A DNA stretch of 55,390 nucleotides. It comes from Neglectibacter sp. X58. GTDB taxonomy: Bacteria; Bacillota; Clostridia; Oscillospirales; Acutalibacteraceae. Shown here piece by piece: positions 1 to 55,390 of the stretch (positions are counted from its first letter, which is position 1; every line of letters starts with the position of its first letter). The position numbers and the translations under genes were made by a program. The notes under the pieces are model-generated. The model saw only the letters and a list, made by a program, of their open reading frames with translations. It had not been told where the DNA came from and did not search any database. Where the stretch lies: NCBI RefSeq assembly GCF_009936035.1, contig NZ_QWEO01000015.1, positions 1 through 55,390 on the forward strand. The letters run 5' to 3'.

Positions 1-534
1 GGGAACTGCGGGTACGCCCTTATGAGTATCTTCAATCCCTCCGGCAGACAGTACCTCCGCTGTACGAAACGGCTGGACAACAAAAGCTGTCCCGGCTGTG
101 GGAAAATCATCACGGCGGAACTGGAAGCGGTGGTGTATCGGCAGATGGTGAAAAAGCTGGACAGCTACAAGACACTGACGGGCAGGAAGAAAGCGGCAAA
201 GGCCAATCCCAAAATCACCGCCCTGCAAGTGGAACTTGCCCATGTGGATAGCGAGATTGAAAAGTTGCTGGACAGTCTGACAGGCGCAAATAATGTGCTG
301 CTCTCCTATGTGAATGTGAAGATAGCCGAACTGGACGGACGCAAGCAGGAACTTCTGGCGAAGATGGCGGAGTTGACCGTGGAAGCCATCAGCCCGGAAC
401 AGGTCAGCCAGATTTCCGGCTACCTCGACACTTGGAAGAACGTATCCTTTGACGACAAGCGGCGGGTGGTGGATTTGATGATTACCACCATTGCCGCCAC
501 AAGCGACAGCTTAAACATCACATGGAAAATCTGA
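1..534 (+). CDS. Serine site-specific recombinase, C-terminal part (cut by window edge)
   Basis: The frame is open from the first base, so the gene begins outside the window and about 177 residues are visible. They start in a Cys-rich zinc ribbon (C-G-Y, then a C-P-G-C-G pair about 30 residues on), continue through a Lys/Glu/Leu-rich coiled-coil stretch and end in an N-I-T-W-K-I tail. This is the usual end of large serine recombinases that mobilise transposons and prophages; the catalytic resolvase domain is out of view. Such genes often lie at an element boundary, so the chromosome probably resumes just after the stop (inference). The last 17 bases overlap the 3' end of the opposing phosphoesterase gene. 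Confidence 0.85.
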   Translation, partial: GNCGYALMSIFNPSGRQYLRCTKRLDNKSCPGCGKIITAELEAVVYRQMVKKLDSYKTLTGRKKAAKANPKITALQVELAHVDSEIEKLLDSLTGANNVLLSYVNVKIAELDGRKQELLAKMAELTVEAISPEQVSQISGYLDTWKNVSFDDKRRVVDLMITTIAATSDSLNITWKI

Positions 535-1048
535 CGGGCATATCAGCGCCCGTCAGACCGTTACCTTGTGTAGTCCCTTGTAAACTGTACTTTATAAGGT
601 TTGTCACAATTCCCTGGGAGGTAATGTCCAAGGTGCCGTAGCTTGCCTGCCAGCCGCTTAGAGAGCCGGGATTCATAATATGCAGCCCCTCTTCATAGTC
701 AGTCAAGGCGCGGTGGGTGTGGCCAAACAGCAGCACCTGGGCTTTCTGCTCCCGGGCGGCGCACACAGCGTTATAAAGCCCGGATTTCACCCCGTAGGCA
801 TGTCCATGGGTATAAAAGACCTTTACACCCTCAAACTCCCAGAGGCCGGTTACAGGCAGTTCAGAACCCCAGTCGCAGTTGCCCCGCACCTGCAAAAACA
901 TCTTCTCCGGAAAGCTGGCTTTAAGCCGCTGCGCCTCCACCTCCCCGTCTCCTAAGTGGATAACCACTTCCGCCTTGGGCTGGGCAAGGATAGCCCGGCG
1001 CAGGGAGATGCTGTCCCCGTGGGAGTCTGATACTACTAAAACACGCAT
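518..1048 (-). CDS. YfcE/MJ0936-type metallophosphoesterase
   Basis: A 176-residue protein with the calcineurin-like motifs in order: V-S-D-S-H-G near residue 8, H-L-G-D, R-G-N-C-D, T-H-G-H and G-H-T-H. These residues bind two metal ions, so a phosphodiesterase or phosphatase activity is expected; the natural substrate is unknown for most of the family. The ATG at 1048 is preceded by AAAAGGTG, and earlier in-frame codons would run into the opposing gene. The last 15-20 residues do not look like the family core, and the stop falls inside the opposing recombinase gene. The tail may therefore have been created by insertion of that element (inference). Confidence 0.88.
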   Translation of the reverse strand: MRVLVVSDSHGDSISLRRAILAQPKAEVVIHLGDGEVEAQRLKASFPEKMFLQVRGNCDWGSELPVTGLWEFEGVKVFYTHGHAYGVKSGLYNAVCAAREQKAQVLLFGHTHRALTDYEEGLHIMNPGSLSGWQASYGTLDITSQGIVTNLIKYSLQGTTQGNGLTGADMPVRFSM

Positions 1049-1130
1049 AACGTCACACCTTTTCACTTGAAATTCATCAATTTCCCAACCCGCGCATAGT
1101 ATAGAAAGTATGGGAAAGGAGGGAAGGCTT

Positions 1131-1391
1131 ATGGATAAGCCCCGCAATACGCAAAACAAACAGTTGGAAAACCTTTTGCGGGTTACAGCCCAGCGCATGG
1201 GCACCACCCCGGAGGATTTAAAAACCGCCGCCCAGAACGGCGACCTGTCCCGGATGATGGGGAACATGGGCGCGAAGGAGAGCGCCGCTATGCAAAAAGT
1301 ACTCACCGATCCGGAGGCAGCAAAAAAGCTGCTTTCCACGCCCCAGGCGCAGGCACTTTTAAACCTTTTAGGCGGCGGGAAACAGAAATAA
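1131..1391 (+). CDS. Small uncharacterised protein, 86 aa
   Basis: First of three small plus-strand genes with excellent ribosome sites (AAAGGAGG eight bases before this ATG; the ATG at 1110 lies upstream of that site and is rejected). The protein is basic at the start and Ala/Gln/Leu-rich later, with a predicted helical pattern and a C-terminal L-L-N-L-L-G-G-G motif, and has no signal peptide. I do not recognise a named family. It lies 40 bases upstream of a second small gene with a similar helix-rich composition, so the two are probably co-transcribed. Function unknown. Confidence 0.75.
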   Translation: MDKPRNTQNKQLENLLRVTAQRMGTTPEDLKTAAQNGDLSRMMGNMGAKESAAMQKVLTDPEAAKKLLSTPQAQALLNLLGGGKQK

Positions 1392-1431
1392 AAGCAGCCT
1401 GAAAAACCGGGGCAGGAAAGGAGGCGTCCCT

Positions 1432-1926
1432 GTGGAAGATCTTTCCCAGCAGATTAACAGTATTTTGTCAGACCCCAACAGTATGCAGCAGATACAAAGC
1501 GTCATCAGTTCCCTGGGGCTGGGGGACACCGGGCAGCAAAAGCAGCAGGCGCCAACTCAGCAGCCAGCCACAGGAAGCGCTGGCAGTACGCCAGACCTTT
1601 CTGCCCTGGCAGGAATGCTGGGGGCGCTGGGCAATGATCAGGCCGCAGGCAGCCAGCAGAGCCAGCCCCAAAACGCTCTGGCAAACCTGGGCGGCCTTGG
1701 GAACAACACCCAAATGCTGAGCATGCTCACAAAGCTTGCGCCCCTTTTAAGCCAGGTGAACCAGGAGGATGACTCCACCCGCCTGCTCTATGCCCTGCGC
1801 CCGCTCCTGGGGGCAGAGCGCCAGAAGAAGGTGGACGAAGCTTTGAAAATCCTGCAAATGATGCGGCTGCTGCCTCTCTTAAAAGAGAGCGGCGTGTTTT
1901 CCGGCCTGCTCTCCGGGCTGATCTAG
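1432..1926 (+). CDS. Uncharacterised Gln/Leu-rich protein, 164 aa
   Basis: Starts at GTG 1432, with AAAGGAGG seven bases upstream. The N-terminal 25 residues form a helical S-I-L-S-D-P-N-S-M-Q-Q-I segment. The middle, about residues 30-85, is low-complexity Gln/Ala/Gly/Ser. The C-terminal half, about residues 95-164, is Leu-rich and helical, with an E-D-D-S-T-R-L-L-Y-A-L-R-P-L-L motif followed by a repeated L-L-P-L-L pattern. The C-terminal half looks more constrained than the middle. I recall similar conserved hypothetical proteins in Clostridia but cannot name a family. No membrane segment or catalytic motif is evident. Confidence 0.75.
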   Translation: MEDLSQQINSILSDPNSMQQIQSVISSLGLGDTGQQKQQAPTQQPATGSAGSTPDLSALAGMLGALGNDQAAGSQQSQPQNALANLGGLGNNTQMLSMLTKLAPLLSQVNQEDDSTRLLYALRPLLGAERQKKVDEALKILQMMRLLPLLKESGVFSGLLSGLI

Positions 1927-2054
1927 TGGGCGCATTACCAATCTTCAAAGGCCTTTCTGCGCCCCTGTACGCAGAAACTAGCGCATGGCAGGAAGCTTTT
2001 ATGTTCCTTCATTTCTTTTTATAAAATTTCCAATGAAAGCGCAGGTGAGGGGCT

Positions 2055-2402
2055 ATGCCCGGTGAATTTGACATGAGGCGGATGCAGGAGGAGGCGGCCC
2101 GGCGGGCCAGGGAAATGCAGTCCCGGGCGCGGATGCCCCAGCCCCGGCACACCCAGGGAGAGGGCAGGCCCTCAAAAGAATCCCCCAAAGAGCCGCCCAA
2201 GGCCCCGGCGGAAGCGCCCCCGCCACCTGAACCACCCCCTGCCCCCCAAGGCCGGCCTGTCCAGGCAGAGGGGGCAAACAGCTTGCTGGAAAATCTGTTC
2301 AAGGATAAAGAGCGCACCATCATCCTGGCCCTGCTGATCCTGCTGGGCAGCGAGGAGGGAAATCAGGAGCTGCTGTTTGCCCTGCTGTTCCTGCTCATGT
2401 GA
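2055..2402 (+). CDS. Proline-rich protein with hydrophobic C-terminus, 115 aa
   Basis: ATG 2055 follows AGGTGAGG. The N-terminus is Arg/Glu/Met-rich and charged. Residues about 30-75 are dominated by Pro, Ala and Glu. The last 30 residues contain two short hydrophobic stretches, I-I-L-A-L-L-I-L-L and L-L-F-A-L-L-F-L-L, separated by G-S-E-E-G-N-Q-E. That pattern suggests a C-terminal hairpin or membrane-associated tail (inference). Third gene of the small-protein set, 128 bases downstream of the second. Not recognised as a named family. Confidence 0.65.
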   Translation: MPGEFDMRRMQEEAARRAREMQSRARMPQPRHTQGEGRPSKESPKEPPKAPAEAPPPPEPPPAPQGRPVQAEGANSLLENLFKDKERTIILALLILLGSEEGNQELLFALLFLLM

Positions 2403-2473
2403 AAAAACCAGCGGCGCGGGCAGATATGTCCCCACAGCACGCAGCCAGAGCGCGGTAAGCGCAGCGCGGGAGT

Positions 2474-2531
2474 CCAGAGGGCCTTTGGCCCTCTGGCAGG
2501 GTGCAGGGGCCTGGCCCCTGCCCGCCAGAGG
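2474..2531. terminator. Overlapping hairpins between convergent genes
   Basis: Two alternative structures share bases. CCAGAGGGCC and GGCCCTCTGG (2474-2496) form a 10-bp stem. CCTCTGGC (2490-2497) can instead pair with GCCAGAGG (2524-2531), enclosing an inner stem of GCAGGGG and CCCCTGC. They lie between the 3' ends of the small-protein genes and proA and probably stop transcription from one or both sides; no long T-run is present. Confidence 0.5.
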
Positions 2532-2554
2532 CAAAAAAGCGCGCCCCAGCAAGA

Positions 2555-3796
2555 TTACCGCACCTGCCCGCTTCCCCGAATGAGGAACTTGTGGGAGGTA
2601 AGGGCTTGAAGGCCCATAGGCCCCCGGGCGTGCAGCTTCTGGGTAGAAATGCCGATTTCCGCCCCCAGGCCAAATTCGCCCCCGTCCGTAAAGCGGGTGG
2701 AGGCGTTTACATATACGGCAGCGCTGTCCGCCTGCTGGAGGAAGCGCTGGGCATTGGCATAGCTCTCGGTGACAATGCACTCGCTGTGCCCGCTGGAATA
2801 CGCCGCAATATGGTCAAGAGCTTCCTCCAAAGAATCCACCACCTTTACAGCCAGAATATAGTCCAGATATTCTGTGGCCCAGTCCTCCTCTGTGGCAGCC
2901 AAAGCCTCCGGCAGGATAGCCCGCACCCGGGGGCAGCCCCGCAGCTCCACCTGCTTCTGGGAAAGCCGCCGGGCCATGAGGGGCAGGGCCTTGTCCGCAA
3001 TGGCACTGTGGACAAGCACAGTTTCAATGGCATTGCACACCGAGGGCCGGGAGGTTTTGGCGTTAAAAATAATCTCCGCAGCCATGTCCAGGTTGGCGGA
3101 TTCATCCACATACACGTGGCAGTTGCCCACCCCGGTTTCAATCACAGGCACCTTTGCCTGCTCCTTCACAGCCCGGATAAGCCCCGCACCGCCCCGGGGG
3201 ATAAGCACGTCCAAATAGGCGGTAAGGCCCATCAGTTCCTTTGCCGCCTCCCGGCCCGGGTCTTCCACAAGCTGCAAACTGCCCAAAGGCAGGCCTGCCC
3301 CTGTAAGGGCGTCACACAGCACCCGCACAATGGCCTTGTTGGAGCAAAGGGCCTCCTTGCCGCCCCGGAGGATAACGGCGTTTCCCGCCTTCAGGCACAG
3401 GGCGCAGGCGTCGCTGGTCACATTGGGCCGGGCCTCATAAATAATGCCCACCACTCCCAGGGGGACGGTAATTTTCTGGATTTCCAGGCCGTTGGGCCGC
3501 TTTTCCCCTAAAAGCACCTGCCCGATAGGATCCGCCGCCTTTGCCACCTCTTCCATAGCCGCCGCCATGGAGGCGATGCGCTCCGGGGTCAGCCGGAGCC
3601 TGTCCAGAAGGGCGGGGGTGAGGCCCTTTTCCTCCCCCGCCGCCAAATCTTCCCGGTTTGCTATGAGGATTTCCTCCTCATGGGCCAGCAGCGCCTGGGC
3701 GGCTTTGTGCAGGGCCGCTTCCTTTTCCGGGCCTAAAACTGCCAGGGTGTGGGCGGCTTTCCTGGCCAGCGCCCCCATTTCCTCCAACTTTGTCAT
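2555..3796 (-). CDS. proA: Glutamate-5-semialdehyde dehydrogenase (gamma-glutamyl phosphate reductase)
   Basis: 413 residues, the usual ProA length. It reduces glutamyl-5-phosphate with NADPH to glutamate-5-semialdehyde, the second step of proline synthesis. Visible family features are the catalytic cysteine in S-R-P-S-V-C-N-A, the R-P-N-V-T-S-D-A segment, and a C-terminal F-G-L-G-A-E-I-G-I-S-T-Q-K-L-H-A-R-G-P motif. ATG 3796 has AAGGAGG upstream; a longer start at 3820 would overlap the upstream gene. It is the last gene of a three-gene minus-strand operon. The usual partner proB is not in the window, so the kinase must be encoded elsewhere. Confidence 0.95.
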   Translation of the reverse strand: MTKLEEMGALARKAAHTLAVLGPEKEAALHKAAQALLAHEEEILIANREDLAAGEEKGLTPALLDRLRLTPERIASMAAAMEEVAKAADPIGQVLLGEKRPNGLEIQKITVPLGVVGIIYEARPNVTSDACALCLKAGNAVILRGGKEALCSNKAIVRVLCDALTGAGLPLGSLQLVEDPGREAAKELMGLTAYLDVLIPRGGAGLIRAVKEQAKVPVIETGVGNCHVYVDESANLDMAAEIIFNAKTSRPSVCNAIETVLVHSAIADKALPLMARRLSQKQVELRGCPRVRAILPEALAATEEDWATEYLDYILAVKVVDSLEEALDHIAAYSSGHSECIVTESYANAQRFLQQADSAAVYVNASTRFTDGGEFGLGAEIGISTQKLHARGPMGLQALTSHKFLIRGSGQVR

Positions 3797-3816
3797 CCGC
3801 TTTCCTCCTTGCCGGT

Positions 3817-5328
3817 TCACGCCCGCTCCAGGGGGGATATATCAACACCCTCCCCATGGGAGCGGAAAAAGCCTAACAGCTTCTCCTTTATCTGTTCTGT
3901 GCCGCCGGAAGCGTCGCTCTCTATGTTCAGGGGCAGGATGGGATCGTGAACGGAAAGCCGCAGCAAAAACCATCCTTCCCCCTCCCCCTTGGGGAAGGAA
4001 ACCCGCAGGCCCTCCCGGCTGTCCGGGGCAATCTGCCAGCTTTGGGCCTTGGCATATGCCTCCAGGCTGTCAATCAGCTTCTGGCCGCAGGCCCGGAAAT
4101 CCTCTGACAGAATGGGCAGGCGCACTTCCTTTTCTTCCACAGCCTCCCGCAAAGGGGCCAGCAGGGATTTCAAATCCTTCCCCTCTTTGCGCAAAGCCGC
4201 CAGCTTGATGATGATTTTCGTCACCAGATAGGCCCCGTCGTCCAGGAAATAGTTTTCCCGCATGGCGGCGTGCCCGCTGGTTTCGATAGCCAGGGGGCAG
4301 TCTGTGCCCTCCTTGTTTAAGCGCAGGGCCTCGTTTATCACGTTCTTATAGCCCCGCTTAAAGCGGTGGTGCCGTCCCCCCAGGGTTTCCTCAATGTAGG
4401 TTTTCAGGCCGTCGGAGGTGATGGAATCAGTGACAATGGTGCCCCCCGGGGCCTTTTCCAGGGCTATGGCGGAAGCAAGGGCCACCAGGCGGTTCCGGCT
4501 GATTTCCTGCCCTGTGCTGTCCACTGCCGCGCCCCTGTCCACGTCTGTGTCGAATATCACGCCCAGGTCTGCCTTTGCCCGCACCACAGCCTGGGAAATG
4601 GACGCCATAGCCTCCTTGTCCTCGGGGTTGGGAATGTGGTTGGGGAACATGCCGTCCGGCTCTAAAAACTGGCTGCCGGAAACATCCGCCCCTAAAGGCT
4701 CCAGCACCTCCCCGGCATAAAAGCCCCCGGCCCCGTTGCCTGCGTCCACCACAATGTGCAGGCCCTTTAGGGGATGATCGTAGTCCTCCCCGTTTACCTC
4801 CCGCTTAATCTGCTCCCGCAGGCCCTGGGCATAGGTTTTCATGTGGCAAACCCCTTTCCAGGCGCCAGGGCACTCCTTTTCCGGGCACAGGCCCTGCTGG
4901 GCATACGCCAGGATTTCCGAAATGTCCGGGCTGTCCAGCCCCCCTTCTTCTGTAAAGAATTTCAGGCCGTTGCGGTAAAAGGGGTGGTGGCTGGCGGTTA
5001 TCTGCACCGAGCAGTGGCAGGGAAGGTTTTTCACCGCCATAAACATGGAGGGGGTGGAGGCAAGGCCGCAGTCTAATCCCTGCACGCCATACCGGATGAA
5101 AACCCTTTTCAGCGCCTCCAATATCCGCGGCCCGGAAATCCGGGAATCTCGGCCCACCGCTATCCGCAGGCCCTCTGCCGGATGGCCCAGGCGCTTTTCG
5201 CACCACATGAGGAAGGCCCCGGCAATGGCCTCCACTACCTCGTCTGTCAGGGTGACAGGCAGCCCTTGGGGATTTTCACACGCCTCCCCCCGGATGTCTG
5301 TGCCGCTTTTCAGTTTACTGTATTCCAT
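3817..5328 (-). CDS. Phosphomannomutase/phosphoglucomutase
   Basis: 503 residues of the alpha-D-phosphohexomutase family, which moves phosphate between C1 and C6 of hexoses for nucleotide-sugar and cell-envelope synthesis. Key sites are visible: the phosphoserine loop T-A-S-H-H-P (usual form T-A-S-H-N-P), the magnesium loop D-T-D-V-D-R and the sugar-binding E-T-S-G-H. Because the loop has His where Asn is common, substrate range (Man, Glc or GlcN) cannot be fixed. ATG 5328 has AAAAAGGAGG upstream. It lies between a flippase gene and proA, 45 and 20 bases from each, consistent with one operon. Confidence 0.9.
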   Translation of the reverse strand: MEYSKLKSGTDIRGEACENPQGLPVTLTDEVVEAIAGAFLMWCEKRLGHPAEGLRIAVGRDSRISGPRILEALKRVFIRYGVQGLDCGLASTPSMFMAVKNLPCHCSVQITASHHPFYRNGLKFFTEEGGLDSPDISEILAYAQQGLCPEKECPGAWKGVCHMKTYAQGLREQIKREVNGEDYDHPLKGLHIVVDAGNGAGGFYAGEVLEPLGADVSGSQFLEPDGMFPNHIPNPEDKEAMASISQAVVRAKADLGVIFDTDVDRGAAVDSTGQEISRNRLVALASAIALEKAPGGTIVTDSITSDGLKTYIEETLGGRHHRFKRGYKNVINEALRLNKEGTDCPLAIETSGHAAMRENYFLDDGAYLVTKIIIKLAALRKEGKDLKSLLAPLREAVEEKEVRLPILSEDFRACGQKLIDSLEAYAKAQSWQIAPDSREGLRVSFPKGEGEGWFLLRLSVHDPILPLNIESDASGGTEQIKEKLLGFFRSHGEGVDISPLERA

Positions 5329-5373
5329 ATGGAACCTCCTTTTTCCTGTAAGACCTTGGGGCCTTGCATCCCC

Positions 5374-7047
5374 TCACTGCCCATGCCGCGCGCCCCTGGG
5401 GCCTTTCGCAGGCTTTTGCCGCATGTGCCGGGGCCGCACCTTCTTTTTCACCTTCAGCATCCGGGCCAGGGCTTCCCCCTTGGGCAGCATGGCCACGTCG
5501 TCATAACTCACCGCCCGGAACGCCACAATGCACAGGACATATACCCCCACAGCCACCATAATGGCTGGCAGCAAAGCAATCCGGGGGCTTACAAGCAGGC
5601 ACAGGCCATAATAACAGCCATAGGAAACAAGGCCCATCACAGCGGAGGAAAGCAGGATGGGCAAAGAGATGCCAATCACGCTGTCCATGTTGGGCAGGCT
5701 TCCCTTAATGGCAATGAAGTTTAAAACCATCATCACAAAGTAAGCCGCCGCTGTGCTGATGGCGGAACCCATGGCGTTAATCTCCGGGATGCCTGCCAGC
5801 GCATAGGAAAGGGCTATCTTGATAATGCCGCCTGCCGCCATGTTCAGCACCGGGATAACAGGCCTGCCAAAGGACTGCAAAATGGCGTTGCCCGTATACA
5901 GGGTGGCGTTAAAGGCGATAGCCACGCTGAGCATGGAAAGCAGCGGCGCTGTGGCGGCGGCCGTCTCCGGCCTTCCGGCTAAAAGCAGGCCGCAGATAGG
6001 CTCTGCGAAAATGGCCATCCCCACACTGGCGGGAATGGAAATCAGCAGGGTCACCCGCATGGACACAGAGGAAATCAAATCCACCGACCGCCTGTCCTTA
6101 GAGGCAATGGCCCCGGAAAGGGCAGGCAGCAGGGAGTTTGCAATGGGGATAACAAAGGCCCCGGGCAAATCGAAAAATTTCCGGGCATGGCCCAGCATGG
6201 CCCGCAGGCTCTCCGAGGCCTCCTGGGTGAAGCCCGCCGCGTTTTGCAACCTGTCCATAATCACCGCAGAGTCCACAGAGTCCAGCACGCTTAAAAAGCA
6301 GGAGCCTAAGGTGATGGGCACCGCAAAGCGGGTGAGGAGGATAAGCAGCTCCTTGCGGGAGCGCATAGGGGAATCGTCCTGGCTTAAAGCCTCCCTGTCC
6401 CGGCGCTTCTGGCGGATTTTGGCAAACACCAGGTACAGCATCCCTAAAAAAGCGCTGACCGAAACCCCCACAATGGCCCCCACTGCCGCCCACATGTGGG
6501 AGTCATACTGCCGGAGGATAAACACCGCCAGCCCCACGCCGATAATCACCTTGGTAATGGCCTCAATGCTCTGGGAAATGGCTGTGGGCACCATGTTGGA
6601 GCGCCCCTGGAAATAGCCGCGCAAGGCGGACATAATAGACAGGAAGAACAGGGTGGGGGCCAGGGCAACAATGGTATAGCTGGCCCGGGGGTTGTTGTAG
6701 AACCCGGCTATCTGGTTGGAAAAGAAAACCATCAGCAGGGCGCCCAGCAGCCCGATGGAGAAGAACAGCCAGAAGGCTACGGCAAACACCCGGTCTGCCT
6801 CCCTTTTGCGGCCCTGGGCATAGGCTGTGCCCACCATGCGGGAAACGGCAATAGGCAGGCCCGCGGTGGAAAGCATGAGAAACACAGCGAAAATATCATA
6901 GGCTGTGTAGAAATAGGACATGGCGGAAGGCTCGATGATATTCGCCAGGGGAATGGAAAACAAAAGCCCCAATATTTTTACAAGCAAAGTAGAGGCAGAC
7001 AAAATTGCCGCCCCTTTCATGAAGCTTTGTTTCTTCTCCTGTGCCAT
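5374..7047 (-). CDS. SpoVB/MurJ-like polysaccharide flippase (MOP superfamily)
   Basis: 557 residues and strongly hydrophobic, with about 14 predicted membrane helices beginning G-A-A-I-L-S-A-S-T-L-L-V-K-I-L-G-L-L. This is the typical opening of oligosaccharidyl-lipid flippases in the SpoVB/MurJ/RfbX group, which move lipid-linked precursors across the membrane during cell-wall, cortex or capsule synthesis. The C-terminal 30 residues are very basic (K-V-K-K-K-V-R-P-R-H) and probably cytoplasmic. The start at 7047 is chosen because GGCAGGAG lies just upstream; an in-frame extension to 7143 has no such site. First gene of the operon behind the promoter at 7115-7143. Confidence 0.88.
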   Translation of the reverse strand: MAQEKKQSFMKGAAILSASTLLVKILGLLFSIPLANIIEPSAMSYFYTAYDIFAVFLMLSTAGLPIAVSRMVGTAYAQGRKREADRVFAVAFWLFFSIGLLGALLMVFFSNQIAGFYNNPRASYTIVALAPTLFFLSIMSALRGYFQGRSNMVPTAISQSIEAITKVIIGVGLAVFILRQYDSHMWAAVGAIVGVSVSAFLGMLYLVFAKIRQKRRDREALSQDDSPMRSRKELLILLTRFAVPITLGSCFLSVLDSVDSAVIMDRLQNAAGFTQEASESLRAMLGHARKFFDLPGAFVIPIANSLLPALSGAIASKDRRSVDLISSVSMRVTLLISIPASVGMAIFAEPICGLLLAGRPETAAATAPLLSMLSVAIAFNATLYTGNAILQSFGRPVIPVLNMAAGGIIKIALSYALAGIPEINAMGSAISTAAAYFVMMVLNFIAIKGSLPNMDSVIGISLPILLSSAVMGLVSYGCYYGLCLLVSPRIALLPAIMVAVGVYVLCIVAFRAVSYDDVAMLPKGEALARMLKVKKKVRPRHMRQKPAKGPRGARHGQ

Positions 7048-7114
7048 AAAGTCTCCTGCCGTCTTAAAGGGTTGCGCCCAAATCTTGCGCTGGACTTGTG
7101 TTTGCATTGGATAT

Positions 7115-7143
7115 ATTGTACCCCAAACCTGGAAAAAGGTCAA
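7115..7143 (-). promoter_or_regulatory. Sigma-A promoter of the flippase operon
   Basis: Read on the minus strand: TTGACC (7143-7138), a 17-base spacer, TACAAT (7120-7115). This gives a leader of about 60 bases before the flippase ATG. Confidence 0.75.
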
Positions 7144-7233
7144 TCTTTATGGGATTAGTTTTCGCAGGGAAGCGGAAAATTTGCAGGGCAGGATAGTTTT
7201 TCCCAAAGCCTGCCGGAAAGGGGATGCAGCCCT

Positions 7234-7258
7234 AAAAGCGGCGGGAAGCATGCGCCGC
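7234..7258 (-). terminator. Terminator after mutY
   Basis: On the minus strand GCGGCG and CGCCGC (7258-7238) form a stem with a 9-base loop, followed directly by TTTT. It lies 40 bases after the mutY stop codon. Confidence 0.65.
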
Positions 7259-7297
7259 CTTTATCCGGAAGGCCAGCCCCCTCCGCGCCCGGGGGTT

Positions 7298-8359
7298 TTA
7301 TGGCTCCTCTCCCAGCAGCCGGAAAAGCTCCCCCCGGTACGCTTTGAAGGCGGAAGGCAGGGTGATGTCCCGCCGCAAGTCCTCCTTTGACGCCCAGAAG
7401 AACCCTGGGCAGGGCCTTTCCGTCTCCCCGGCCCAGGCTGTCATGCGCCACTCCAGGTGGGAGAACACATGCTGGGCATTGCCCAGCTTCCAAAGCGCCC
7501 CGGGCTTCGCGCCCCACTCCAGCAGGACACCCCGGGCCTCCTCTTCCGTAAGCCTCCCCTGCACGCCCGGCAGCTCCCACAGCCCCGCCAAAAGCCCCTT
7601 TTCGTCCCTTTGGCGCAGGGCGGCCCGGCCCCCGCAAACCAGCAGGAACACCGTCCGCTCCTCCACCCGCCGGGGCTTCTTCTGGGCCTTTACCGGCAGG
7701 GAGCCTTCCACCCCCAAGGCCCTGGCTCTGCAAATTCCTTCCAGGGGGCAGCTTTTGCAGGCGGGGTTCCCTCCCGGCAGGCAGATAAGCGCCCCAAGCT
7801 CCATCATGGCCTGGTTAAAATCCCCTGCCCGGCCCTGGGGCAGGATGGCGGCTATCTCCTGCTCCGTCTTTTTCTTCACCGCAGGGGACAGGATGTCCTC
7901 CTCCCGGCACAGCAGCCGGGATACCACCCGCAGCACATTGCCGTCCACTGCCGGGGCCTGCACCCCAAAGGCAATGGACGCCACAGCCCCCGCCGTATAG
8001 CTGCCCACCCCCGGCAGGGCCAGCAGCTCTTTCACAGTGCCGGGGACTTCCCCGCCATATCGCTCCGCCACCAGCTTTGCCGCCCTGTGGAGGTTCCTGG
8101 CCCGGCTGTAATATCCCAGCCCCTCCCATAGCTTCAGCACCTGTTCTTCCGGGGCCTCTGCCAGTGCCTCCACTGTGGGCAGCGCCTCCATAAACCGCTG
8201 GAAATAAGGCTTCACCGCCTCCACCCGGGTTTGCTGCAGCATAATTTCCGACACCCACACCCGGTAAGGCCTTGGGTCCTCCCGCCAGGGCAGCGCCCTG
8301 GCATTTTTTTCATACCAGGCAAGCAGCAGGCCAGGCGCTTGCCCCAGTATATCCTCCAT
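7298..8359 (-). CDS. mutY: A/G-specific adenine glycosylase
   Basis: 353 residues. Removes adenine mispaired with 8-oxoguanine in base-excision repair. Seen in order: E-I-M-L-Q-Q-T-R-V with the catalytic Glu, the helix-hairpin-helix L-P-G-V-G-S-Y-T-A followed by V-D-G-N-V with the catalytic Asp, an iron-sulfur loop C-X7-C-X2-C-X5-C (one residue longer in the first gap than E. coli EndoIII), and a C-terminal NUDIX-like domain (L-L-A-G-L-W-E-L-P-G) that reads the 8-oxoG strand. ATG 8359 has AAAGGAGGGG upstream. Single-gene unit flanked by hairpins on both sides. Confidence 0.95.
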   Translation of the reverse strand: MEDILGQAPGLLLAWYEKNARALPWREDPRPYRVWVSEIMLQQTRVEAVKPYFQRFMEALPTVEALAEAPEEQVLKLWEGLGYYSRARNLHRAAKLVAERYGGEVPGTVKELLALPGVGSYTAGAVASIAFGVQAPAVDGNVLRVVSRLLCREEDILSPAVKKKTEQEIAAILPQGRAGDFNQAMMELGALICLPGGNPACKSCPLEGICRARALGVEGSLPVKAQKKPRRVEERTVFLLVCGGRAALRQRDEKGLLAGLWELPGVQGRLTEEEARGVLLEWGAKPGALWKLGNAQHVFSHLEWRMTAWAGETERPCPGFFWASKEDLRRDITLPSAFKAYRGELFRLLGEEP

Positions 8360-8409
8360 CCCTGCCCCTCCTTTCCCAACCTTCTGCCCGCCGCGTCCGG
8401 CCCGCAAAC

Positions 8410-8475
8410 AGAGGGGGCATGGTTCCATGCCCCCTCTCCGCGCCTTTGCCGCGGCGCCGTTTTGAAAAAACGGCG
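8410..8475 (-). terminator. Tandem hairpins after the Gfo/Idh gene
   Basis: CGCCGTTTT pairs with AAAACGGCG (8455-8475). A second perfect 13-bp stem of AGAGGGGGCATGG (8410-8422) and its complement (8425-8437) has a 2-base loop. Both lie between the stop of the oxidoreductase and the start of mutY, and together should separate the two transcripts. Confidence 0.65.
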
Positions 8476-8490
8476 GTTTGCGGCCCGGTT

Positions 8491-9495
8491 CTATCCTTCC
8501 CGGGCGCTCTGATACACCGCCAGCATCAACTCCATCGTGTCCCGCACCCCGGGGATGTCATTGGGGAAAGGCTCTCCTGCCTGCACGCAGCGGTAAAAAT
8601 CCCCAATGCACAGCCCATGGCTGCTGCCCCAATAGGCCTTGCCAGCCCCGGGGCCGCCTCCCTGGGGGAAAGAGCGGTGCTCTGTCCGGCCGTCTGCCCA
8701 AAGCAGGGTGACGTTCTCCTCCTCCATGCGCAGGGTGGCGTTTTCGCACGCCAGCTCCAGCATCACAGGGGAATTGGCGCAATAGGCGGTGGTGGCGTAA
8801 AACAGGGCGGTGCGCCCGTTAAAGTCGATGGCAGCCTCCAGGGTATCCTCCACCTCGATAACGCCCTTTAAGTGCCTGTTTGCCATGGAGGCCTCCGCCC
8901 CGCTGGCTTTGCCGAAAAACTGCACCAGTAAATCCAGGGTGTGGATAGACTGGTTAATCAGCGCGCCGCCGCCTTCTGTCGCAAGCTTCCCCCGCCAGCC
9001 GCTTTCCGTATAATAGGCCGCGTCCCGGCTCCAGGTGACAAAAGCCCTGCCGCCTAAAAGCTTTCCCGGTTTGCCGCCTTCCAGCAGCTCCCGGAGCAGC
9101 CGGACGCTTGGGTTGTAGCGGTTCTGGAAGCACACGCCAACGCGCACGCCGGGGATGTCCCCCAGGCTGGAAAATGCCTGCCACTGCTCCCGGTCTATCA
9201 CCGGGGGCTTCTCCGTGAAAACGTGGATGCCACGCTGGGCGCAAAGCTTTGCCATAGGGGTGTGCAGATAATGAGGGGTACACAGATGCACCACCTCCGG
9301 CTGCTCCTTTTCCAGCAGTTCCTCTAAAGAGCCATAAGCCCTGGCCCCGAATTTCTCCCCAAAGGCTTGCGCCCGCTGGGGGATGATGTCTGCGCAGGCA
9401 ATCAGCTCCGCTTCCTCCATGTCCCGCAGCACAGCCCCATGCACCTGGGCAATGCCGCCGCAGCCGATAACCGCGCTTTTCAAGCTTCCTTCCAC
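8491..9495 (-). CDS. Gfo/Idh/MocA family oxidoreductase
   Basis: 334 residues. The N-terminal Rossmann fold opens A-V-I-G-C-G-G-I-A, and the E-K-P motif (F-T-E-K-P-P) marks the family that oxidises or reduces sugars, polyols and sugar acids with NAD(P). The GTG at 9495 is taken as start because GGGAGG lies eight bases upstream and the Rossmann strand follows directly; the open frame continues upstream without a ribosome site. The gene is 22 bases downstream of an isomerase-fold gene, and the pair looks like one catabolic operon for a sugar derivative. Substrate cannot be read from sequence. Confidence 0.88.
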   Translation of the reverse strand: MEGSLKSAVIGCGGIAQVHGAVLRDMEEAELIACADIIPQRAQAFGEKFGARAYGSLEELLEKEQPEVVHLCTPHYLHTPMAKLCAQRGIHVFTEKPPVIDREQWQAFSSLGDIPGVRVGVCFQNRYNPSVRLLRELLEGGKPGKLLGGRAFVTWSRDAAYYTESGWRGKLATEGGGALINQSIHTLDLLVQFFGKASGAEASMANRHLKGVIEVEDTLEAAIDFNGRTALFYATTAYCANSPVMLELACENATLRMEEENVTLLWADGRTEHRSFPQGGGPGAGKAYWGSSHGLCIGDFYRCVQAGEPFPNDIPGVRDTMELMLAVYQSAREG

Positions 9496-9517
9496 AAGCT
9501 GTCCCTCCCGTTTTCCA

Positions 9518-10375
9518 TTATTGCGCCGCCGGTATTTCCTGTAAAATACCCCGCAGCGCGTCCAAGGCGGTTTTCCAGGCGACCTTCCCGTCGGTTTCCT
9601 CCCGCTTCTGGGCGTGCTGCTCCAGAGCGGCAAGGCCCATAAAGTCTGTCAGGTGCGGCTCCAGGGAGAGGAAGCCCGCAAAGCCCCCAGCAATCAAATC
9701 AGACAAAATTTCTTTCACGTGCCCGTCTCCCTTTCCGGCGGGCACCACCCGTTTTTCTTCTGCCAGGCAGTCTTTCACATGGATATAGGCAATATAGGGC
9801 TTCAGCATCTGGTAAGCTTCCAGGGTGTCCTGGCCCACCTCCACAAAGTTGGAGAAATCGAAAATCCCTTTAAAATGCGGCCCGTAAAAGGCTTTCATCA
9901 ACTCCAAACACCGGGGGGCTGTGTCCCCGTAAATTTCCTTTTCGTTTTCGTGGAGCAGAACCGCGTCCCAGCGTCCCGCTTCCTCCGCAAGGGCGCCCAC
10001 CCGGCTGAAAACCTCCTCTTTGCAGTCTGCCGGAGATTTCCCCTCCGGCAGGTAAAAGCTGAACATCCGCAGGAAGGGCGCGTCCAGCTCCTTCTGGATT
10101 TCCAGGGTGCGCTTGAACTTTTCCATGTGCCCTTGGGAATCGTCCGCTATGTTGATTTTCCCAATGGGCGAGCCGATGGAGGACACCTTGATTCCGGCCT
10201 CCGCCAGCTTCCCCTTCACCTCCCGCAGCTTCTCCGGGGTGAAATCGGAAACATTGATGCCGTCCGCGGCCCGCAGCTCTATGTAGCCCAGGCCAAATTC
10301 CTTCACAGCCGCAAGCTGCTGGTCAAAGCCCGGGGCAATCTCATCTGAAAATCCGGACAAAATAATTTTTTCCAT
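9518..10375 (-). CDS. Sugar phosphate isomerase/epimerase (xylose isomerase-like TIM barrel)
   Basis: About 285 residues. A TIM barrel of the IolE/IolH/hydroxypyruvate-isomerase type: conserved metal and acid residues appear in V-L-L-H-E-N-E, I-F-D-F-S-N-F, A-Y-I-H-V-K-D and L-S-L-E-P-H. Likely isomerises or epimerises the product or substrate of the oxidoreductase encoded just downstream. The start is uncertain: ATG 10375 fits homologues, but none of the candidates (10405 GTG, 10387 ATG, 10375 ATG) has a good Shine-Dalgarno sequence. First gene of the operon. Confidence 0.85.
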   Translation of the reverse strand: MEKIILSGFSDEIAPGFDQQLAAVKEFGLGYIELRAADGINVSDFTPEKLREVKGKLAEAGIKVSSIGSPIGKINIADDSQGHMEKFKRTLEIQKELDAPFLRMFSFYLPEGKSPADCKEEVFSRVGALAEEAGRWDAVLLHENEKEIYGDTAPRCLELMKAFYGPHFKGIFDFSNFVEVGQDTLEAYQMLKPYIAYIHVKDCLAEEKRVVPAGKGDGHVKEILSDLIAGGFAGFLSLEPHLTDFMGLAALEQHAQKREETDGKVAWKTALDALRGILQEIPAAQ

Positions 10376-10401
10376 TAAAATCGCCATGCGATACAGAATA
10401 C

Positions 10402-10435
10402 GCACAAAAAGAGATGAAATATCAACCTTTTGTGC
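10402..10435 (-). promoter_or_regulatory. Inverted repeat over a weak promoter of the sugar operon
   Basis: GCACAAAA (10402-10409) and TTTTGTGC (10428-10435) are perfect inverted arms 18 bases apart. Between them on the minus strand lies TTGATA (10425-10420), with TATTCT 19 bases further. The arms could be an operator for a sugar-responsive repressor. The promoter call is weak. Confidence 0.35.
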
Positions 10436-10496
10436 CCGGTATCGTTCCTTTCTTTGTATTTTTCACGCGAATGCCCTTCCTCGGTTTTTCGGTCAG

Positions 10497-10608
10497 CCAT
10501 TCCCTTGGGGAATGGTTACCTTTCTTTTAAAAAGGCTTGCAGGGGTGCGGGGGTGAGCGTCTGCCAGTGGCAGACAAGATGCGAACCGACCGAGCCGGCA
10601 GGCGAGAC
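10497..10608 (-). repeat. Dispersed structured repeat, copy 1
   Basis: Shares order and sequence with 25699-25814: an ATTCCC/GGGAAT hairpin (10497-10515), a T-rich stem CCTTT/AAAGG, GGGGGTGAGCG, a perfect 7-bp hairpin GTCTGCC-AGT-GGCAGAC (10559-10575), and a conserved GACCGAGCCGGCAGGCGAGA end. It lies 12 bases beyond the stop codon of the minus-strand gene at 10621. Stems differ between copies by paired changes, so structure seems to be kept. Possibly a 3'-UTR element or terminator; mobility is not shown. Confidence 0.75.
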
Positions 10609-10620
10609 AGCCCCGAGGTC

Positions 10621-11532
10621 TTACACGTTCACAATTTTCTCCCCGTCAAAAATCAGGATCCCCAGCCCCTCCCCGGTGGTGCCGCCGGAAAGCAGGTGCT
10701 GCTTAAAGGCCCGGCGCATGGAGGTGTCCTCTGGAAGATCTGCGGCAGGCAGGGTGTGCTGAGGCCCGAACACCCGCCAGGCGTCTCCGAATTCCTCTGC
10801 GTCCGCCTTGATGATGTCAAAATCAGACTGGAAATCTACGATATTGGAGCCGGGCTTCAGGATTTTCTTATACTCCGGGTACAGCAGCCAGGAATGGCAC
10901 ACGCACAAAAGCGGCCCCCCTCCCAGCTCTTCCTTGAAAAAGGCATAGGCCTGCCGGTAGGAGTCCATCCGGGCCTCCCTGTTAAACGGCTCGCCGCTGG
11001 AGGGGATGTGGATGCTTTTCACCTTGTCCCCGGGGCGCAGGGAAAAGCCGTTTTTCTCATAGGCAGGGCCGTCGTAGGCGCGGTTTTCATACTCCAGCCG
11101 GCCCAGCTTCACAATGTCGCAGGAATAGAAAATGGGATACCAGAAGGCCACAAAGGTGCCCCACACATCGTGGTTTTCCTTGCACTCCAATGCCTTATAG
11201 CGCAAGTCGGAGAAGGTGGCCCAGAAAATGTCCTCGCCCACGCCCTTCTTTTCATAGTCCCCTTTGGCACGCCTGGCCCCCTGCATGAGGAAAAGCATCC
11301 AAACGGTATAAGGGCTTAAAGCTGCCTTTTCCGCCATGGCGTCAATGGCGGGCTGGGCATCCTTTGTGGAAAAGCCGTTCTGGTAAAAAGCGTCCAGGGC
11401 CTCTAAAAGGGCCGGGGCCTGCCCCTTGTCCTCCATTGCCCGGGCGCTTTCCAGCAGGCTTGCCTTGGCTTCCTGGGGAAAGCCGGTTTTGTCCATAAGC
11501 AGCGCCATAAAATCCAAATCCAAGTTTTTCAC
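10621..11532 (-). CDS. GNAT-like acyltransferase-domain protein (DUF5596 type)
   Basis: 303 residues starting at GTG 11532, with GGGAGGT six bases upstream. The N-terminal half is helical. The C-terminal half contains I-H-I-P-S-S-G, C-V-C-H-S-W-L-L-Y-P and a final G-L-G-I-L-I-F-D-G-E segment. I recognise it as the clostridial family now described as having an N-acyltransferase N domain and a GNAT-like C domain; biochemical role unknown. It follows dtd by 21 bases, so the two are co-transcribed. Copy 1 of the dispersed repeat forms its 3' end. Confidence 0.65.
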   Translation of the reverse strand: MKNLDLDFMALLMDKTGFPQEAKASLLESARAMEDKGQAPALLEALDAFYQNGFSTKDAQPAIDAMAEKAALSPYTVWMLFLMQGARRAKGDYEKKGVGEDIFWATFSDLRYKALECKENHDVWGTFVAFWYPIFYSCDIVKLGRLEYENRAYDGPAYEKNGFSLRPGDKVKSIHIPSSGEPFNREARMDSYRQAYAFFKEELGGGPLLCVCHSWLLYPEYKKILKPGSNIVDFQSDFDIIKADAEEFGDAWRVFGPQHTLPAADLPEDTSMRRAFKQHLLSGGTTGEGLGILIFDGEKIVNV

Positions 11533-11553
11533 GCAAGTACCTCCCGAAAAGTT

Positions 11554-12006
11554 TTATTTTCCTATTTTCTCTGTGTCGATGATGATATTCACCGGCCCGT
11601 CGTTTTCCACCAGCACGTGCATGTGCTCCCCGAATTCCCCGGTTTCCACCCGCACCCCCAAAGCCCGGGCCTTTTCCACCACCCGCTCATACAGGGCCTT
11701 TGCCAGCTCCGGCGGGGCCGCCATGTCGAAGGAGGGCCTGCGCCCCCGCTTGCAGTCTGTGCCCAGGGTGAAGTTTGACACCACCAGCAGCTCCCCGCCT
11801 ACGTCCAGCAGGGAACGGTTCATCTTGTCCGCCTCGTCTTTGAAAATCCGCAGCCCGCAGATTTTCTCTGCCAGGAAGTCTGCCTGGGACTCCCCGTCCC
11901 CCTGCAGCACCCCCAGAAAGGCTACAAGGCCCTCCCCGATGCTCCGGGGGCTTAGGCCCTCCACTGTGAGGACTGCCCGGTTTACCCGCTGCAATACAAC
12001 CCGCAT
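11554..12006 (-). CDS. dtd: D-aminoacyl-tRNA deacylase
   Basis: 150 residues, standard length. Hydrolyses D-amino acids wrongly attached to tRNA. It opens M-R-V-V-L-Q-R-V. The active-site strand reads S-N-F-T-L (S-Q-F-T-L is commoner), followed by R-R-P-S-F, and the second motif is G-P-V-N-I-I-I-D. ATG 12006 has AAGGGGG upstream. First gene of a two-gene operon with the GNAT-like protein. Confidence 0.93.
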   Translation of the reverse strand: MRVVLQRVNRAVLTVEGLSPRSIGEGLVAFLGVLQGDGESQADFLAEKICGLRIFKDEADKMNRSLLDVGGELLVVSNFTLGTDCKRGRRPSFDMAAPPELAKALYERVVEKARALGVRVETGEFGEHMHVLVENDGPVNIIIDTEKIGK

Positions 12007-12189
12007 ATTTATCCCCCTTTTTTGCTCCCGGCTGCCCGGGAAAAATCCCCCGCTGGTTTCTGGATTTTTGCCGCTTGTTGTCAAGGGACAATCCTGTTAC
12101 AGGTGTGACAATTTGTTTACAAAACAGCAGGTTTTTGCTTTATTTTACCAGTTTTAACACTTTGTTCACAATTGGTTTTGCAAGAAACC

Positions 12190-12215
12190 CAGCCCCGTCC
12201 TGCAAAATGGGGCTG
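12190..12215 (-). terminator. Weak terminator after tsaD
   Basis: CAGCCCC and GGGGCTG (12190-12215) form a 7-bp stem 12 bases beyond the tsaD stop. On the minus strand it is followed by GGTTTCTT rather than a clean T-run. The rest of the 220-base gap to dtd is A+T-rich and presumably holds the dtd promoter, including a CCTGTTACAGG palindrome at 12093-12103. Confidence 0.45.
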
Positions 12216-12226
12216 TCCCAAAGGCC

Positions 12227-13249
12227 TTACGGCTGTCCCGCCGGAAAGTCTATGGGCATGTTGGGGGAGGCGTTCAGGTCAGATCCCGCCCGGTTCCCCG
12301 CCAGATATTCATAGTAGCCCTGGCTGGCTATCATGGCCGCGTTGTCCCCGCACAGGGGCAGGGCAGGCAGGTACAGCTCCCGGCCGGATTTCCCGCACAG
12401 GGACTCAAGCTCCCGCCGCAGCAGGCGGTTGGCAGACACCCCGCCAGCCACAGCCAGCTTCTTCATGCCCGTCTGCTCTGCCGCCTTCATAAAGGCTGTT
12501 GTCAGGCTGGCCACCACCGCCTGCCTGTAACTGGCGCACAGATCCGGGATACTGACTTCCTCCCCTTTCTGTTTGGCGTTGTGCAGCAGGTTCAGCACCG
12601 CTGTTTTCAACCCGGAAAAGCTGTAGTCCAGGGGCGCGCCCGCCACATGGGGCTGGGGAAGCTTATAGGCCTGGGGGTTGCCCCCCTCCGCGATTTTATC
12701 CAGCTCCACCCCGCCAGGGTATGGGATGCCCATGGCCCGGGCCGCCTTGTCGAAAGCCTCTCCTGCCGCGTCGTCCCGGGTGCGGCCCAGCACCCGCAGG
12801 CGGGTGTAATCCTCCACCGCCACAATGTGGGAGTGGCCTCCTGACACCACCAGGCACAGGAAGGGGGGCGTAAGGCCGGGGCTTGTGAGGTAATTGGAGG
12901 CCACATGGCCCCGCAGGTGGTGTACCGGGACAAGGGGCAGCCCGGCGGAAATGGCCAGCCCCTTGGCGAAATTCACCCCCACCAGCAGTGCCCCAATAAG
13001 CCCCGGGGCGCAGGTGACGGCTATGCCGTCTATCTGGGAAAGCTGCTTCCCGCTTTGGGACAAGGCCTCCTGCACCACCCCTGTGATGGCTTCGCTGTGC
13101 AGCCGCGAGGCGATTTCCGGCACCACGCCGCCGAACACCCGGTGCCGCTCAATCTGGGAGGCCACCACCGAGGAAAGTATCTGCCTGCCGTCCTCCACTA
13201 CAGCGGCGGCAGTCTCGTCGCAAGAGCTTTCAATGCCTAAAAGAATCAT
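12227..13249 (-). CDS. tsaD: tRNA N6-threonylcarbamoyladenosine transferase
   Basis: 340 residues. Transfers the threonylcarbamoyl group to A37 of ANN-decoding tRNAs, with TsaB and TsaE elsewhere. It opens I-L-L-G-I-E-S-S-C-D-E-T-A, carries the metal-binding H-H-L-R-G-H, and has V-V-S-G-G-H-S-H. ATG 13249 follows GGGAGGC and lies 5 bases from the rimI stop. This rimI-tsaD order is common in Firmicutes, usually with tsaB and tsaE beside it; here an arginine phosphatase gene takes the upstream place. Confidence 0.96.
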   Translation of the reverse strand: MILLGIESSCDETAAAVVEDGRQILSSVVASQIERHRVFGGVVPEIASRLHSEAITGVVQEALSQSGKQLSQIDGIAVTCAPGLIGALLVGVNFAKGLAISAGLPLVPVHHLRGHVASNYLTSPGLTPPFLCLVVSGGHSHIVAVEDYTRLRVLGRTRDDAAGEAFDKAARAMGIPYPGGVELDKIAEGGNPQAYKLPQPHVAGAPLDYSFSGLKTAVLNLLHNAKQKGEEVSIPDLCASYRQAVVASLTTAFMKAAEQTGMKKLAVAGGVSANRLLRRELESLCGKSGRELYLPALPLCGDNAAMIASQGYYEYLAGNRAGSDLNASPNMPIDFPAGQP

Positions 13250-13253
13250 ATGC

Positions 13254-13706
13254 CTATGCCTCCCCTGTTAAATCCAACTGCAAAAGCAGGGCGTCCTCTG
13301 CCGGGCGGGTGTAAAAGTTCTTCCGCCTGCCCGTCTCCCGGAAGCCCAGCCCTGTGTATAAGGCGATGGCGGCGGCGTTGGAGGGACGCACCTCCAGGGT
13401 GAGGAAGCTGCCCTTTTGGGCAAGGGCGAAGTCCCGCAGGGCCAGCAGGATGGCCCGGGCCGCGCCTTTGTGCCTGTGCTGGGGGAAAACTGCCAGATTG
13501 TCCAGGTAAAACTCCCCGCAGGCAAAGTGCATTCCCCCATAGCCCAAAACTTCCCCGCCCTCTGCTGCCGTCAGGAAACAGGCGTTGGGGTTGGAAAGCT
13601 CCTCTCCCAGGGATTCCTGGCTCCAGGGTTCTGAAAAGCACAGGGCTTCCAAGGCCGCCAAAGCTTCCAAGTCTCCCTTTTCCATAGGGCGCACCTCCAG
13701 GCTCAT
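13254..13706 (-). CDS. rimI: Ribosomal-protein-alanine N-acetyltransferase RimI
   Basis: 150-residue GNAT fold. The acetyl-CoA pyrophosphate loop is Q-H-R-H-K-G-A-A, after the L-D-N-L-A-V-F-P strand. The C-terminal A-I-A-L-Y-T-G-L-G-F motif is typical of RimI. The start codon overlaps the stop of the upstream phosphatase gene (ATGA, 13703-13706), implying translational coupling. Substrate is inferred from the tsaD neighbourhood. Confidence 0.88.
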   Translation of the reverse strand: MSLEVRPMEKGDLEALAALEALCFSEPWSQESLGEELSNPNACFLTAAEGGEVLGYGGMHFACGEFYLDNLAVFPQHRHKGAARAILLALRDFALAQKGSFLTLEVRPSNAAAIALYTGLGFRETGRRKNFYTRPAEDALLLQLDLTGEA

Positions 13707-14149
13707 GGCCTGTCCTCTATCCAAGGGGCAAGCTTGCCCCAGAACTTTTGCAGCTCGTCCCGCAGCTTGTCCCGGCACTGGCGGTAAACCTGCAGATCCT
13801 GCCCAAAGGGATCGGCAATAAAGCCGGGGACGTATATCCGCTCCGGCAGCGCCCCGGCCTGCTCTAAAATGTACCCGTGGGTTTTGGACATGGTGAAGAA
13901 CACGTCCCATATGGGGATCTCCTCCCCGGAAACCCGCCGGGCCTTGTGGCCGGAAATGTCTATTCCCAGCTCTTGGCAGGCCAGCACCGCGTTTTCCGCC
14001 GCAGGTTCCCCCTCCACCGCGGAAAGCCCCGCGCTCTGGCACAGTACATGCCCCTTTGTGCCGGACTGCTCTGCCATCTGCCGGAACAGCCCTTCCGCCA
14101 TAGGGCTGCGGCAGGTGTTGCCTGTGCATACGAATAAGATTTTTATCAT
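13703..14149 (-). CDS. Low-molecular-weight phosphatase, YwlE (protein arginine phosphatase) type
   Basis: 148 residues with the C-X5-R loop right at the N-terminus (V-C-T-G-N-T-C-R-S-P) and the general acid in D-P-F-G. In Bacillus YwlE the Thr of this loop and the Phe after the general-acid Asp go with phospho-arginine specificity, where tyrosine phosphatases have Ile and Tyr; both YwlE-type residues are present here. It is therefore more likely an arginine phosphatase than a tyrosine phosphatase (inference from residues). First gene of the phosphatase-rimI-tsaD operon; an extended -10 motif lies upstream at 14296-14306. Confidence 0.85.
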   Translation of the reverse strand: MIKILFVCTGNTCRSPMAEGLFRQMAEQSGTKGHVLCQSAGLSAVEGEPAAENAVLACQELGIDISGHKARRVSGEEIPIWDVFFTMSKTHGYILEQAGALPERIYVPGFIADPFGQDLQVYRQCRDKLRDELQKFWGKLAPWIEDRP

Positions 14150-14295
14150 GCCGCTTTGTTTCCTTTATTCAGCCTTGTTTTTTACGTGCTTCCTGCTGTA
14201 TGCGCACAGCGCGTTGGTATATGCCTGTCACCCGTCTGACCGGAGGAAAGAACCGGGCGGGGCAATTTTATAATCAAATATAATAGCTTACAGCT

Positions 14296-14404
14296 ATTAT
14301 ACCATAACCTTATCCGGAGTTCCCGATACCCCTGCGAAGCAGGGGGCGAGCGCTGTGCGCGAGAGGGATACTCCCAAGTGTTCGTCAGAACACATTATAC
14401 CATA
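14296..14404 (-). other. Four-hairpin element between duplicated extended -10 motifs
   Basis: The 11-base word ATTATACCATA occurs at 14296-14306 and 14394-14404; on the minus strand it reads TATGGTATAAT, an extended -10 promoter. Between the copies lie four short hairpins in 65 bases: CCCCTGC/GCAGGGG (14329-14345), GCGC/GCGC (14350-14360), GGGA/TCCC (14365-14375) and GTGTTC/GAACAC (14378-14393). Downstream of the proximal motif is a 9-bp hairpin at 14280-14300. It could be a small RNA or leader upstream of the phosphatase operon. Confidence 0.5.
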
Positions 14405-14450
14405 TCCAGCCATGCATTTCCATATCCTCTTAAAAATTAAGACAGAAAGA

Positions 14451-14490
14451 GCCGCCTGCCAGGCTTCGTCCCGGCAGGCGGCTTTGCTCT
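14451..14490. terminator. Strong hairpin terminator
   Basis: GCCGCCTGCC (14451-14460) pairs perfectly with GGCAGGCGGC (14473-14482). It is followed on the plus strand by TTTGCTCT and on the minus strand by TCTTTCTGTC. It lies between the MITE and the four-hairpin element and may end the minus-strand transcript of the isomerase gene at 14762. Confidence 0.65.
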
Positions 14491-14536
14491 GAAATTACAG
14501 ATAAATGCCTGTGGTGCGCAATTGGTTTTACTGCTG

Positions 14537-14765
14537 TTAAGGCAATACCGCTTAAGGCGGAAGCGGGGAATTGTGCGGTGCTGCCTTAAGGCAACACCGC
14601 ACAATTCACGACTACCGTCTTAAGCGGCATCTCGCGGGCCATTTTTCCGTCATAGCACACAAAGCCTGCTTGCCAAGCGCCAGCTTGCCTGCGCAGCCTT
14701 TATGCCCTCTGACGAAAAAATCTCTTCCGCGATATACCTCTTAGAATTATGCGGTATTGCCTTAA
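14537..14765. mobile_element. TTAA-ended MITE-like element, 229 bp
   Basis: Perfect 15-base terminal inverted repeats TTAAGGCAATACCGC at 14537-14551 and (inverted) 14751-14765. Inside is a nearly perfect 38-base palindrome (14569-14606) with 12-bp arms AATTGTGCGGTG around CTGCCTTAAGGCAA, which echoes the terminal sequence. No transposase is encoded. The right end overlaps the last codons of the minus-strand isomerase gene and supplies its TAA stop (14762-14764). TTAA at both tips could be the target duplication or part of the repeat. I recall similar sequences scattered in clostridial genomes but could not search. Confidence 0.72.
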
Positions 14766-15637
14766 GGCTTTTCGCACTGGTCTGCCAGGAAGCGCCCGGT
14801 TTTATAGAGCAGGGCAAGGGCGTCGGGCACCAAAGGCAGGGGGAATTTTTCCAGGAAGTGATCTGCCTCCAGGGTGAAGTCCCCTTCATAGCCTATTTCC
14901 TTCAGGGCTGTGACCAGGGCGGAGAAATCTATCTTGCAGGTGAAGGGCATGGTGTGGGAGTCCTCCAGGAAATCGTTGTCGTGGACATGGAGGGCCTGCA
15001 GGCGCTTCGGCCCCATGGCCCGGATAAAGCCGCCTAAGTCCTCGTCTGTCAGGGCAGTGTGGCCCACGTCCAGGCACCCCACTATCCAGGGGCTGTCTGC
15101 CTGGTCGATATAGGCGCAGAACTCCTGGGGCCGGGAGCAGGCGCTGTCGATAATGCGGTTTGCCACAGGGTTTTCCTGCCACATGTTTTCGCAGGCTGCT
15201 TTGACGCCGAATTTTTCGCAGTAAGGCACAAGGCGTTTGTAAAATTCCTCGTTCATTTTTTGCAGCTCTGCCGCGTGGGTGATATAGGGCAGGTGGTGCT
15301 TGGGGTGTACCACAATCACCTTGGCCCCCAGGATGGAAGCGGCCTCCATAGAGCGCACAATGGCCTTAAAGCGGCGGTCGTCGTCCTCGGGGTCGCCGGT
15401 GGAGGAGGCGAAGGGGGCGTGGGCCTGGTTGCAGGCAATGCCGGCTTCCTCCGCCACAGCCCGGAGGGACTGGGCATATTCCCGGAAGTCCGGACCGTTT
15501 ATGGGGTACTCGGGGTTTTCAAACATGGGGAAAAAGCTGAAGTCATAGGCGTCAAAGCCTGCCTTTGCCAGCATGCGGATGGCTTCTGCCTCGCCATAGG
15601 CGCGGCCCAGGAAATCGGTTTGCGTGGATAATATCAT
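14762..15637 (-). CDS. Sugar phosphate isomerase/epimerase family protein
   Basis: 291-residue TIM barrel with V-I-V-H-P-K-H-H, A-C-E-N-M, G-C-L-D-V-G-H and L-H-V-H-D-N-D segments carrying the metal-site and catalytic acids of the xylose-isomerase-like superfamily. ATG 15637 is taken because the barrel begins at once; the preceding AAGGGA is a modest ribosome site. The protein ends C-E-K-P at a stop inside the MITE at 14537-14765, so the original C-terminus may have been slightly different. Substrate unknown. Confidence 0.85.
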   Translation of the reverse strand: MILSTQTDFLGRAYGEAEAIRMLAKAGFDAYDFSFFPMFENPEYPINGPDFREYAQSLRAVAEEAGIACNQAHAPFASSTGDPEDDDRRFKAIVRSMEAASILGAKVIVVHPKHHLPYITHAAELQKMNEEFYKRLVPYCEKFGVKAACENMWQENPVANRIIDSACSRPQEFCAYIDQADSPWIVGCLDVGHTALTDEDLGGFIRAMGPKRLQALHVHDNDFLEDSHTMPFTCKIDFSALVTALKEIGYEGDFTLEADHFLEKFPLPLVPDALALLYKTGRFLADQCEKP

Positions 15638-15695
15638 GGCTGAATCCCTTCTTTCATCATACATGTGTATCGTGGTTTTTGGGGCGGGGGCCGCT

Positions 15696-16307
15696 TTATT
15701 CTGGCTCTATCTCCATGGCCCGGCGGATGTCGGTGTAAGCGTATCCCAGCCGCTGGAGGGCGGCAAAGGCCCGGCGGCGCACCTTTTCGTCCTCCTGCCA
15801 GCCGGGATATTTTTTAAAGAGCAGTGCCTGCATGTTCTCCAGGGCCGCGTCCTCGTCTGCATATTCCGCCAGAAGCTCCCCTATCAGCTCTGGGTCTATG
15901 CCCTTTTGGCGCAATTCCTGCTTTACCCGCATAACGCCGTACCGCTTGCGGGTGAAAAGCTCCTGGGCGTAGCGGCGGGCGTATTCCTCGTCATTTAAAA
16001 GCCCCAGTTCCTCCATGCGGTCTGCGGCGGCCTCTGCGGCCTCTCGGCTGGCGGCGGTGCGGGCAATTTTTTCCGTCAGCTCTTTTTTAGAGTGCGCCCG
16101 GTGCTCCAGCAGGTACAGGGCCTTTTCCCTGGCCCTGTGGGCATCGGAAGCCTGTATCAACTGGTGAAGCTCTTCGTCGTCCAGCTCATCCCCTAGGCGC
16201 AGGCCGGATCGCAGGAAGGTTTCCGTATCCACTTTTACGGCCTGCTCTCCGTCTATGTAAAGCTGGGTCAGGCGGTGGCGGCGGGGTTCTGCTGCTGTCA
16301 ATTCCAT
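15696..16307 (-). CDS. recX: Recombination regulator RecX
   Basis: 203 residues built of three-helix repeats. Visible signatures are A-L-Y-L-L-E-H-R-A-H-S-K-K-E-L, then L-G-L-L-N-D-E-E-Y-A-R-R, R-Y-G-V-M-R-V-K-Q-E-L-R-Q-K-G and a final R-A-F-A-A-L-Q-R-L-G-Y. RecX binds RecA filaments and limits their growth. The ATG overlaps the recA stop by one base (TGATG), so it is translationally coupled to recA. Confidence 0.93.
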   Translation of the reverse strand: MELTAAEPRRHRLTQLYIDGEQAVKVDTETFLRSGLRLGDELDDEELHQLIQASDAHRAREKALYLLEHRAHSKKELTEKIARTAASREAAEAAADRMEELGLLNDEEYARRYAQELFTRKRYGVMRVKQELRQKGIDPELIGELLAEYADEDAALENMQALLFKKYPGWQEDEKVRRRAFAALQRLGYAYTDIRRAMEIEPE

Positions 16308-17479
16308 CAGTCGTCCACCGTAATGTCAATGCTGGGCTTTTTCGGGGCGCTTTTAGCGGCGGGGGCCGGAGGTGGCGCTTCCAGGGCAGGGGCTTCCGGC
16401 AGCGCCACCGGCTTCACGCCGCCCTTTGCAGGGCCGTTGTCGTACAGCTTGCTGACATTTTCCCGCACCAGCTTTTCAATTTCCGCCGACACCTCCGGAT
16501 GGGTTGCCAGGTAGTCCTTGGACTTGTCCCGGCCCTGGCCGATGCGCTCCCCGTTATAGGAGAACCAGGCCCCGCTTTTCTGGACGATTTCAAGCTGTAC
16601 GGCAATATCCAAAAGCTCCCCTGTGCGGGAAATGCCTGTACCGTACATGACATCGAACTCCGCTGTGCGGAAGGGCGGGGCGATTTTATTCTTGACCACT
16701 TTCACCTTTGTCCTGGCGCCAATCATGTCTGTGCCGTTTTTAATGACCTCGCCTTTGCGCACCTCCACCCGCACAGAGGCATAGAATTTCAGCGCCCTGC
16801 CGCCAGGGGTGACCTCCGGGTTGCCGTACACCACGCCTACCTTTTCCCGGAGCTGGTTAATGAAGATAGCTACGCAGTTTGATTTGGAGATGGCGCCTGC
16901 CAGCTTGCGCAGGGCCTGGCTCATAAGCCGGGCCTGGAGGCCCACATGGGTGTCGCCCATGTCCCCCTCGATTTCCGCCCGGGGCACCAGAGCCGCCACA
17001 GAGTCCACCACAATCACGTCGATGGCATTGGAGCGCACCAGGGCTTCCGTAATCTCCAGGGCCTGCTCCCCGGTGTCCGGCTGGGACACCAGCAGGCTTT
17101 CCACGTCCACCCCCAGGTGCCCGGCATAGACAGGATCCAAGGCGTGCTCCACGTCAATGAAAGCGGCGTTGCCTCCCATTTTCTGGCCCTCGGCAATGCA
17201 GTGCAGGGCCAGGGTGGTTTTGCCAGAGGACTCTGGCCCGTACATCTCGATGATGCGCCCTCTGGGCAGGCCGCCTATCCCCAGGGCCAAATCCAGGGAC
17301 AGGGAACCGGTGGGGATGGCCTCCACGTTCAGTTCGCTGTCCTGGCCCAGGCGCATGACAGCCCCTTCCCCAAACTGCTTCTTAATTTGGGCCAGGGCTG
17401 TTTCCAGGGCCTTGGCCTTTTCCTCCGGCTTTACGTCAGAGGCCCGGGTGCTGATGGGCGCCTGCTTTTTTTCTGCCAT
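16307..17479 (-). CDS. recA: Recombinase A
   Basis: 390 residues. Forms ATP-dependent filaments on single-stranded DNA for homologous recombination and SOS induction. P-loop G-P-E-S-S-G-K-T-T, Walker B region [10 protein letters not shown], and L2-region landmarks F-I-N-Q-L-R-E-K and T-P-G-G-R-A-L-K are all present. The C-terminus is a Pro/Ala-rich stretch ending in the acidic T-V-D-D. ATG 17479 is chosen because M-A-E-K-K is the family start; the longer frame would run through the promoter. Confidence 0.97.
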
Positions 17480-17516
17480 ATGCGTAAACACTCCTCTGTC
17501 TTGATTTCTACTGCTG

Positions 17517-17545
17517 ATTATACTCCATATTCCCTCCAAAAGCAA
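17517..17545 (-). promoter_or_regulatory. recA promoter
   Basis: Minus strand: TTGCTT (17545-17540), a 17-base spacer, TATAAT (17522-17517), followed by a leader of about 30 bases with GAGGAG. Confidence 0.75.
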
Positions 17546-17564
17546 TGTGTTTCCGGAAAATTCA

Positions 17565-17578
17565 CGAACAAATGTTTT
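17565..17578. promoter_or_regulatory. Probable LexA (SOS) box upstream of recA
   Basis: CGAACAAATGTTTT matches the Gram-positive LexA consensus CGAACATATGTTCG at 11 of 14 positions, keeping the GAAC and GTT half-sites with four bases between. It lies 20 bases upstream of the -35 element, so repression would need contact from upstream or looping. Confidence 0.6.
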
Positions 17579-17682
17579 AAGCAGAAGCCCTCCTGCCCCT
17601 TGGACGGCAATATGGGGCAAAATGAAAAGGCCAAGAGGAATGCCCTCCCGGCCCTTCTTTGCTGAAACGGATTTCCCGCTTT

Positions 17683-18789
17683 TTAGAAACGGATTTCCTG
17701 CTTTGTCCTGTCGGCCTCATAGATGGCTTCCAGCACCTTGGTGACCACCAGGGCTTCCTCAGGCTTCACCAGCGGCTGGGTGCCGTTCAGGACTGCTTCC
17801 AGCCACTGGCGGTTATCGGCAACGCCTGCGCTGCCGGCGGCGCCGTCGAAGAAAGCGATAGCCCCTGCGGAGGAAATGCTCTCCTCCATAAGCTGGCCGT
17901 TGCGGCCCCGGTTATAAATCAGCTCGTCCTTGGCATAGCTCATGCCAGAGCGGATTTCCGCGCCTGCCAGGGTGCCGCACAGGGTGGTGCTGGCTTCCCG
18001 GGACTCCAGCATATTGATGGCCCAGGAGGACTCCAGGGAGATGGCTGCGCCGTTCTTCATGCGGATAAAGCCCATGGCGCTGTCCTCTACCTCAAAGGTT
18101 TTGGGATCCCACGGCCCGAAGAGGTTGCCTTCGGTGGCCTGCTCCAGCCCGCCCAGCTTGTAGAACACAGAGCCGGTGACGCTTTCCACGTCATAGTTGT
18201 TCATGCACCACAGGGTGATGTCCAGGGCATGGGTGCCGATGTCGATGAGGGGGCCGCCGCCCTGCTTGGACTTGTCCGGGAACACGCCCCAGGTGGGCAC
18301 GCCCCGGCGGCGGATGGCATGGGCCTTGCCGTAATAGATATCGCCCAGCTCGCCCTTGTCGCAGGCTTTCTTCAGGTTCTGCACTTCCGGGCGGAAGCGG
18401 TTCTGGTAGCCAATAGTGAACTGCTTGCCGGACTTTTTCCAGGCGTCGATCATCTTCTCCGCGTCGGCGGTGTTATGGGCCATGGGCTTTTCGCAATAGA
18501 CATGCTTGCCAGCCTCAAAAGCAGCCACTGTGATGGGGCAGTGGGCCACGTTGGGGGTCAGCACATGGACAACCTCAACCTCCGGGTTTGCCAGCAGGTC
18601 ATGGTAATCCTCGTAGACCTTGGCGCCCTCTGTGCCATACTCCTTGGCGGCCTTCTCTGCCCGCTCGGGGATGATATCGCAGAAAGCCACCACCTCGCAC
18701 AGGTCGCTGTTTGCCTTCATGGCGGGCAGGTGCTTCTGGTTGGCAATGCCGCCGCAGCCTACAATGCCGATTTTCAGTTTTTTGCTCAT
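17683..18789 (-). CDS. Gfo/Idh/MocA family oxidoreductase (368 aa)
   Basis: N-terminal G-I-V-G-C-G-G-I-A Rossmann motif, C-E-K-P-M-A-H-N catalytic Lys motif and [15 protein letters not shown] active-site helix. A sugar, polyol or sugar-acid dehydrogenase with NAD(P); substrate not readable. ATG 18789 has CAGGAGGAG upstream. It is transcribed divergently from a Crp-type regulator. A Crp-type operator centred about 42 bases upstream of its expected start point suggests class II activation. Confidence 0.9.
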
Positions 18790-18840
18790 AATTTGCTCCT
18801 CCTGTAGGGATGGGTATCGCGTACCCGTATTCTCAGGGAA

Positions 18841-18888
18841 ATTATACCATATCTGCCTTGACTTTTATTGTGTCATATGGCACAATAA
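18841..18888. promoter_or_regulatory. Divergent promoters with a Crp-type operator
   Basis: A 24-base near-perfect palindrome at 18865-18888 has arms TTATTGTG and CACAATAA, i.e. TGTG-N8-CACA as in Crp sites. Minus strand: extended -10 TATGGTATAAT at 18851-18841 without a good -35; the operator centre is about 42 bases upstream of the expected start, the class II activator position. Plus strand: TTGACT (18858-18863), a 17-base spacer, CACAAT; the operator fills this spacer, so binding should block the regulator's own promoter. Binding itself is inferred. Confidence 0.72.
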
Positions 18889-18941
18889 GAAAAAATTTAC
18901 CGGGCTGTGCAAAAATATATAGGGAAAGGGACGGCGGGCAT

Positions 18942-19562
18942 ATGGAACAAATCCGGGATAAGGCTTTGCTGGAACGGCTGATGGAGGAAAAAGGTATAGG
19001 GGGGTTCTTTTCCGGAAGCCCCCAGGGGTTCCGGCTGGTGGGCTACAAAAAGCACGAGCTGCTGGCAGCCCCCGACCGCCCGCTGAAAGACTTCCTCTTT
19101 ATTTTGGAAGGCTCTGTGCGGGTATACGGCCTGCGGGAGGACGGCGGGGATTATTCCGTGGCCCAGGGCGCGGAGCAGGATATGCTGGGCATGATGGAGT
19201 TTGTGCGGGAAAGCCAGCCTGCCCTCTATACGGAGGCCCTGGAGGACACCCTTTGCATAGCGCTGCCCATAGAAAAAAACAGGGCTGTCCTGGAAAAGGA
19301 CAGCCTGTTCCTGCGGCGCCTGCTGGAGTATTCTGTGCGGCTGGTTATGCTGTCCGCTATGGCGGGGCGCCCGGGGCAGCGCCTGGCGGAGAAGGTGGTG
19401 GCCTTTCTCCGGGACGTCCAGCCGGATCACACCCTGCACAGCATTAACGCGGGGCTTTTGCAGTTCCGCTGCAGCCGCAGGCAGCTTCAGCGGGTGGTGA
19501 GAAAGCTGTGCGAGGACGGGGTTTTAAAGAAGGTGGGGAAGGGGAAATATCAACTGCGGTAA
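18942..19562 (+). CDS. Crp/Fnr family transcriptional regulator
   Basis: 206 residues: an N-terminal cyclic-nucleotide-binding-like barrel (about residues 20-125, with D-F-L-F-I-L-E-G-S-V-R-V-Y), a long helix, and a C-terminal winged helix-turn-helix with recognition helix C-S-R-R-Q-L-Q-R-V-V. Two of the three Crp DNA-contact positions (Arg180 and Arg185 by alignment) are kept, while Glu181 is Arg. The effector is not obvious; the cAMP-binding R-S of Crp was not seen. ATG 18942 fits the domain start better than 18810, which would read through the operator. Likely regulates the divergent oxidoreductase gene and itself. Confidence 0.87.
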   Translation: MEQIRDKALLERLMEEKGIGGFFSGSPQGFRLVGYKKHELLAAPDRPLKDFLFILEGSVRVYGLREDGGDYSVAQGAEQDMLGMMEFVRESQPALYTEALEDTLCIALPIEKNRAVLEKDSLFLRRLLEYSVRLVMLSAMAGRPGQRLAEKVVAFLRDVQPDHTLHSINAGLLQFRCSRRQLQRVVRKLCEDGVLKKVGKGKYQLR

Positions 19563-19609
19563 GCGCTTCCGCCGCGGAGGGAAACGCCTCTGAAGGGGGA
19601 AGGCTGCGC

Positions 19610-20179
19610 TTACAGCAGCCCGGCCTTCTTTTCGATGAAGCAGGCGGCCACGTCTACCGCCTGGGAGCTGTCCAGGGTGCCGTTTACCACCAGATCCGCG
19701 TGCCAGCGGGTAGGCTCGATAAGCTCGTTGTGCCGAAAGCGCACAGTGTCCAGATACCGCTCTGTTACCTCCTCAAAGGTCTGGCCCCAGGCCATGAACC
19801 GGATAATCCGGCGGGCCAGGCGCTCGTCGCTGGGAAGATCTACGAAAATTTTCAAGTCTGCCCGCTCCCGGATATCGTCCAGGTACAGGGCAAAAAGGCC
19901 CTCCGCCAGCACAAGCTGGGCATCGCTGCCCTCGGCCGTAAGGCGGGTGAAGTCCTCATACATGCGGGGCAGCTCCAGGGTGTCGGGATGGTTGTGCTCC
20001 ACATACTCCTTGCGGGTGATGGGGGCAATGGTATGGGGCGGCTCCTTTTTGAAATAGGAATCCATGTGGAAGGCCACTGTTTTGCACCTGGGGGAAAAGA
20101 CAGCCTCCAGGCGGTCTGTCAAGGTAGACTTGCCGCTGCAGGTGCCCCCGGCAATAGCCACAACATAGGGCTTGCTCAT
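19610..20179 (-). CDS. Uridine kinase family protein
   Basis: 189 residues with P-loop A-G-G-T-C-S-G-K-S-T and the D-S-Y-F motif of the uridine kinase/phosphoribulokinase family. Phosphorylates uridine or cytidine in pyrimidine salvage, or a related small substrate; slightly shorter than typical Udk. ATG 20179 has AGAGG 11 bases upstream. Last gene of the long minus-strand operon beginning with the phosphoribosyltransferase, and convergent with the Crp-type regulator. Confidence 0.8.
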   Translation of the reverse strand: MSKPYVVAIAGGTCSGKSTLTDRLEAVFSPRCKTVAFHMDSYFKKEPPHTIAPITRKEYVEHNHPDTLELPRMYEDFTRLTAEGSDAQLVLAEGLFALYLDDIRERADLKIFVDLPSDERLARRIIRFMAWGQTFEEVTERYLDTVRFRHNELIEPTRWHADLVVNGTLDSSQAVDVAACFIEKKAGLL

Positions 20180-20219
20180 CGCAATACATTCCTCTCTTTT
20201 GAAAATGGGCAAATTCCCC

Positions 20220-20750
20220 TTATCGGGGCGGCTGTGCCTCCTCCCGCAAAAGGGAGAAGATCATGTCGTCAAAGATTTCTCCCCTGGGTGTGGCCACGGC
20301 CCGGCGCAGGGTGCCCTCATGGGTGAAGCCCAGCTTTTGCAGCAGCCGGGCAGAAGGCCTGTTTTCGGAAAAAACCCGGGCGGCAAGCACCTGCGCCCCC
20401 ATCTCCTGAAAGATATAGGGGATGAGGGCGGAAAGGGCTTCGGTCATATAGCCTTTGCCGGCGGCGGATTCCGCCAGATAATAGGACAGGGTGAAGGAGG
20501 CAAGGCCATAGCGCAGATCGTCCGGCTCCAGCCATACCCCTCCCAAAAGGGCGGAGGATCCCTTTTCCTCTATGTAAAAGGTGCGCTGGGCCTTTATTTC
20601 CTCCTCCACCTGCTTTTCCATCCGGGGCAGCTCCCAGGGCTTCATGGGGTTATACCGCAGCACATAAGGGCTGTTGCGGATTTCCAGCATGGCAGGAGCG
20701 TCTGCCATCTCCGGCCCGCGCAGGATAAGGCGCTCTGTTTCAATGGGCAT
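20220..20750 (-). CDS. GNAT N-acetyltransferase, RimJ/RimL type
   Basis: 176 residues opening I-E-T-E-R-L-I-L-R-G-P. The acetyl-CoA loop is S-A-A-G-K-G-Y-M-T-E-A and the C-terminal motif N-R-P-S-A-R-L-L-Q-K-L-G-F, both diagnostic of the RimJ/RimL group that acetylates protein N-termini or small molecules. ATG 20750 has AAGGAGGG upstream. It sits 12 bases after the DivIVA-like gene. Confidence 0.87.
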   Translation of the reverse strand: MPIETERLILRGPEMADAPAMLEIRNSPYVLRYNPMKPWELPRMEKQVEEEIKAQRTFYIEEKGSSALLGGVWLEPDDLRYGLASFTLSYYLAESAAGKGYMTEALSALIPYIFQEMGAQVLAARVFSENRPSARLLQKLGFTHEGTLRRAVATPRGEIFDDMIFSLLREEAQPPR

Positions 20751-20762
20751 AAGCTTCCCTCC

Positions 20763-21125
20763 TTACAGCAGCCTGTCGGAGCCCATGGAGCGCGCCTGAT
20801 CCAGCACCTGCCGGGCGTCCTGCTCTATTGCCCGCCTGAACTGCTCCCGGAACTGCTTTAAAGCCTTCACGTCCTCTAAAAGCCGGGCCTGCTCCCGTTC
20901 CAGCTCGTAATCGTGGCGGTGCTCCAACTGGCTTTTTTCCGCCCGCACCGTGCGGATTTCGCTTTTTAACCCCCGCACCTCCTGGCGCAGCCGGGCCACC
21001 TCGGCCTGGGCCTGCTCCACGCTTTCCGCCAGCTCCTCCAAAAACTCGTCCACCTGGTCGGCATTGTACCAGCGGCCTTTTGTCTCAAACTTTACGTCGT
21101 CCAGCACCTGTCTAGTCAGCTCCAT
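20763..21125 (-). CDS. DivIVA-domain protein, 120 aa
   Basis: Starts with the DivIVA lipid-binding/coiled-coil signature F-E-T-K-G-R-W-Y-N-A-D-Q-V-D-E-F-L and continues as one charged coiled coil to about residue 110. Such proteins mark poles or septa, or act as small scaffolds. It is much shorter than true DivIVA, so a GpsB-like adaptor role is as likely. Overlaps the upstream gene by 14 bases. Confidence 0.82.
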   Translation of the reverse strand: MELTRQVLDDVKFETKGRWYNADQVDEFLEELAESVEQAQAEVARLRQEVRGLKSEIRTVRAEKSQLEHRHDYELEREQARLLEDVKALKQFREQFRRAIEQDARQVLDQARSMGSDRLL

Positions 21126-21750
21126 CTTCCGCGTCCTCCTTCTCCCCTGCGGCCAGCGTCTTCCGGGCCAGCCGGGTAAATTCCTCCCGCCCGTACAGGG
21201 CGTTTACTGCCTGCAGCAGGCCGTTTGCCGAAAGCCGCTCCGGCAGGCCCAGCTTCTTTTGCAGTGCCCGGCGCCTTTCCCCGCTGTCCGGGGCGCCGCT
21301 TAGGGCTAAATCGTAAAAATCACCTTTGGTTACAGGCCCCTCCTTCCCAGAGGGGCTTTCCTGTTCCTCCCCGGCAATGTGCGCCCCTGCCCGCAGCAGG
21401 GCTTCCCGCAGCACCGGCAGGGGCAGGCCCTCCACCCCCAGCTTGCCCTCCCTGGAGGGCTTTGCCTTGCGGCGCTCCTTGCCGTACACGTCGGGGATAT
21501 AGGCATGCTTTATCTGCTCTGGGGGGATGCAGGCGGAAAGCTTGGAGCGGATGAGGAACCCGGCCCCGTCGCTGTCTGTGAGCACGATAAGCCCCCGCTC
21601 CCGGGCCATCCGGCGCAAAAGGGCCAGCCGCTCTTTGTCCTGGAAAATGCCGAAGCCCCTTGTCTCTATAATAACTCCTTCCACCAGGGAAGAAAGGCGG
21701 CTTTTGTCATACCGGCCCTCCACCACGATGGCCTCCCGCACCCGCATCAT
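21112..21750 (-). CDS. Toprim-domain protein with DUF4093 (RNase M5-like)
   Basis: 212 residues. The N-terminal toprim domain is visible as I-V-V-E-G-R-Y-D-K (catalytic Glu) and L-T-D-S-D-G-A-G (Asp pair), as in 5S-rRNA maturase RNase M5. The C-terminal part matches the clostridial DUF4093 extension. Probably a nuclease for 5S rRNA maturation, although the C-terminal domain differs from B. subtilis RnmV. The start ATGATG overlaps the holA stop; either Met is possible. Confidence 0.78.
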   Translation of the reverse strand: MMRVREAIVVEGRYDKSRLSSLVEGVIIETRGFGIFQDKERLALLRRMARERGLIVLTDSDGAGFLIRSKLSACIPPEQIKHAYIPDVYGKERRKAKPSREGKLGVEGLPLPVLREALLRAGAHIAGEEQESPSGKEGPVTKGDFYDLALSGAPDSGERRRALQKKLGLPERLSANGLLQAVNALYGREEFTRLARKTLAAGEKEDAEDGAD

Positions 21751-22805
21751 CTGTCCGCCCCCTGGGTGCAGCACAGCAGCAGCCGGGCAATAAGCCCGTC
21801 TAACACCAGCCTGTCCTGGAGCCGGGAGCTTTTTAAGGAAAGGTCCGCCTCCAGCAGCAGGGAAAGGCACTGGCAGAGGGTGGGGCCGCTGATGCGCCGC
21901 AGGTTTTTCTGGGCCCGGCGCAGGCGGAAGTCTTTGCCCTTATAGTCCCCGTAAGCGAGGGGGGCGTCTGCCTGCAGGCCGCTGTCCAAAGCGCCCTGCA
22001 CCCGGTACATGTCCACATAGGCAGAGGCCATGGCCCCCAGAATCATGGTGGGCTTTTCCTTTTGGGCGAAAAGGTTTTCCAAAAGGCTGTATGCCTGCTG
22101 GTAATTCCCTTCCACCAAAGCATCCACCATAAGGAACACTGTGATTTCCGTGCTTTTGGGCACCAGGCGCTCTATGGCGGCGGGAGTTATCTCTGTTTCC
22201 CCCATGCCTAGGGTGTAGGCGCAGAGCTTTTCCATTTCCCCCAGCAGCCGGTTCATATCCTGGCCCCCATAGTCCAGCAGCAGCCGGAGGGATTTGGGGG
22301 GCAGGGTGCAGCCTGCCTTTTTTGCCTGCCTTGCAAGCTCCCCCCGCAGTTCTTCGGGGGATCGCCTGCCCAGCAGCAGCACGCTGCCGCATTTTTCCGC
22401 TTTCTTTAAAAAGCTGTTCCAGCGCGGGGCCTGCCTGCCGCCAGGGGAGAGGGTGGGAAACCACAACACCAGGGTGGTGGTTTCCGGCAGGGCTTCCATC
22501 AATTCATAAAGCTTGTCCAGTTCCCGCTGATCCCGCCCGAACAGATCGAAATCCCGCACAGCCACGCACTTGTGTTCTGCCATAAAAGGCAGAGCCACGC
22601 AGGCGTCGCACAGGGCGTCTATATCGCAGCCGCTGTCCAGCTCGTTCCGGTTAAACTCGGGAAAGGCTTCCCCCGCCGCCTGGGTGATAAGCTTTTGGGC
22701 GGCCTTTCGCACCATGTGCTTTTCCTCTCCCGCCACCACGTACAGGGAGGAAAGGCCGCCCTCCTCCAACTGCCGCTTTGCTTCCGCTTCCGTTATCCGG
22801 GCCAC
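21747..22805 (-). CDS. holA: DNA polymerase III subunit delta
   Basis: 352 residues. The delta subunit of the clamp loader opens the beta ring. Typical features are the N-terminal L-Y-V-V-A-G-E-E motif, A-V-R-D-F-D-L-F in the first domain, and the C-terminal helical collar. Start codon GTG 22805, with AGGGAGGG eight bases upstream, directly after the comEC stop (TAAGGTG). This comEC-holA order is common in Firmicutes. Confidence 0.92.
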   Translation of the reverse strand: MARITEAEAKRQLEEGGLSSLYVVAGEEKHMVRKAAQKLITQAAGEAFPEFNRNELDSGCDIDALCDACVALPFMAEHKCVAVRDFDLFGRDQRELDKLYELMEALPETTTLVLWFPTLSPGGRQAPRWNSFLKKAEKCGSVLLLGRRSPEELRGELARQAKKAGCTLPPKSLRLLLDYGGQDMNRLLGEMEKLCAYTLGMGETEITPAAIERLVPKSTEITVFLMVDALVEGNYQQAYSLLENLFAQKEKPTMILGAMASAYVDMYRVQGALDSGLQADAPLAYGDYKGKDFRLRRAQKNLRRISGPTLCQCLSLLLEADLSLKSSRLQDRLVLDGLIARLLLCCTQGADR

Positions 22806-22806
22806 C

Positions 22807-24984
22807 TTAGCTTCCCTCCCTCACCGTCACTTCGCCCTGGGGGCTTACCGCCAGCCCCAGGCCATCCTCCCGCCTGGGCAGAAGGTATGTCCCTGGCGTT
22901 TCATCTATTATATCACCTGACAGCACAACAGTAAATCCCGAATTTTCCCTGGGGAGGCAGTGTATCCGCAGGCCGTCTGTTTGAAACTCTGCCTGAAAGG
23001 CCGCGCCGTTTACCGTAAAGCCCAGATAAGTGCCCAGGGGGCTGTACCGGATTTCTGTTCCCGGCAGGGCCTGATAGGCGCTGCCGGAAGGCAGGAACGT
23101 GACGGTTCCCGAAAGCTCCCGGCCAGCGTAAGCCCCCTCTGGCAGAAGGGTTTCCCCCACCGGGAAGGACTCCAGGATTTTCCTGGCGCTGCGCTTTTCC
23201 CGGCTGTCCGCTTTTGGCAGAAACAGGCTGGAAACCTCCCGGACGTTATTGCGCCGCAGAAGGCTTACGCAGTCCCCGGCCCTGCCGCCGGGACACAGCA
23301 CAGCGGCTTTGCCGTCCTGTATGAAAGCGGCGCAGGCGGTTTCCCCTTCCCCCTGCACTGCCAGAACCGCAAAGCCTTGCCCGCTGTACAGGGAAAAGCC
23401 ATAGGTTCCCAGGATGAAGGCCAGCAGAATCCCCGCCCCTGCCCGACGGCAAAGGGGCGTAAGCTTTGGGAAGGACAGAAAGGCCAGCAGGCACAGCACG
23501 CCTAAAAGGGCCAGCATTTCCGCCTGTCCCAGATGGATATAGACACCCGGCTGGCTTCCCAAAGCTTTGGCTATGCTTCTTGCAAGCCGGCTGAGCCATC
23601 CCGCCCACAGGGCAAAGGGCTGCGCCAAAGGCCCCAATCCTGGCAGCAGGGAAAACAGGAGCGCAAACAGGGCGCAGTACAATAGCAGGGTGCAGGGGAG
23701 GGACAGGAGCAGATTCGCCAGGGGAGACAGCAGGGCAAGCCCCCGGAACACGCAGATCTGCCAGGGGGCAGTGCCTGCCAGAGCGGCAAAGGTGACCCCC
23801 AGCACCCCGGCGGCAGGGGTGAAAAACCCTTTAAGCCGGGGGCGCTTCCCGAAGGGGCGCAGGAGGGCTTTGGTTATCCCCAGGGCCAGCACCAGGATGC
23901 CCAGGGTGGCGAAAACGGAAAGGGCCAGGCTTAGATCCCCGCCGGAAAAGGGATTTTGCAGGCAGATGACCACCAGGGCCAGCCCCAGGGAATTCAGGCC
24001 GTCGGCCCTGCGGCCCAGGCACCCGCCCAGCAGATAGGCGGCATACATCACATAGGCCCGCACAGCCGAAGGGGGAAAGCCAATCAGGCACAGGTATAAA
24101 AGCAAAACGCCTGCTGTGAGGAGGCTTTGGGGCAGGCGCTTTAAGCGGGTTTTCCGCAGCAATACCTGGATAAGCCCTGCCACTGCCCCCATGTGCAGGC
24201 CCGAAACCACCATCAGGTGGGAGCAGCCTGCCAGCCGGAAGCTTTCATTGGCATCCTCCGGCAGGCCGTCCCGCCTGCCTAACAGCATGGCCTGCAAAAG
24301 GGCCGCGTCCTCCTGGGGCAGCAGCCGGGCAAATTCCCGGGAAAGCCCGCGCCGGAATACAGCCAGGGCCTTTCCTGGCGGGTTCCCTTCGCAGGGGATG
24401 CGCCTGGCCCCGCCTCCGGCAAGGTAGCCTCCTAACTGATAGCCGTCTGCTAAAAGGCTGTTCCGCTGGGAATAAAGCCCGCCCTCTGGAAAGGTGGAAA
24501 AGGATACGGGGCACTCCACCCGGTCGTATGGCGAACAATACAGGGGGCTGGCGGCGGAAAGCCGCAGGATAAAGGGCTTTACCGGCATTTTGTCTATCTG
24601 CTCCACCCGCAGGCGGTAATAATACCGGGAATAGCGCTTTTCCGGATAATCCAGCACCAGGGCTTGTATGTCCGCCTTTTTCTCCGCCCACTGCTTTGAG
24701 GGCAGCGTCTGGCTTTCATACCGGGACAAAAACAGGGACAGGCCCAAGGCCGCCAGCAGGAACGCGCACGCGAAAAAGGGCGCCCGTTCCCCGAGCGCCC
24801 CTGCGGGCAGCGAAAGCCTCGGGGCAGCCTGCCTCTTTGCCGCCCAAAAGCCCAGAAGCCCGGCGCAAAGCCCCAGCCCCAGGCAGATCCACAGCAGCGC
24901 CCCGGCGGCCTTTGGCCCGCTCAGGGCCGCCAGCGCCAGCGCGCCATAAACGGAAAAGCCCCACAGGGCAAAGGGCCTGCCCAC
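22807..24984 (-). CDS. comEC: ComEC/Rec2 competence channel with degenerate hydrolase domain
   Basis: 725 residues. The N-terminus has membrane helices and an OB-like DUF4131 domain. The central competence domain (about residues 215-470) carries H-L-M-V-V-S-G-L-H-M-G and many membrane helices. ComEC is the inner-membrane channel for DNA uptake. The C-terminal 190 residues are where a metallo-beta-lactamase nuclease domain normally lies, but D-V-G-Q-G-D-A is replaced by V-Q-G-E-G-E-T and no H-X-H-X-D-H is present, so this domain looks inactive. GTG 24984 has only a weak ribosome site. Confidence 0.9.
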   Translation of the reverse strand: MGRPFALWGFSVYGALALAALSGPKAAGALLWICLGLGLCAGLLGFWAAKRQAAPRLSLPAGALGERAPFFACAFLLAALGLSLFLSRYESQTLPSKQWAEKKADIQALVLDYPEKRYSRYYYRLRVEQIDKMPVKPFILRLSAASPLYCSPYDRVECPVSFSTFPEGGLYSQRNSLLADGYQLGGYLAGGGARRIPCEGNPPGKALAVFRRGLSREFARLLPQEDAALLQAMLLGRRDGLPEDANESFRLAGCSHLMVVSGLHMGAVAGLIQVLLRKTRLKRLPQSLLTAGVLLLYLCLIGFPPSAVRAYVMYAAYLLGGCLGRRADGLNSLGLALVVICLQNPFSGGDLSLALSVFATLGILVLALGITKALLRPFGKRPRLKGFFTPAAGVLGVTFAALAGTAPWQICVFRGLALLSPLANLLLSLPCTLLLYCALFALLFSLLPGLGPLAQPFALWAGWLSRLARSIAKALGSQPGVYIHLGQAEMLALLGVLCLLAFLSFPKLTPLCRRAGAGILLAFILGTYGFSLYSGQGFAVLAVQGEGETACAAFIQDGKAAVLCPGGRAGDCVSLLRRNNVREVSSLFLPKADSREKRSARKILESFPVGETLLPEGAYAGRELSGTVTFLPSGSAYQALPGTEIRYSPLGTYLGFTVNGAAFQAEFQTDGLRIHCLPRENSGFTVVLSGDIIDETPGTYLLPRREDGLGLAVSPQGEVTVREGS

Positions 24985-24987
24985 GGA

Positions 24988-25527
24988 TTATTTGAAGAAC
25001 AGGGGCAGAGGCTCCAGGAAGATGATGTCCTCCCTGTCCTTGGCGTCGCCCTCAGCCAGCACGCAGGCCTTGCCCACCACCTGCCCGCCAATGGTGTGGA
25101 GCAGCTCCTCCATGGCGGCAAGGGACTCCCCGGTGGAAATTACATCGTCCACAATGAGGATGCGCCTGCCCTTTAAATTCTCGCAGTCTGCCTTGGAGAG
25201 GTACAGCTTCTGCACGTGGTCGGTGGTGATGGACTTCACCTCCACGTGGATGGGATCCTCCATATAGGCCTTCACGCCCTTGCGGGCCACCACATAATTG
25301 CGGCAGCCAATGCGGGCCATCTCATAGGCCAGGGGGATGCCCTTGGACTCTGCCGTGACGATAACATCATGGGCCGGGCACTTTTTCAGCAGCTCCGCTG
25401 CCGTCCGCTCGGTGATTTCCACGTCGCTGAACATGACAAACCCCGCTATGTCCAGCTTCTCGTCGATAGGGCAGATAGGCAGCGACCGCTTGCAGCCTGC
25501 TATCTCCATGTCGTATGTTTTGCTCAT
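24988..25527 (-). CDS. Purine-type phosphoribosyltransferase
   Basis: 179 residues. The PRPP-binding loop I-L-I-V-D-D-V-I-S-T-G-E-S is clear. The N-terminal half contains V-I-V-T-A-E-S-K-G-I-P, as in adenine or xanthine phosphoribosyltransferases. It salvages a free base to the nucleotide; adenine is the best guess. ATG 25527 has AAAGGATG upstream. First gene of the operon phosphoribosyltransferase-comEC-holA-DUF4093-divIVA-GNAT-uridine kinase. Confidence 0.85.
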   Translation of the reverse strand: MSKTYDMEIAGCKRSLPICPIDEKLDIAGFVMFSDVEITERTAAELLKKCPAHDVIVTAESKGIPLAYEMARIGCRNYVVARKGVKAYMEDPIHVEVKSITTDHVQKLYLSKADCENLKGRRILIVDDVISTGESLAAMEELLHTIGGQVVGKACVLAEGDAKDREDIIFLEPLPLFFK

Positions 25528-25576
25528 TTCCCATACATCCTTTCTTTATTTGGACGGGCTGCCGCCCGTACCTGCT

Positions 25577-25606
25577 TTAAGGGGCTTTTTGAAAAAAGCC
25601 CCTTAA
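25577..25606 (-). terminator. Hairpin downstream of the ClpE-like gene
   Basis: TTAAGGGGCTTTTT (25577-25590) pairs with AAAAAAGCCCCTTAA (25592-25606), a nearly perfect 14-bp stem. It separates the ClpE-like gene and copy 2 of the dispersed repeat from the phosphoribosyltransferase operon. Confidence 0.65.
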
Positions 25607-25698
25607 AAATCCGCAAAAACTTTCACTCTCTCCCTGTCAGAAGCCCCTGGGAAGGAAGCGCCCAAAACCAATAATTTATAAAATTAGTTTTTGGATCA

Positions 25699-25814
25699 AA
25701 ACATTCCCAAAGGGAATGTTTGCCCTTCTTTGAAAAAAGGGTTGTGGGGTTCTCAGGGGGTGAGCGTGTGCCAGTGGCACACATGTGCGGACCGACCGAG
25801 CCGGCAGGCGAGAC
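25699..25814 (-). repeat. Dispersed structured repeat, copy 2
   Basis: Same design as 10497-10608: a 10-bp AAACATTCCC/GGGAATGTTT hairpin (25699-25721), a CCCTT/AAGGG stem, GGGGGTGAGCG, hairpin GTGTGCC-AGT-GGCACAC (25766-25782) and GACCGAGCCGGCAGGCGAGA. The third stem pair of the second hairpin is G-C here and C-G in copy 1. It lies 57 bases beyond the stop of the minus-strand ClpE-like gene. Confidence 0.75.
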
Positions 25815-25871
25815 TCAAAGCCCCTGAGCCGCCGGAGGCAAAACCCCACGGCCTTACGCCGGAAACCTCCC

Positions 25872-28175
25872 TCACAGGGTTTCCAGCGTAAGCTCTTCCC
25901 CGTTAGCCGACAGGGCGATGCCGGAAATAGCGCCCTCCCCCTTCTGCACCAACAGGGAGGCCAGCTTATCCTCCACCATGCGCCGCAGGTTGTTGCGCAG
26001 ATCCCTGGCACCGCTGTGCCCATGGATGGATTTTTCCGCAAGCAGGGCGCAGGCCGCCTGGTCATAGGCGAGGGCGATGCCCTTTTCCTTGAGGGAGCCT
26101 TTATATTCGTCCAGCATTAAGGCCGCGATTTTCTTATAATCCTCCACGTCCAGGGGCCGGAACACCACCACTTCGTCGATACGGCTTAAAAACTCCGGGC
26201 GCAGGAAATCGGTGAGGGCTTTCATGGCCTTTTCCCGGCTTAGATCCGCTGTAGTTTTGGCAAAGCCCAAAGCCCCTTCCTTTTTGTCGCTGCCCGCGTT
26301 GGAGGTCATGACGATGACCGTGTTTTCAAAGTTTACGGTTCGCCCATGGGCGTCTGTAATGCGGCCCTCGTCCAGGATTTGCAGAAGGATGTTCAGCACG
26401 TCCGGGTGGGCCTTCTCAATTTCATCTAAAAGCAGCACAGAATAGGGCCTGCGCCGCACTTTCTCCGTAAGCTGCCCCGCCTCGTCATAGCCCACATAGC
26501 CCGGGGGCGAGCCGATGATTTTCGATACGGAATGCTTTTCCATAAATTCCGACATATCCAGGCGGATGAGGGTTTCCGGGGCGTCGAAAAGCTCCTGGGA
26601 CAGCACCCGCACCAGCTCTGTTTTGCCGGTGCCTGTGGGGCCGACAAAGATGAAGGAGGCCGGATGCCTGCGGGGGCTTATCTGCACCCGGCTGCGGCGC
26701 ACAGCCGCTGCCACAGCGCCAATGGCTTCCTCCTGGCCCAGGATTTTTTTCGAGAGCACTTCCTCCAGGTTTGCAAGCTTGGAAAGTTCGTTTTCCTCCA
26801 CCCGGGCGGCGGGGATACCCGTCCAAAGCTCTATCACATAGGCCAAGTCCTGCTCCTCCACCGCGGAGAAAACACCTTCCTGCCGCAGCTTATCCAGGCC
26901 CTCCTCCAGGGTGGCAATGCGGTAATGGGTTTTGGCCAGCTCTTCGTAATCTATCTGCATGCCTGTGGGGGCGGTCAAGTCCTGCTCCCGGACGCGCTCT
27001 TTTTGCAGGGCGCGCTCCTTGCTTTCATATTCCTCCAGGCGCTTGTTGCGCAGGGCAGCGCAGGCGCAGGCCTCGTCTAAAAGGTCGATGGCCTTGTCAG
27101 GGAGATAGCGGTCGCTGATATACCGCTCGGAAAGCACCACCATCCGCCGGGCAATGGCATCGGAGACGGTGACCCGGTGGTAATCCTCATAATACTTTTT
27201 AATGCCCAGAAGCACCTCCGCCGCGTCCTCCAGGGAAGGCTCTGCCACAGTGACAGGCTGGAAGCGGCGCTCTAAGGCCGCGTCTTTTTCAATATATTTC
27301 CGGTACTCGGAAAAGGTGGTGGCCCCAATCATCTGGATTTCCCCCCGGGACAAAGCGGGCTTTAAGATGTTGGCGGCATTCATGCTGCCTTCCGCGTCCC
27401 CGGTGCCCACCAGGTTATGGACTTCATCTAAAAACAGGATGATGTTCCCGTCAGCCTTCACCTCGTCGATAAGCCCCTTAATGCGGCTTTCAAACTGGCC
27501 CCGGAACTGGGTGCCCGCAATGAGGGCGGTTAAATCCAGAAGCTGCACTTCCTTGTCCTGGAGCTTGGCGGGCACATCCCCCTGGGCAATGCGCAAAGCA
27601 AGGCCTTCTGCCACGGCGGTTTTGCCCACGCCAGGCTCACCGATTAAGCAGGGGTTGTTTTTGGTGCGGCGGGAGAGGATCTGCACCACCCGCTGCACTT
27701 CCTTTTCCCTGCCGATAATATTGTCAAGCTCCCCTGCCCGGGCCTTGGCAGTGAGATCCGTACAGAAATTCTGGATGTGCTTGCGCTTTTTCTTGTGGAC
27801 GTTCTCCCGCTTCTCCCGGGTGCGCTGTGTGCGCCCCCCATTTTCCCCGGGAGCGCCGCCCAGCATCATCTCCGCAGGCAGGGTCTGAGCGCCGCCAGGA
27901 GTGAACAGGCTGGTTTCCTCCCCCTGCTCCTCCCCGTCGCCTCCGGTCATGCCCAGCATCTGGGCCATCTGCTCGGTGGCCTCGGCAAATTCCTCCTCGC
28001 TCATGCCCGTCTGCTCCTTTAAGCTGGACATCATGTTGTTCATAAAGTCGTTGACAGGCTGTATGCCCAGTTCCTTGGCGCACACAAAGCAATATCCTTT
28101 TATCTCCTTGCTGTCCATCGCCTGGGAAACAAATACGGTGGCCGGACGCTTGTGGCATCGCGTACACATCATCAT
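25872..28175 (-). CDS. ClpE-type AAA+ unfoldase with N-terminal zinc finger
   Basis: 767 residues. The first 35 form a Cys4 zinc finger (C-T-R-C near residue 4 and C-F-V-C near residue 29), as in ClpE and McsA, replacing the usual Clp N-domain. Then come an acidic linker, AAA domain 1 (Walker A G-E-P-G-V-G-K-T, Walker B I-L-F-L-D-E-V-H) and AAA domain 2 (G-P-T-G-T-G-K-T, L-L-L-D-E-I-E-K), with a middle coiled coil between. It unfolds proteins for ClpP. The start is the first of three ATGs (28175), preceded by AAAGGA. No CtsR heptads were seen upstream, and ctsR, mcsA and mcsB are not nearby. Confidence 0.9.
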   Translation of the reverse strand: MMMCTRCHKRPATVFVSQAMDSKEIKGYCFVCAKELGIQPVNDFMNNMMSSLKEQTGMSEEEFAEATEQMAQMLGMTGGDGEEQGEETSLFTPGGAQTLPAEMMLGGAPGENGGRTQRTREKRENVHKKKRKHIQNFCTDLTAKARAGELDNIIGREKEVQRVVQILSRRTKNNPCLIGEPGVGKTAVAEGLALRIAQGDVPAKLQDKEVQLLDLTALIAGTQFRGQFESRIKGLIDEVKADGNIILFLDEVHNLVGTGDAEGSMNAANILKPALSRGEIQMIGATTFSEYRKYIEKDAALERRFQPVTVAEPSLEDAAEVLLGIKKYYEDYHRVTVSDAIARRMVVLSERYISDRYLPDKAIDLLDEACACAALRNKRLEEYESKERALQKERVREQDLTAPTGMQIDYEELAKTHYRIATLEEGLDKLRQEGVFSAVEEQDLAYVIELWTGIPAARVEENELSKLANLEEVLSKKILGQEEAIGAVAAAVRRSRVQISPRRHPASFIFVGPTGTGKTELVRVLSQELFDAPETLIRLDMSEFMEKHSVSKIIGSPPGYVGYDEAGQLTEKVRRRPYSVLLLDEIEKAHPDVLNILLQILDEGRITDAHGRTVNFENTVIVMTSNAGSDKKEGALGFAKTTADLSREKAMKALTDFLRPEFLSRIDEVVVFRPLDVEDYKKIAALMLDEYKGSLKEKGIALAYDQAACALLAEKSIHGHSGARDLRNNLRRMVEDKLASLLVQKGEGAISGIALSANGEELTLETL

Positions 28176-28283
28176 GGCGTTTGTTCCTTTCTGTTTTTTC
28201 TGCTTTGGCCTTACATGCGCCAAACCGGAAGCAGGCCGGCTGGTAAATCTCCTTGATTGCCGCGGCGCAGCGCCGCACCTTTC

Positions 28284-28312
28284 ATTATACTAACGAAAAG
28301 GCCCCCACGCAA
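28284..28312 (-). promoter_or_regulatory. Probable promoter of the ClpE-like gene
   Basis: Minus strand: TTGCGT (28312-28307), a 17-base spacer, TATAAT (28289-28284). The -35 lies inside the hairpin that ends the upstream transcript (28302-28326). Confidence 0.6.
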
Positions 28313-28423
28313 GTACATTGTGGGGGTAAGTCCAAAAATTAACAAAACATTTTCAATTGGGAAAGCTGTGAAAAGAGGGGACAAAGCATAGTATGCCCCG
28401 CAAAAACGCAGATACGGGGCATA
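28302..28423 (-). terminator. Two hairpins after the isomerase gene
   Basis: TATGCCCCG/CGGGGCATA (28392-28423) comes first on the minus strand. CCCCCAC/GTGGGGG (28302-28326) follows, ending in CCTTTTCG. Together they close the phosphorylase-isomerase operon. Confidence 0.6.
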
Positions 28424-28462
28424 GGGGTGAAAACTTTTGGAAATGGGGCGCAGTTTGCTTTT

Positions 28463-29287
28463 TCACGCAAAAGGAAAATTTTCCCGCAGCCATGCGGCAG
28501 ACTCCCGCAAAGCGGCCCGCATGCTTTTCGCGCCATAGTGCTCGATGGTGCAGACGCCCTCATAGCCGTCTGCCGCCAGCCGGGACAAAAGCCCGGCTAT
28601 GGGGATTTCCCCCTTGCCCACCGGGGCGGGGTATAAAAGCCGCCCATCGGCGGCAGCGGCGGCGTGCTCCCCCCACTGGGGGGAATAAGCCCTGTCTTTC
28701 AGGTGGACGTGGGAAATCCGGCTTTTCAGCTTCTCATAGGCTGCCAGCTCGTCCTCCCCCGCAAAGCGGAAATTGCCTGTGTCAAAGCAGCAGGAAAGGC
28801 CGGGGCAGCGGCTTAAAAAGTATTCCAGGCCCTCCGCTGTGGAGAAGGGGGCCAGCAGGCTGTCGTAATCCTCCATCACCAGGGACACCCCGTATCCCGC
28901 CGCCTTTTCCCCCAGGCGGTTCAGGCACTGGGCCATGCTTTCCATTTGGCAGCTTTTTTCCTCCGGGGAATCCCCTTCCTGGAAAAACCCAGGGATGACA
29001 AGGATTTTCCCTGCCCCCAGATACCGGGCGGCCTCCAGGACAGGCTGGCTCTGCCTGTCCACGTTATCGTCCCTGCCAAAATCGAAATAAGCGGGGATGG
29101 AGGAGATTTCCAGGCCCACAAAGCTAAGCTCCCGGCCCACCTCGTCCTCCCGGCCCAGCAGGTTGTTCTGGGATACCTCCATATGGGTGATGCCCAGGCT
29201 TTTGATGTATTGGAGGGCTTCGGTCAGTCCGATTTTTTCCTCCCGGGCCATGTCCTTCATGTGATCGTAAAAAGTGGCAAGCTGCAT
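28463..29287 (-). CDS. Sugar phosphate isomerase/epimerase family protein
   Basis: 274-residue TIM barrel with the acidic and metal residues of the xylose-isomerase-like superfamily in V-M-E-D-Y-D, C-F-D-T-G-N-F, S-H-V-H-L-K-D and C-T-I-E-H-Y-G. ATG 29287 has AAAGGA upstream. It follows the nucleoside phosphorylase gene by 36 bases, so the pair may handle the sugar part of a nucleoside or related glycoside (inference from context). Confidence 0.85.
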   Translation of the reverse strand: MQLATFYDHMKDMAREEKIGLTEALQYIKSLGITHMEVSQNNLLGREDEVGRELSFVGLEISSIPAYFDFGRDDNVDRQSQPVLEAARYLGAGKILVIPGFFQEGDSPEEKSCQMESMAQCLNRLGEKAAGYGVSLVMEDYDSLLAPFSTAEGLEYFLSRCPGLSCCFDTGNFRFAGEDELAAYEKLKSRISHVHLKDRAYSPQWGEHAAAAADGRLLYPAPVGKGEIPIAGLLSRLAADGYEGVCTIEHYGAKSMRAALRESAAWLRENFPFA

Positions 29288-29323
29288 AATGGGCAGTCCT
29301 TTCTTTTGTCAGTTTTGCGGCTT

Positions 29324-30091
29324 TTATGTACGGGCCGCCAGACGTTTGCCTGTCTCCACGGCGGCTCTGAAACAGATGTCCGTAAGGCCCGCGCCGCCCT
29401 GGGGTAAAATGCCCTCATCCCATTCCGGGCCGTCCAGGGTGTCGGTAACATAGAAAAACTGGGCAAAGTCCACGTTCCTAAACTGGGCCACAGCCGCCAG
29501 ACCCGCGCACTCCATCTCCACGCTGACGCAGCCCTGTTCCCGCCGCCGCTGGGCCTTCTTCTCTGTCTCCCGGAAGAAAGCATCTGTCGTCCAGGTTTTG
29601 CCCTCTATGTAGGGATAATGGAGGCTGTCCAGTGCTTCCCGGCAGGCCTTTACACAGCGGGGCTGCAGCTCTATCTCGTCCGCCGGGGGCAGGTAGTGGT
29701 AGGAAAGTCCCTCGTCCCGGATGGCGGCAGTGGGGACAATCAAATGCCCGTGGGCGATATCCCGGCGCAAGGTTCCCGCCGCCCCGCAGAACACAAAATG
29801 CCTGCCGCCCCAGGCCCAGATATCTTCCGCAAAGCCCGCTGCCGCCGGCGCTCCCACATGGGGCAAAAACAGGGCCACATCCGTTTCAAAAGCATGCACG
29901 CGGTAGATGGGCACCCAGCCTGTGCAGAATTTGCTGTAGCCCAGCACTTCGCCGCTATACTTTTCCAAAAGCTCGTCCACAATAGTTTTAGAGAATATGC
30001 CCACGCATATGGCAGGAAAGTCCGGGATTGGCTCCTGGTGGGAGGGATTGATGATGGCCACCGGGTTGGGGTCGAATTCATTGCACAACAT
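29324..30091 (-). CDS. Nucleoside phosphorylase (uridine phosphorylase-like)
   Basis: 255 residues of the PNP/UDP fold. Recognisable parts are L-P-H-V-G-A-P-A-A-A (phosphate side), F-C-G-A-A-G-T-L and V-E-M-E-C-A-G-L (ribose-binding Met-Glu). It splits a nucleoside with phosphate into base and ribose-1-phosphate. ATG 30091 has AAAGGAGG nine bases upstream. Transcribed from a consensus promoter and followed by an isomerase gene. Confidence 0.85.
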   Translation of the reverse strand: MLCNEFDPNPVAIINPSHQEPIPDFPAICVGIFSKTIVDELLEKYSGEVLGYSKFCTGWVPIYRVHAFETDVALFLPHVGAPAAAGFAEDIWAWGGRHFVFCGAAGTLRRDIAHGHLIVPTAAIRDEGLSYHYLPPADEIELQPRCVKACREALDSLHYPYIEGKTWTTDAFFRETEKKAQRRREQGCVSVEMECAGLAAVAQFRNVDFAQFFYVTDTLDGPEWDEGILPQGGAGLTDICFRAAVETGKRLAART

Positions 30092-30126
30092 TGCCGCATG
30101 CCTCCTTTACAATATAAAATTGTCTT

Positions 30127-30155
30127 ATTATAACAGAAAGGCTATTTTCTGTCAA
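30127..30155 (-). promoter_or_regulatory. Consensus sigma-A promoter of the phosphorylase operon
   Basis: Minus strand: TTGACA (30155-30150), exactly 17 bases, TATAAT (30132-30127). Both hexamers match consensus perfectly. No operator is evident. Confidence 0.85.
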
Positions 30156-30171
30156 GGGAAACAATAAAGCA

Positions 30172-30200
30172 GGCGCACCATTTACGGGAAATGGCGCGCC
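30172..30200 (-). terminator. Terminator after EIIA
   Basis: Minus strand: a 12-bp stem GGCGCGCCATTT/AAATGGTGCGCC (one G-T pair) with a 5-base loop, then TGCTTTATTGTTT. Confidence 0.7.
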
Positions 30201-30223
30201 CGCCCTATGCTTTCCAATACGCT

Positions 30224-30679
30224 TTAATAGAGCATGACCAGATCTTCCCCGGCGGCAACCATGCCCAGCTTTAAAATGCGCAGGCGGCGCTGGGCGCAGT
30301 TGCAAAAGACCATAGGCATTGCCAGGGAAAAGCCGGACTGGGTAAGTATCGTTGGGTCGAATGTGAGCAAAGGTTCCCCGCGCGCCACCATGTCCCCCCG
30401 GGAGACGTGAAGCTGGAAGCCCCGGCCCTGAAGCCGGTGGGTATCCAGGCCCACGTGGAGGATAAACTGCTCGCCCAGGGAGGTTTGCAGGCCCACGGCA
30501 TGCCCGGTGGAAAAGGCAAAATACACCTGGGCGTCAGCAGGGGCCAGCAGGGTGTGGGTGGAGGGCAGCAGCAGCACGCCCCGGCCCATGCGGCCCTGGG
30601 CAAAGCAGGGATCCTCGCACTGGGAGAGGGGCAGCACACTGCCGGAGACAGGGCTTGCAAAGACAGAAGGGACAGCCAT
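30224..30679 (-). CDS. PTS system EIIA component, glucose family
   Basis: 151 residues, the size of free-standing EIIA-Glc. Both active-site histidines are visible, in S-T-G-H-A-V-G and in I-L-H-V-G-L-D-T. EIIA accepts phosphate from HPr and passes it to an EIIB, or acts as a regulator. No EIIB/EIIC gene is near, so it must serve a transporter encoded elsewhere. ATG 30679 has GAAAGGAGG upstream. Single-gene unit between two terminators. Confidence 0.87.
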   Translation of the reverse strand: MAVPSVFASPVSGSVLPLSQCEDPCFAQGRMGRGVLLLPSTHTLLAPADAQVYFAFSTGHAVGLQTSLGEQFILHVGLDTHRLQGRGFQLHVSRGDMVARGEPLLTFDPTILTQSGFSLAMPMVFCNCAQRRLRILKLGMVAAGEDLVMLY

Positions 30680-30782
30680 AGGTGAACCTCCTTTCAAGGG
30701 CAGCTCTTTGCCTGCATTATACCCCAAGTATAAACAAAAAGCAATAGGTTTCCCCATTTCGCCTGCAAAAAAAGCAAAAAGA

Positions 30783-30806
30783 AGCCCCCGCCGGGAGGCG
30801 GGGGCT
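30783..30806 (-). terminator. Strong terminator after the S-layer-homology gene
   Basis: A 10-bp GC-rich stem AGCCCCCGCC/GGCGGGGGCT with a 4-base loop, followed on the minus strand by TTCTTTTTGCTTTTTTTG. Confidence 0.88.
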
Positions 30807-30812
30807 GTGGGC

Positions 30813-33800
30813 TTATCTTGTTGCGGTAGCTTGCCAGGCAGATGGTATGGTCACTTTTACATCGTAACCGTATTCAGTGTTGGCTTTAACAATGTTTACC
30901 TTAACTGTCAATGGCGTTCTGCCCGTATGCCAAGATGAATTACATAAGTTGGCATCAAATGTAACAGTGGTGTTATCTGTTGCGTTTGAAAAATTAAGGG
31001 TAAGAGAAGTGGTTGTCTGCGGGTCTTTGCTGGAGTCTGTTACGACTGTAACATTGCCTGTTCCCACATTGTCCAAAATGTACTCTGCGCTGATGAAATT
31101 ATCTGTACTTGTGGCGCTTAAGCCTTTAGTACGTGTGGTAACAGTGCGAAGCTTCCGGTTCTGGCCTGTGCCGTAAATCATATAAAGAGGTTTGTCAAAA
31201 TTAAGGGTTACAGTGCCAGTGAAAACGCCATTTTGAAGATTTGGTCTGCTATCTTCCGGCACATTGGCGGTTGCGTCAGTTACTTTAGGCGGCTGTGTGT
31301 CATCCAGCATGAAGGGATATACAGCACGGAATGCATAGCTTTCCGGGTTTGAGGCACTGCTCAGCGCACTCTTACCTACCGCAATAAAGCAGTATTCCTG
31401 GTTGTATGACAGCTTGAATTCACTCTTGCTGCAATCCACCACAAGGTTTCTGCTGGCTGTGGCATCGCCACTTCCGTTGGCCAGAATGGATGTGTTGTTA
31501 ACGCCTTGTGTGCGGATATAGTCGGAAAGGCTTTCTTTCAGCTTTGTACTGGCCTTTTGGTCGAACAGGGAACCGTCTGTCTGCGGGCTTGCATTGGTGC
31601 CCATGGATTCAAAGACACGATATGTTTTGTCATTAATAGAGCTACCGGTTGTTGGATCACTGTCGTATTTGTCTGTTTGACCAGGAGTTGTACTCGCTTT
31701 GAGATAGCTGAACAGTTCTGAACCCATCTGTGAGGAATAAGGCACGATAATGTAGTTAATATTGGTGGTAGAGGCCAAATTTGTTTTTACTGTGATGTTA
31801 GAACCGCTTTGCTGCAGGGTAAGCACTGGGCGGGTGATGGGCAATGTTTTGAATTTATAGACATACACGCCTTCAGAATAGCGGTTAGAGCCGCCCTGGG
31901 TGACAAAGTATGCGTAATAGTTGGTGTCAGCCTGCAACCCTTCTATCTCCACAGGCATGGTAGCGCTGCCTACATTGGACACCGTGCCGTTGGCAATGCT
32001 TGCCGCGCCGCCCATGGTAGAAGGCGATATAATGTTGTTGACATTAGGAGAGCGCATTACATCATCCTCATAATAATGAGTGGGATCTGACATTTCAGGC
32101 ATGCCAACGCCGTCAACGACGGGGTTTGGTCTAATAGACAGCTTGCTGCCGTCAGTGCCGATAGGATCAAATATACCTTCTTTGAGTATTACATAATGCA
32201 CTCTGCCAATGCGGTTGTTTTTTAGTGCCAGTGTCATGCGCACGCCGCTGTCACCTGGGGTGAAGGTAACTTGCTCATTGTTCAGCTCAGGTGCTGTCAT
32301 ATCGGAGAAGCGTTTTACCACGGAGAAGCCGTTAGGATTCGTAATATCCGTAAACAGCCCGTTTTTCACATCTGCCATGATGCTGTTTTTATACAGGCCG
32401 CCGTAAATGTTGGAAAGGTTGTTGGCCCTGCCAGCCAGAACGGTAACTTCACAGTTTATATCGCCGTTAAAGGTATCCCGGTCGCGGTTGTTATTCATTT
32501 CTGTGAAGTGGAGGGCGAACTCGTATACTACGCCTTCTTTCAAAGCTTCGTCAGAATCGCCAGTTAAGAGATATGGCAAGGGATTCTGGCCCGATTTATC
32601 TATGCGTACCAATCCAACGCCTGCCTCTGTCATGTCGGTAGACACCAGTACGTTCTGTTCTGTGCCAATTCTTCTCCATGCCGTTGTGCTGGTGTTGGAA
32701 TCTTCGCCTGGGTCGAGTTCGCGGCGGTACAGCTCGAATCTGGAGGTGGTGTCCAGCCACATAATCATGTCCCAGTAGGTGCCGGGGCTGGCGCTGTTAG
32801 TGGCTTCAGGCGTAATGGAGAAGCCAATGTCAAGAGCCTTGTTGCCGCCACTGCCATCCGAGACGCCTTGCAAAGTTGTGGCAGTAATTTCGTTCATCTG
32901 TGCCAGCGCCGAAACCGTTGTAAACCGTTCCGTTCTGTCCTGTTCCATGCGGTTCTGGGCCGGGGAGGCGTCTATGATATTCCGGAATTCAAAATAGTAG
33001 GTGGAGCCACTGCCCATATTGATGGCGTCGGTATCTTCCGTGCCGCTGGGCAGGGTGAGGATCATCTTGCCGCTGCGGTCCAGCTCCAGCTTGGCGTTTT
33101 CAAAGTTAATATTCACCTTGGTGGCATTGCCGCCTGTCACCTGATACATCTGGATCATCTCCGGCAGAATACGCAGCAGTTCCTGGCGGGCCGCCTGCTG
33201 CTGCGCGCCGGATATAGTGGAATCCTTGCTCTTCCAGGTGTTGTACAGGGCCAGAGGCTCGGCGCTGGTAGGCTCGTAGAGGATATTTTCGCTGAACTCA
33301 ATGTGTACATCCGCGTCAGCATAGGGCTGGGGCCTGTTGTCCACGCCTGTGGCCGATCTGCTGAAGGTGACCTCCGCTGTGGGCGGGGTGCTGTCCAGGG
33401 TATACACGGTGATTTTCTTCACGATGTCCGAGTAGTTCCCTGTAGGCGTGGCATTGTCCACCGCGATATAATACATATCATAGATGGTTTCCTTCTGCAG
33501 CCCGGTGATATTGGTGGAAGCCGGCACGCCGGCTTCGGCCTTCATGCTGCCCCGCTTTATAACCTTGCCGCCGTCCGCGGTTTGGGCATTGCGGATCTGT
33601 ATCTTGGCAGAGTCGTCCCGCAGGAACTCCTCGGTGGTGTTGGTCCAGGGCGGATCGTGGCCCTTAGGCGGCGTGGGGAAGTTTTCACCGGTTTTTACCA
33701 GCACCCAGTAAATCGTGCCCGGCTCGTTGATAATGCACTCGGCGCCCACATTGGTGGCGCCCATGGTGGTCTGCTGCATATCTGTGGTGAACTCCGGCGG

Positions 33801-35867
33801 GGTTTTGTCCCGGGTGGTGAACTGCAGCTTCGTAATGCTGGAGCTTTTAATGCCGTCGGCATCTGCCAGCCACAGGTACAGATCATAGGTGGCCTGCTCT
33901 TCCAGCTCTACCACCTTATCCGGCTGGGTGGAGTTGGGATAGATAATCCGGTTCACCTGCACAGACTCTGTCTTGTTCTTGCCCAGGCCCACCCGGCCGT
34001 ATCCCAGGGGATCCACAAAGCCGAAGGACAGGAACTCGTTCTGGGTGGGCTGGGTGCTGCCCTTGGGCAGCAGCACATAGTAAAGGTCGCACTTCTTGTT
34101 TGCCATTACTGTGACCCAGGACTCCTCTGTTTCCACCTCCAGCATCCGGGGATACTCCGGGTTGAAGGCGGGGGTGATGTTGTCCGGGGTTTCAAAGCGC
34201 TCGCTGTACACAGGGCTTTTGTGCCCCCGGGCGTCTACCAGCACGGCGGAAACATAATAGGTGCCGCTGGAGGTGAGGCCCTTGAGCTTTTCGGGGAATA
34301 CAAACTCTGTGTTGGAGGATTCGGACTTATAGTTGCCGGAAAGCAGGAAGCCGGAACCATAGGAGGGGTTGATAAGCTTATCCTGGCCTTCTGTGGTATC
34401 AGGCACAGGGCCCATGGCAGCGGTGGTCAGGCCCCAGTACACAGTGCCGGACTTGTTGGTGGAGGCAATGCCGTCAGCCTCAGTGGGGGCCACGTTTGCC
34501 ACCTTGGGATAGCCGTTTAAGATGCGGGGCTCCTGGGAATACTCCTGGGCCTGGGAGGCATCCATGTTCTCGCCGGAAATCTCCGCGTCCAGGCCGGGCC
34601 GGATGGTTATCTTGTCCGGCAGCATGGTGGTGGTGGAGTCGGGGGAGTTGATGGTCAGATGGCCGATGTCCCCGGTGCCCTCCACCTTGGTGCCCACATC
34701 CAGGTTCACCTCGTCAGCCGCCGCGTTTACTTCCAGGCGCAGGGTGGAGTTTGTGGCCTTTTCGTCAATGGTAACCCGGGAAGCGTCTGCGTCGCCCAGG
34801 ATCAAGGTGGAATTGGGGGTGCGGTTCACCACGTTTTCCAGGTTCCCTGCCAGAGTGAAGCTGTCTCCGGAAGATCCCTCCAGGGATACGTTCAAAATGC
34901 CGTAGCCGTCCCGGCAGCCGTCCTCCAGGAAAGCGTCAGAGCGGAACAGGCCGTTGGTGATATGGGTGCGGCCCTCGGTGAGCACAGAAATATACTGCCC
35001 GGTGGGAGCGTCTACAATCAGCGTGCTGGTGTCCACGCCCCGGAGCAGGACGCTGTTTTTGCCCAGCTCGCTGGAGCCGCCGCCGGCTATGATAATGCGG
35101 CCCCGCACCTGCACGTTTTCCAGCACCACATCACCCAGGCTGACGCCGCCGCTGATGTAGAGATCCCCGGTAATGATAGTGTCCCGCAGGGTGACGTTGG
35201 TGCAGTTGATGGTCAGGCTGCCGAACACGCCGCCAGGGGCATGGACGCCAGGTTCGTTAATCAGGGAGCCGATGCCTACGCACAGCATCTTCATGGCCTC
35301 GCCCCGGGTGACGTTTTGCTGGGGCCGGCAGGTGCCGTCCGCATAGCCGTCGATAATGCCTGCCAGGATGGCGGCCCGCACATAGCCCCGGCTGTAGGGG
35401 CTGAAATCCCGCCCGTCGGTGAAGTCTATCACTTCCCCGGGGATTTCGTCCAGACGCATGTTCCGGGCCAGCAGGGTGATGGCCTGCTCCCGGGTGAGGG
35501 GCGCGTTGGGAGCGGCGGTGGCGTTGTCGTGGCCCTTGAAAATGCCTGCGGTGTAGGCCTTGCAGATATCCTCATAGAACCAGTCCTTGGGATGCACGTC
35601 CTTAAAGGGGATAGGCCCTAAATCCGTATAGCCGTAGGCCCGGTTCATCATGGCGACAAATTCCGCCCGGGTGATGGGGGAGTCCGGGCGCATATTGCCG
35701 CCCGGATCGCCCTTCACCACGTCCCAGCTCTTCAGTTTTTCCAGATAGGGCGTTACCCAGCTTGCGGCGGAAGCCGTCTGGCTGGGCAGCAGAGAAACGG
35801 AAACCGCCAGCAGCATGCATAAAAGCATGGCCAGCGCCCGTTTGCCGGTGCGTTTCAAGGTGTTCAT
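30813..35867 (-). CDS. Large S-layer-homology (SLH) surface protein, 1,684 aa
   Basis: A signal peptide (about residues 1-35, cleaved near T-A-S-A) is followed by three SLH domains at about 38-80, 88-137 and 149-200 (P-I-T-R-A-E-F, P-L-T-R-E-Q-A, N-V-T-R-G-E-A), which anchor proteins to cell-wall polysaccharide. Residues about 213-415 are Val/Ile/Thr/Asp-rich and look like a parallel beta-helix. The rest is a series of beta-sandwich-like modules, each with a G-T-[IV]-Y-[WY] strand (for example S-G-T-V-Y-W-G-L, C-D-L-Y-Y-V-L, P-G-T-I-Y-W-V-L, G-R-V-H-Y-V-I). The DNA for the last third is A+T-richer. No enzyme domain was recognised. Confidence 0.9.
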   Translation of the reverse strand: MNTLKRTGKRALAMLLCMLLAVSVSLLPSQTASAASWVTPYLEKLKSWDVVKGDPGGNMRPDSPITRAEFVAMMNRAYGYTDLGPIPFKDVHPKDWFYEDICKAYTAGIFKGHDNATAAPNAPLTREQAITLLARNMRLDEIPGEVIDFTDGRDFSPYSRGYVRAAILAGIIDGYADGTCRPQQNVTRGEAMKMLCVGIGSLINEPGVHAPGGVFGSLTINCTNVTLRDTIITGDLYISGGVSLGDVVLENVQVRGRIIIAGGGSSELGKNSVLLRGVDTSTLIVDAPTGQYISVLTEGRTHITNGLFRSDAFLEDGCRDGYGILNVSLEGSSGDSFTLAGNLENVVNRTPNSTLILGDADASRVTIDEKATNSTLRLEVNAAADEVNLDVGTKVEGTGDIGHLTINSPDSTTTMLPDKITIRPGLDAEISGENMDASQAQEYSQEPRILNGYPKVANVAPTEADGIASTNKSGTVYWGLTTAAMGPVPDTTEGQDKLINPSYGSGFLLSGNYKSESSNTEFVFPEKLKGLTSSGTYYVSAVLVDARGHKSPVYSERFETPDNITPAFNPEYPRMLEVETEESWVTVMANKKCDLYYVLLPKGSTQPTQNEFLSFGFVDPLGYGRVGLGKNKTESVQVNRIIYPNSTQPDKVVELEEQATYDLYLWLADADGIKSSSITKLQFTTRDKTPPEFTTDMQQTTMGATNVGAECIINEPGTIYWVLVKTGENFPTPPKGHDPPWTNTTEEFLRDDSAKIQIRNAQTADGGKVIKRGSMKAEAGVPASTNITGLQKETIYDMYYIAVDNATPTGNYSDIVKKITVYTLDSTPPTAEVTFSRSATGVDNRPQPYADADVHIEFSENILYEPTSAEPLALYNTWKSKDSTISGAQQQAARQELLRILPEMIQMYQVTGGNATKVNINFENAKLELDRSGKMILTLPSGTEDTDAINMGSGSTYYFEFRNIIDASPAQNRMEQDRTERFTTVSALAQMNEITATTLQGVSDGSGGNKALDIGFSITPEATNSASPGTYWDMIMWLDTTSRFELYRRELDPGEDSNTSTTAWRRIGTEQNVLVSTDMTEAGVGLVRIDKSGQNPLPYLLTGDSDEALKEGVVYEFALHFTEMNNNRDRDTFNGDINCEVTVLAGRANNLSNIYGGLYKNSIMADVKNGLFTDITNPNGFSVVKRFSDMTAPELNNEQVTFTPGDSGVRMTLALKNNRIGRVHYVILKEGIFDPIGTDGSKLSIRPNPVVDGVGMPEMSDPTHYYEDDVMRSPNVNNIISPSTMGGAASIANGTVSNVGSATMPVEIEGLQADTNYYAYFVTQGGSNRYSEGVYVYKFKTLPITRPVLTLQQSGSNITVKTNLASTTNINYIIVPYSSQMGSELFSYLKASTTPGQTDKYDSDPTTGSSINDKTYRVFESMGTNASPQTDGSLFDQKASTKLKESLSDYIRTQGVNNTSILANGSGDATASRNLVVDCSKSEFKLSYNQEYCFIAVGKSALSSASNPESYAFRAVYPFMLDDTQPPKVTDATANVPEDSRPNLQNGVFTGTVTLNFDKPLYMIYGTGQNRKLRTVTTRTKGLSATSTDNFISAEYILDNVGTGNVTVVTDSSKDPQTTTSLTLNFSNATDNTTVTFDANLCNSSWHTGRTPLTVKVNIVKANTEYGYDVKVTIPSAWQATATR

Positions 35868-35961
35868 AGTAAAATCCCTCTCTTTGCTGTGGAGTCTTTA
35901 TGGATGCGGGCGCTGTGCCCGGTTGAAAAGGAAGCATCAAAAGGTCAAGGCTGCGGGCCTT

Positions 35962-36591
35962 TTAAGAAGCCTGCCGATCCCGGATATGCTGGAGCTGGGC
36001 GCGGAAAACCGCCTCCCGCACCAGGCTCTCCTCCTCGTCGATAATGTCCAGGAACTTGGCGGCATACAGGGTGTATTCCCCGTTGGCGCCGCCCTTGCGC
36101 AGGATTTGGCACTTTAACAGCAGGGGGGCCGTCCGCGTAATGGGGATGACCACCTCCAACTGATCCCCGGGGGCAAATTCCCGGGCGCAGTAAAAGGCGA
36201 TGCCGCCGCCGGAAAGGTCGTTGGCCCGGATGGCAGAGCGGGTTTTGTCGGCTGTGCCAAGGGGATAGGCATAGCTGGTAAAATCCACAGGCATGCGCAG
36301 GTTTGTGCGCGCCTCCTCCCCCTTCAGTTCCCGCAGGGGGGTGAAGGATATCACATCGTTGTCGTCGCAGTCTACAACCCGGCCCAAAGTTGCGGGCTGA
36401 TCCTCCTGGGAGGGGACAATCTGCACTTTGTTGGTGCGCAGCACGTCCCGTATGCTGCCTTCGGTCACCTTCACCCGCAAAAAGCCGTCCCCCTGGGGCT
36501 TTTCCAGCCGCCCTTTTGCAAGCACCTTGGACAGGCTGTCCATAATCATGCAGGTGTTCTGTTCCTTCTTTTTCTTTCCGAACCCTATCAT
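35962..36591 (-). CDS. PilZ-domain (c-di-GMP-binding) protein
   Basis: 209 residues. The N-terminal part resembles the YcgR-N/FlgZ-type beta domain. The C-terminal PilZ domain shows the R-T-N-L-R arm (R-X3-R) and N-D-L-S-G-G-G, the two c-di-GMP contacts. Likely a brake or regulator on flagellar motility. The start overlaps the upstream FlhB-type gene (ATGA), and the large SLH gene follows 94 bases downstream. Confidence 0.87.
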   Translation of the reverse strand: MIGFGKKKKEQNTCMIMDSLSKVLAKGRLEKPQGDGFLRVKVTEGSIRDVLRTNKVQIVPSQEDQPATLGRVVDCDDNDVISFTPLRELKGEEARTNLRMPVDFTSYAYPLGTADKTRSAIRANDLSGGGIAFYCAREFAPGDQLEVVIPITRTAPLLLKCQILRKGGANGEYTLYAAKFLDIIDEEESLVREAVFRAQLQHIRDRQAS

Positions 36592-36977
36592 GGCGTTTCC
36601 TCCTTTGCCTGGGTGTTTTCCTCCGGCTGCTCCGGGGCCGGCGCGGCCGCCTCGGAAGGAGGCGCTGCCTGCTGCTTCTGCCCCCGCCTGCCGGGGTCGT
36701 TGGGGTCAAAATTCAAAAAGTATACGTATATCTCCACCACCGCCCGGTACAGCTCCTCCGGGATCTCCTGCCCCACGTTGAGCTGGGACAGGATGGTGGC
36801 AAGGGAATTGTCCTCATAAACCGGCACGCCGCTTTCGCCTGCCACGTCCACAATCCTTTCCGCCAGATATCCCATGCCTGCCGCCACCACCACCGGGGCC
36901 TGGTCCATCACGCCATACTGCAGCGCCACAGCCCTTTTGGCGGCGGGACGGGGATCCGGCTCGCTAGACCTTGACAT
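36588..36977 (-). CDS. FlhB C-terminal-domain protein (export-switch paralogue)
   Basis: About 129 residues. The first 90 match the cytoplasmic C-domain of FlhB/YscU (A-V-A-L-Q-Y-G, then V-V-A-A-G-M-G-Y-L-A-E-R-I and I-P-E-E-L-Y-R-A-V-V-E-I), but the self-cleaving N-P-T-H motif and the membrane domain are absent. A Pro/Ala/Glu-rich tail follows. Such stand-alone FlhB-C proteins can stand in for the FlhB domain in export switching. ATG 36977 or GTG 36983 could be the start; both overlap the upstream gene. Confidence 0.85.
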   Translation of the reverse strand: MSRSSEPDPRPAAKRAVALQYGVMDQAPVVVAAGMGYLAERIVDVAGESGVPVYEDNSLATILSQLNVGQEIPEELYRAVVEIYVYFLNFDPNDPGRRGQKQQAAPPSEAAAPAPEQPEENTQAKEETP

Positions 36978-38376
36978 CGACACCTGTCATCACCCTTTCA
37001 AATAGTTTTGGGAACGCGTCGGAAATGTTCAGGGGCTTGCGCAGAGGCCCCACCCGGATGTCCCCGGGCTTCAGGCCGTTGCGCTCCAGAATGCCGTTTA
37101 ACGACCGGCTGACTTCCCCTGCGTGGGCCGCCACGGTTTCCGGGCAGGAAACGTTCATGGAGGTGCGGCCCGCGCTGCTGTCAATTAAAAGATCAAAGGC
37201 CCCCAGGCCCTCTATATCCATTTTAATCAGGATGCGGGAGGACTTCCCCTGGCCCCCCTGGCCGGATTCCTCGTCCGGATCCACCCACATCTCGGAAAAT
37301 ACCGCCTTGTCCTCCCACTGGAAAGGCAGCAGCAGGTGTTTCAAAGGCATGTACACGCTTTCATTCACCAGGATAGAAAGCATGATGTTGCGCAGCGCCT
37401 CCTGGGTCTGCATGTTGGCCTCGCCCCCCAAGGCCCTGGCGGTAAGCTGGGTCAGGCGGTCGGCAAAGCTGTCGGACAGGGAGGCTTTGGAATAGTCTGT
37501 GCTTTTCAGCAGCCGCAGGATGTCCTCGTCGGAAAGCTTGCTCATGTCCCCGGGGAAAATGCCGTAGCCGCTTAAATGCCGGAAAGCCGCCACCATTTCC
37601 TGCTCGCTGCCGTTCTCATACCGCACCATGTCCAGGGTCAGCATGGACAAAAGCCCTCTGGCCCTGCCATGGTCGTGGGTTTGGCTCACATAGTTGGAGA
37701 TAAGGGGGAACACCTGCTCCCGGAGAAGCCGCAGGTTCCCCTGCCGGTCCCCTGCCGCCACCCCGTTTTCAAGCTGGGCCGCTGTATCCAGCAGGCGGCT
37801 GGACCAGTGGGAGGGCAGGGACTGGGTCATATCGTACAGGGTGCGCACCATGCGCCCTTCCAGATGGGCGGTGGAGGAAAAGTCGCTGTACTGCCTTAAA
37901 AACTGGAGGATTTCCGTGCGCAGCATTTCAGAGCCGGAACGGTTGAAGGCTGTGTGCAGGGCCTGGAAAAGCGCCCCCCCGAAGCGGCTGCCGCTTTGGA
38001 GCTGGCCCTTGAGGAAATCCAGGAGCTTCCCCTCGTCCATCTGCAAATATTCCAGGAACTGCCCCATTTCCGCCGCCAGACCCTCGCTGATGCCGGAGCT
38101 TACCTGCAGCCCCCGGCCCAGAAGCTGGATGAAGGCCTGGGCGGGGTCCGGGGCGTTCTTCAGGCGCTGGACAAAGGTGAGGAAGTTGGAATCATACCGC
38201 AGCTTCTGGGCCGCGTCCCCGGGCTGCTGCTGTTCTGTGCGCTGGTCCGCCCGGGTCACCCGGGAGGGATCCACCACGTTCTGTATATGGGTGTCATTGG
38301 GGGTAATAGGCTGGCTGCGTACATTGGCGTTGTCATAATTTGGCACCGGGTTTGTAGGCCGCAAAATTTCGGGCAT
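36964..38376 (-). CDS. Probable flagellar hook-length control (FliK-like) protein
   Basis: 470 residues. The N-terminal 60 residues are Pro/Asn/Gln-rich and look disordered. The middle is helical and repetitive. The C-terminal 110 residues (from K-M-D-I-E-G-L-G-A-F-D-L-L-I) have the beta-alpha pattern of the FliK substrate-specificity domain. The assignment depends on this C-domain and on the FlhB-C gene next door, the natural partner of FliK. ATG 38376 has AAGGAG upstream. Divergent from cheA. Confidence 0.6.
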   Translation of the reverse strand: MPEILRPTNPVPNYDNANVRSQPITPNDTHIQNVVDPSRVTRADQRTEQQQPGDAAQKLRYDSNFLTFVQRLKNAPDPAQAFIQLLGRGLQVSSGISEGLAAEMGQFLEYLQMDEGKLLDFLKGQLQSGSRFGGALFQALHTAFNRSGSEMLRTEILQFLRQYSDFSSTAHLEGRMVRTLYDMTQSLPSHWSSRLLDTAAQLENGVAAGDRQGNLRLLREQVFPLISNYVSQTHDHGRARGLLSMLTLDMVRYENGSEQEMVAAFRHLSGYGIFPGDMSKLSDEDILRLLKSTDYSKASLSDSFADRLTQLTARALGGEANMQTQEALRNIMLSILVNESVYMPLKHLLLPFQWEDKAVFSEMWVDPDEESGQGGQGKSSRILIKMDIEGLGAFDLLIDSSAGRTSMNVSCPETVAAHAGEVSRSLNGILERNGLKPGDIRVGPLRKPLNISDAFPKLFERVMTGVDVKV

Positions 38377-38536
38377 GGTATCGACTCCTTGGGGCAGAGG
38401 GAGGGGAGGCCTCCTTCCGCGCATAGTGGTGCGCAGGCCCCCGGGCTACCTTTTAAAAGGCCCGGCGGTCTGCGTGGCTTATGGGATATACTGCCAGAAA
38501 AATAAGCCGGAAAAGCAAAATCCTCGCGCCGCAGTC

Positions 38537-38563
38537 TTATTTTCCATGGAAGATTGCCGATAA
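38537..38563 (+). promoter_or_regulatory. Sigma-D (sigma-28) type promoter upstream of cheA
   Basis: GCCGATAA (38556-38563) is a perfect sigma-D -10 element; 15 bases upstream lies TTAT, a poor match to TAAA. It leaves a leader of about 130 bases. The rest of the 322-base divergent gap (38377-38698) holds a CCGGGC/GCCCGG hairpin at 38439-38466 and no gene that I can support. Confidence 0.55.
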
Positions 38564-38698
38564 ACTAATTAAGGGAACCGCGTTTTGCCGCGGAAGCGCC
38601 CTCTCTGCTGAAATTTTGAGAGGAGCGGACGCCGGGCCGTCTGGGCCTGGCCTGCCTGACATGAATCCCTAATTCTTACTAGAAAAGGTGGAAACGAT

Positions 38699-40795
38699 AT
38701 GGGCAACGATATGATGGAAGCATATCTGTACGAAATGAATACGCTTCTGGAGCAGCTTGACGACATCGTGCTGGCTGCCGAGGAGGCGAAAACCTTCTCC
38801 CAAGAGGATGTAAATGAAATCTTCCGCATCATGCATACGTTCAAAGGCTCCTCCGCCATGATGGAGTTCAACACCCTCATGACAGTGGCCCACCGCATAG
38901 AGGATATGTTCTTCATTATCCGGGACAAGGGCATGGAAGTGGTTTCGGAGAATCTGCGGCCCGAGCTGTTCGAGCTGGTTTTCCGCTCCATTGACTTCTT
39001 CCGGGGGGAAATTGAGAAGCTTGAAAATGATCAACCCCTCACAGAAGATATCGACAGCATACTCGCTAATATTAAGAGCTTTTCAAACAAAATTCAAGGC
39101 GGCGGTGAAGGTGAAGAAGAGCAGCCTGCCGGCCAGGCGGAATCCCAGGGCGCTCCCGCTTCCGGCGGCGAGGAAATGTTTGGCAGCGACCAGTTCCCCT
39201 ATGGCATCCGGGTGTTCTTCGACGAGGGCTGCGGCATGGAGAACCTGCGCTCCTTCATGGTCCTCAACGCGGTAAAGGATCTGTGCGAGCCGGGGCAGAT
39301 GGACTGCTGGCCTGCCGATGTGGAGACAAACCCGGAAAGCGCCTCTTTTGTGGCGGAAAAAGGGTTTTTCCTGCGCTTTTTAACCCCTGAGCTGCGGGAT
39401 CTGGCCATGCCCATTGTGGCGGAAACCGGCTCTGTGCAGGAGTATGCATCCTTTGACCATGCGCCCGCCGCCCCTGCCCAGGAGGAAAAGCCTGCCCAGG
39501 CAGAAGCAAAGGCGGCCCCCGCCGCCCCTGCCCAGGCGGCTGCCCAGCCTGCCGCAAACAGCGGGACCAAGCAGCCCGCCCAGGCACAGCAGGGCCAGGG
39601 CCACAACAAGGAAAGCCTTATCAGCGTGAACCTCTCTAAGCTGGACGAGCTGCAGGCTGTGGTGGGGGAAATCGTGATTACCGAATCCATGGTCACGGCT
39701 TCTCCGGATTTGAAAGGCCTGAAGCTGGACAGCTTCACCCAGGCCGCCCGACAGCTCCGCTCCCTGACCGACCAGCTTCAGGACGTGTCCATGTCCCTGC
39801 GCATGGTGGCCGTATCCGCCACCTTCCAGAAAATGCGCCGCATTGTGCGGGACATGAGCAAGAAGCTGGGCAAGGAAGTCACCCTGACTTTAGAGGGCGA
39901 GGACACGGAAGTGGACAAGACCATTGTGGACAGCATTGGCGACCCCATTATGCATATTGTGCGCAACTCCATGGATCACGGCATTGAGGAGCACGTGGAA
40001 GACCGCATCAGGGCCGGAAAGGATCCGGTGGGCAACATCATCCTCTCTGCCCGGCACACCGGCAGCGAGGTTATTATCCAGGTGATTGACGACGGCGCGG
40101 GCGCGGATGACGACGCCATCCTGAATAAGGCAATCCGCCAGGGCCTGGCCCAGCCGGGGGCGGACTATTCCCATAAGGACATCCTGAACTTCCTTTTGAT
40201 GCCCGGCTTCTCCACCAACACCGAGGTTACGGAGTATTCCGGCCGCGGCGTGGGCATGGATGTGGTGAAGTCCAACGTGGAAAGCGTGGGCGGCACTGTT
40301 ACCATCAGCAGCGAAAAGGGCCAGGGCATGACCACCACCCTGAAAATCCCCCTGACCATGGCTATTATGGACGGCATGGAAGTGCGGGTGGGGAATTCCG
40401 CCTTTACCGTACCCATCCAGAACATACGCCAGATTTTCCGGGTAACAGAGGAGCAGATTATCCACGACGCGGCCCGGGGCGAGATGATAGAGCTGATGGA
40501 CAATTTCTATTCCATTGTGCGCGCCAAGGAATTCTACCAGATGGAAGGCGGCGTGGACGATTTCGAGGACGGCATCCTGCTGTGGGTGGAAAGCGGGGAA
40601 ACCTCCTTCTGCCTGTTCGTGGATGAGCTGATAGGCGAACAGCAGGTGGTGGTGAAGCCCCTGCCCAGCTATGTTACAGACTTCGGCATCAGGGACTATG
40701 GCATAGCCGGCTGCACTATTTTGGGCGACGGCAGCATCAGCATTATCCTGGAGGTTTCCAGCATTTACGCCATGGCCCAGAGCTATGCCAGATAA
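38699..40795 (+). CDS. cheA: Chemotaxis histidine kinase
   Basis: 698 residues. The HPt domain has the phospho-accepting His46 in H-T-F-K-G-S-S. A P2-like region lies at about 160-260, followed by an Ala/Pro/Gln-rich linker. The dimerisation domain is next. The ATPase domain has N-box H-I-V-R-N-S-M-D-H-G-I-E, D-D-G-A-G-A-D and G-R-G-V-G-M-D-V-V. A CheW-like P5 domain forms the C-terminus. It phosphorylates CheB and CheY. ATG 38699 has AAAGGTGG upstream. First gene of cheA-W-R-B; no cheY or cheC/D is in view. Confidence 0.96.
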   Translation: MGNDMMEAYLYEMNTLLEQLDDIVLAAEEAKTFSQEDVNEIFRIMHTFKGSSAMMEFNTLMTVAHRIEDMFFIIRDKGMEVVSENLRPELFELVFRSIDFFRGEIEKLENDQPLTEDIDSILANIKSFSNKIQGGGEGEEEQPAGQAESQGAPASGGEEMFGSDQFPYGIRVFFDEGCGMENLRSFMVLNAVKDLCEPGQMDCWPADVETNPESASFVAEKGFFLRFLTPELRDLAMPIVAETGSVQEYASFDHAPAAPAQEEKPAQAEAKAAPAAPAQAAAQPAANSGTKQPAQAQQGQGHNKESLISVNLSKLDELQAVVGEIVITESMVTASPDLKGLKLDSFTQAARQLRSLTDQLQDVSMSLRMVAVSATFQKMRRIVRDMSKKLGKEVTLTLEGEDTEVDKTIVDSIGDPIMHIVRNSMDHGIEEHVEDRIRAGKDPVGNIILSARHTGSEVIIQVIDDGAGADDDAILNKAIRQGLAQPGADYSHKDILNFLLMPGFSTNTEVTEYSGRGVGMDVVKSNVESVGGTVTISSEKGQGMTTTLKIPLTMAIMDGMEVRVGNSAFTVPIQNIRQIFRVTEEQIIHDAARGEMIELMDNFYSIVRAKEFYQMEGGVDDFEDGILLWVESGETSFCLFVDELIGEQQVVVKPLPSYVTDFGIRDYGIAGCTILGDGSISIILEVSSIYAMAQSYAR

Positions 40796-40904
40796 ACCCA
40801 GGCGGCAAGCCTGAGGAGCCATGCCAGCAGGCCGCGGCGCAAGCCTTTGGGCCGCTCCTGCCGGCACAGCCCCTAATTCCAGTAGAGAAAGGACTTGTGT
40901 ATTT

Positions 40905-41396
40905 ATGTCACAGGAAAACGGACTGTTCGCCAGGGTTGACGAGCAGAGCGAGAGGGTGGATGAAACCCCCCAGGTGGATACGGAAAAATATCTGGTGGTT
41001 TCCTCCGCAAACGTGCTGTACGGTGTGAACACCCGGTATATTGAGACTATCCTGACGGAAATCTCCATTACCTGGCTGCCCATGCTGCCCCCCCATATCC
41101 GGGGGGTGATAAACCTCAGGGGCGCGGTTGTGCCCATCCTGGACTTCCGCCTGCTTTTGGGCCAGGAGCCTGGGGAGAAGTCCTGCACCATCGTGCTGGA
41201 CAGCGGCGGCGTGCAGATAGGCATTATGGTGGATGAGGTGGACCAGACGGTGGATATTGAGCAGGAACGCATCCTGCCGGTTCCCTCCCAGACCGCGGGG
41301 GACAACAAGCTGGTTTCCGGCATGTGTACCCTGCCCAATCAGAACGGCACCCTGATGGTGCTGGACTGCTCCCTGCTGTTCAATGGTCAGCTCTAA
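40905..41396 (+). CDS. cheW: Chemotaxis coupling protein
   Basis: 163 residues with a CheW fold: the interface motif H-I-R-G-V-I-N-L-R-G-A-V-V-P-I-L-D is clear. It links receptors to CheA. The start at 40905 is placed by the domain and AAAGGA upstream; a longer frame from 40821 has no homology. The 109 bases after cheA contain nothing I recognise. Confidence 0.94.
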   Translation: MSQENGLFARVDEQSERVDETPQVDTEKYLVVSSANVLYGVNTRYIETILTEISITWLPMLPPHIRGVINLRGAVVPILDFRLLLGQEPGEKSCTIVLDSGGVQIGIMVDEVDQTVDIEQERILPVPSQTAGDNKLVSGMCTLPNQNGTLMVLDCSLLFNGQL

Positions 41397-42222
41397 GAAA
41401 ACAGCTCCCGGCGCCATGGCTATCTCCGAGGCCGACTTCCACCGTCTGGTCAGCTTCGTAAAGCAGAAATACGGGATAGACCTGCACGAGAAAAAGCAGC
41501 TTATCACCAGCCGCCTGGCGAACACTGTAAAAGGCATGGGCTTTGGGGGCTTTACGGAATATGTGGACTACCTGCTGAAAAGCGGCACCGGGGACGATAT
41601 CAATGCCCTGCTCTCCCGCCTTACCACCAACTATACCTATTTCATGCGGGAAGTGGAGTCTTTCGACTATTTCACAGGCACCATCCTGCCGGAGCTGGTG
41701 CGGGCGCACCAGCGGGACAAAACCCTTTCCATCTGGAGCGCGGGGTGCTCCTCCGGGGAGGAGCCGTATAACATGACCATGTATATCATGGACTATCTCG
41801 GCTCCCAGTACAGCCAGTGGGATACCCGCATCCTGGCAAGCGACCTCTCCCTGGAGGCCCTGAACAAGGCCAAGGCCGGCGTATACCAACTGCCGGACAC
41901 CATCCCTGAGAAGTGGCGCAAGCAGTATTTTGTGCCAGTGAAAGGGAAAACGGATCAGTATACTGTAGCGCCCAAGGTAAAGCAGAACGTGCTTTTCCGG
42001 CAGTTCAACCTGATGGATCCCATCCAGTTCCGGCGCAAGTTTGACTTGATTTTCTGCCGCAATGTGATGATCTACTTTGACCAGCCCACCAAAGACGCCT
42101 TAGTGCGAAGGTTTTATGACGCCACTGTGCCCGGCGGCTATCTGGTCATCAGCAAGGCGGAAAATTTGTCTCCTGACACCCCCTACGGGCGGGTGGCAAC
42201 TTCCATATTCAGAAAAAAATAG
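41383..42222 (+). CDS. cheR: Chemotaxis protein methyltransferase
   Basis: 279 residues. The N-terminal helical domain carries T-N-Y-T-Y-F-M-R-E. The SAM-binding domain has W-S-A-G-C-S-S-G-E-E-P-Y, and F-C-R-N-V-M-I-Y-F matches CheR. It methylates receptor glutamates. The ATG at 41383 overlaps cheW by 14 bases; ATG 41416 is also possible since neither has a strong ribosome site. Confidence 0.94.
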   Translation: MVSSKKTAPGAMAISEADFHRLVSFVKQKYGIDLHEKKQLITSRLANTVKGMGFGGFTEYVDYLLKSGTGDDINALLSRLTTNYTYFMREVESFDYFTGTILPELVRAHQRDKTLSIWSAGCSSGEEPYNMTMYIMDYLGSQYSQWDTRILASDLSLEALNKAKAGVYQLPDTIPEKWRKQYFVPVKGKTDQYTVAPKVKQNVLFRQFNLMDPIQFRRKFDLIFCRNVMIYFDQPTKDALVRRFYDATVPGGYLVISKAENLSPDTPYGRVATSIFRKK

Positions 42223-42334
42223 CATACAGCGCAGTGCGCAGGCCCTGTCTCCGGAATGTGGGAGCAGGGCAGGGCGCTTTGCGCTTTTTGGCATTTTATT
42301 TTGCGGCGGGCGTCGCCGCGTAAGGAGGAAGAGG

Positions 42335-43381
42335 ATGAACGCATTGGGAAAAAAGATCCGGGTCCTGGTGGTAGACGACTCCATTGTAGCCAGAAAAACC
42401 ATTATAGACGCCCTGGAGGCTTCGCCCCGGCTGGAAGTGGTGGGCTATGCCATCAACGCTATGGACGCCCAGCGGAAAGTGGAACAGTTAAACCCGGACG
42501 TGATGACCTGCGATGTGCAGATGCCCGGCATGACGGGGATAGAGTTTTTGAAGAAGCTGCTGCCGGAACACCCGCTGCCAGTGGTGCTGGTTTCGTCGCT
42601 GAACCTGAAGGTGTTCGACGCGCTCCACGCTGGGGCTGTAGACTTTGTGCGCAAGCCTGACGGCGCGGAGAGCAAAGAGCAGTTTGTCATGTCCCTGGTG
42701 CAGAAGGTGGTTGTGGCGGCCAGCGCCAAGGTGCGCCGCCCCCGGCTTATCAAAGAGCCGGATGTGCCCCTGGCCCCCCCGGTGCTGCTGGGCATGGCCC
42801 CCCAGTACATTGTGGGCCTGGGCGCGTCCACCGGAGGGACGGAGGCCACCCTGGAGGTGATGAAGCGCCTGCCGGAGGATATTCCCGGCATGGTGATTGT
42901 CCAGCACATGCCCCCAGGGTTCACCAAAATGTATGCGGAGCGCTTGAACCGCCTGTGCCGCATGGAAGTGCGGGAGGCGGTAAACGGGGAGCGGATCCAG
43001 AAGGGCGTGGCCCTGGTGGCCCCGGCTGACCTGCAGTGCCGGGTGAACCGCACAGCAGGAGGGGAATATTTCGTCACCTGCACCCAGGGGGAACGGGTGA
43101 GCGGGCACCGCCCCTCTGTGGACGCGCTGTTCCATTCCATGGCGGAAAATGTCCGCTGCAAAATGGTAGGCATCATTATGACAGGCATGGGCGCAGACGG
43201 CGCGGAAGGCCTTCTGGCCATGCGGAAAAAAGGCGCTTATACCATTGGCCAGGATAAAGAATCCAGCGTGGTGTACGGGATGCCGGCTGTGGCCTATGAA
43301 AAGGGCGGGGTGTGCGAACAGGCTTCCTGCGAGAATATTGCCGGCGTGCTGATGCGCCGGTTGAAAATGAGCGCGCACTAA
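42335..43381 (+). CDS. cheB: Chemotaxis response regulator/protein-glutamate methylesterase
   Basis: 348 residues. Receiver domain: V-V-D-D-S and the phosphorylated Asp in T-C-D-V-Q-M-P-G. Methylesterase domain: catalytic Ser in G-A-S-T-G-G-T, His in V-Q-H-M-P-P-G-F and Asp in M-T-G-M-G-A-D-G. It removes receptor methyl groups when phosphorylated by CheA. ATG 42335 has TAAGGAGG upstream. Confidence 0.96.
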   Translation: MNALGKKIRVLVVDDSIVARKTIIDALEASPRLEVVGYAINAMDAQRKVEQLNPDVMTCDVQMPGMTGIEFLKKLLPEHPLPVVLVSSLNLKVFDALHAGAVDFVRKPDGAESKEQFVMSLVQKVVVAASAKVRRPRLIKEPDVPLAPPVLLGMAPQYIVGLGASTGGTEATLEVMKRLPEDIPGMVIVQHMPPGFTKMYAERLNRLCRMEVREAVNGERIQKGVALVAPADLQCRVNRTAGGEYFVTCTQGERVSGHRPSVDALFHSMAENVRCKMVGIIMTGMGADGAEGLLAMRKKGAYTIGQDKESSVVYGMPAVAYEKGGVCEQASCENIAGVLMRRLKMSAH

Positions 43382-43472
43382 GGCTTGTTTTCCTGTAGCC
43401 CGCAGTTTGTTCAGTGCTGCTTTTGCGCTGCGAATTATATGATAATAAAAAGTATTTCCTTCTTGGAAATTG

Positions 43473-43530
43473 GCAAAAATTTTTGCAAGCGTATTCCCTG
43501 TTTTCTTCTGGAAGGCAGGGAATACGCTTG
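43473..43530 (+). other. Long perfect hairpin after cheB
   Basis: A 15-bp perfect stem CAAGCGTATTCCCTG (43486-43500) / CAGGGAATACGCTTG (43516-43530) has a 15-base loop containing CTTCTGGAAG. It is preceded by the palindrome GCAAAAATTTTTGC (43473-43486). The tail TTTGCAGGGGCTTTT is a poor T-run, so this may be a terminator or a structured RNA. With 43683-43720 it is the only structure seen in the 418-base gap between cheB and flgM. Confidence 0.55.
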
Positions 43531-43682
43531 TTTGCAGGGGCTTTTGCCGGCCGCTTTCAGAAAGAAAACGCAGGGCTTAAAAGGCGGCATCCCGCCTGAA
43601 AAGCGGGGGCGGGACAGAACCTGGGGATTTTTAAGTTTTATGGCTTGCAAGGCATTTTCAGGCATATACAGGGAAGATTATT

Positions 43683-43728
43683 ATCGGATAGCCCTTAATT
43701 TTTCCAAAAGGCTATCCGATGTTTTATA
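43683..43728 (+). terminator. Second hairpin before flgM
   Basis: ATCGGATAGCC (43683-43693) and GGCTATCCGAT (43710-43720) form an 11-bp perfect stem with a 16-base A+T-rich loop, followed by GTTTTATA. A plausible terminator for the che operon, or an operator ahead of flgM. Confidence 0.5.
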
Positions 43729-43799
43729 TAGACAGAAAACAGACTGCGGAAAGAATATGCGGGAAACCAGGCTATAACAGGCAGAAAAGAGGGACGTAT

Positions 43800-44099
43800 A
43801 TGATAGAAATTTCCCGAAACGGCATAGCCCCGGTAGGCGGCCCTGTAAGGGCTGGGCGCGTTCGCCCGGCCGCGGCAGCGCGCGCTGGCCAGGCGGGTGG
43901 AAAATATGACAGCGTGACCATCAGCTCCCACGAGAACGACCCCTTTATGATGGAAATGAAAAGCCGCATAGCCCAGGATGTGCGCACCGCCACCACTACA
44001 GGCGAGATCAGCGCGCTCCATGACCAGGTGCAGGCAGGGGAATATAAAATAGACGCCGGGAACATTGCCCGGAAAATGCTGCTGCTGGGGGAGGTTTAG
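43800..44099 (+). CDS. flgM: Anti-sigma-D factor FlgM
   Basis: 99 residues. The C-terminal Y-K-I-D-A-G-N-I-A-R-K-M-L is the classical FlgM motif; the N-terminal half is low-complexity and probably disordered, as in other FlgM proteins. It holds sigma-28 inactive until the hook is finished. ATG 43800 has AGAGGGA upstream. First gene of a seven-gene late flagellar operon. Confidence 0.87.
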   Translation: MIEISRNGIAPVGGPVRAGRVRPAAAARAGQAGGKYDSVTISSHENDPFMMEMKSRIAQDVRTATTTGEISALHDQVQAGEYKIDAGNIARKMLLLGEV

Positions 44100-44102
44100 G
44101 CT

Positions 44103-44549
44103 GTGAAGGAACCCCATGGGGAGTATCTCAAGCTGCTGGAGGAGCTGGCAGGCAAACTCAGCCAGCTTGCGGACATCGCCCGGGAAAAGGTTGACTCGAC
44201 CCGCAAGGGCGATTTGGAGGTTTTAGACCAGTGCATGAAGCGGGAGCAGGTTTTGGCCCTGTCCCTGCGGGGCATTGAGCTGAAGCGGGGAAAGCTTCTG
44301 GCGGAAATGGGCTTGCAGGATGTGCCGCTGAACCAGCTTTACCAGCACTATCCGGACGATATGCACCGCCAGGCAAAGGAAGCCGTGGAAGCGCTGCAAA
44401 TACAGTTTACCCGGTATCAAAGCGCGGCAACTGCCGCGCGCACAGTGATGGAAGGGGCGCTGCGGGACATCGAGAAGATGATGCCGGAAAACCAGGCCCC
44501 GGCCCCGGGGGAAGCCCCCCCGAACATGAGAACGGATATCCGGGCATAG
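44103..44549 (+). CDS. flgN: FlgN-type flagellar chaperone
   Basis: 148 residues, mostly helical coiled coil (L-L-E-E-L-A-G-K-L-S-Q-L near the start; K-R-E-Q-V-L-A-L-S-L-R-G in the middle), with a Pro-rich tail. Family members chaperone FlgK and FlgL. Start GTG 44103, with GGGGGAGG eight bases upstream, 3 bases after flgM. Identity rests on the fold pattern and the flgM-X-flgK position. Confidence 0.75.
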   Translation: MKEPHGEYLKLLEELAGKLSQLADIAREKVDSTRKGDLEVLDQCMKREQVLALSLRGIELKRGKLLAEMGLQDVPLNQLYQHYPDDMHRQAKEAVEALQIQFTRYQSAATAARTVMEGALRDIEKMMPENQAPAPGEAPPNMRTDIRA

Positions 44550-44582
44550 GCCCGGCACAGCAGGCAAGGAGGAAAACAAAAC

Positions 44583-46601
44583 ATGAGCAATATATCGACC
44601 TTTGGCACTTTCGGCACCGCAAGGCTGGGCATATACGCTTCCCAGAAGGCTTTGGAGGTTGTGGGCAACAATATTTCCAATATCAATACGCCTAATTACA
44701 CCCGGCAGGTGCTGAACCAGAAGGCTTTGCATGTAGGCGGCGTGGATCACTACACCATGAGTTCCGACGTGCGGGTGGGCGCAGGCGCTTTAGTCACCGG
44801 CGTTTCCCAGCTTCGGGATCCATACCTGGACATCCGCTACCGCAATGAAATGTCCAACGTGGGCGCCGCTGACGCCAAGCTGGCAGGCCTGCAGGAGCTT
44901 GCCGGCATCTTTGACGAGGTGGGCATGGGCGAAAATAAGGACGGCGTGCTGTATCTGGCCATGAACAACTTGTTCGAGAAGCTCCAGAATCTGAACACCT
45001 CCGGCGCGGGCCGGGATGAGTATGACGGCATCACCCGCGGCGCGGCGGAAGCTGTGGTGCGGTGGTTCAATGACTACGCGGATCAGATAGAGGTACTGAA
45101 GAAGAACCACGCGGCTGCATACCGCCAGGACGTGGACAGGGTAAACAAGGTACTTACTGGCATCCGGGATTTAAGCGAGCAGATCCGCAAGGAACAGATT
45201 CATGGCGGCGACGCGCTGGAACTGAAAGACGAGCGCAATGCCCTGATTGACGAGCTTTCCGGATATATGCGCATCCACGTTACCTATACCGATGAGGACA
45301 TCGGCGCGGGCATGACTGTGGAAAAGCTGAAGATTGAGATGGCGGATAAGAACAGCGTCATGGGCGGCATTCCCCTCATTGACGGCATTTATGGTGCGCA
45401 GATTTCCATCCAGCAGCTGCGGGAGCAGAAAAAGGCTGCGAATGGCGATCCTCTGTGGTATGACAAGGATGGCAATGAGATAACGGACAAAACGCAGGCA
45501 GCGCTGGATAAAGACGGCAACCCGATTGCTGTTATGGAGGCAGTGGATCCTGCCGAAGAGGACGACTTGTACCGCCTGCAGGTTTCTGTGCTGAAAGACC
45601 GCCGGGATCATATTAAGCCTGGGGATGTGGACAGGATTAAGGATGATCTTACCCATATTGAGCAGGACGGGGAATTTTATACCGCTGTGGGCGACAACTA
45701 TATGTATGGCTCCCTCCAGTCCACCAGGGAGATCCTGACGGAGAAGGGCGAATATTCCACTGACGCTGACGTGGCAATTGACAAGGACTGCACCACCAAG
45801 CGGGGCATCCCCTATTATGAAAAGGCTATCGACCATCTGGCAAATATTTTTGCCAAGTGGATGAATGACGCGAATACGGTTGATCCCCTGCGGAACCCGG
45901 AATTCTATTGGCACAAAGAGGTGGGAATAGATGCAGACGGGAACCCTATTTATGATTTTTATGCAAGCGATCCTGATGCCGTCCCGCACCCTCCGGCTAT
46001 TGACCAAAAAAATGAGGGCTGGATGGATAACGTTGGGCTTGACCCGAAATATGAAAAGGAATATGCTGCCATGAAGGCCGGCGTGCTGTTCAGCAACAGC
46101 GGCGAGGGCGACGACACGGAGGGTATTACCGCCAAAAACCTGTCTATTTCCAAGAGCTGGTCTACCAATGCGGTGCATATTGTGAACACCAAGGATCCGG
46201 ACGCGATCCTTAACCAGACCACTAACAACGACAACCTGAACCACTTTGTAGCCATGATGGAACAGAAGTTCCAGTTCAAGCCCAACGATATTGTTGATAA
46301 CCCGGAGGCATATGACGGCGACAAGGCATATTTTGAGGGGACTTTCTTCGGGATGCAGAACAAAATAAACAGCACGCTGGGTGTTGATAAGAAAGCTACG
46401 GAGGAATCCCTGGACAACTACAGCGTGGCCTCCGAGGATCTGTATCTGGCCCGGCAAGGTGTTTCCGGCGTGGATCTGAACGATGAGACAGTGAACATGA
46501 TGCAGTATCAGAAATCTTATACGGCGGCGTGCCGCCTGCTTACCACAATAGACGAGATGCTGGAGAGGCTTGTTACCGGCACAGGCATTGCGGGCAGATA
46601 A
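44583..46601 (+). CDS. flgK: Flagellar hook-associated protein 1
   Basis: 672 residues. The N-terminal rod-type motif A-L-E-V-V-G-N-N-I-S-N-I-N-T-P-N-Y and the C-terminal Y-Q-K-S-Y-T-A-A-C-R-L-L-T-T-I-D-E-M are diagnostic. It joins hook to filament. The central variable domain is long and Asp/Lys-rich with D-K-D-G-N repeats. ATG 44583 has AAGGAGG upstream. Confidence 0.95.
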   Translation: MSNISTFGTFGTARLGIYASQKALEVVGNNISNINTPNYTRQVLNQKALHVGGVDHYTMSSDVRVGAGALVTGVSQLRDPYLDIRYRNEMSNVGAADAKLAGLQELAGIFDEVGMGENKDGVLYLAMNNLFEKLQNLNTSGAGRDEYDGITRGAAEAVVRWFNDYADQIEVLKKNHAAAYRQDVDRVNKVLTGIRDLSEQIRKEQIHGGDALELKDERNALIDELSGYMRIHVTYTDEDIGAGMTVEKLKIEMADKNSVMGGIPLIDGIYGAQISIQQLREQKKAANGDPLWYDKDGNEITDKTQAALDKDGNPIAVMEAVDPAEEDDLYRLQVSVLKDRRDHIKPGDVDRIKDDLTHIEQDGEFYTAVGDNYMYGSLQSTREILTEKGEYSTDADVAIDKDCTTKRGIPYYEKAIDHLANIFAKWMNDANTVDPLRNPEFYWHKEVGIDADGNPIYDFYASDPDAVPHPPAIDQKNEGWMDNVGLDPKYEKEYAAMKAGVLFSNSGEGDDTEGITAKNLSISKSWSTNAVHIVNTKDPDAILNQTTNNDNLNHFVAMMEQKFQFKPNDIVDNPEAYDGDKAYFEGTFFGMQNKINSTLGVDKKATEESLDNYSVASEDLYLARQGVSGVDLNDETVNMMQYQKSYTAACRLLTTIDEMLERLVTGTGIAGR

Positions 46602-46630
46602 AAAATTCTAACTGAAAGAGGTGTTTCAAT

Positions 46631-48034
46631 ATGGTACGCCGCATAACAACAAACGGCACAATGTACAGCTATAAATCTACCCTCCAGCGCACGTACCGGG
46701 GGCTTGCTGACGCCAGCAACAAGATGATGACAAACCGGCGGTTCAACTCTTATTCTGAGGATCCTGCCGCCGCCAGCCGGGCTTTCCAGCTTCGCCGGGC
46801 GCGGTGGAACACAGAGGCCCAGATAAGCAACAACGACGCGGTTTCCGGCAAGTTCAGCCAGGGCTGGGACGCTTTGGAGAAGGTCTATAATGATCTGGGC
46901 CGGGAACTGGGCGAATATTCCGTCCTCCGCGGCAAAACCGATTCTACGGCTTCCGGGCGCAAGGCCCTGGGCCAGTCTCTGATGGCTACGGCGGAGTCTA
47001 TCGTGTTTACCATGAACTCTAAGTATGCCGATGAATACATCTTTGCCGGGGCAGACGGCCTGCGCGCCCCCTTTGCCTGGGACGATGACGGGGATTTGAC
47101 CTTCCGGGGCATTAAGGTGGACACAGACCCCAATGATCCGCGGTTTGACGGCGAAAAAGCTGTTTGCGAAACTGCGCCGGTTCCTAAGCCTGCAAGCAAT
47201 AGTGATACGATGAACGTAGGTGGCTATAGCTTTGTTGTTGCGGATGTGACAAAAGATTTAAAAGATATCCTGGCAGATTTTGCGGCGGATTACAACACCA
47301 ATGTGCAGGGCTGGACGGCCTCTGTAAACGCTGCTGGAGACGGCATTGTCTTTACGGCCCAGCAGGCAGGCAAACTGGGCGGGGCGCAAAATACGGCGGG
47401 CCAGCCCACAGGCAGCAAGGTTATAAATGCCGGCAAAGACGAGGATGTAGACGGCCGGGCGGCAGCAAAGGAAGCCCAGGACGCCATTAAGAAGATGCTG
47501 GGCGAGACCACTTTCGTGGACTTGGGCATGGGTATGGAAGAGGGTTCGGACGGCAAAATCAAGCCTGCCACAGCCTTTAACTCTGCCCTGTGCGGCCTGA
47601 AATATCTGGGCGGCAGCGACAGCCAGGACGTGTATGGCGGCTATGGCCTGGACGAGGACGGGGATCCCCGAAACTTCGTCACACTGCTGAAAAAGGCAGG
47701 CGAGCTGCTTTATAATACCGACCAGGATACCGGCGACTGGGAGAAAATTGAAAATGTGGCGGATATGGACCGCCTTACCAAGAAAATCCAGGACGCGCTG
47801 GGCAAGGTCAGCCTGACCCATGTGGATTTGGATACAGATGTGGCGTTCCTTAAGAGCAATAAAGACCGCCTGAAAGCGCTGGATGATACCCTGAACGATC
47901 AGATTGTGGGGACAGAGGATATGGATCCGGCTGAGTCCATTACCGCTCTGATGTGGGCGCAGTATTCCTACAATGCCGCGCTGAAAATAGGAAATGGCAT
48001 TTTATCTAATTCTTTGCTTGACTATTTGAGCTAA
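46631..48034 (+). CDS. flgL: Flagellar hook-associated protein 3
   Basis: 467 residues. A flagellin-like N-terminus (M-Y-S-Y-K-S-T-L-Q-R-T-Y, then F-N-S-Y-S-E-D-P-A-A-A) and a helical C-terminus. It follows flgK by 29 bases with GAAAGAGGTG upstream. It is longer than enteric FlgL because of an inserted central region (about residues 165-370), as is common in Clostridia. Confidence 0.93.
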   Translation: MVRRITTNGTMYSYKSTLQRTYRGLADASNKMMTNRRFNSYSEDPAAASRAFQLRRARWNTEAQISNNDAVSGKFSQGWDALEKVYNDLGRELGEYSVLRGKTDSTASGRKALGQSLMATAESIVFTMNSKYADEYIFAGADGLRAPFAWDDDGDLTFRGIKVDTDPNDPRFDGEKAVCETAPVPKPASNSDTMNVGGYSFVVADVTKDLKDILADFAADYNTNVQGWTASVNAAGDGIVFTAQQAGKLGGAQNTAGQPTGSKVINAGKDEDVDGRAAAKEAQDAIKKMLGETTFVDLGMGMEEGSDGKIKPATAFNSALCGLKYLGGSDSQDVYGGYGLDEDGDPRNFVTLLKKAGELLYNTDQDTGDWEKIENVADMDRLTKKIQDALGKVSLTHVDLDTDVAFLKSNKDRLKALDDTLNDQIVGTEDMDPAESITALMWAQYSYNAALKIGNGILSNSLLDYLS

Positions 48035-48086
48035 AAGGGTTATTATGTACTAAAACGGAGATTTAGAGGAAGGGAGCACGTGGACT

Positions 48087-48701
48087 ATGGGACCGTTGAT
48101 TGAAATAAAAACTGTGCCCATTGAAATTGAAATGCGCACGAAGAATGCCCGGCTGGTGTATAACAATGCCAGTGCCGAGGTGGAGATTAGCCGGGACAAG
48201 GGCGGGCTGAACATTAAAAGCCGCCCCATCAAGGTGAAGATGGATTCCTTTGAAGCCCAAAGCTCTATCCGTCCCACTGCTCCCCAGAGCATCCAGCAGT
48301 CCGCGCAGAAGGGCAAACAGGCTGTCTATGAGGCTACGGCTACGTATGCCCAGCGGGGGCAGATCTGTATGAATGCCAAGCTGGGCCAGGAGTTTATCAC
48401 CCAGTTTGCGGCGGAGGACTTTGACAAAACCCTTATCGCAGGGGATCCCAATAACTTTGGCCTGGATTTCATCCCCAAGGGCGGCGTGAACATGGAGTGG
48501 GAAGACGGCACCATGCAAATCCGCTATGAGATGGATAAACTGAACTTTGACTGGAAAACCGGCGGCGTGGGCTTTGAGTTTGAGCCTGGAGACATTGAAA
48601 TTTCCGTGGTGCAGCGCCCTGAGGTCATTATCAAATACGTAGGCGGGCGCATGTATGTGCCGCCTTCGGCAGATCCGAATTACGTAGACGTACAGGCATA
48701 A
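48087..48701 (+). CDS. DUF6470 family flagellar-operon protein
   Basis: 204 residues. It begins I-E-I-K-T-V-P-I-E-I-E-M, repeats beta-strand-like segments (V-E-I-S-R-D-K-G-G-L-N-I-K) and contains V-N-M-E-W-E-D-G-T-M-Q. Proteins of this family occupy the same place between flgL and fliW in many Clostridia and Bacilli; the function is not established. ATG 48087 has a loosely spaced GGAAGGGAG upstream. Confidence 0.8.
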   Translation: MGPLIEIKTVPIEIEMRTKNARLVYNNASAEVEISRDKGGLNIKSRPIKVKMDSFEAQSSIRPTAPQSIQQSAQKGKQAVYEATATYAQRGQICMNAKLGQEFITQFAAEDFDKTLIAGDPNNFGLDFIPKGGVNMEWEDGTMQIRYEMDKLNFDWKTGGVGFEFEPGDIEISVVQRPEVIIKYVGGRMYVPPSADPNYVDVQA

Positions 48702-48707
48702 CGAGGT

Positions 48708-49187
48708 ATGAGTGTGAAGCTTTCCACCAAATATTTCGGTGAAATCGACTTTGAGCGGGAGGATGTGCTGTCCTTCCCCAAAGGCCTTTTTGCCTTTGAA
48801 GAGGAAAAAGAATTTTTATTGCTGCCTTTTTCCGGCAGCGACGGCACCCTGCTGTGCCTGCAAAGCGTGGAAACGCCGGAGCTGGCTTTTGTCTGCATCA
48901 ATCCCTTTTCCTTTAACGGCGGCTATGCGCCTGTTTTGCAGCCGGAAGAGTTGAAGGTTATGGGTGTGGAGGACAGCCGGGAGCTGTGCTACTACGTGTT
49001 GTGCGTGGTGAAGAACCCGGTTTCCAGCAGCACGGTAAACCTGAAGTGCCCCATTGCCATTCACGATGAAACTAGGCAGGGGATGCAGGTGATATTGGAG
49101 GGAACAGATTACGGCATGCGCCACCTGCTTTCCGAGTTTGGGGAAGGAGGGGGAGCGGATGCTGATCCTGCGCAGGAAAAGCGGTGA
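48708..49187 (+). CDS. fliW: Flagellar assembly factor FliW
   Basis: 159 residues. Typical motifs are F-P-K-G-L-F-A-F-E-E near residue 23 and a C-terminal L-K-C-P-I-A-I-H. FliW binds flagellin and, when free, CsrA, tying flagellin synthesis to its use. It lies 6 bases after the DUF6470 gene, and its last 29 bases overlap csrA. Confidence 0.94.
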   Translation: MSVKLSTKYFGEIDFEREDVLSFPKGLFAFEEEKEFLLLPFSGSDGTLLCLQSVETPELAFVCINPFSFNGGYAPVLQPEELKVMGVEDSRELCYYVLCVVKNPVSSSTVNLKCPIAIHDETRQGMQVILEGTDYGMRHLLSEFGEGGGADADPAQEKR

Positions 49188-49419
49188 GTCTTTCCGCATT
49201 GGGGAGGATATTACCATTACAGTGCTGTCCACTAAGGACAGCGAGGCCCAGATAGCCATTGACGCGCCCAAGGAAGTCCCTGTGCTGCGCAGTGAGCTGT
49301 ACAACGCCATGGAGGAAAACCGGGACGCTGCCGAGGAGCAGTCCCAGCCCCAGGAGCTGCTGGCTATGCTCACCCAGTTGCAGCACAAGTCCCCGGAGCC
49401 TTCAGAAAAAACAGAATAA
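49159..49419 (+). CDS. csrA: Carbon storage regulator / translational repressor
   Basis: 86 residues. [11 protein letters not shown] and [11 protein letters not shown] are recognisable; the RNA-binding Leu4 and the Arg of the final V-X-V-X-R strand are kept, while the usual His before that Arg is Leu. The acidic, Gln-rich C-terminal 25 residues exceed the roughly 60-residue core. ATG 49159 has AAGGAGG upstream, within fliW. Last gene of the flagellar operon. Confidence 0.92.
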
Positions 49420-49426
49420 AAATGGG

Positions 49427-49458
49427 AAAGAGCGGTGCGGAGAAGCGCCGCTCTTTTT
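49427..49458 (+). terminator. Terminator of the flagellar operon
   Basis: AAAGAGCGG (49427-49435) and CCGCTCTTT (49448-49456) form a 9-bp stem ending in a run of five T, 7 bases after the csrA stop. Confidence 0.85.
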
Positions 49459-49531
49459 GCATAATCCCCCTTGCTGCGGATTATCCTATAGTCAGGCTGC
49501 TATTTTACAGCACGCATATTGGAGGGTTTTT

Positions 49532-51466
49532 ATGGCAAACCATCTGCAAAATGAGACAAGCCCTTACCTGCTTCAGCACGCGGAGAATCCGGTGGACTGG
49601 TATCCTTGGGGGGAGGAGGCTTTCCGCCGGGCCAAGGAGGAGGACAAGCCCGTTTTCCTCAGCATTGGGTACAGCACCTGCCACTGGTGCCATGTGATGG
49701 CCCGGGAAAGCTTTCAGGACGCGGAAACAGCCCGGCTGCTGAACCGGTGGTTTATCAGCATCAAGGTTGACCGGGAGGAGCGGCCTGACCTGGACAGCGT
49801 TTATATGGCGGCCTGCCAGGCCTTTACCGGCAGCGGCGGCTGGCCTGCCAGCCTTTTTTTAACGCCGGGAAAGGAGCCTTTTTTTGCGGGGACGTATTTC
49901 CCCAAGCGCAGCCGGGGCGGCATGGTGGGATTCCAGGAGCTGCTGGAGCTGATCCATGAGAAGTGGGAGCGGGATCGTCCGGCCCTGCTGGACAATGCCA
50001 GGAAAGCCGTGGCGCTGCTGAAGCGCCAGGAGCAGGCGGCCGGCAAGGCGGAGCCGGGGCTGCTGGAAACGGCTGTACGGGAATATAAGCACAGTTTTGA
50101 CCGGGAACATGGAGGCTTTGGCAGCGCGCCCAAATTTCCCTCGCCCCATAACCTGCTTTTCCTGCTGGCCTATTATCGCAGGCGGGGGGACAGGGAATGC
50201 CTGGAGATGGCGGAAAAGACCCTTGTGCAAATGTACCGGGGCGGGCTGTTTGATCATATTGGCGGCGGTTTTTGCCGATACTCTACAGACGCGCGCTTTT
50301 TAGCGCCCCATTTTGAAAAGATGCTGTATGACAATGCCCTGCTGGTTTTAGCCTGCTGCGAAGCCTATGAGATAACCCGGAAAGAGGTGTATCTGCTGGC
50401 AGCGCGGCGCACAGCGGACTATGTGATGGGGGAGATGACTGCGGATGCAGGGGGCTTTTACAGCGCCCAGGACGCGGACTGCCAGGGGGAAGAGGGGAAA
50501 TATTACCTTTTTACGCCGGAGGAGATTATCCGCGTTTTGGGACGGGAACAGGGGGAACGGTTTAACAGCCATTTTGACATCACAGCAGCCGGAAACTTTG
50601 AGGGGAAAAGTATTCCCAACCTGCTGGGCAGCGACCCGCTGGATCGCGCCTTTGATGGGGCCTTGAAGCGCTTGTATGCCTATCGCAGGGAGCGATATGA
50701 CCTCCACCTGGATGACAAGCATCTGACGGCCTGGAATGGTTTGATGATTGCCGCGCTGTGCCGTCTGTACCGGGCCAGCGGCAGGCAGGAATACCTGGAG
50801 GCGGCGAAGAAGGCAGACCGCTTCCTCTGGGAGCACTTGTGGGATGGGGAATCCTTGTATGTCAGCTTCCGGGCGGGACGCCGAGGCGCAAAAGGGTTTC
50901 TGGATGACTATGCCGCCGGCGTGTTCGCACAGTTGGCGCTTTATGGCGCAACACTGGAGGGGAAATATCTTGCCCAGGGAGAGATGCTCTGCCAGAAGGC
51001 TGTTTCCAAGTTTTGGGACAAGGAAAAGGGCGGATTTTCCCTTTACGGAGAGGAGCAGGAAGGCCTGTTCCTCCGGCCCAAGGAAACCTATGACGGGGCT
51101 ATGCCCAGCGGGAATTCCCTGATGGCCTGGAATCTGGTGCGGCTGGGGCAGCTTGCCGGGGAGGAGGGGATTATCCGGCTGGCAGAGCGCCAACTGGATT
51201 TCCTGGCAGCAGAGGCAGAGCGGTATCCCGCAGGCTTTGCCATGTTTTTGCTGGCCTTGCTGGACAACACAGATCCGCCGCCCAAGGCTACTGTAGTGCT
51301 GGCTGACAGGCGTAAAAGGCAGGAGCTGCCGCTGGCGCTTCCTGCGGAAGCTGTTGTCACCCTGCGGGAGCCAGGCCAGGGGTATCCCCTGAAAGGGGGC
51401 AGGACTACCTTCTATGTGTGCCGGGGGCGCCAGTGCCTGCCGCCGTCCAACAGGTGGCCAGAGTAA
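49532..51466 (+). CDS. Thioredoxin-domain protein, YyaL/DUF255 family
   Basis: 644 residues. The N-terminal 160 residues form a thioredoxin-like domain opening [17 protein letters not shown], with the redox pair in C-H-W-C-H-V-M. The rest resembles an alpha/alpha-toroid of the glycosidase or N-acylglucosamine-epimerase type ([10 protein letters not shown] and [10 protein letters not shown]). Function is not established for the family. ATG 49532 has TTGGAGGG upstream; a longer frame would run through the csrA terminator. Confidence 0.93.
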
Positions 51467-51503
51467 AAGGGTTTTCCCGCGGCGGAAATACAGTTTTTCA
51501 ATG

Positions 51504-51532
51504 GGGCGTGTCTCAGGCGAAGGGGCACGCCC
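51504..51532 (+). terminator. Terminator after the YyaL-type gene
   Basis: GGGCGTG (51504-51510) / CACGCCC (51526-51532), followed by TTTCAGTTTCTTTT. Confidence 0.7.
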
Positions 51533-51605
51533 TTTCAGTTTCTTTTCTGAAGGAAGGGATTTTTTAAATGTGCCGGCTGTACAGGCAGTTTTATGGAGCG
51601 GGGGA

Positions 51606-51613
51606 CATAAAAT
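51606..51613 (+). promoter_or_regulatory. Possible sigma-E -10 element before sigK
   Basis: CATAAAAT is close to the sigma-E -10 consensus CATACAAT and is 29 bases before the start codon. No convincing -35 was found. Sigma-E transcription of sigK is known in Bacillus. Confidence 0.35.
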
Positions 51614-51641
51614 CAAAGAGAAACAAAAGGGGGTGGCAGCC

Positions 51642-52337
51642 GTGTTTTTCGCACAGCTACTAGATTTTCTGTCCAACATTTTTTACCTGTTCCTGCATGT
51701 CACGGGAAACGGCACTTTTCCCAAGGCGCTTACCGGCGCCCAGGAGAAAAAATGCCTGGAGGAGATGGCGGCAGGCAGCGCAAGCGCCCGCCGCACGCTG
51801 ATTGAACATAACCTGCGGCTGGTGGCCCACATTGTCAAGAAATATTACGCCAGCCAGAACGACCAGGAAGATTTAATCTCCATCGGCACCATCGGCCTTA
51901 TTAAGGCCATTGACAGCTTTGACCCGGGGAAAGGGATCCGCCTTTCCAGTTATGCGTCTAAATGTATTGAAAATGAAATTCTTATGTTTTTCCGCAGCGG
52001 CAAAAAGAGCGCACAGGATGTTTCCATCAATGAACCTATTGACACGGATAAGGACGGCAATTCCCTGACCATTATGGATACCATGGCAGTGGAGGACACC
52101 ATTATCGACAACATTGACGTGCGCATGAAAAGCGAAAAACTGTATGGGTTTATTGACTGCGCCCTGAGCAAAAGGGAAAAGGATATTGTTTGCATGCGGT
52201 ATGGCCTGCTGGGACACACCGCCATGCCCCAGCGGGTGGTGGCAAAGCGGCTGGGGATTTCCCGGAGCTACGTGTCGCGCATTGAGAAAAAAGCTCTGGA
52301 AAAGCTGCGGGCAGAGTTCGGAGAGGGAGAATATTAG
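51642..52337 (+). CDS. sigK: RNA polymerase sporulation sigma factor sigma-K (pro-form)
   Basis: 231 residues. The first 20 (F-F-A-Q-L-L-D-F-L-S-N-I-F-Y-L-F-L) are a hydrophobic pro-sequence like that removed by SpoIVFB. Then come T-F-P-K-A-L-T, region 2 (I-E-H-N-L-R-L-V-A-H-I-V-K-K and E-D-L-I-S-I-G-T-I-G-L) and region 4 (G-I-S-R-S-Y-V-S-R-I-E-K). It directs late mother-cell genes in sporulation. GTG 51642 is preferred over GTG 51633 because AAAGGGGG is eight bases upstream. The frame is intact: no skin-type interruption. Confidence 0.95.
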   Translation: MFFAQLLDFLSNIFYLFLHVTGNGTFPKALTGAQEKKCLEEMAAGSASARRTLIEHNLRLVAHIVKKYYASQNDQEDLISIGTIGLIKAIDSFDPGKGIRLSSYASKCIENEILMFFRSGKKSAQDVSINEPIDTDKDGNSLTIMDTMAVEDTIIDNIDVRMKSEKLYGFIDCALSKREKDIVCMRYGLLGHTAMPQRVVAKRLGISRSYVSRIEKKALEKLRAEFGEGEY

Positions 52338-52439
52338 GGTATATTATTGTATATGGGAATATAATCAAATTTGAATAGCGGTTATTATGAAGAGTTCTGT
52401 GATTAAGGCATTGAAATTTTGGTGCAGGTTGGGGTTAAG

Positions 52440-52473
52440 AAAAGGGTCGGAGGATAAATTCATCGGCCCTTTT
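52440..52473 (+). terminator. Probable terminator after sigK
   Basis: AAAAGGGTCG (52440-52449) pairs with CGGCCCTTTT (52464-52473), with one G-T pair. It lies 100 bases past the sigK stop. Confidence 0.55.
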
Positions 52474-52490
52474 ATAACTACAATTAACTG

Positions 52491-52626
52491 TTAAAATGCT
52501 GTGGGTATATATCTTCGCACTGTCCGCAGGCGATGCCAATCCTTTGCTGCGCCGAAATCAACCTGCTCCACGTTGATGGCCTTAGCATTAGCTGGGTCGG
52601 TAGTGGGCAGGCGCATCAGGTCAAAG
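52491..52626 (-). pseudogene. Remnant of an unidentified coding region
   Basis: About 44 residues can be read on the minus strand from F-D-L-M-R-L-P to a final R-R-Y-I-P-T-A-F stop. The segment has no start of its own and is out of frame with the ABC-ATPase fragment next to it. It looks like a coding tail by composition, but I cannot name the family. Confidence 0.3.
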
Positions 52627-52635
52627 CACAAATTT

Positions 52636-52836
52636 CTAATAACGCAACATCCTTTTCCGCTTGCTTGCCAGGCAGATAATCGTAGATACCATGGTTTTCA
52701 TGCCAAGGGAGAGATGGTTAAATTTCTTCTTTCCATCCAGCTCAAAGCACTCCATCATTTCAGAGGCAAAGTCATAATCATAGTTGGGGTTAACTTTAGA
52801 TGCGATTTGCAACAGCTTGCACACGGGAAGGTTAGC
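52636..52836 (-). pseudogene. Internal fragment of an ABC-transporter ATPase
   Basis: Reads in frame with the recombinase upstream. It contains N-Y-D-Y-D-F-A, E-L-D-G-K-K-K-F and the signature-type L-S-L-G-M-K-T-M-V-S-T-I-I-C-L-A-S-K, as in YtrB-like ABC ATPases where the signature is L-S-[RK]-G-M-K. Walker A and Walker B are missing; the frame ends shortly after the signature. It is therefore a piece of a transporter gene joined to the recombinase by rearrangement. Confidence 0.65.
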
Positions 52837-53512
52837 GGCTTCAATTTTAGCCGTGGGGATATGGTGCATGGTGCAGTCATGGATTAAATGGCGGTAGCCG
52901 GAGCAGATGAAAGCGTCCTCAATCCATTTCCCTTGCACAAGGTTATAGCGGTGTGTGAGTTTTGAACCGCAGTCGGCGCAGTAGAGAAGCCCGGTCAAGC
53001 GGTTAGGGGCGTTCTGCCGCTTTGGGGCGCGACGCACGGTTTCCCGTATCTTCTGTACGATCTGCCACGTTTCCCCGTCCACAATGGCGGGGATTGCGCC
53101 CTCAAAAACGTGCTGTTCCTCCGGTGCGGTCTTGCGGGTGCTTTTGGTCTTATAGTTCTCGCATACGGTTTTCCCCAATACCTTGCGCCCTGTATATTCC
53201 GGGCGTTTCAGTATGTAGCCGATAGTGGTCGCTGACCATGCGTAGGGGTCTGTGTATTTTGCCGCCCGGACTGGCTCGCCTGTCCGCTTCCAATGCTCAG
53301 ACGGGATAGGGATTTTCTCGGCGCGGAGTGCCTTTGCTATGCTAGCTATGGTTTCCCCGGCAAGGACGCTCTGGAAGATGCGGCGCACAACGGCGGCTTC
53401 CTCGTCAACCAACCACTCGCCTTTTTCTTCTTTGGAAGCGCGGTAGCCATAGCAGACACTGCCAGAGCAGCGCAAGCCCTTTTCCATCCTGGACTTGAAA
53501 ACAGCTTTGATT
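52837..53512 (-). pseudogene. Serine recombinase lacking its catalytic domain
   Basis: About 225 residues from A-V-F-K-S-R-M-E-K-G-L-R-C-S-G through the recombinase domain (V-R-R-I-F-Q-S-V-L-A-G and L-K-R-P-E-Y-T-G) to the zinc ribbon (C-A-D-C-G-S-K-L-T-H-R, then C-S-G-Y and D-C-T-M-H-H-I). The N-terminal resolvase domain with its Ser is replaced, at about 53512, by DNA coding on the other strand. The C-terminal end runs into an ABC-ATPase fragment at about 52836. No activity is expected. Confidence 0.8.
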
Positions 53513-53683
53513 GCGGAGCTGGACGCCGCCCTCAGTATGGACGAGAGCATCTCCCAGGATGAGGCGGAGGTCAGTGAGGAGGTCGGTGAGGGCGAACGGC
53601 CCTCTGTTCTGGAGGATCTGAAAAAATGGGCGGCGGAGATACCCCCGGACAAAAAGCCCGGAAAGGAGCCGGAGCGCGGATGA
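53513..53683 (+). pseudogene. C-terminal fragment of the gene upstream of mobC
   Basis: About 56 acidic residues (S-I-S-Q-D-E-A-E-V-S-E-E-V-G-E, then E-D-L-K-K-W-A-A-E-I-P-P-D) end at a TGA that overlaps the mobC ATG (ATGA). The overlap shows that this end is genuine and was translationally coupled to mobC. The 5' part is missing where the recombinase fragment begins. Family not recognised. Confidence 0.55.
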
Positions 53684-54009
53684 AGAAAGAGGAAGAACTG
53701 AAGGTGCGTATCTCCCCTGAAGATAAGGAGCGCATCCGCTCCAAGATGGAGGAGGCCGGCATCCTGAACATGAGCGCCTATGTCCGCAAGATGGCGCTGG
53801 ACGGTATCTGTGTGAGGCTGGATTTAACGGATGTGCGCCAGCTCATTGTCCTGCTCCAGCGGTGCAGCACCAACCTGAACCAGTACGCGAAACGGGCGAA
53901 CGAGACTGGGAGCGTCTATGCGGCGGACATCGAGGATCTGCGCTCCCGGCTGGACGAGATATGGGAGCTGTCCAGACAGTCCCTTGCCCGCCTTGCCAGC
54001 ATCCGATAG
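53680..54009 (+). CDS. mobC: Mobilisation relaxosome accessory protein MobC
   Basis: 109 residues. Opens with a ribbon-helix-helix-like K-V-R-I-S-P-E-D-K-E-R-I and M-S-A-Y-V-R-K-M-A-L-D-G, then L-Q-R-C-S-T-N-L-N-Q-Y-A-K-R-A-N, the hallmark of MobC proteins that open the transfer origin for a relaxase. The reading frame is complete. The relaxase gene expected just downstream is absent: the next 130 bases hold no gene I recognise. Confidence 0.85.
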   Translation: MKKEEELKVRISPEDKERIRSKMEEAGILNMSAYVRKMALDGICVRLDLTDVRQLIVLLQRCSTNLNQYAKRANETGSVYAADIEDLRSRLDEIWELSRQSLARLASIR

Positions 54010-54138
54010 CGGCTGGGGGCTTCAAAAGTTTTGCAAAGGGGCGCGGAGCAGTCCGCACCCTTTACATAGGCGGCATCCTTGCCGGACAGCGGGCCGGCGC
54101 GGTAAACTGTATACAGGAAACAGGAAAGGACGGGACAC

Positions 54139-54418
54139 GATCGCTCTCTGTCAGGCCATAGAACACCTTGCAGTGGATGGGCAGGTTCTTCCCGCCGTTC
54201 AGGAACTTCCGGGCGGCGATGGTGTGCTGGCCGTCAAAGACATAGTAGCGCCCGCCCCGGCTGCTGACCTTCGGCTCGTTGGCGATGCGCTCATCGAACT
54301 CGGCGGTGATCCTGCGGACCCGATCCTCGTTCAAGATGCGCTGGTAAGTAGTGCGGGGGATCACCAGCTCCCGGCTGTCCAGCACGACTTCCCGACAAAA
54401 GAGATTTTTCGTGTTCAT
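54139..54418 (-). pseudogene. ParB-nuclease-like DUF6551 protein, N-terminal fragment
   Basis: About 93 residues with T-Y-Q-R-I-L-N-E-D-R-V-R-R-I and Y-Y-V-F-D-G-Q-H-T-I-A-A-R-K, the ParB/Srx-like core found in many integrative elements, ending K-V-F-Y-G-L-T-E, where homologues continue. The break is near 54139. The ATG (54418) has GGGAGG upstream and overlaps the stop of a preceding minus-strand reading frame whose last 16 residues (F-V-K-Q-Y-I-S-K-I-E-G-G-H-T-E) also look genuine. Confidence 0.65.
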
Positions 54419-54444
54419 TCTGTGTGTCCTCCCTCGATCTTTGA

Positions 54445-54570
54445 GATATACTGTTTCACGAACTGATTGACCGGATTACGATTTACGAAACGCCGGGTAT
54501 GGGGCGCTACCGCAAGGGAAAGGAAAAGCGCATTACTATCTACTACAAATTTGTCGGGGCTATCCAATAA
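54445..54570 (+). pseudogene. C-terminal fragment of a TndX-type serine recombinase
   Basis: About 41 residues (H-E-L-I-D-R-I-T-I-Y, then K-R-I-T-I-Y-Y-K-F-V-G-A-I-Q and stop). This is the usual end of Tn4451/TndX-like recombinases. A TGA lies immediately upstream in frame, so only the tail survives. Confidence 0.6.
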
Positions 54571-54579
54571 TAGAAAAAC

Positions 54580-54598
54580 GGCATCCCTTATGGATGCC
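54580..54598 (-). terminator. Terminator hairpin inside the mosaic
   Basis: GGCATCC/GGATGCC with a 5-base loop. On the minus strand it is followed by GTTTTTCTATT and preceded by a run of eight T. Confidence 0.65.
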
Positions 54599-54633
54599 AA
54601 AAAAAATAACTTGGCTTTACGTCCTTTTGACTT

Positions 54634-54699
54634 CTCATCATCATGGGAGAGCCTTTCGTATAGGGCGGTGAGTTTGTCTTTCTCTGTCTGCTTTTTCAT
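54634..54699 (-). pseudogene. Inverted N-terminal start of a TndX-type recombinase
   Basis: 22 residues M-K-K-Q-T-E-K-D-K-L-T-A-L-Y-E-R-L-S-H-D, ending D-E, with AAGGAGG nine bases before the ATG: the start of a serine recombinase including the catalytic-loop Y-E-R-L-S. The homology then ends. The continuation expected from family members (S-I-V-N-Q-K) is found 16 bases away on the opposite strand at 54715, so this end has been inverted. Confidence 0.65.
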
Positions 54700-54714
54700 G
54701 GTGTGTACCTCCTT

Positions 54715-55169
54715 TCCATCGTAAATCAGAAAAAACACCTGGAGGGCTACGCTGCCCAGCATAGTTTTCCCAATATCGTCCACTATATCGATGACGGATG
54801 GTCCGGCGGCAATTTCGACAGGCCGGCGTGGAAACGGCTGGTGGCCGACATTGAGGCCGGGAAAGTGGCTCTGGTACTCGCAAAGGACATGAGCAGGATC
54901 GGTAGAGATTACCTCCAGAAAGGATTTTACACGAGGTTCTCTTTCGCAAATTTGGAGTCTGCTTCATCGCCATTGGCAACAGCATCGACAGCGATGATCC
55001 CAGTTCAAGCGAATTCGCTCCTTTCGTCAACATCATGTCGGAATGGTATTTGCGGGATCTGAGCCGCAAGCAGCGCATCGCTATCCGGGTCAAGGGCGAG
55101 TCGGGCAAGCCCACTACCAACTGCGCCATCTACGGCTACCGAAAAGACCCCAACGACAAATACTGGTGA
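54715..55169 (+). pseudogene. TndX-type serine recombinase, resolvase-domain part with frameshift
   Basis: Begins S-I-V-N-Q-K-K-H-L-E-G-Y and continues D-D-G-W-S-G-G-N-F-D-R-P and K-D-M-S-R-I-G-R-D-Y-L-Q-K-G-F-Y-T. One base is missing near 54934, after which the next frame reads V-L-F-R-K-F-G-V and I-A-I-G-N-S-I-D-S-D-D-P to G-Y-R-K-D-P-N-D-K-Y-W and a stop. Start, catalytic serine segment and C-terminal half are all separated, so it is not functional. Confidence 0.78.
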
Positions 55170-55377
55170 CCGGCTTCCACGTCACTTTCCAGTCGGCCCC
55201 GGTGAGCGTGTCCACATCTTGGGCCGTCATTTCGGCCTTTATGGCGTCCTGCAAGCCCTCGATCTCTGCTTCCAGCTCTTCTGCCAGCCGCTTTAACTCC
55301 CCTAGTTCTTTTACGTACTGTAAACTAAAATGAAAGTTGAAGACCCGCCAGCCCTTCTGGTACAATGGTTTCACCAC
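55160..55377 (-). pseudogene. Fragment of a small phage/ICE-type protein
   Basis: The reliable part is Y-V-K-E-L-G-E-L-K-R-L-A-E-E-L-E-A-E-I-E (in two adjacent blocks), then A-Q-D-V-D-T-L-T-G-A-D-W-K-V-T-W-K-P-V. It resembles a short coiled-coil plus T-L-T-G-[TA]-D-[WF]-K-V-T-W protein seen in prophages and integrative elements of Clostridia. It breaks at about 55160, where the recombinase fragment starts on the other strand. The N-terminal side near the window edge is unclear. Confidence 0.45.
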
Positions 55378-55390
55378 AAATCCAAGTACC

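Follow-up and report, generated by a model that had tools for sequence, protein, structure and literature searches.

Two composite repeats in the window

The window, meaning the whole stretch of 55,390 nt that was analysed, comprises positions 1-55,390 of contig NZ_QWEO01000015.1 of Neglectibacter sp. X58 (GCF_009936035.1). It carries two similar segments at 10497-10608 and 25699-25814, first noticed in a sequence-only reading, and a sequence check confirmed their coordinates, the order of their parts and the paired change in the second hairpin, GTCTGCC/GGCAGAC in copy 1 and GTGTGCC/GGCACAC in copy 2. That reading had taken the ordered parts for a single repeat; all of them are present, but they belong to two independent repeats, a core and a module containing the ATTCCC hairpin and the T-rich stem (T-module). 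It had also placed the segments just past the stops of minus-strand genes, and the distances from the ORFs at 10621-11532 (12 bases) and 25872-28223 (57 bases) are correct, but this location is a coincidence, since 30 copies in the same genome, those flanked on either side by called genes and overlapping none, show mixed neighbour orientation (12 with both neighbours against the core, 11 with both along it, 5 divergent and 2 convergent).

Table 1. Repeat features of the window
Feature	Coordinates	Strand	Basis
Core copy 1, mobile unit TGAGC...GCGAGA, 54 nt	10554..10607	+	CM match 10552-10608, E 4.4e-13
Core copy 2, mobile unit TGAGC...GCGAGA, 53 nt	25761..25813	+	CM match 25759-25814, E 3.6e-12
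G-run left of copy 1, putative target, outer P1 pairs	10549..10553	+	sequence; RNA fold
G-run left of copy 2, putative target	25756..25760	+	sequence; RNA fold
P2 hairpin copy 1, GTCTGCC-AGT-GGCAGAC	10559..10575	+	sequence, alignment, RNA fold
P2 hairpin copy 2, GTGTGCC-AGT-GGCACAC	25766..25782	+	sequence, alignment, RNA fold
P4 hairpin copy 1, GCC-GGCA-GGC, between GACCGA and GAGA	10594..10603	+	alignment, RNA fold
P4 hairpin copy 2, GCC-GGCA-GGC	25800..25809	+	alignment, RNA fold
T-module around core copy 1 (ATTCCC hairpin, T-rich stem, G-rich hairpin)	10485..10624, ends approximate	+	
T-module around core copy 2	25685..25856, ends approximate	+	

The unit ends of copy 1 are probable placements, made by likeness to the filled and empty sites of genome G013 described below. 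RNA folding pairs part of the copy 1 G-run with CCGACC, and in the relative G006 the intergenic region corresponding to copy 2 is much shorter. The ATTCCC hairpin and T-rich stem form a repeat family of their own that is also found without the core, as in 13 of 25 T-module matches within 483 kb, a proportion that is not a frequency because these stretches were chosen for holding cores, and in which one match on each side is doubtful.

An abundant and patchily distributed family

BLASTN with copy 1 finds 37 places in its own genome at E ≤ 1, and a 14-mer taken from the constant part occurs there 30 times with at most one mismatch, compared to 4 times for the reversed control, so the repeat is not a product of chance. 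The covariance-model search suggested by the sequence-only reading returned 36 matches in the own genome, far beyond the two initial copies, and from 0 to at least 142 in genomes of the genus. G013 and G007 are the highest-copy genomes among those counted in the genus, and two of its genomes have no copy at all; the covariance model counts 86 copies in G007, 85 in G001, 43 in G005 and none in G010. Across the class the distribution is patchy, with the core in 10 of 118 genomes, the own one included. The core is also carried by six viral contigs and two phage records; in four more records the matches are confined to different parts of that phage locus, in which no empty site was resolved, and one query of plasmids gave no match. 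Many draft contigs have it at their ends.

No Rfam family describes the core. The window gave no match at gathering score, hits obtained at low thresholds were weak, and among 18 loci of relatives Rfam recognised tRNAs and one Clostridiales-1 RNA, never the core itself. A literature search found no description of it in searchable papers, and the family adds an abundant mobile repeat to the gut and rumen Clostridia.

Conserved helices and their covariation

The core consists of a stem P1 that often contains tandem G.A pairs, a hairpin P2 with the tip CC-RGT-GG, an optional P3, and a hairpin P4 located between GACCGA and GAGA. Compensatory changes occur in P1, P2 and P4, and the conserved structure proposed from two copies is borne out in a large set. 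With G.A allowed mid-stem, at least five consecutive P1 pairs are present in 103 of 111 distinct copies, compared to a mean of 63.6 and a maximum of 73 when arms are swapped; with standard pairs only, the count is 71 of 111 versus 31.8 (maximum 41). In P2, non-standard cells are equally rare for G.T (9/960) and A.C (10/960), which differs from the pattern expected under an RNA-only constraint.

Folded as RNA, the window copies form P2, P4 and a P1 interrupted by a GA/GA internal loop, with GACC paired to the GG upstream. In DNA folding P1 forms in some cases but not always, and the z-scores of the folds relative to shuffled sequences are modest, ranging from -0.7 to -2.7. An outer stem P0 was rejected as a universal feature, as a stem of at least 8 occurs in 24 of 131 copies versus 14.4% of swapped pairs, a weak excess. 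A larger autonomous element split at P3 was also rejected: by pattern, 22 of 201 CC[AG]GTGG hairpins lack the 3' half, and inspection by eye resolved these into 12 cores with a variant P4 or nested inserts, 2 cut by the sequence end and 8 unrelated hairpins.

Filled and empty insertion sites

Evidence for movement comes from G013, where 17 filled host hairpins hold exactly 53 nt (13 cases) or 69 nt (4 cases) between GGGG and AGCC. The pattern used to find them required AGCC on the right; when this was not required, 16 of 17 cores with the host hairpin on their left still had AGCC on the right, and the remaining one is a nested composite. Empty host hairpins number 26 among the loci examined (23 of them in G013), and the G013 genome contains 73 matches to the empty form at two or fewer mismatches. 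The element measures about 53-75 nt, some copies being longer, and enters immediately downstream of a G-run, most often GGGG and at least GG, with neither target-site duplication nor base loss at the clearest sites, the G013 filled hairpins among them. The left flank ends in GG in 38 of 39 type-A copies, many of which share one host sequence. The unit also occurs in other contexts and in the reverse host strand.

In addition, the core lands in tRNA and other RNA genes and in an ORF. At locus L061 it interrupts a tRNA-Glu gene, and ARAGORN calls tRNA-Glu(TTC) across the joint when 51-52 nt are left out, other excised lengths giving other or unreadable calls. At L098 it occupies a loop of a Clostridiales-1 RNA, a 60-nt stretch taking the place of the 8 nt of the Rfam model. 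In the window genome a 53-nt copy interrupts a parA-like ORF whose two flanks remain in one frame and whose upstream piece matches AAA_31. Core copies are also found nested in the P2 of another copy, inverted or in tandem. Filled and empty sites together with these interruptions back the suggestion of a mobile repeat, and we regard mobility of the core as close to certain. The core has sharp ends, has expanded in copy number, nests, and keeps P1, P2 and P4 by compensatory change.

Gene context and a possible host function

The sequence-only reading had also raised a 3'-UTR element or a terminator family, which finds no support, as gene orientation is even and RNA genes and an ORF are interrupted as well. 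The T-rich stem belongs to the T-module, a different repeat, which further weakens a terminator role; a riboswitch was likewise rejected on the grounds of orientation and context. More generally, a cis- or trans-acting RNA kept for the host, be it a regulator, terminator or stability element, would account for the strong compensatory variation and for the location of 31 of 34 own copies outside called genes. We nevertheless consider it very unlikely, given the equal frequency of both gene orientations, the absence of the core from two genomes of the same genus, the clean filled and empty sites, and the insertions into RNA genes, an ORF and other copies. Furthermore, ABC-type ATPases are the sole neighbour family to recur in at least four other loci (counting ORFs of 90 aa or more up to 3 kb away), which also set aside a recurrent neighbour as autonomous partner.

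Mechanism and the search for the moving enzyme

In the reading that we favour, with slightly better than even confidence, the core is a non-autonomous hairpin element, and a single-strand mechanism that relies on pairing between its CCGACC and the Gs of the target moves it; for the single-strand DNA step taken separately, the chances are about even. The plus strand would fold as single-stranded DNA, the CCGACC of the element would select the site by its pairing with the target Gs, and the ends might be joined by a trans-acting enzyme, for which IS200/IS605 and REP/RAYT suggest an HUH-like type. Because the target bases join the element's own helix, structure-guided target choice can be tested unusually cleanly in this family. 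The observations that count against this model include the DNA folds without P1, the modest fold z-scores and the distribution of Y1 genes given below. At GG^TC-like sites, which comprise fragments of tRNA-Pro, nested copies in inverted orientation and perhaps parA, the base that follows shows up as C or is missing, a behaviour for which the model does not account. In addition, replication-coupled single-strand transposition predicts a strand bias, for an IS200/IS605-type element towards the lagging-strand template, and in these draft genomes with unmapped replication origins, tests by local GC skew and gene direction gave an unbiased orientation, with 17 positive, 15 negative and 2 zero by skew and 17/17 by gene direction in the window genome, and no clear bias in G013 (8/16; 6/15).

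The family poses the question of which enzyme moves a 53-nt element that has no linked gene; none was found among linked genes, Y1_Tnp or reverse transcriptase (RT) candidates. A Y1 transposase was rejected as partner, as PF01797 does not correlate with copy number, being absent from G007, G013, G005 and G008 and present in G010. Among 16 Y1 loci (16 of the 25 listed matches, one listed twice, with about 1.5 kb on each side where the contig allows), no tnpA gene bearing core ends was seen, and model R1 detected the core in one, L350, at a distance of some 1.2 kb from a sub-threshold Y1 match.

An RNA-mediated miniature element, a bacterial analogue of SINEs whose transcript would be copied by a host or retron-like RT and inserted behind G-runs, seems unlikely. 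As RNA, the plus strand gives a good fold that includes tandem G.A pairs, and the highest-copy genomes G013 and G007, as well as G015, share related RT ORFs (51.7%, 42.1% and 40.2% identity) that appear retron-like on our own reading rather than by a classifier. However, RT matches are present in G001, which has one copy fewer than G007, and in G005, yet no ORF was recognised as belonging to this type in the loci examined there; six copy-bearing genomes (G008, G009, G011, G012, G014 and G016) have no RT match, and G010 has four RT matches and no core. The correlation of RTs with copies is hence only partial, and an RT was set aside as partner. Moreover, model R1 found the core in only 2 of 20 RT loci, where it lies roughly 5.0 kb (G013) and 6.5 kb (G007) away from the RT ORF, and G.T pairs are rare in P2. 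It is a doubtful suggestion that the core represents a new class of miniature mobile element, which would pair the target G-run with its own CCGACC, use an enzyme outside Y1 and form subfamilies by new self-complementary stems; under such a new class, the enzyme could possibly be a retron-like reverse transcriptase acting on a SINE analogue.

Comparison with known repeat systems

REP/REPIN elements resemble the core as small intergenic hairpin repeats of high copy number, often clustered or nested, with conserved foot bases beside variable stems, and some host genomes do encode Y1 transposases. An origin as such an element, moved by a RAYT since lost or lying in missing parts of the draft genomes, is rather unlikely. 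In PMC3733652, GTAG and CGTC tags at the hairpin foot define two REP superfamilies. Members of these have a single palindrome of 20-40 bp with the tag unpaired at one of its ends, whereas alignments and flanks of the core show neither tag but GG, GACCGA and GAGA. It is longer, has three helices (two unlike hairpins plus a closing stem), and inserts behind G-runs. A linked RAYT flanked by the repeats was not found at the 16 Y1 loci, and PF01797 is missing from several near-complete high-copy genomes.

BOX is a modular repeat, and target duplication is typical of MITEs. RUP, NEMIS and ERIC are classed as MITEs in PMC3733652. Similarly to these repeats, the core is non-coding, mobile, folds and nests, but alignments and filled and empty sites revealed neither the terminal inverted repeats nor the target-site duplication of a classical MITE moved by a DDE transposase. 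PMC3733652 also describes a GGGGWSAS motif in TIRYT-associated TIR repeats, which is matched by GGGGTGAG on the left side of many type-A copies. This link to TIRYTs was rejected, since it holds for type A only and most other types do not fit; in addition, the GGGG is largely target and the core was not found beside Y1 genes at the 16 loci.

Members of the IS200/IS605 family are not known to produce target duplications. As PMC6006769 describes them, these elements (IS608, ISDra2) insert 3' of a short specific sequence, have subterminal hairpins and use guide-target pairing inside the element, and the core likewise carries hairpins and a putative guide. The putative guide of the core lies 3' of a hairpin and closes P1, whereas the guide of IS200/IS605 elements lies just 5' of the hairpin foot; among the 16 Y1 loci no Y1 gene bearing the core's ends was seen, and no strand bias was visible in the draft genomes. 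The host hairpins, filled and empty, show the core entering on the 3' side of a fixed short motif and leaving no target-site duplication.

Architecture and base pairing of the core

The two structured segments that the sequence-only reading had described are both present in the window, ordered as it stated, and each of them carries a 53–54-nt core. The single ordered set that it proposed holds two repeats, the core and the T-module, and the ATTCCC hairpin and the T-rich stem belong to the latter. All aligned core copies have one architecture in common. The closing stem P1 consists of three outer pairs, two middle positions (Watson-Crick in some copies, tandem G.A/A.G in others) and zero to two inner pairs, with G.G replacing one G.A pair in copy 2. 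It is followed by P2, whose stem varies and whose tip reads CC-RGT-GG, and an optional helix P3, after which GACCGA, the P4 hairpin and GAGA follow in this order.

Core rows were collected by a script that required a hairpin of at least 5 bp around a CCNGNGG-like tip, and the 111 distinct copies that passed were thinned to 80, from which 65 were hand-chosen for alignment A1. In A1, 99.4% of the P2 and P4 cells are paired versus 36–49% with slid partners, P2 pairing being partly selected because the script required the hairpin. P1 pairing played no part in row choice, and at least five consecutive P1 pairs are found in 103 of 111 copies when the middle G.A is allowed (swapped arms: mean 63.6, maximum 73) and in 71 with standard pairs only (mean 31.8, maximum 41). 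The corresponding values are 74 vs 44.6 and 49 vs 20.3 for the 80 thinned rows, and 55 vs 33.8 and 34 vs 12.4 for 60 hand-picked rows. The paired changes noted earlier extend well beyond the window, as P4 positions 1, 2 and 3 are paired in 217, 215 and 218 of the 219 distinct copies having the P4 frame, despite G-C to A-T (17), C-G to G-C (11) and C-G to T-A (9) swaps. Since copies with the P4 loops GAA, GGA and TCCCG also exist (by eye), the constancy of the GGCA loop is partly a search-pattern effect.

Coordinates of the core copies, the T-module and associated features
Feature	Location	Detail
Core, copy 1	window 10554-10607	
Core, copy 2	window 25761-25813	
T-module	window 10485-10624 and 25685-25856	GGGGC-AAA-GCCCC type terminal hairpin
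ORF adjoining copy 1	window 10621-11532 (-)	NAT_N/GNAT_C matches
ORF adjoining copy 2	window 25872-28223 (-)	ClpB-type AAA domain matches
Core in parA-like ORF	L201/L013, window genome contig C125 ~77171-77226	53 nt
Core in Clostridiales-1 RNA loop	L098 1-174 (-)	
Two core-like copies adjoining tRNA-like sequence	L061 7344 and 7847 (-)	
tRNA-Asn (ARAGORN)	L061 52-247	102-nt intron-like insertion
tRNA-Cys (ARAGORN)	L061 1162-1286	32-nt intron-like insertion

Copy number, spread and gene context

The covariance search that had been proposed recovered further copies, with 36 matches of the core model R1 in the window genome (E<=0.1); BLASTN with copy 1 found 37 places at E<=1. Rfam gave no match across the whole window at gathering score, and at low threshold the two segments had weak matches only (best E 0.018, a snoRNA family). 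In the genus sample, R1 matched 17 of 19 genomes, own included, with 1 to at least 142 matches each, where high counts are lower bounds as at most 150 candidates were scored per genome; the two genomes with no match are 95 and 99% complete. Elsewhere in the order, 2 of 11 genomes had matches, as did 10 of 118 in the class sample and, under stricter filters, 2 of 249 in the phylum sample (own included in both samples). A CGACCGAGYCGGCAGGCGAGA scan of GTDB contigs yielded at least 116 stretches, those listed being mostly records of Ruminococcus, Acutalibacter and Lachnospiraceae or MAGs of Clostridia from rumen or gut, with one carrying an Alistipes label. The exact core pattern is also carried by six IMG/VR contigs. 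Two Ruminococcus phages, NatCom_23091 and NatCom_29429 (L351, L352), have an identical core copy within an annotated hypothetical ORF. Many rumen Ruminococcus contigs (L067, L068, L079, L080, L129, L140 and other RUG contigs) start or end in or beside the core repeat, which probably fragments assemblies.

In the window genome, 31 of 34 core copies overlap no gene called by a home-made gene caller, including the parA copy, which is counted here because its ORF is broken. Among the 30 copies with both neighbours, these run against the core in 12 cases, with it in 11, divergently in 5 and convergently in 2, and no neighbour family except ABC-type ATPases recurs in at least four other loci. The T-module, TTTTNGGATCAAA...AAAAGGGTTTGCRGGGTGTGGGG(CAAAG)CCCCRCGGCCTTA, is an independent modular repeat of this genome. 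Its matches number 12 with and 13 without a core (one doubtful row per side, L210 and L215) in 483 kb that were sampled around cores, so that these counts give no frequency. In most cases the tip of the last T-module hairpin is where the core is found; at one locus (L009) it is oriented opposite to the T-module, and in other genera it occurs without it (by eye).

Filled and empty sites

The relative G013 has 131 core matches (E<=1e-6) that form near-identical subfamilies, and its host hairpin CAGCTCCCCTTTCAGGGGAGCC(AAG) occurs empty in 73 matches with up to two mismatches, 36 of them exact. At the loci examined, 26 host hairpins are empty (23 from G013) and 17 are filled, with 53 nt (13) or 69 nt (4) separating GGGG from AGCC and inserts that start with TGAGC and end with GAGA. 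The counting script required AGCC right of the insert; without this requirement, 17 of 110 G013 cores have CCCCTTTCAGGGG to the left, and AGCC follows in 16, the sole exception being a nested composite of 70 nt. Some filled copies may be duplicates of one composite, but independent insertion is supported because the G013-type unit is also found in other contexts and on the reversed host strand (L285, L287, L288, L297, L304; by eye). Copies are also nested within P2 of others, inverted within their GACCGA region, or arranged in 53-nt tandem arrays that look like slippage. At L305, L306, L331 and other G013 loci, the host hairpin GTGACAGCTCCCCTTTCAGGGGAGCCAAGGG is a very abundant interspersed repeat, its middle giving 73 matches with up to two mismatches.

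Host genes are interrupted as well. In the parA-like ORF, the upstream piece matches AAA_31 and ends in DVDPQG, the insert begins with an in-frame stop, and the downstream piece, a short one with no match in a domain search, starts with PLTASLGF in unchanged frame. On a tRNA-rich contig (L061, JAUNJS010000075.1), a core interrupts a tRNA gene, and omitting 51–52 nt lets ARAGORN read tRNA-Glu(TTC) through the junction; when a different length is omitted, the call becomes tRNA-SeC or the anticodon is unreadable. Furthermore, a core lies in the loop of a Clostridiales-1 RNA (RF01699) as an insert of 60 nt, against 8 nt in the model. Cores at L221 and L124 lie within incomplete tRNA-Pro-like sequence, and L221 also has an intact tRNA-Pro(CGG) next to them. 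The relative G006 has a ~317 bp shorter intergenic region at the place of copy 2; what is missing there is the entire composite, so the core boundary is not shown by it. At GG^TC-like targets (the tRNA-Pro-like fragments of L221, the inverted nested copies L280/L322 and perhaps the parA-like ORF), the base 3' of the insert is C or a T is lost; clean GGGG^A sites differ.

Place among known elements and possible mechanism

What defines REP elements is a GTAG or CGTC tag (PMC3733652). The core has neither tag, and no matching description appeared in a literature search that covered few subscription papers and no bioRxiv preprints; we therefore call it a new family of a kind already known, the small non-autonomous hairpin mobile elements.

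The G013 host hairpins make DDE transposition and conservative tyrosine or serine recombination unlikely, since filled and empty sites reveal no target duplication and no core sequence common to both ends. GG ends the left flank in 38 of 39 copies of the type A subtype, many of them in one host. Predicted RNA folds of the plus strand contain P2, P4 and a P1 that is interrupted by a GA/GA internal loop, with modest z-scores (-2.6, -0.7), and in both window copies they pair the upstream GG with the conserved GACC, so that the target Gs would enter the element's helix. This would resemble IS200/IS605, where the target tetranucleotide in the flank is chosen by a guide that is part of the element (PMC6006769). 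Counting against an IS200/IS605-like reading, Y1_Tnp (PF01797) does not track core copy number across genomes, a core is present in only 1 of 16 Y1 loci examined (at 1.2 kb from a below-cut-off Y1 match), and no strand bias of cores was seen. Reverse transcriptase genes track copy number only partially. The P2 mismatch types G.T (9) and A.C (10) are equally few among 960 cells, a rarity that fits constraint on a hairpin or cruciform of DNA better than constraint on RNA alone. Related reverse transcriptases occur in G007, G013 and G015 (L257, L258, L270) and are retron-like by our reading.
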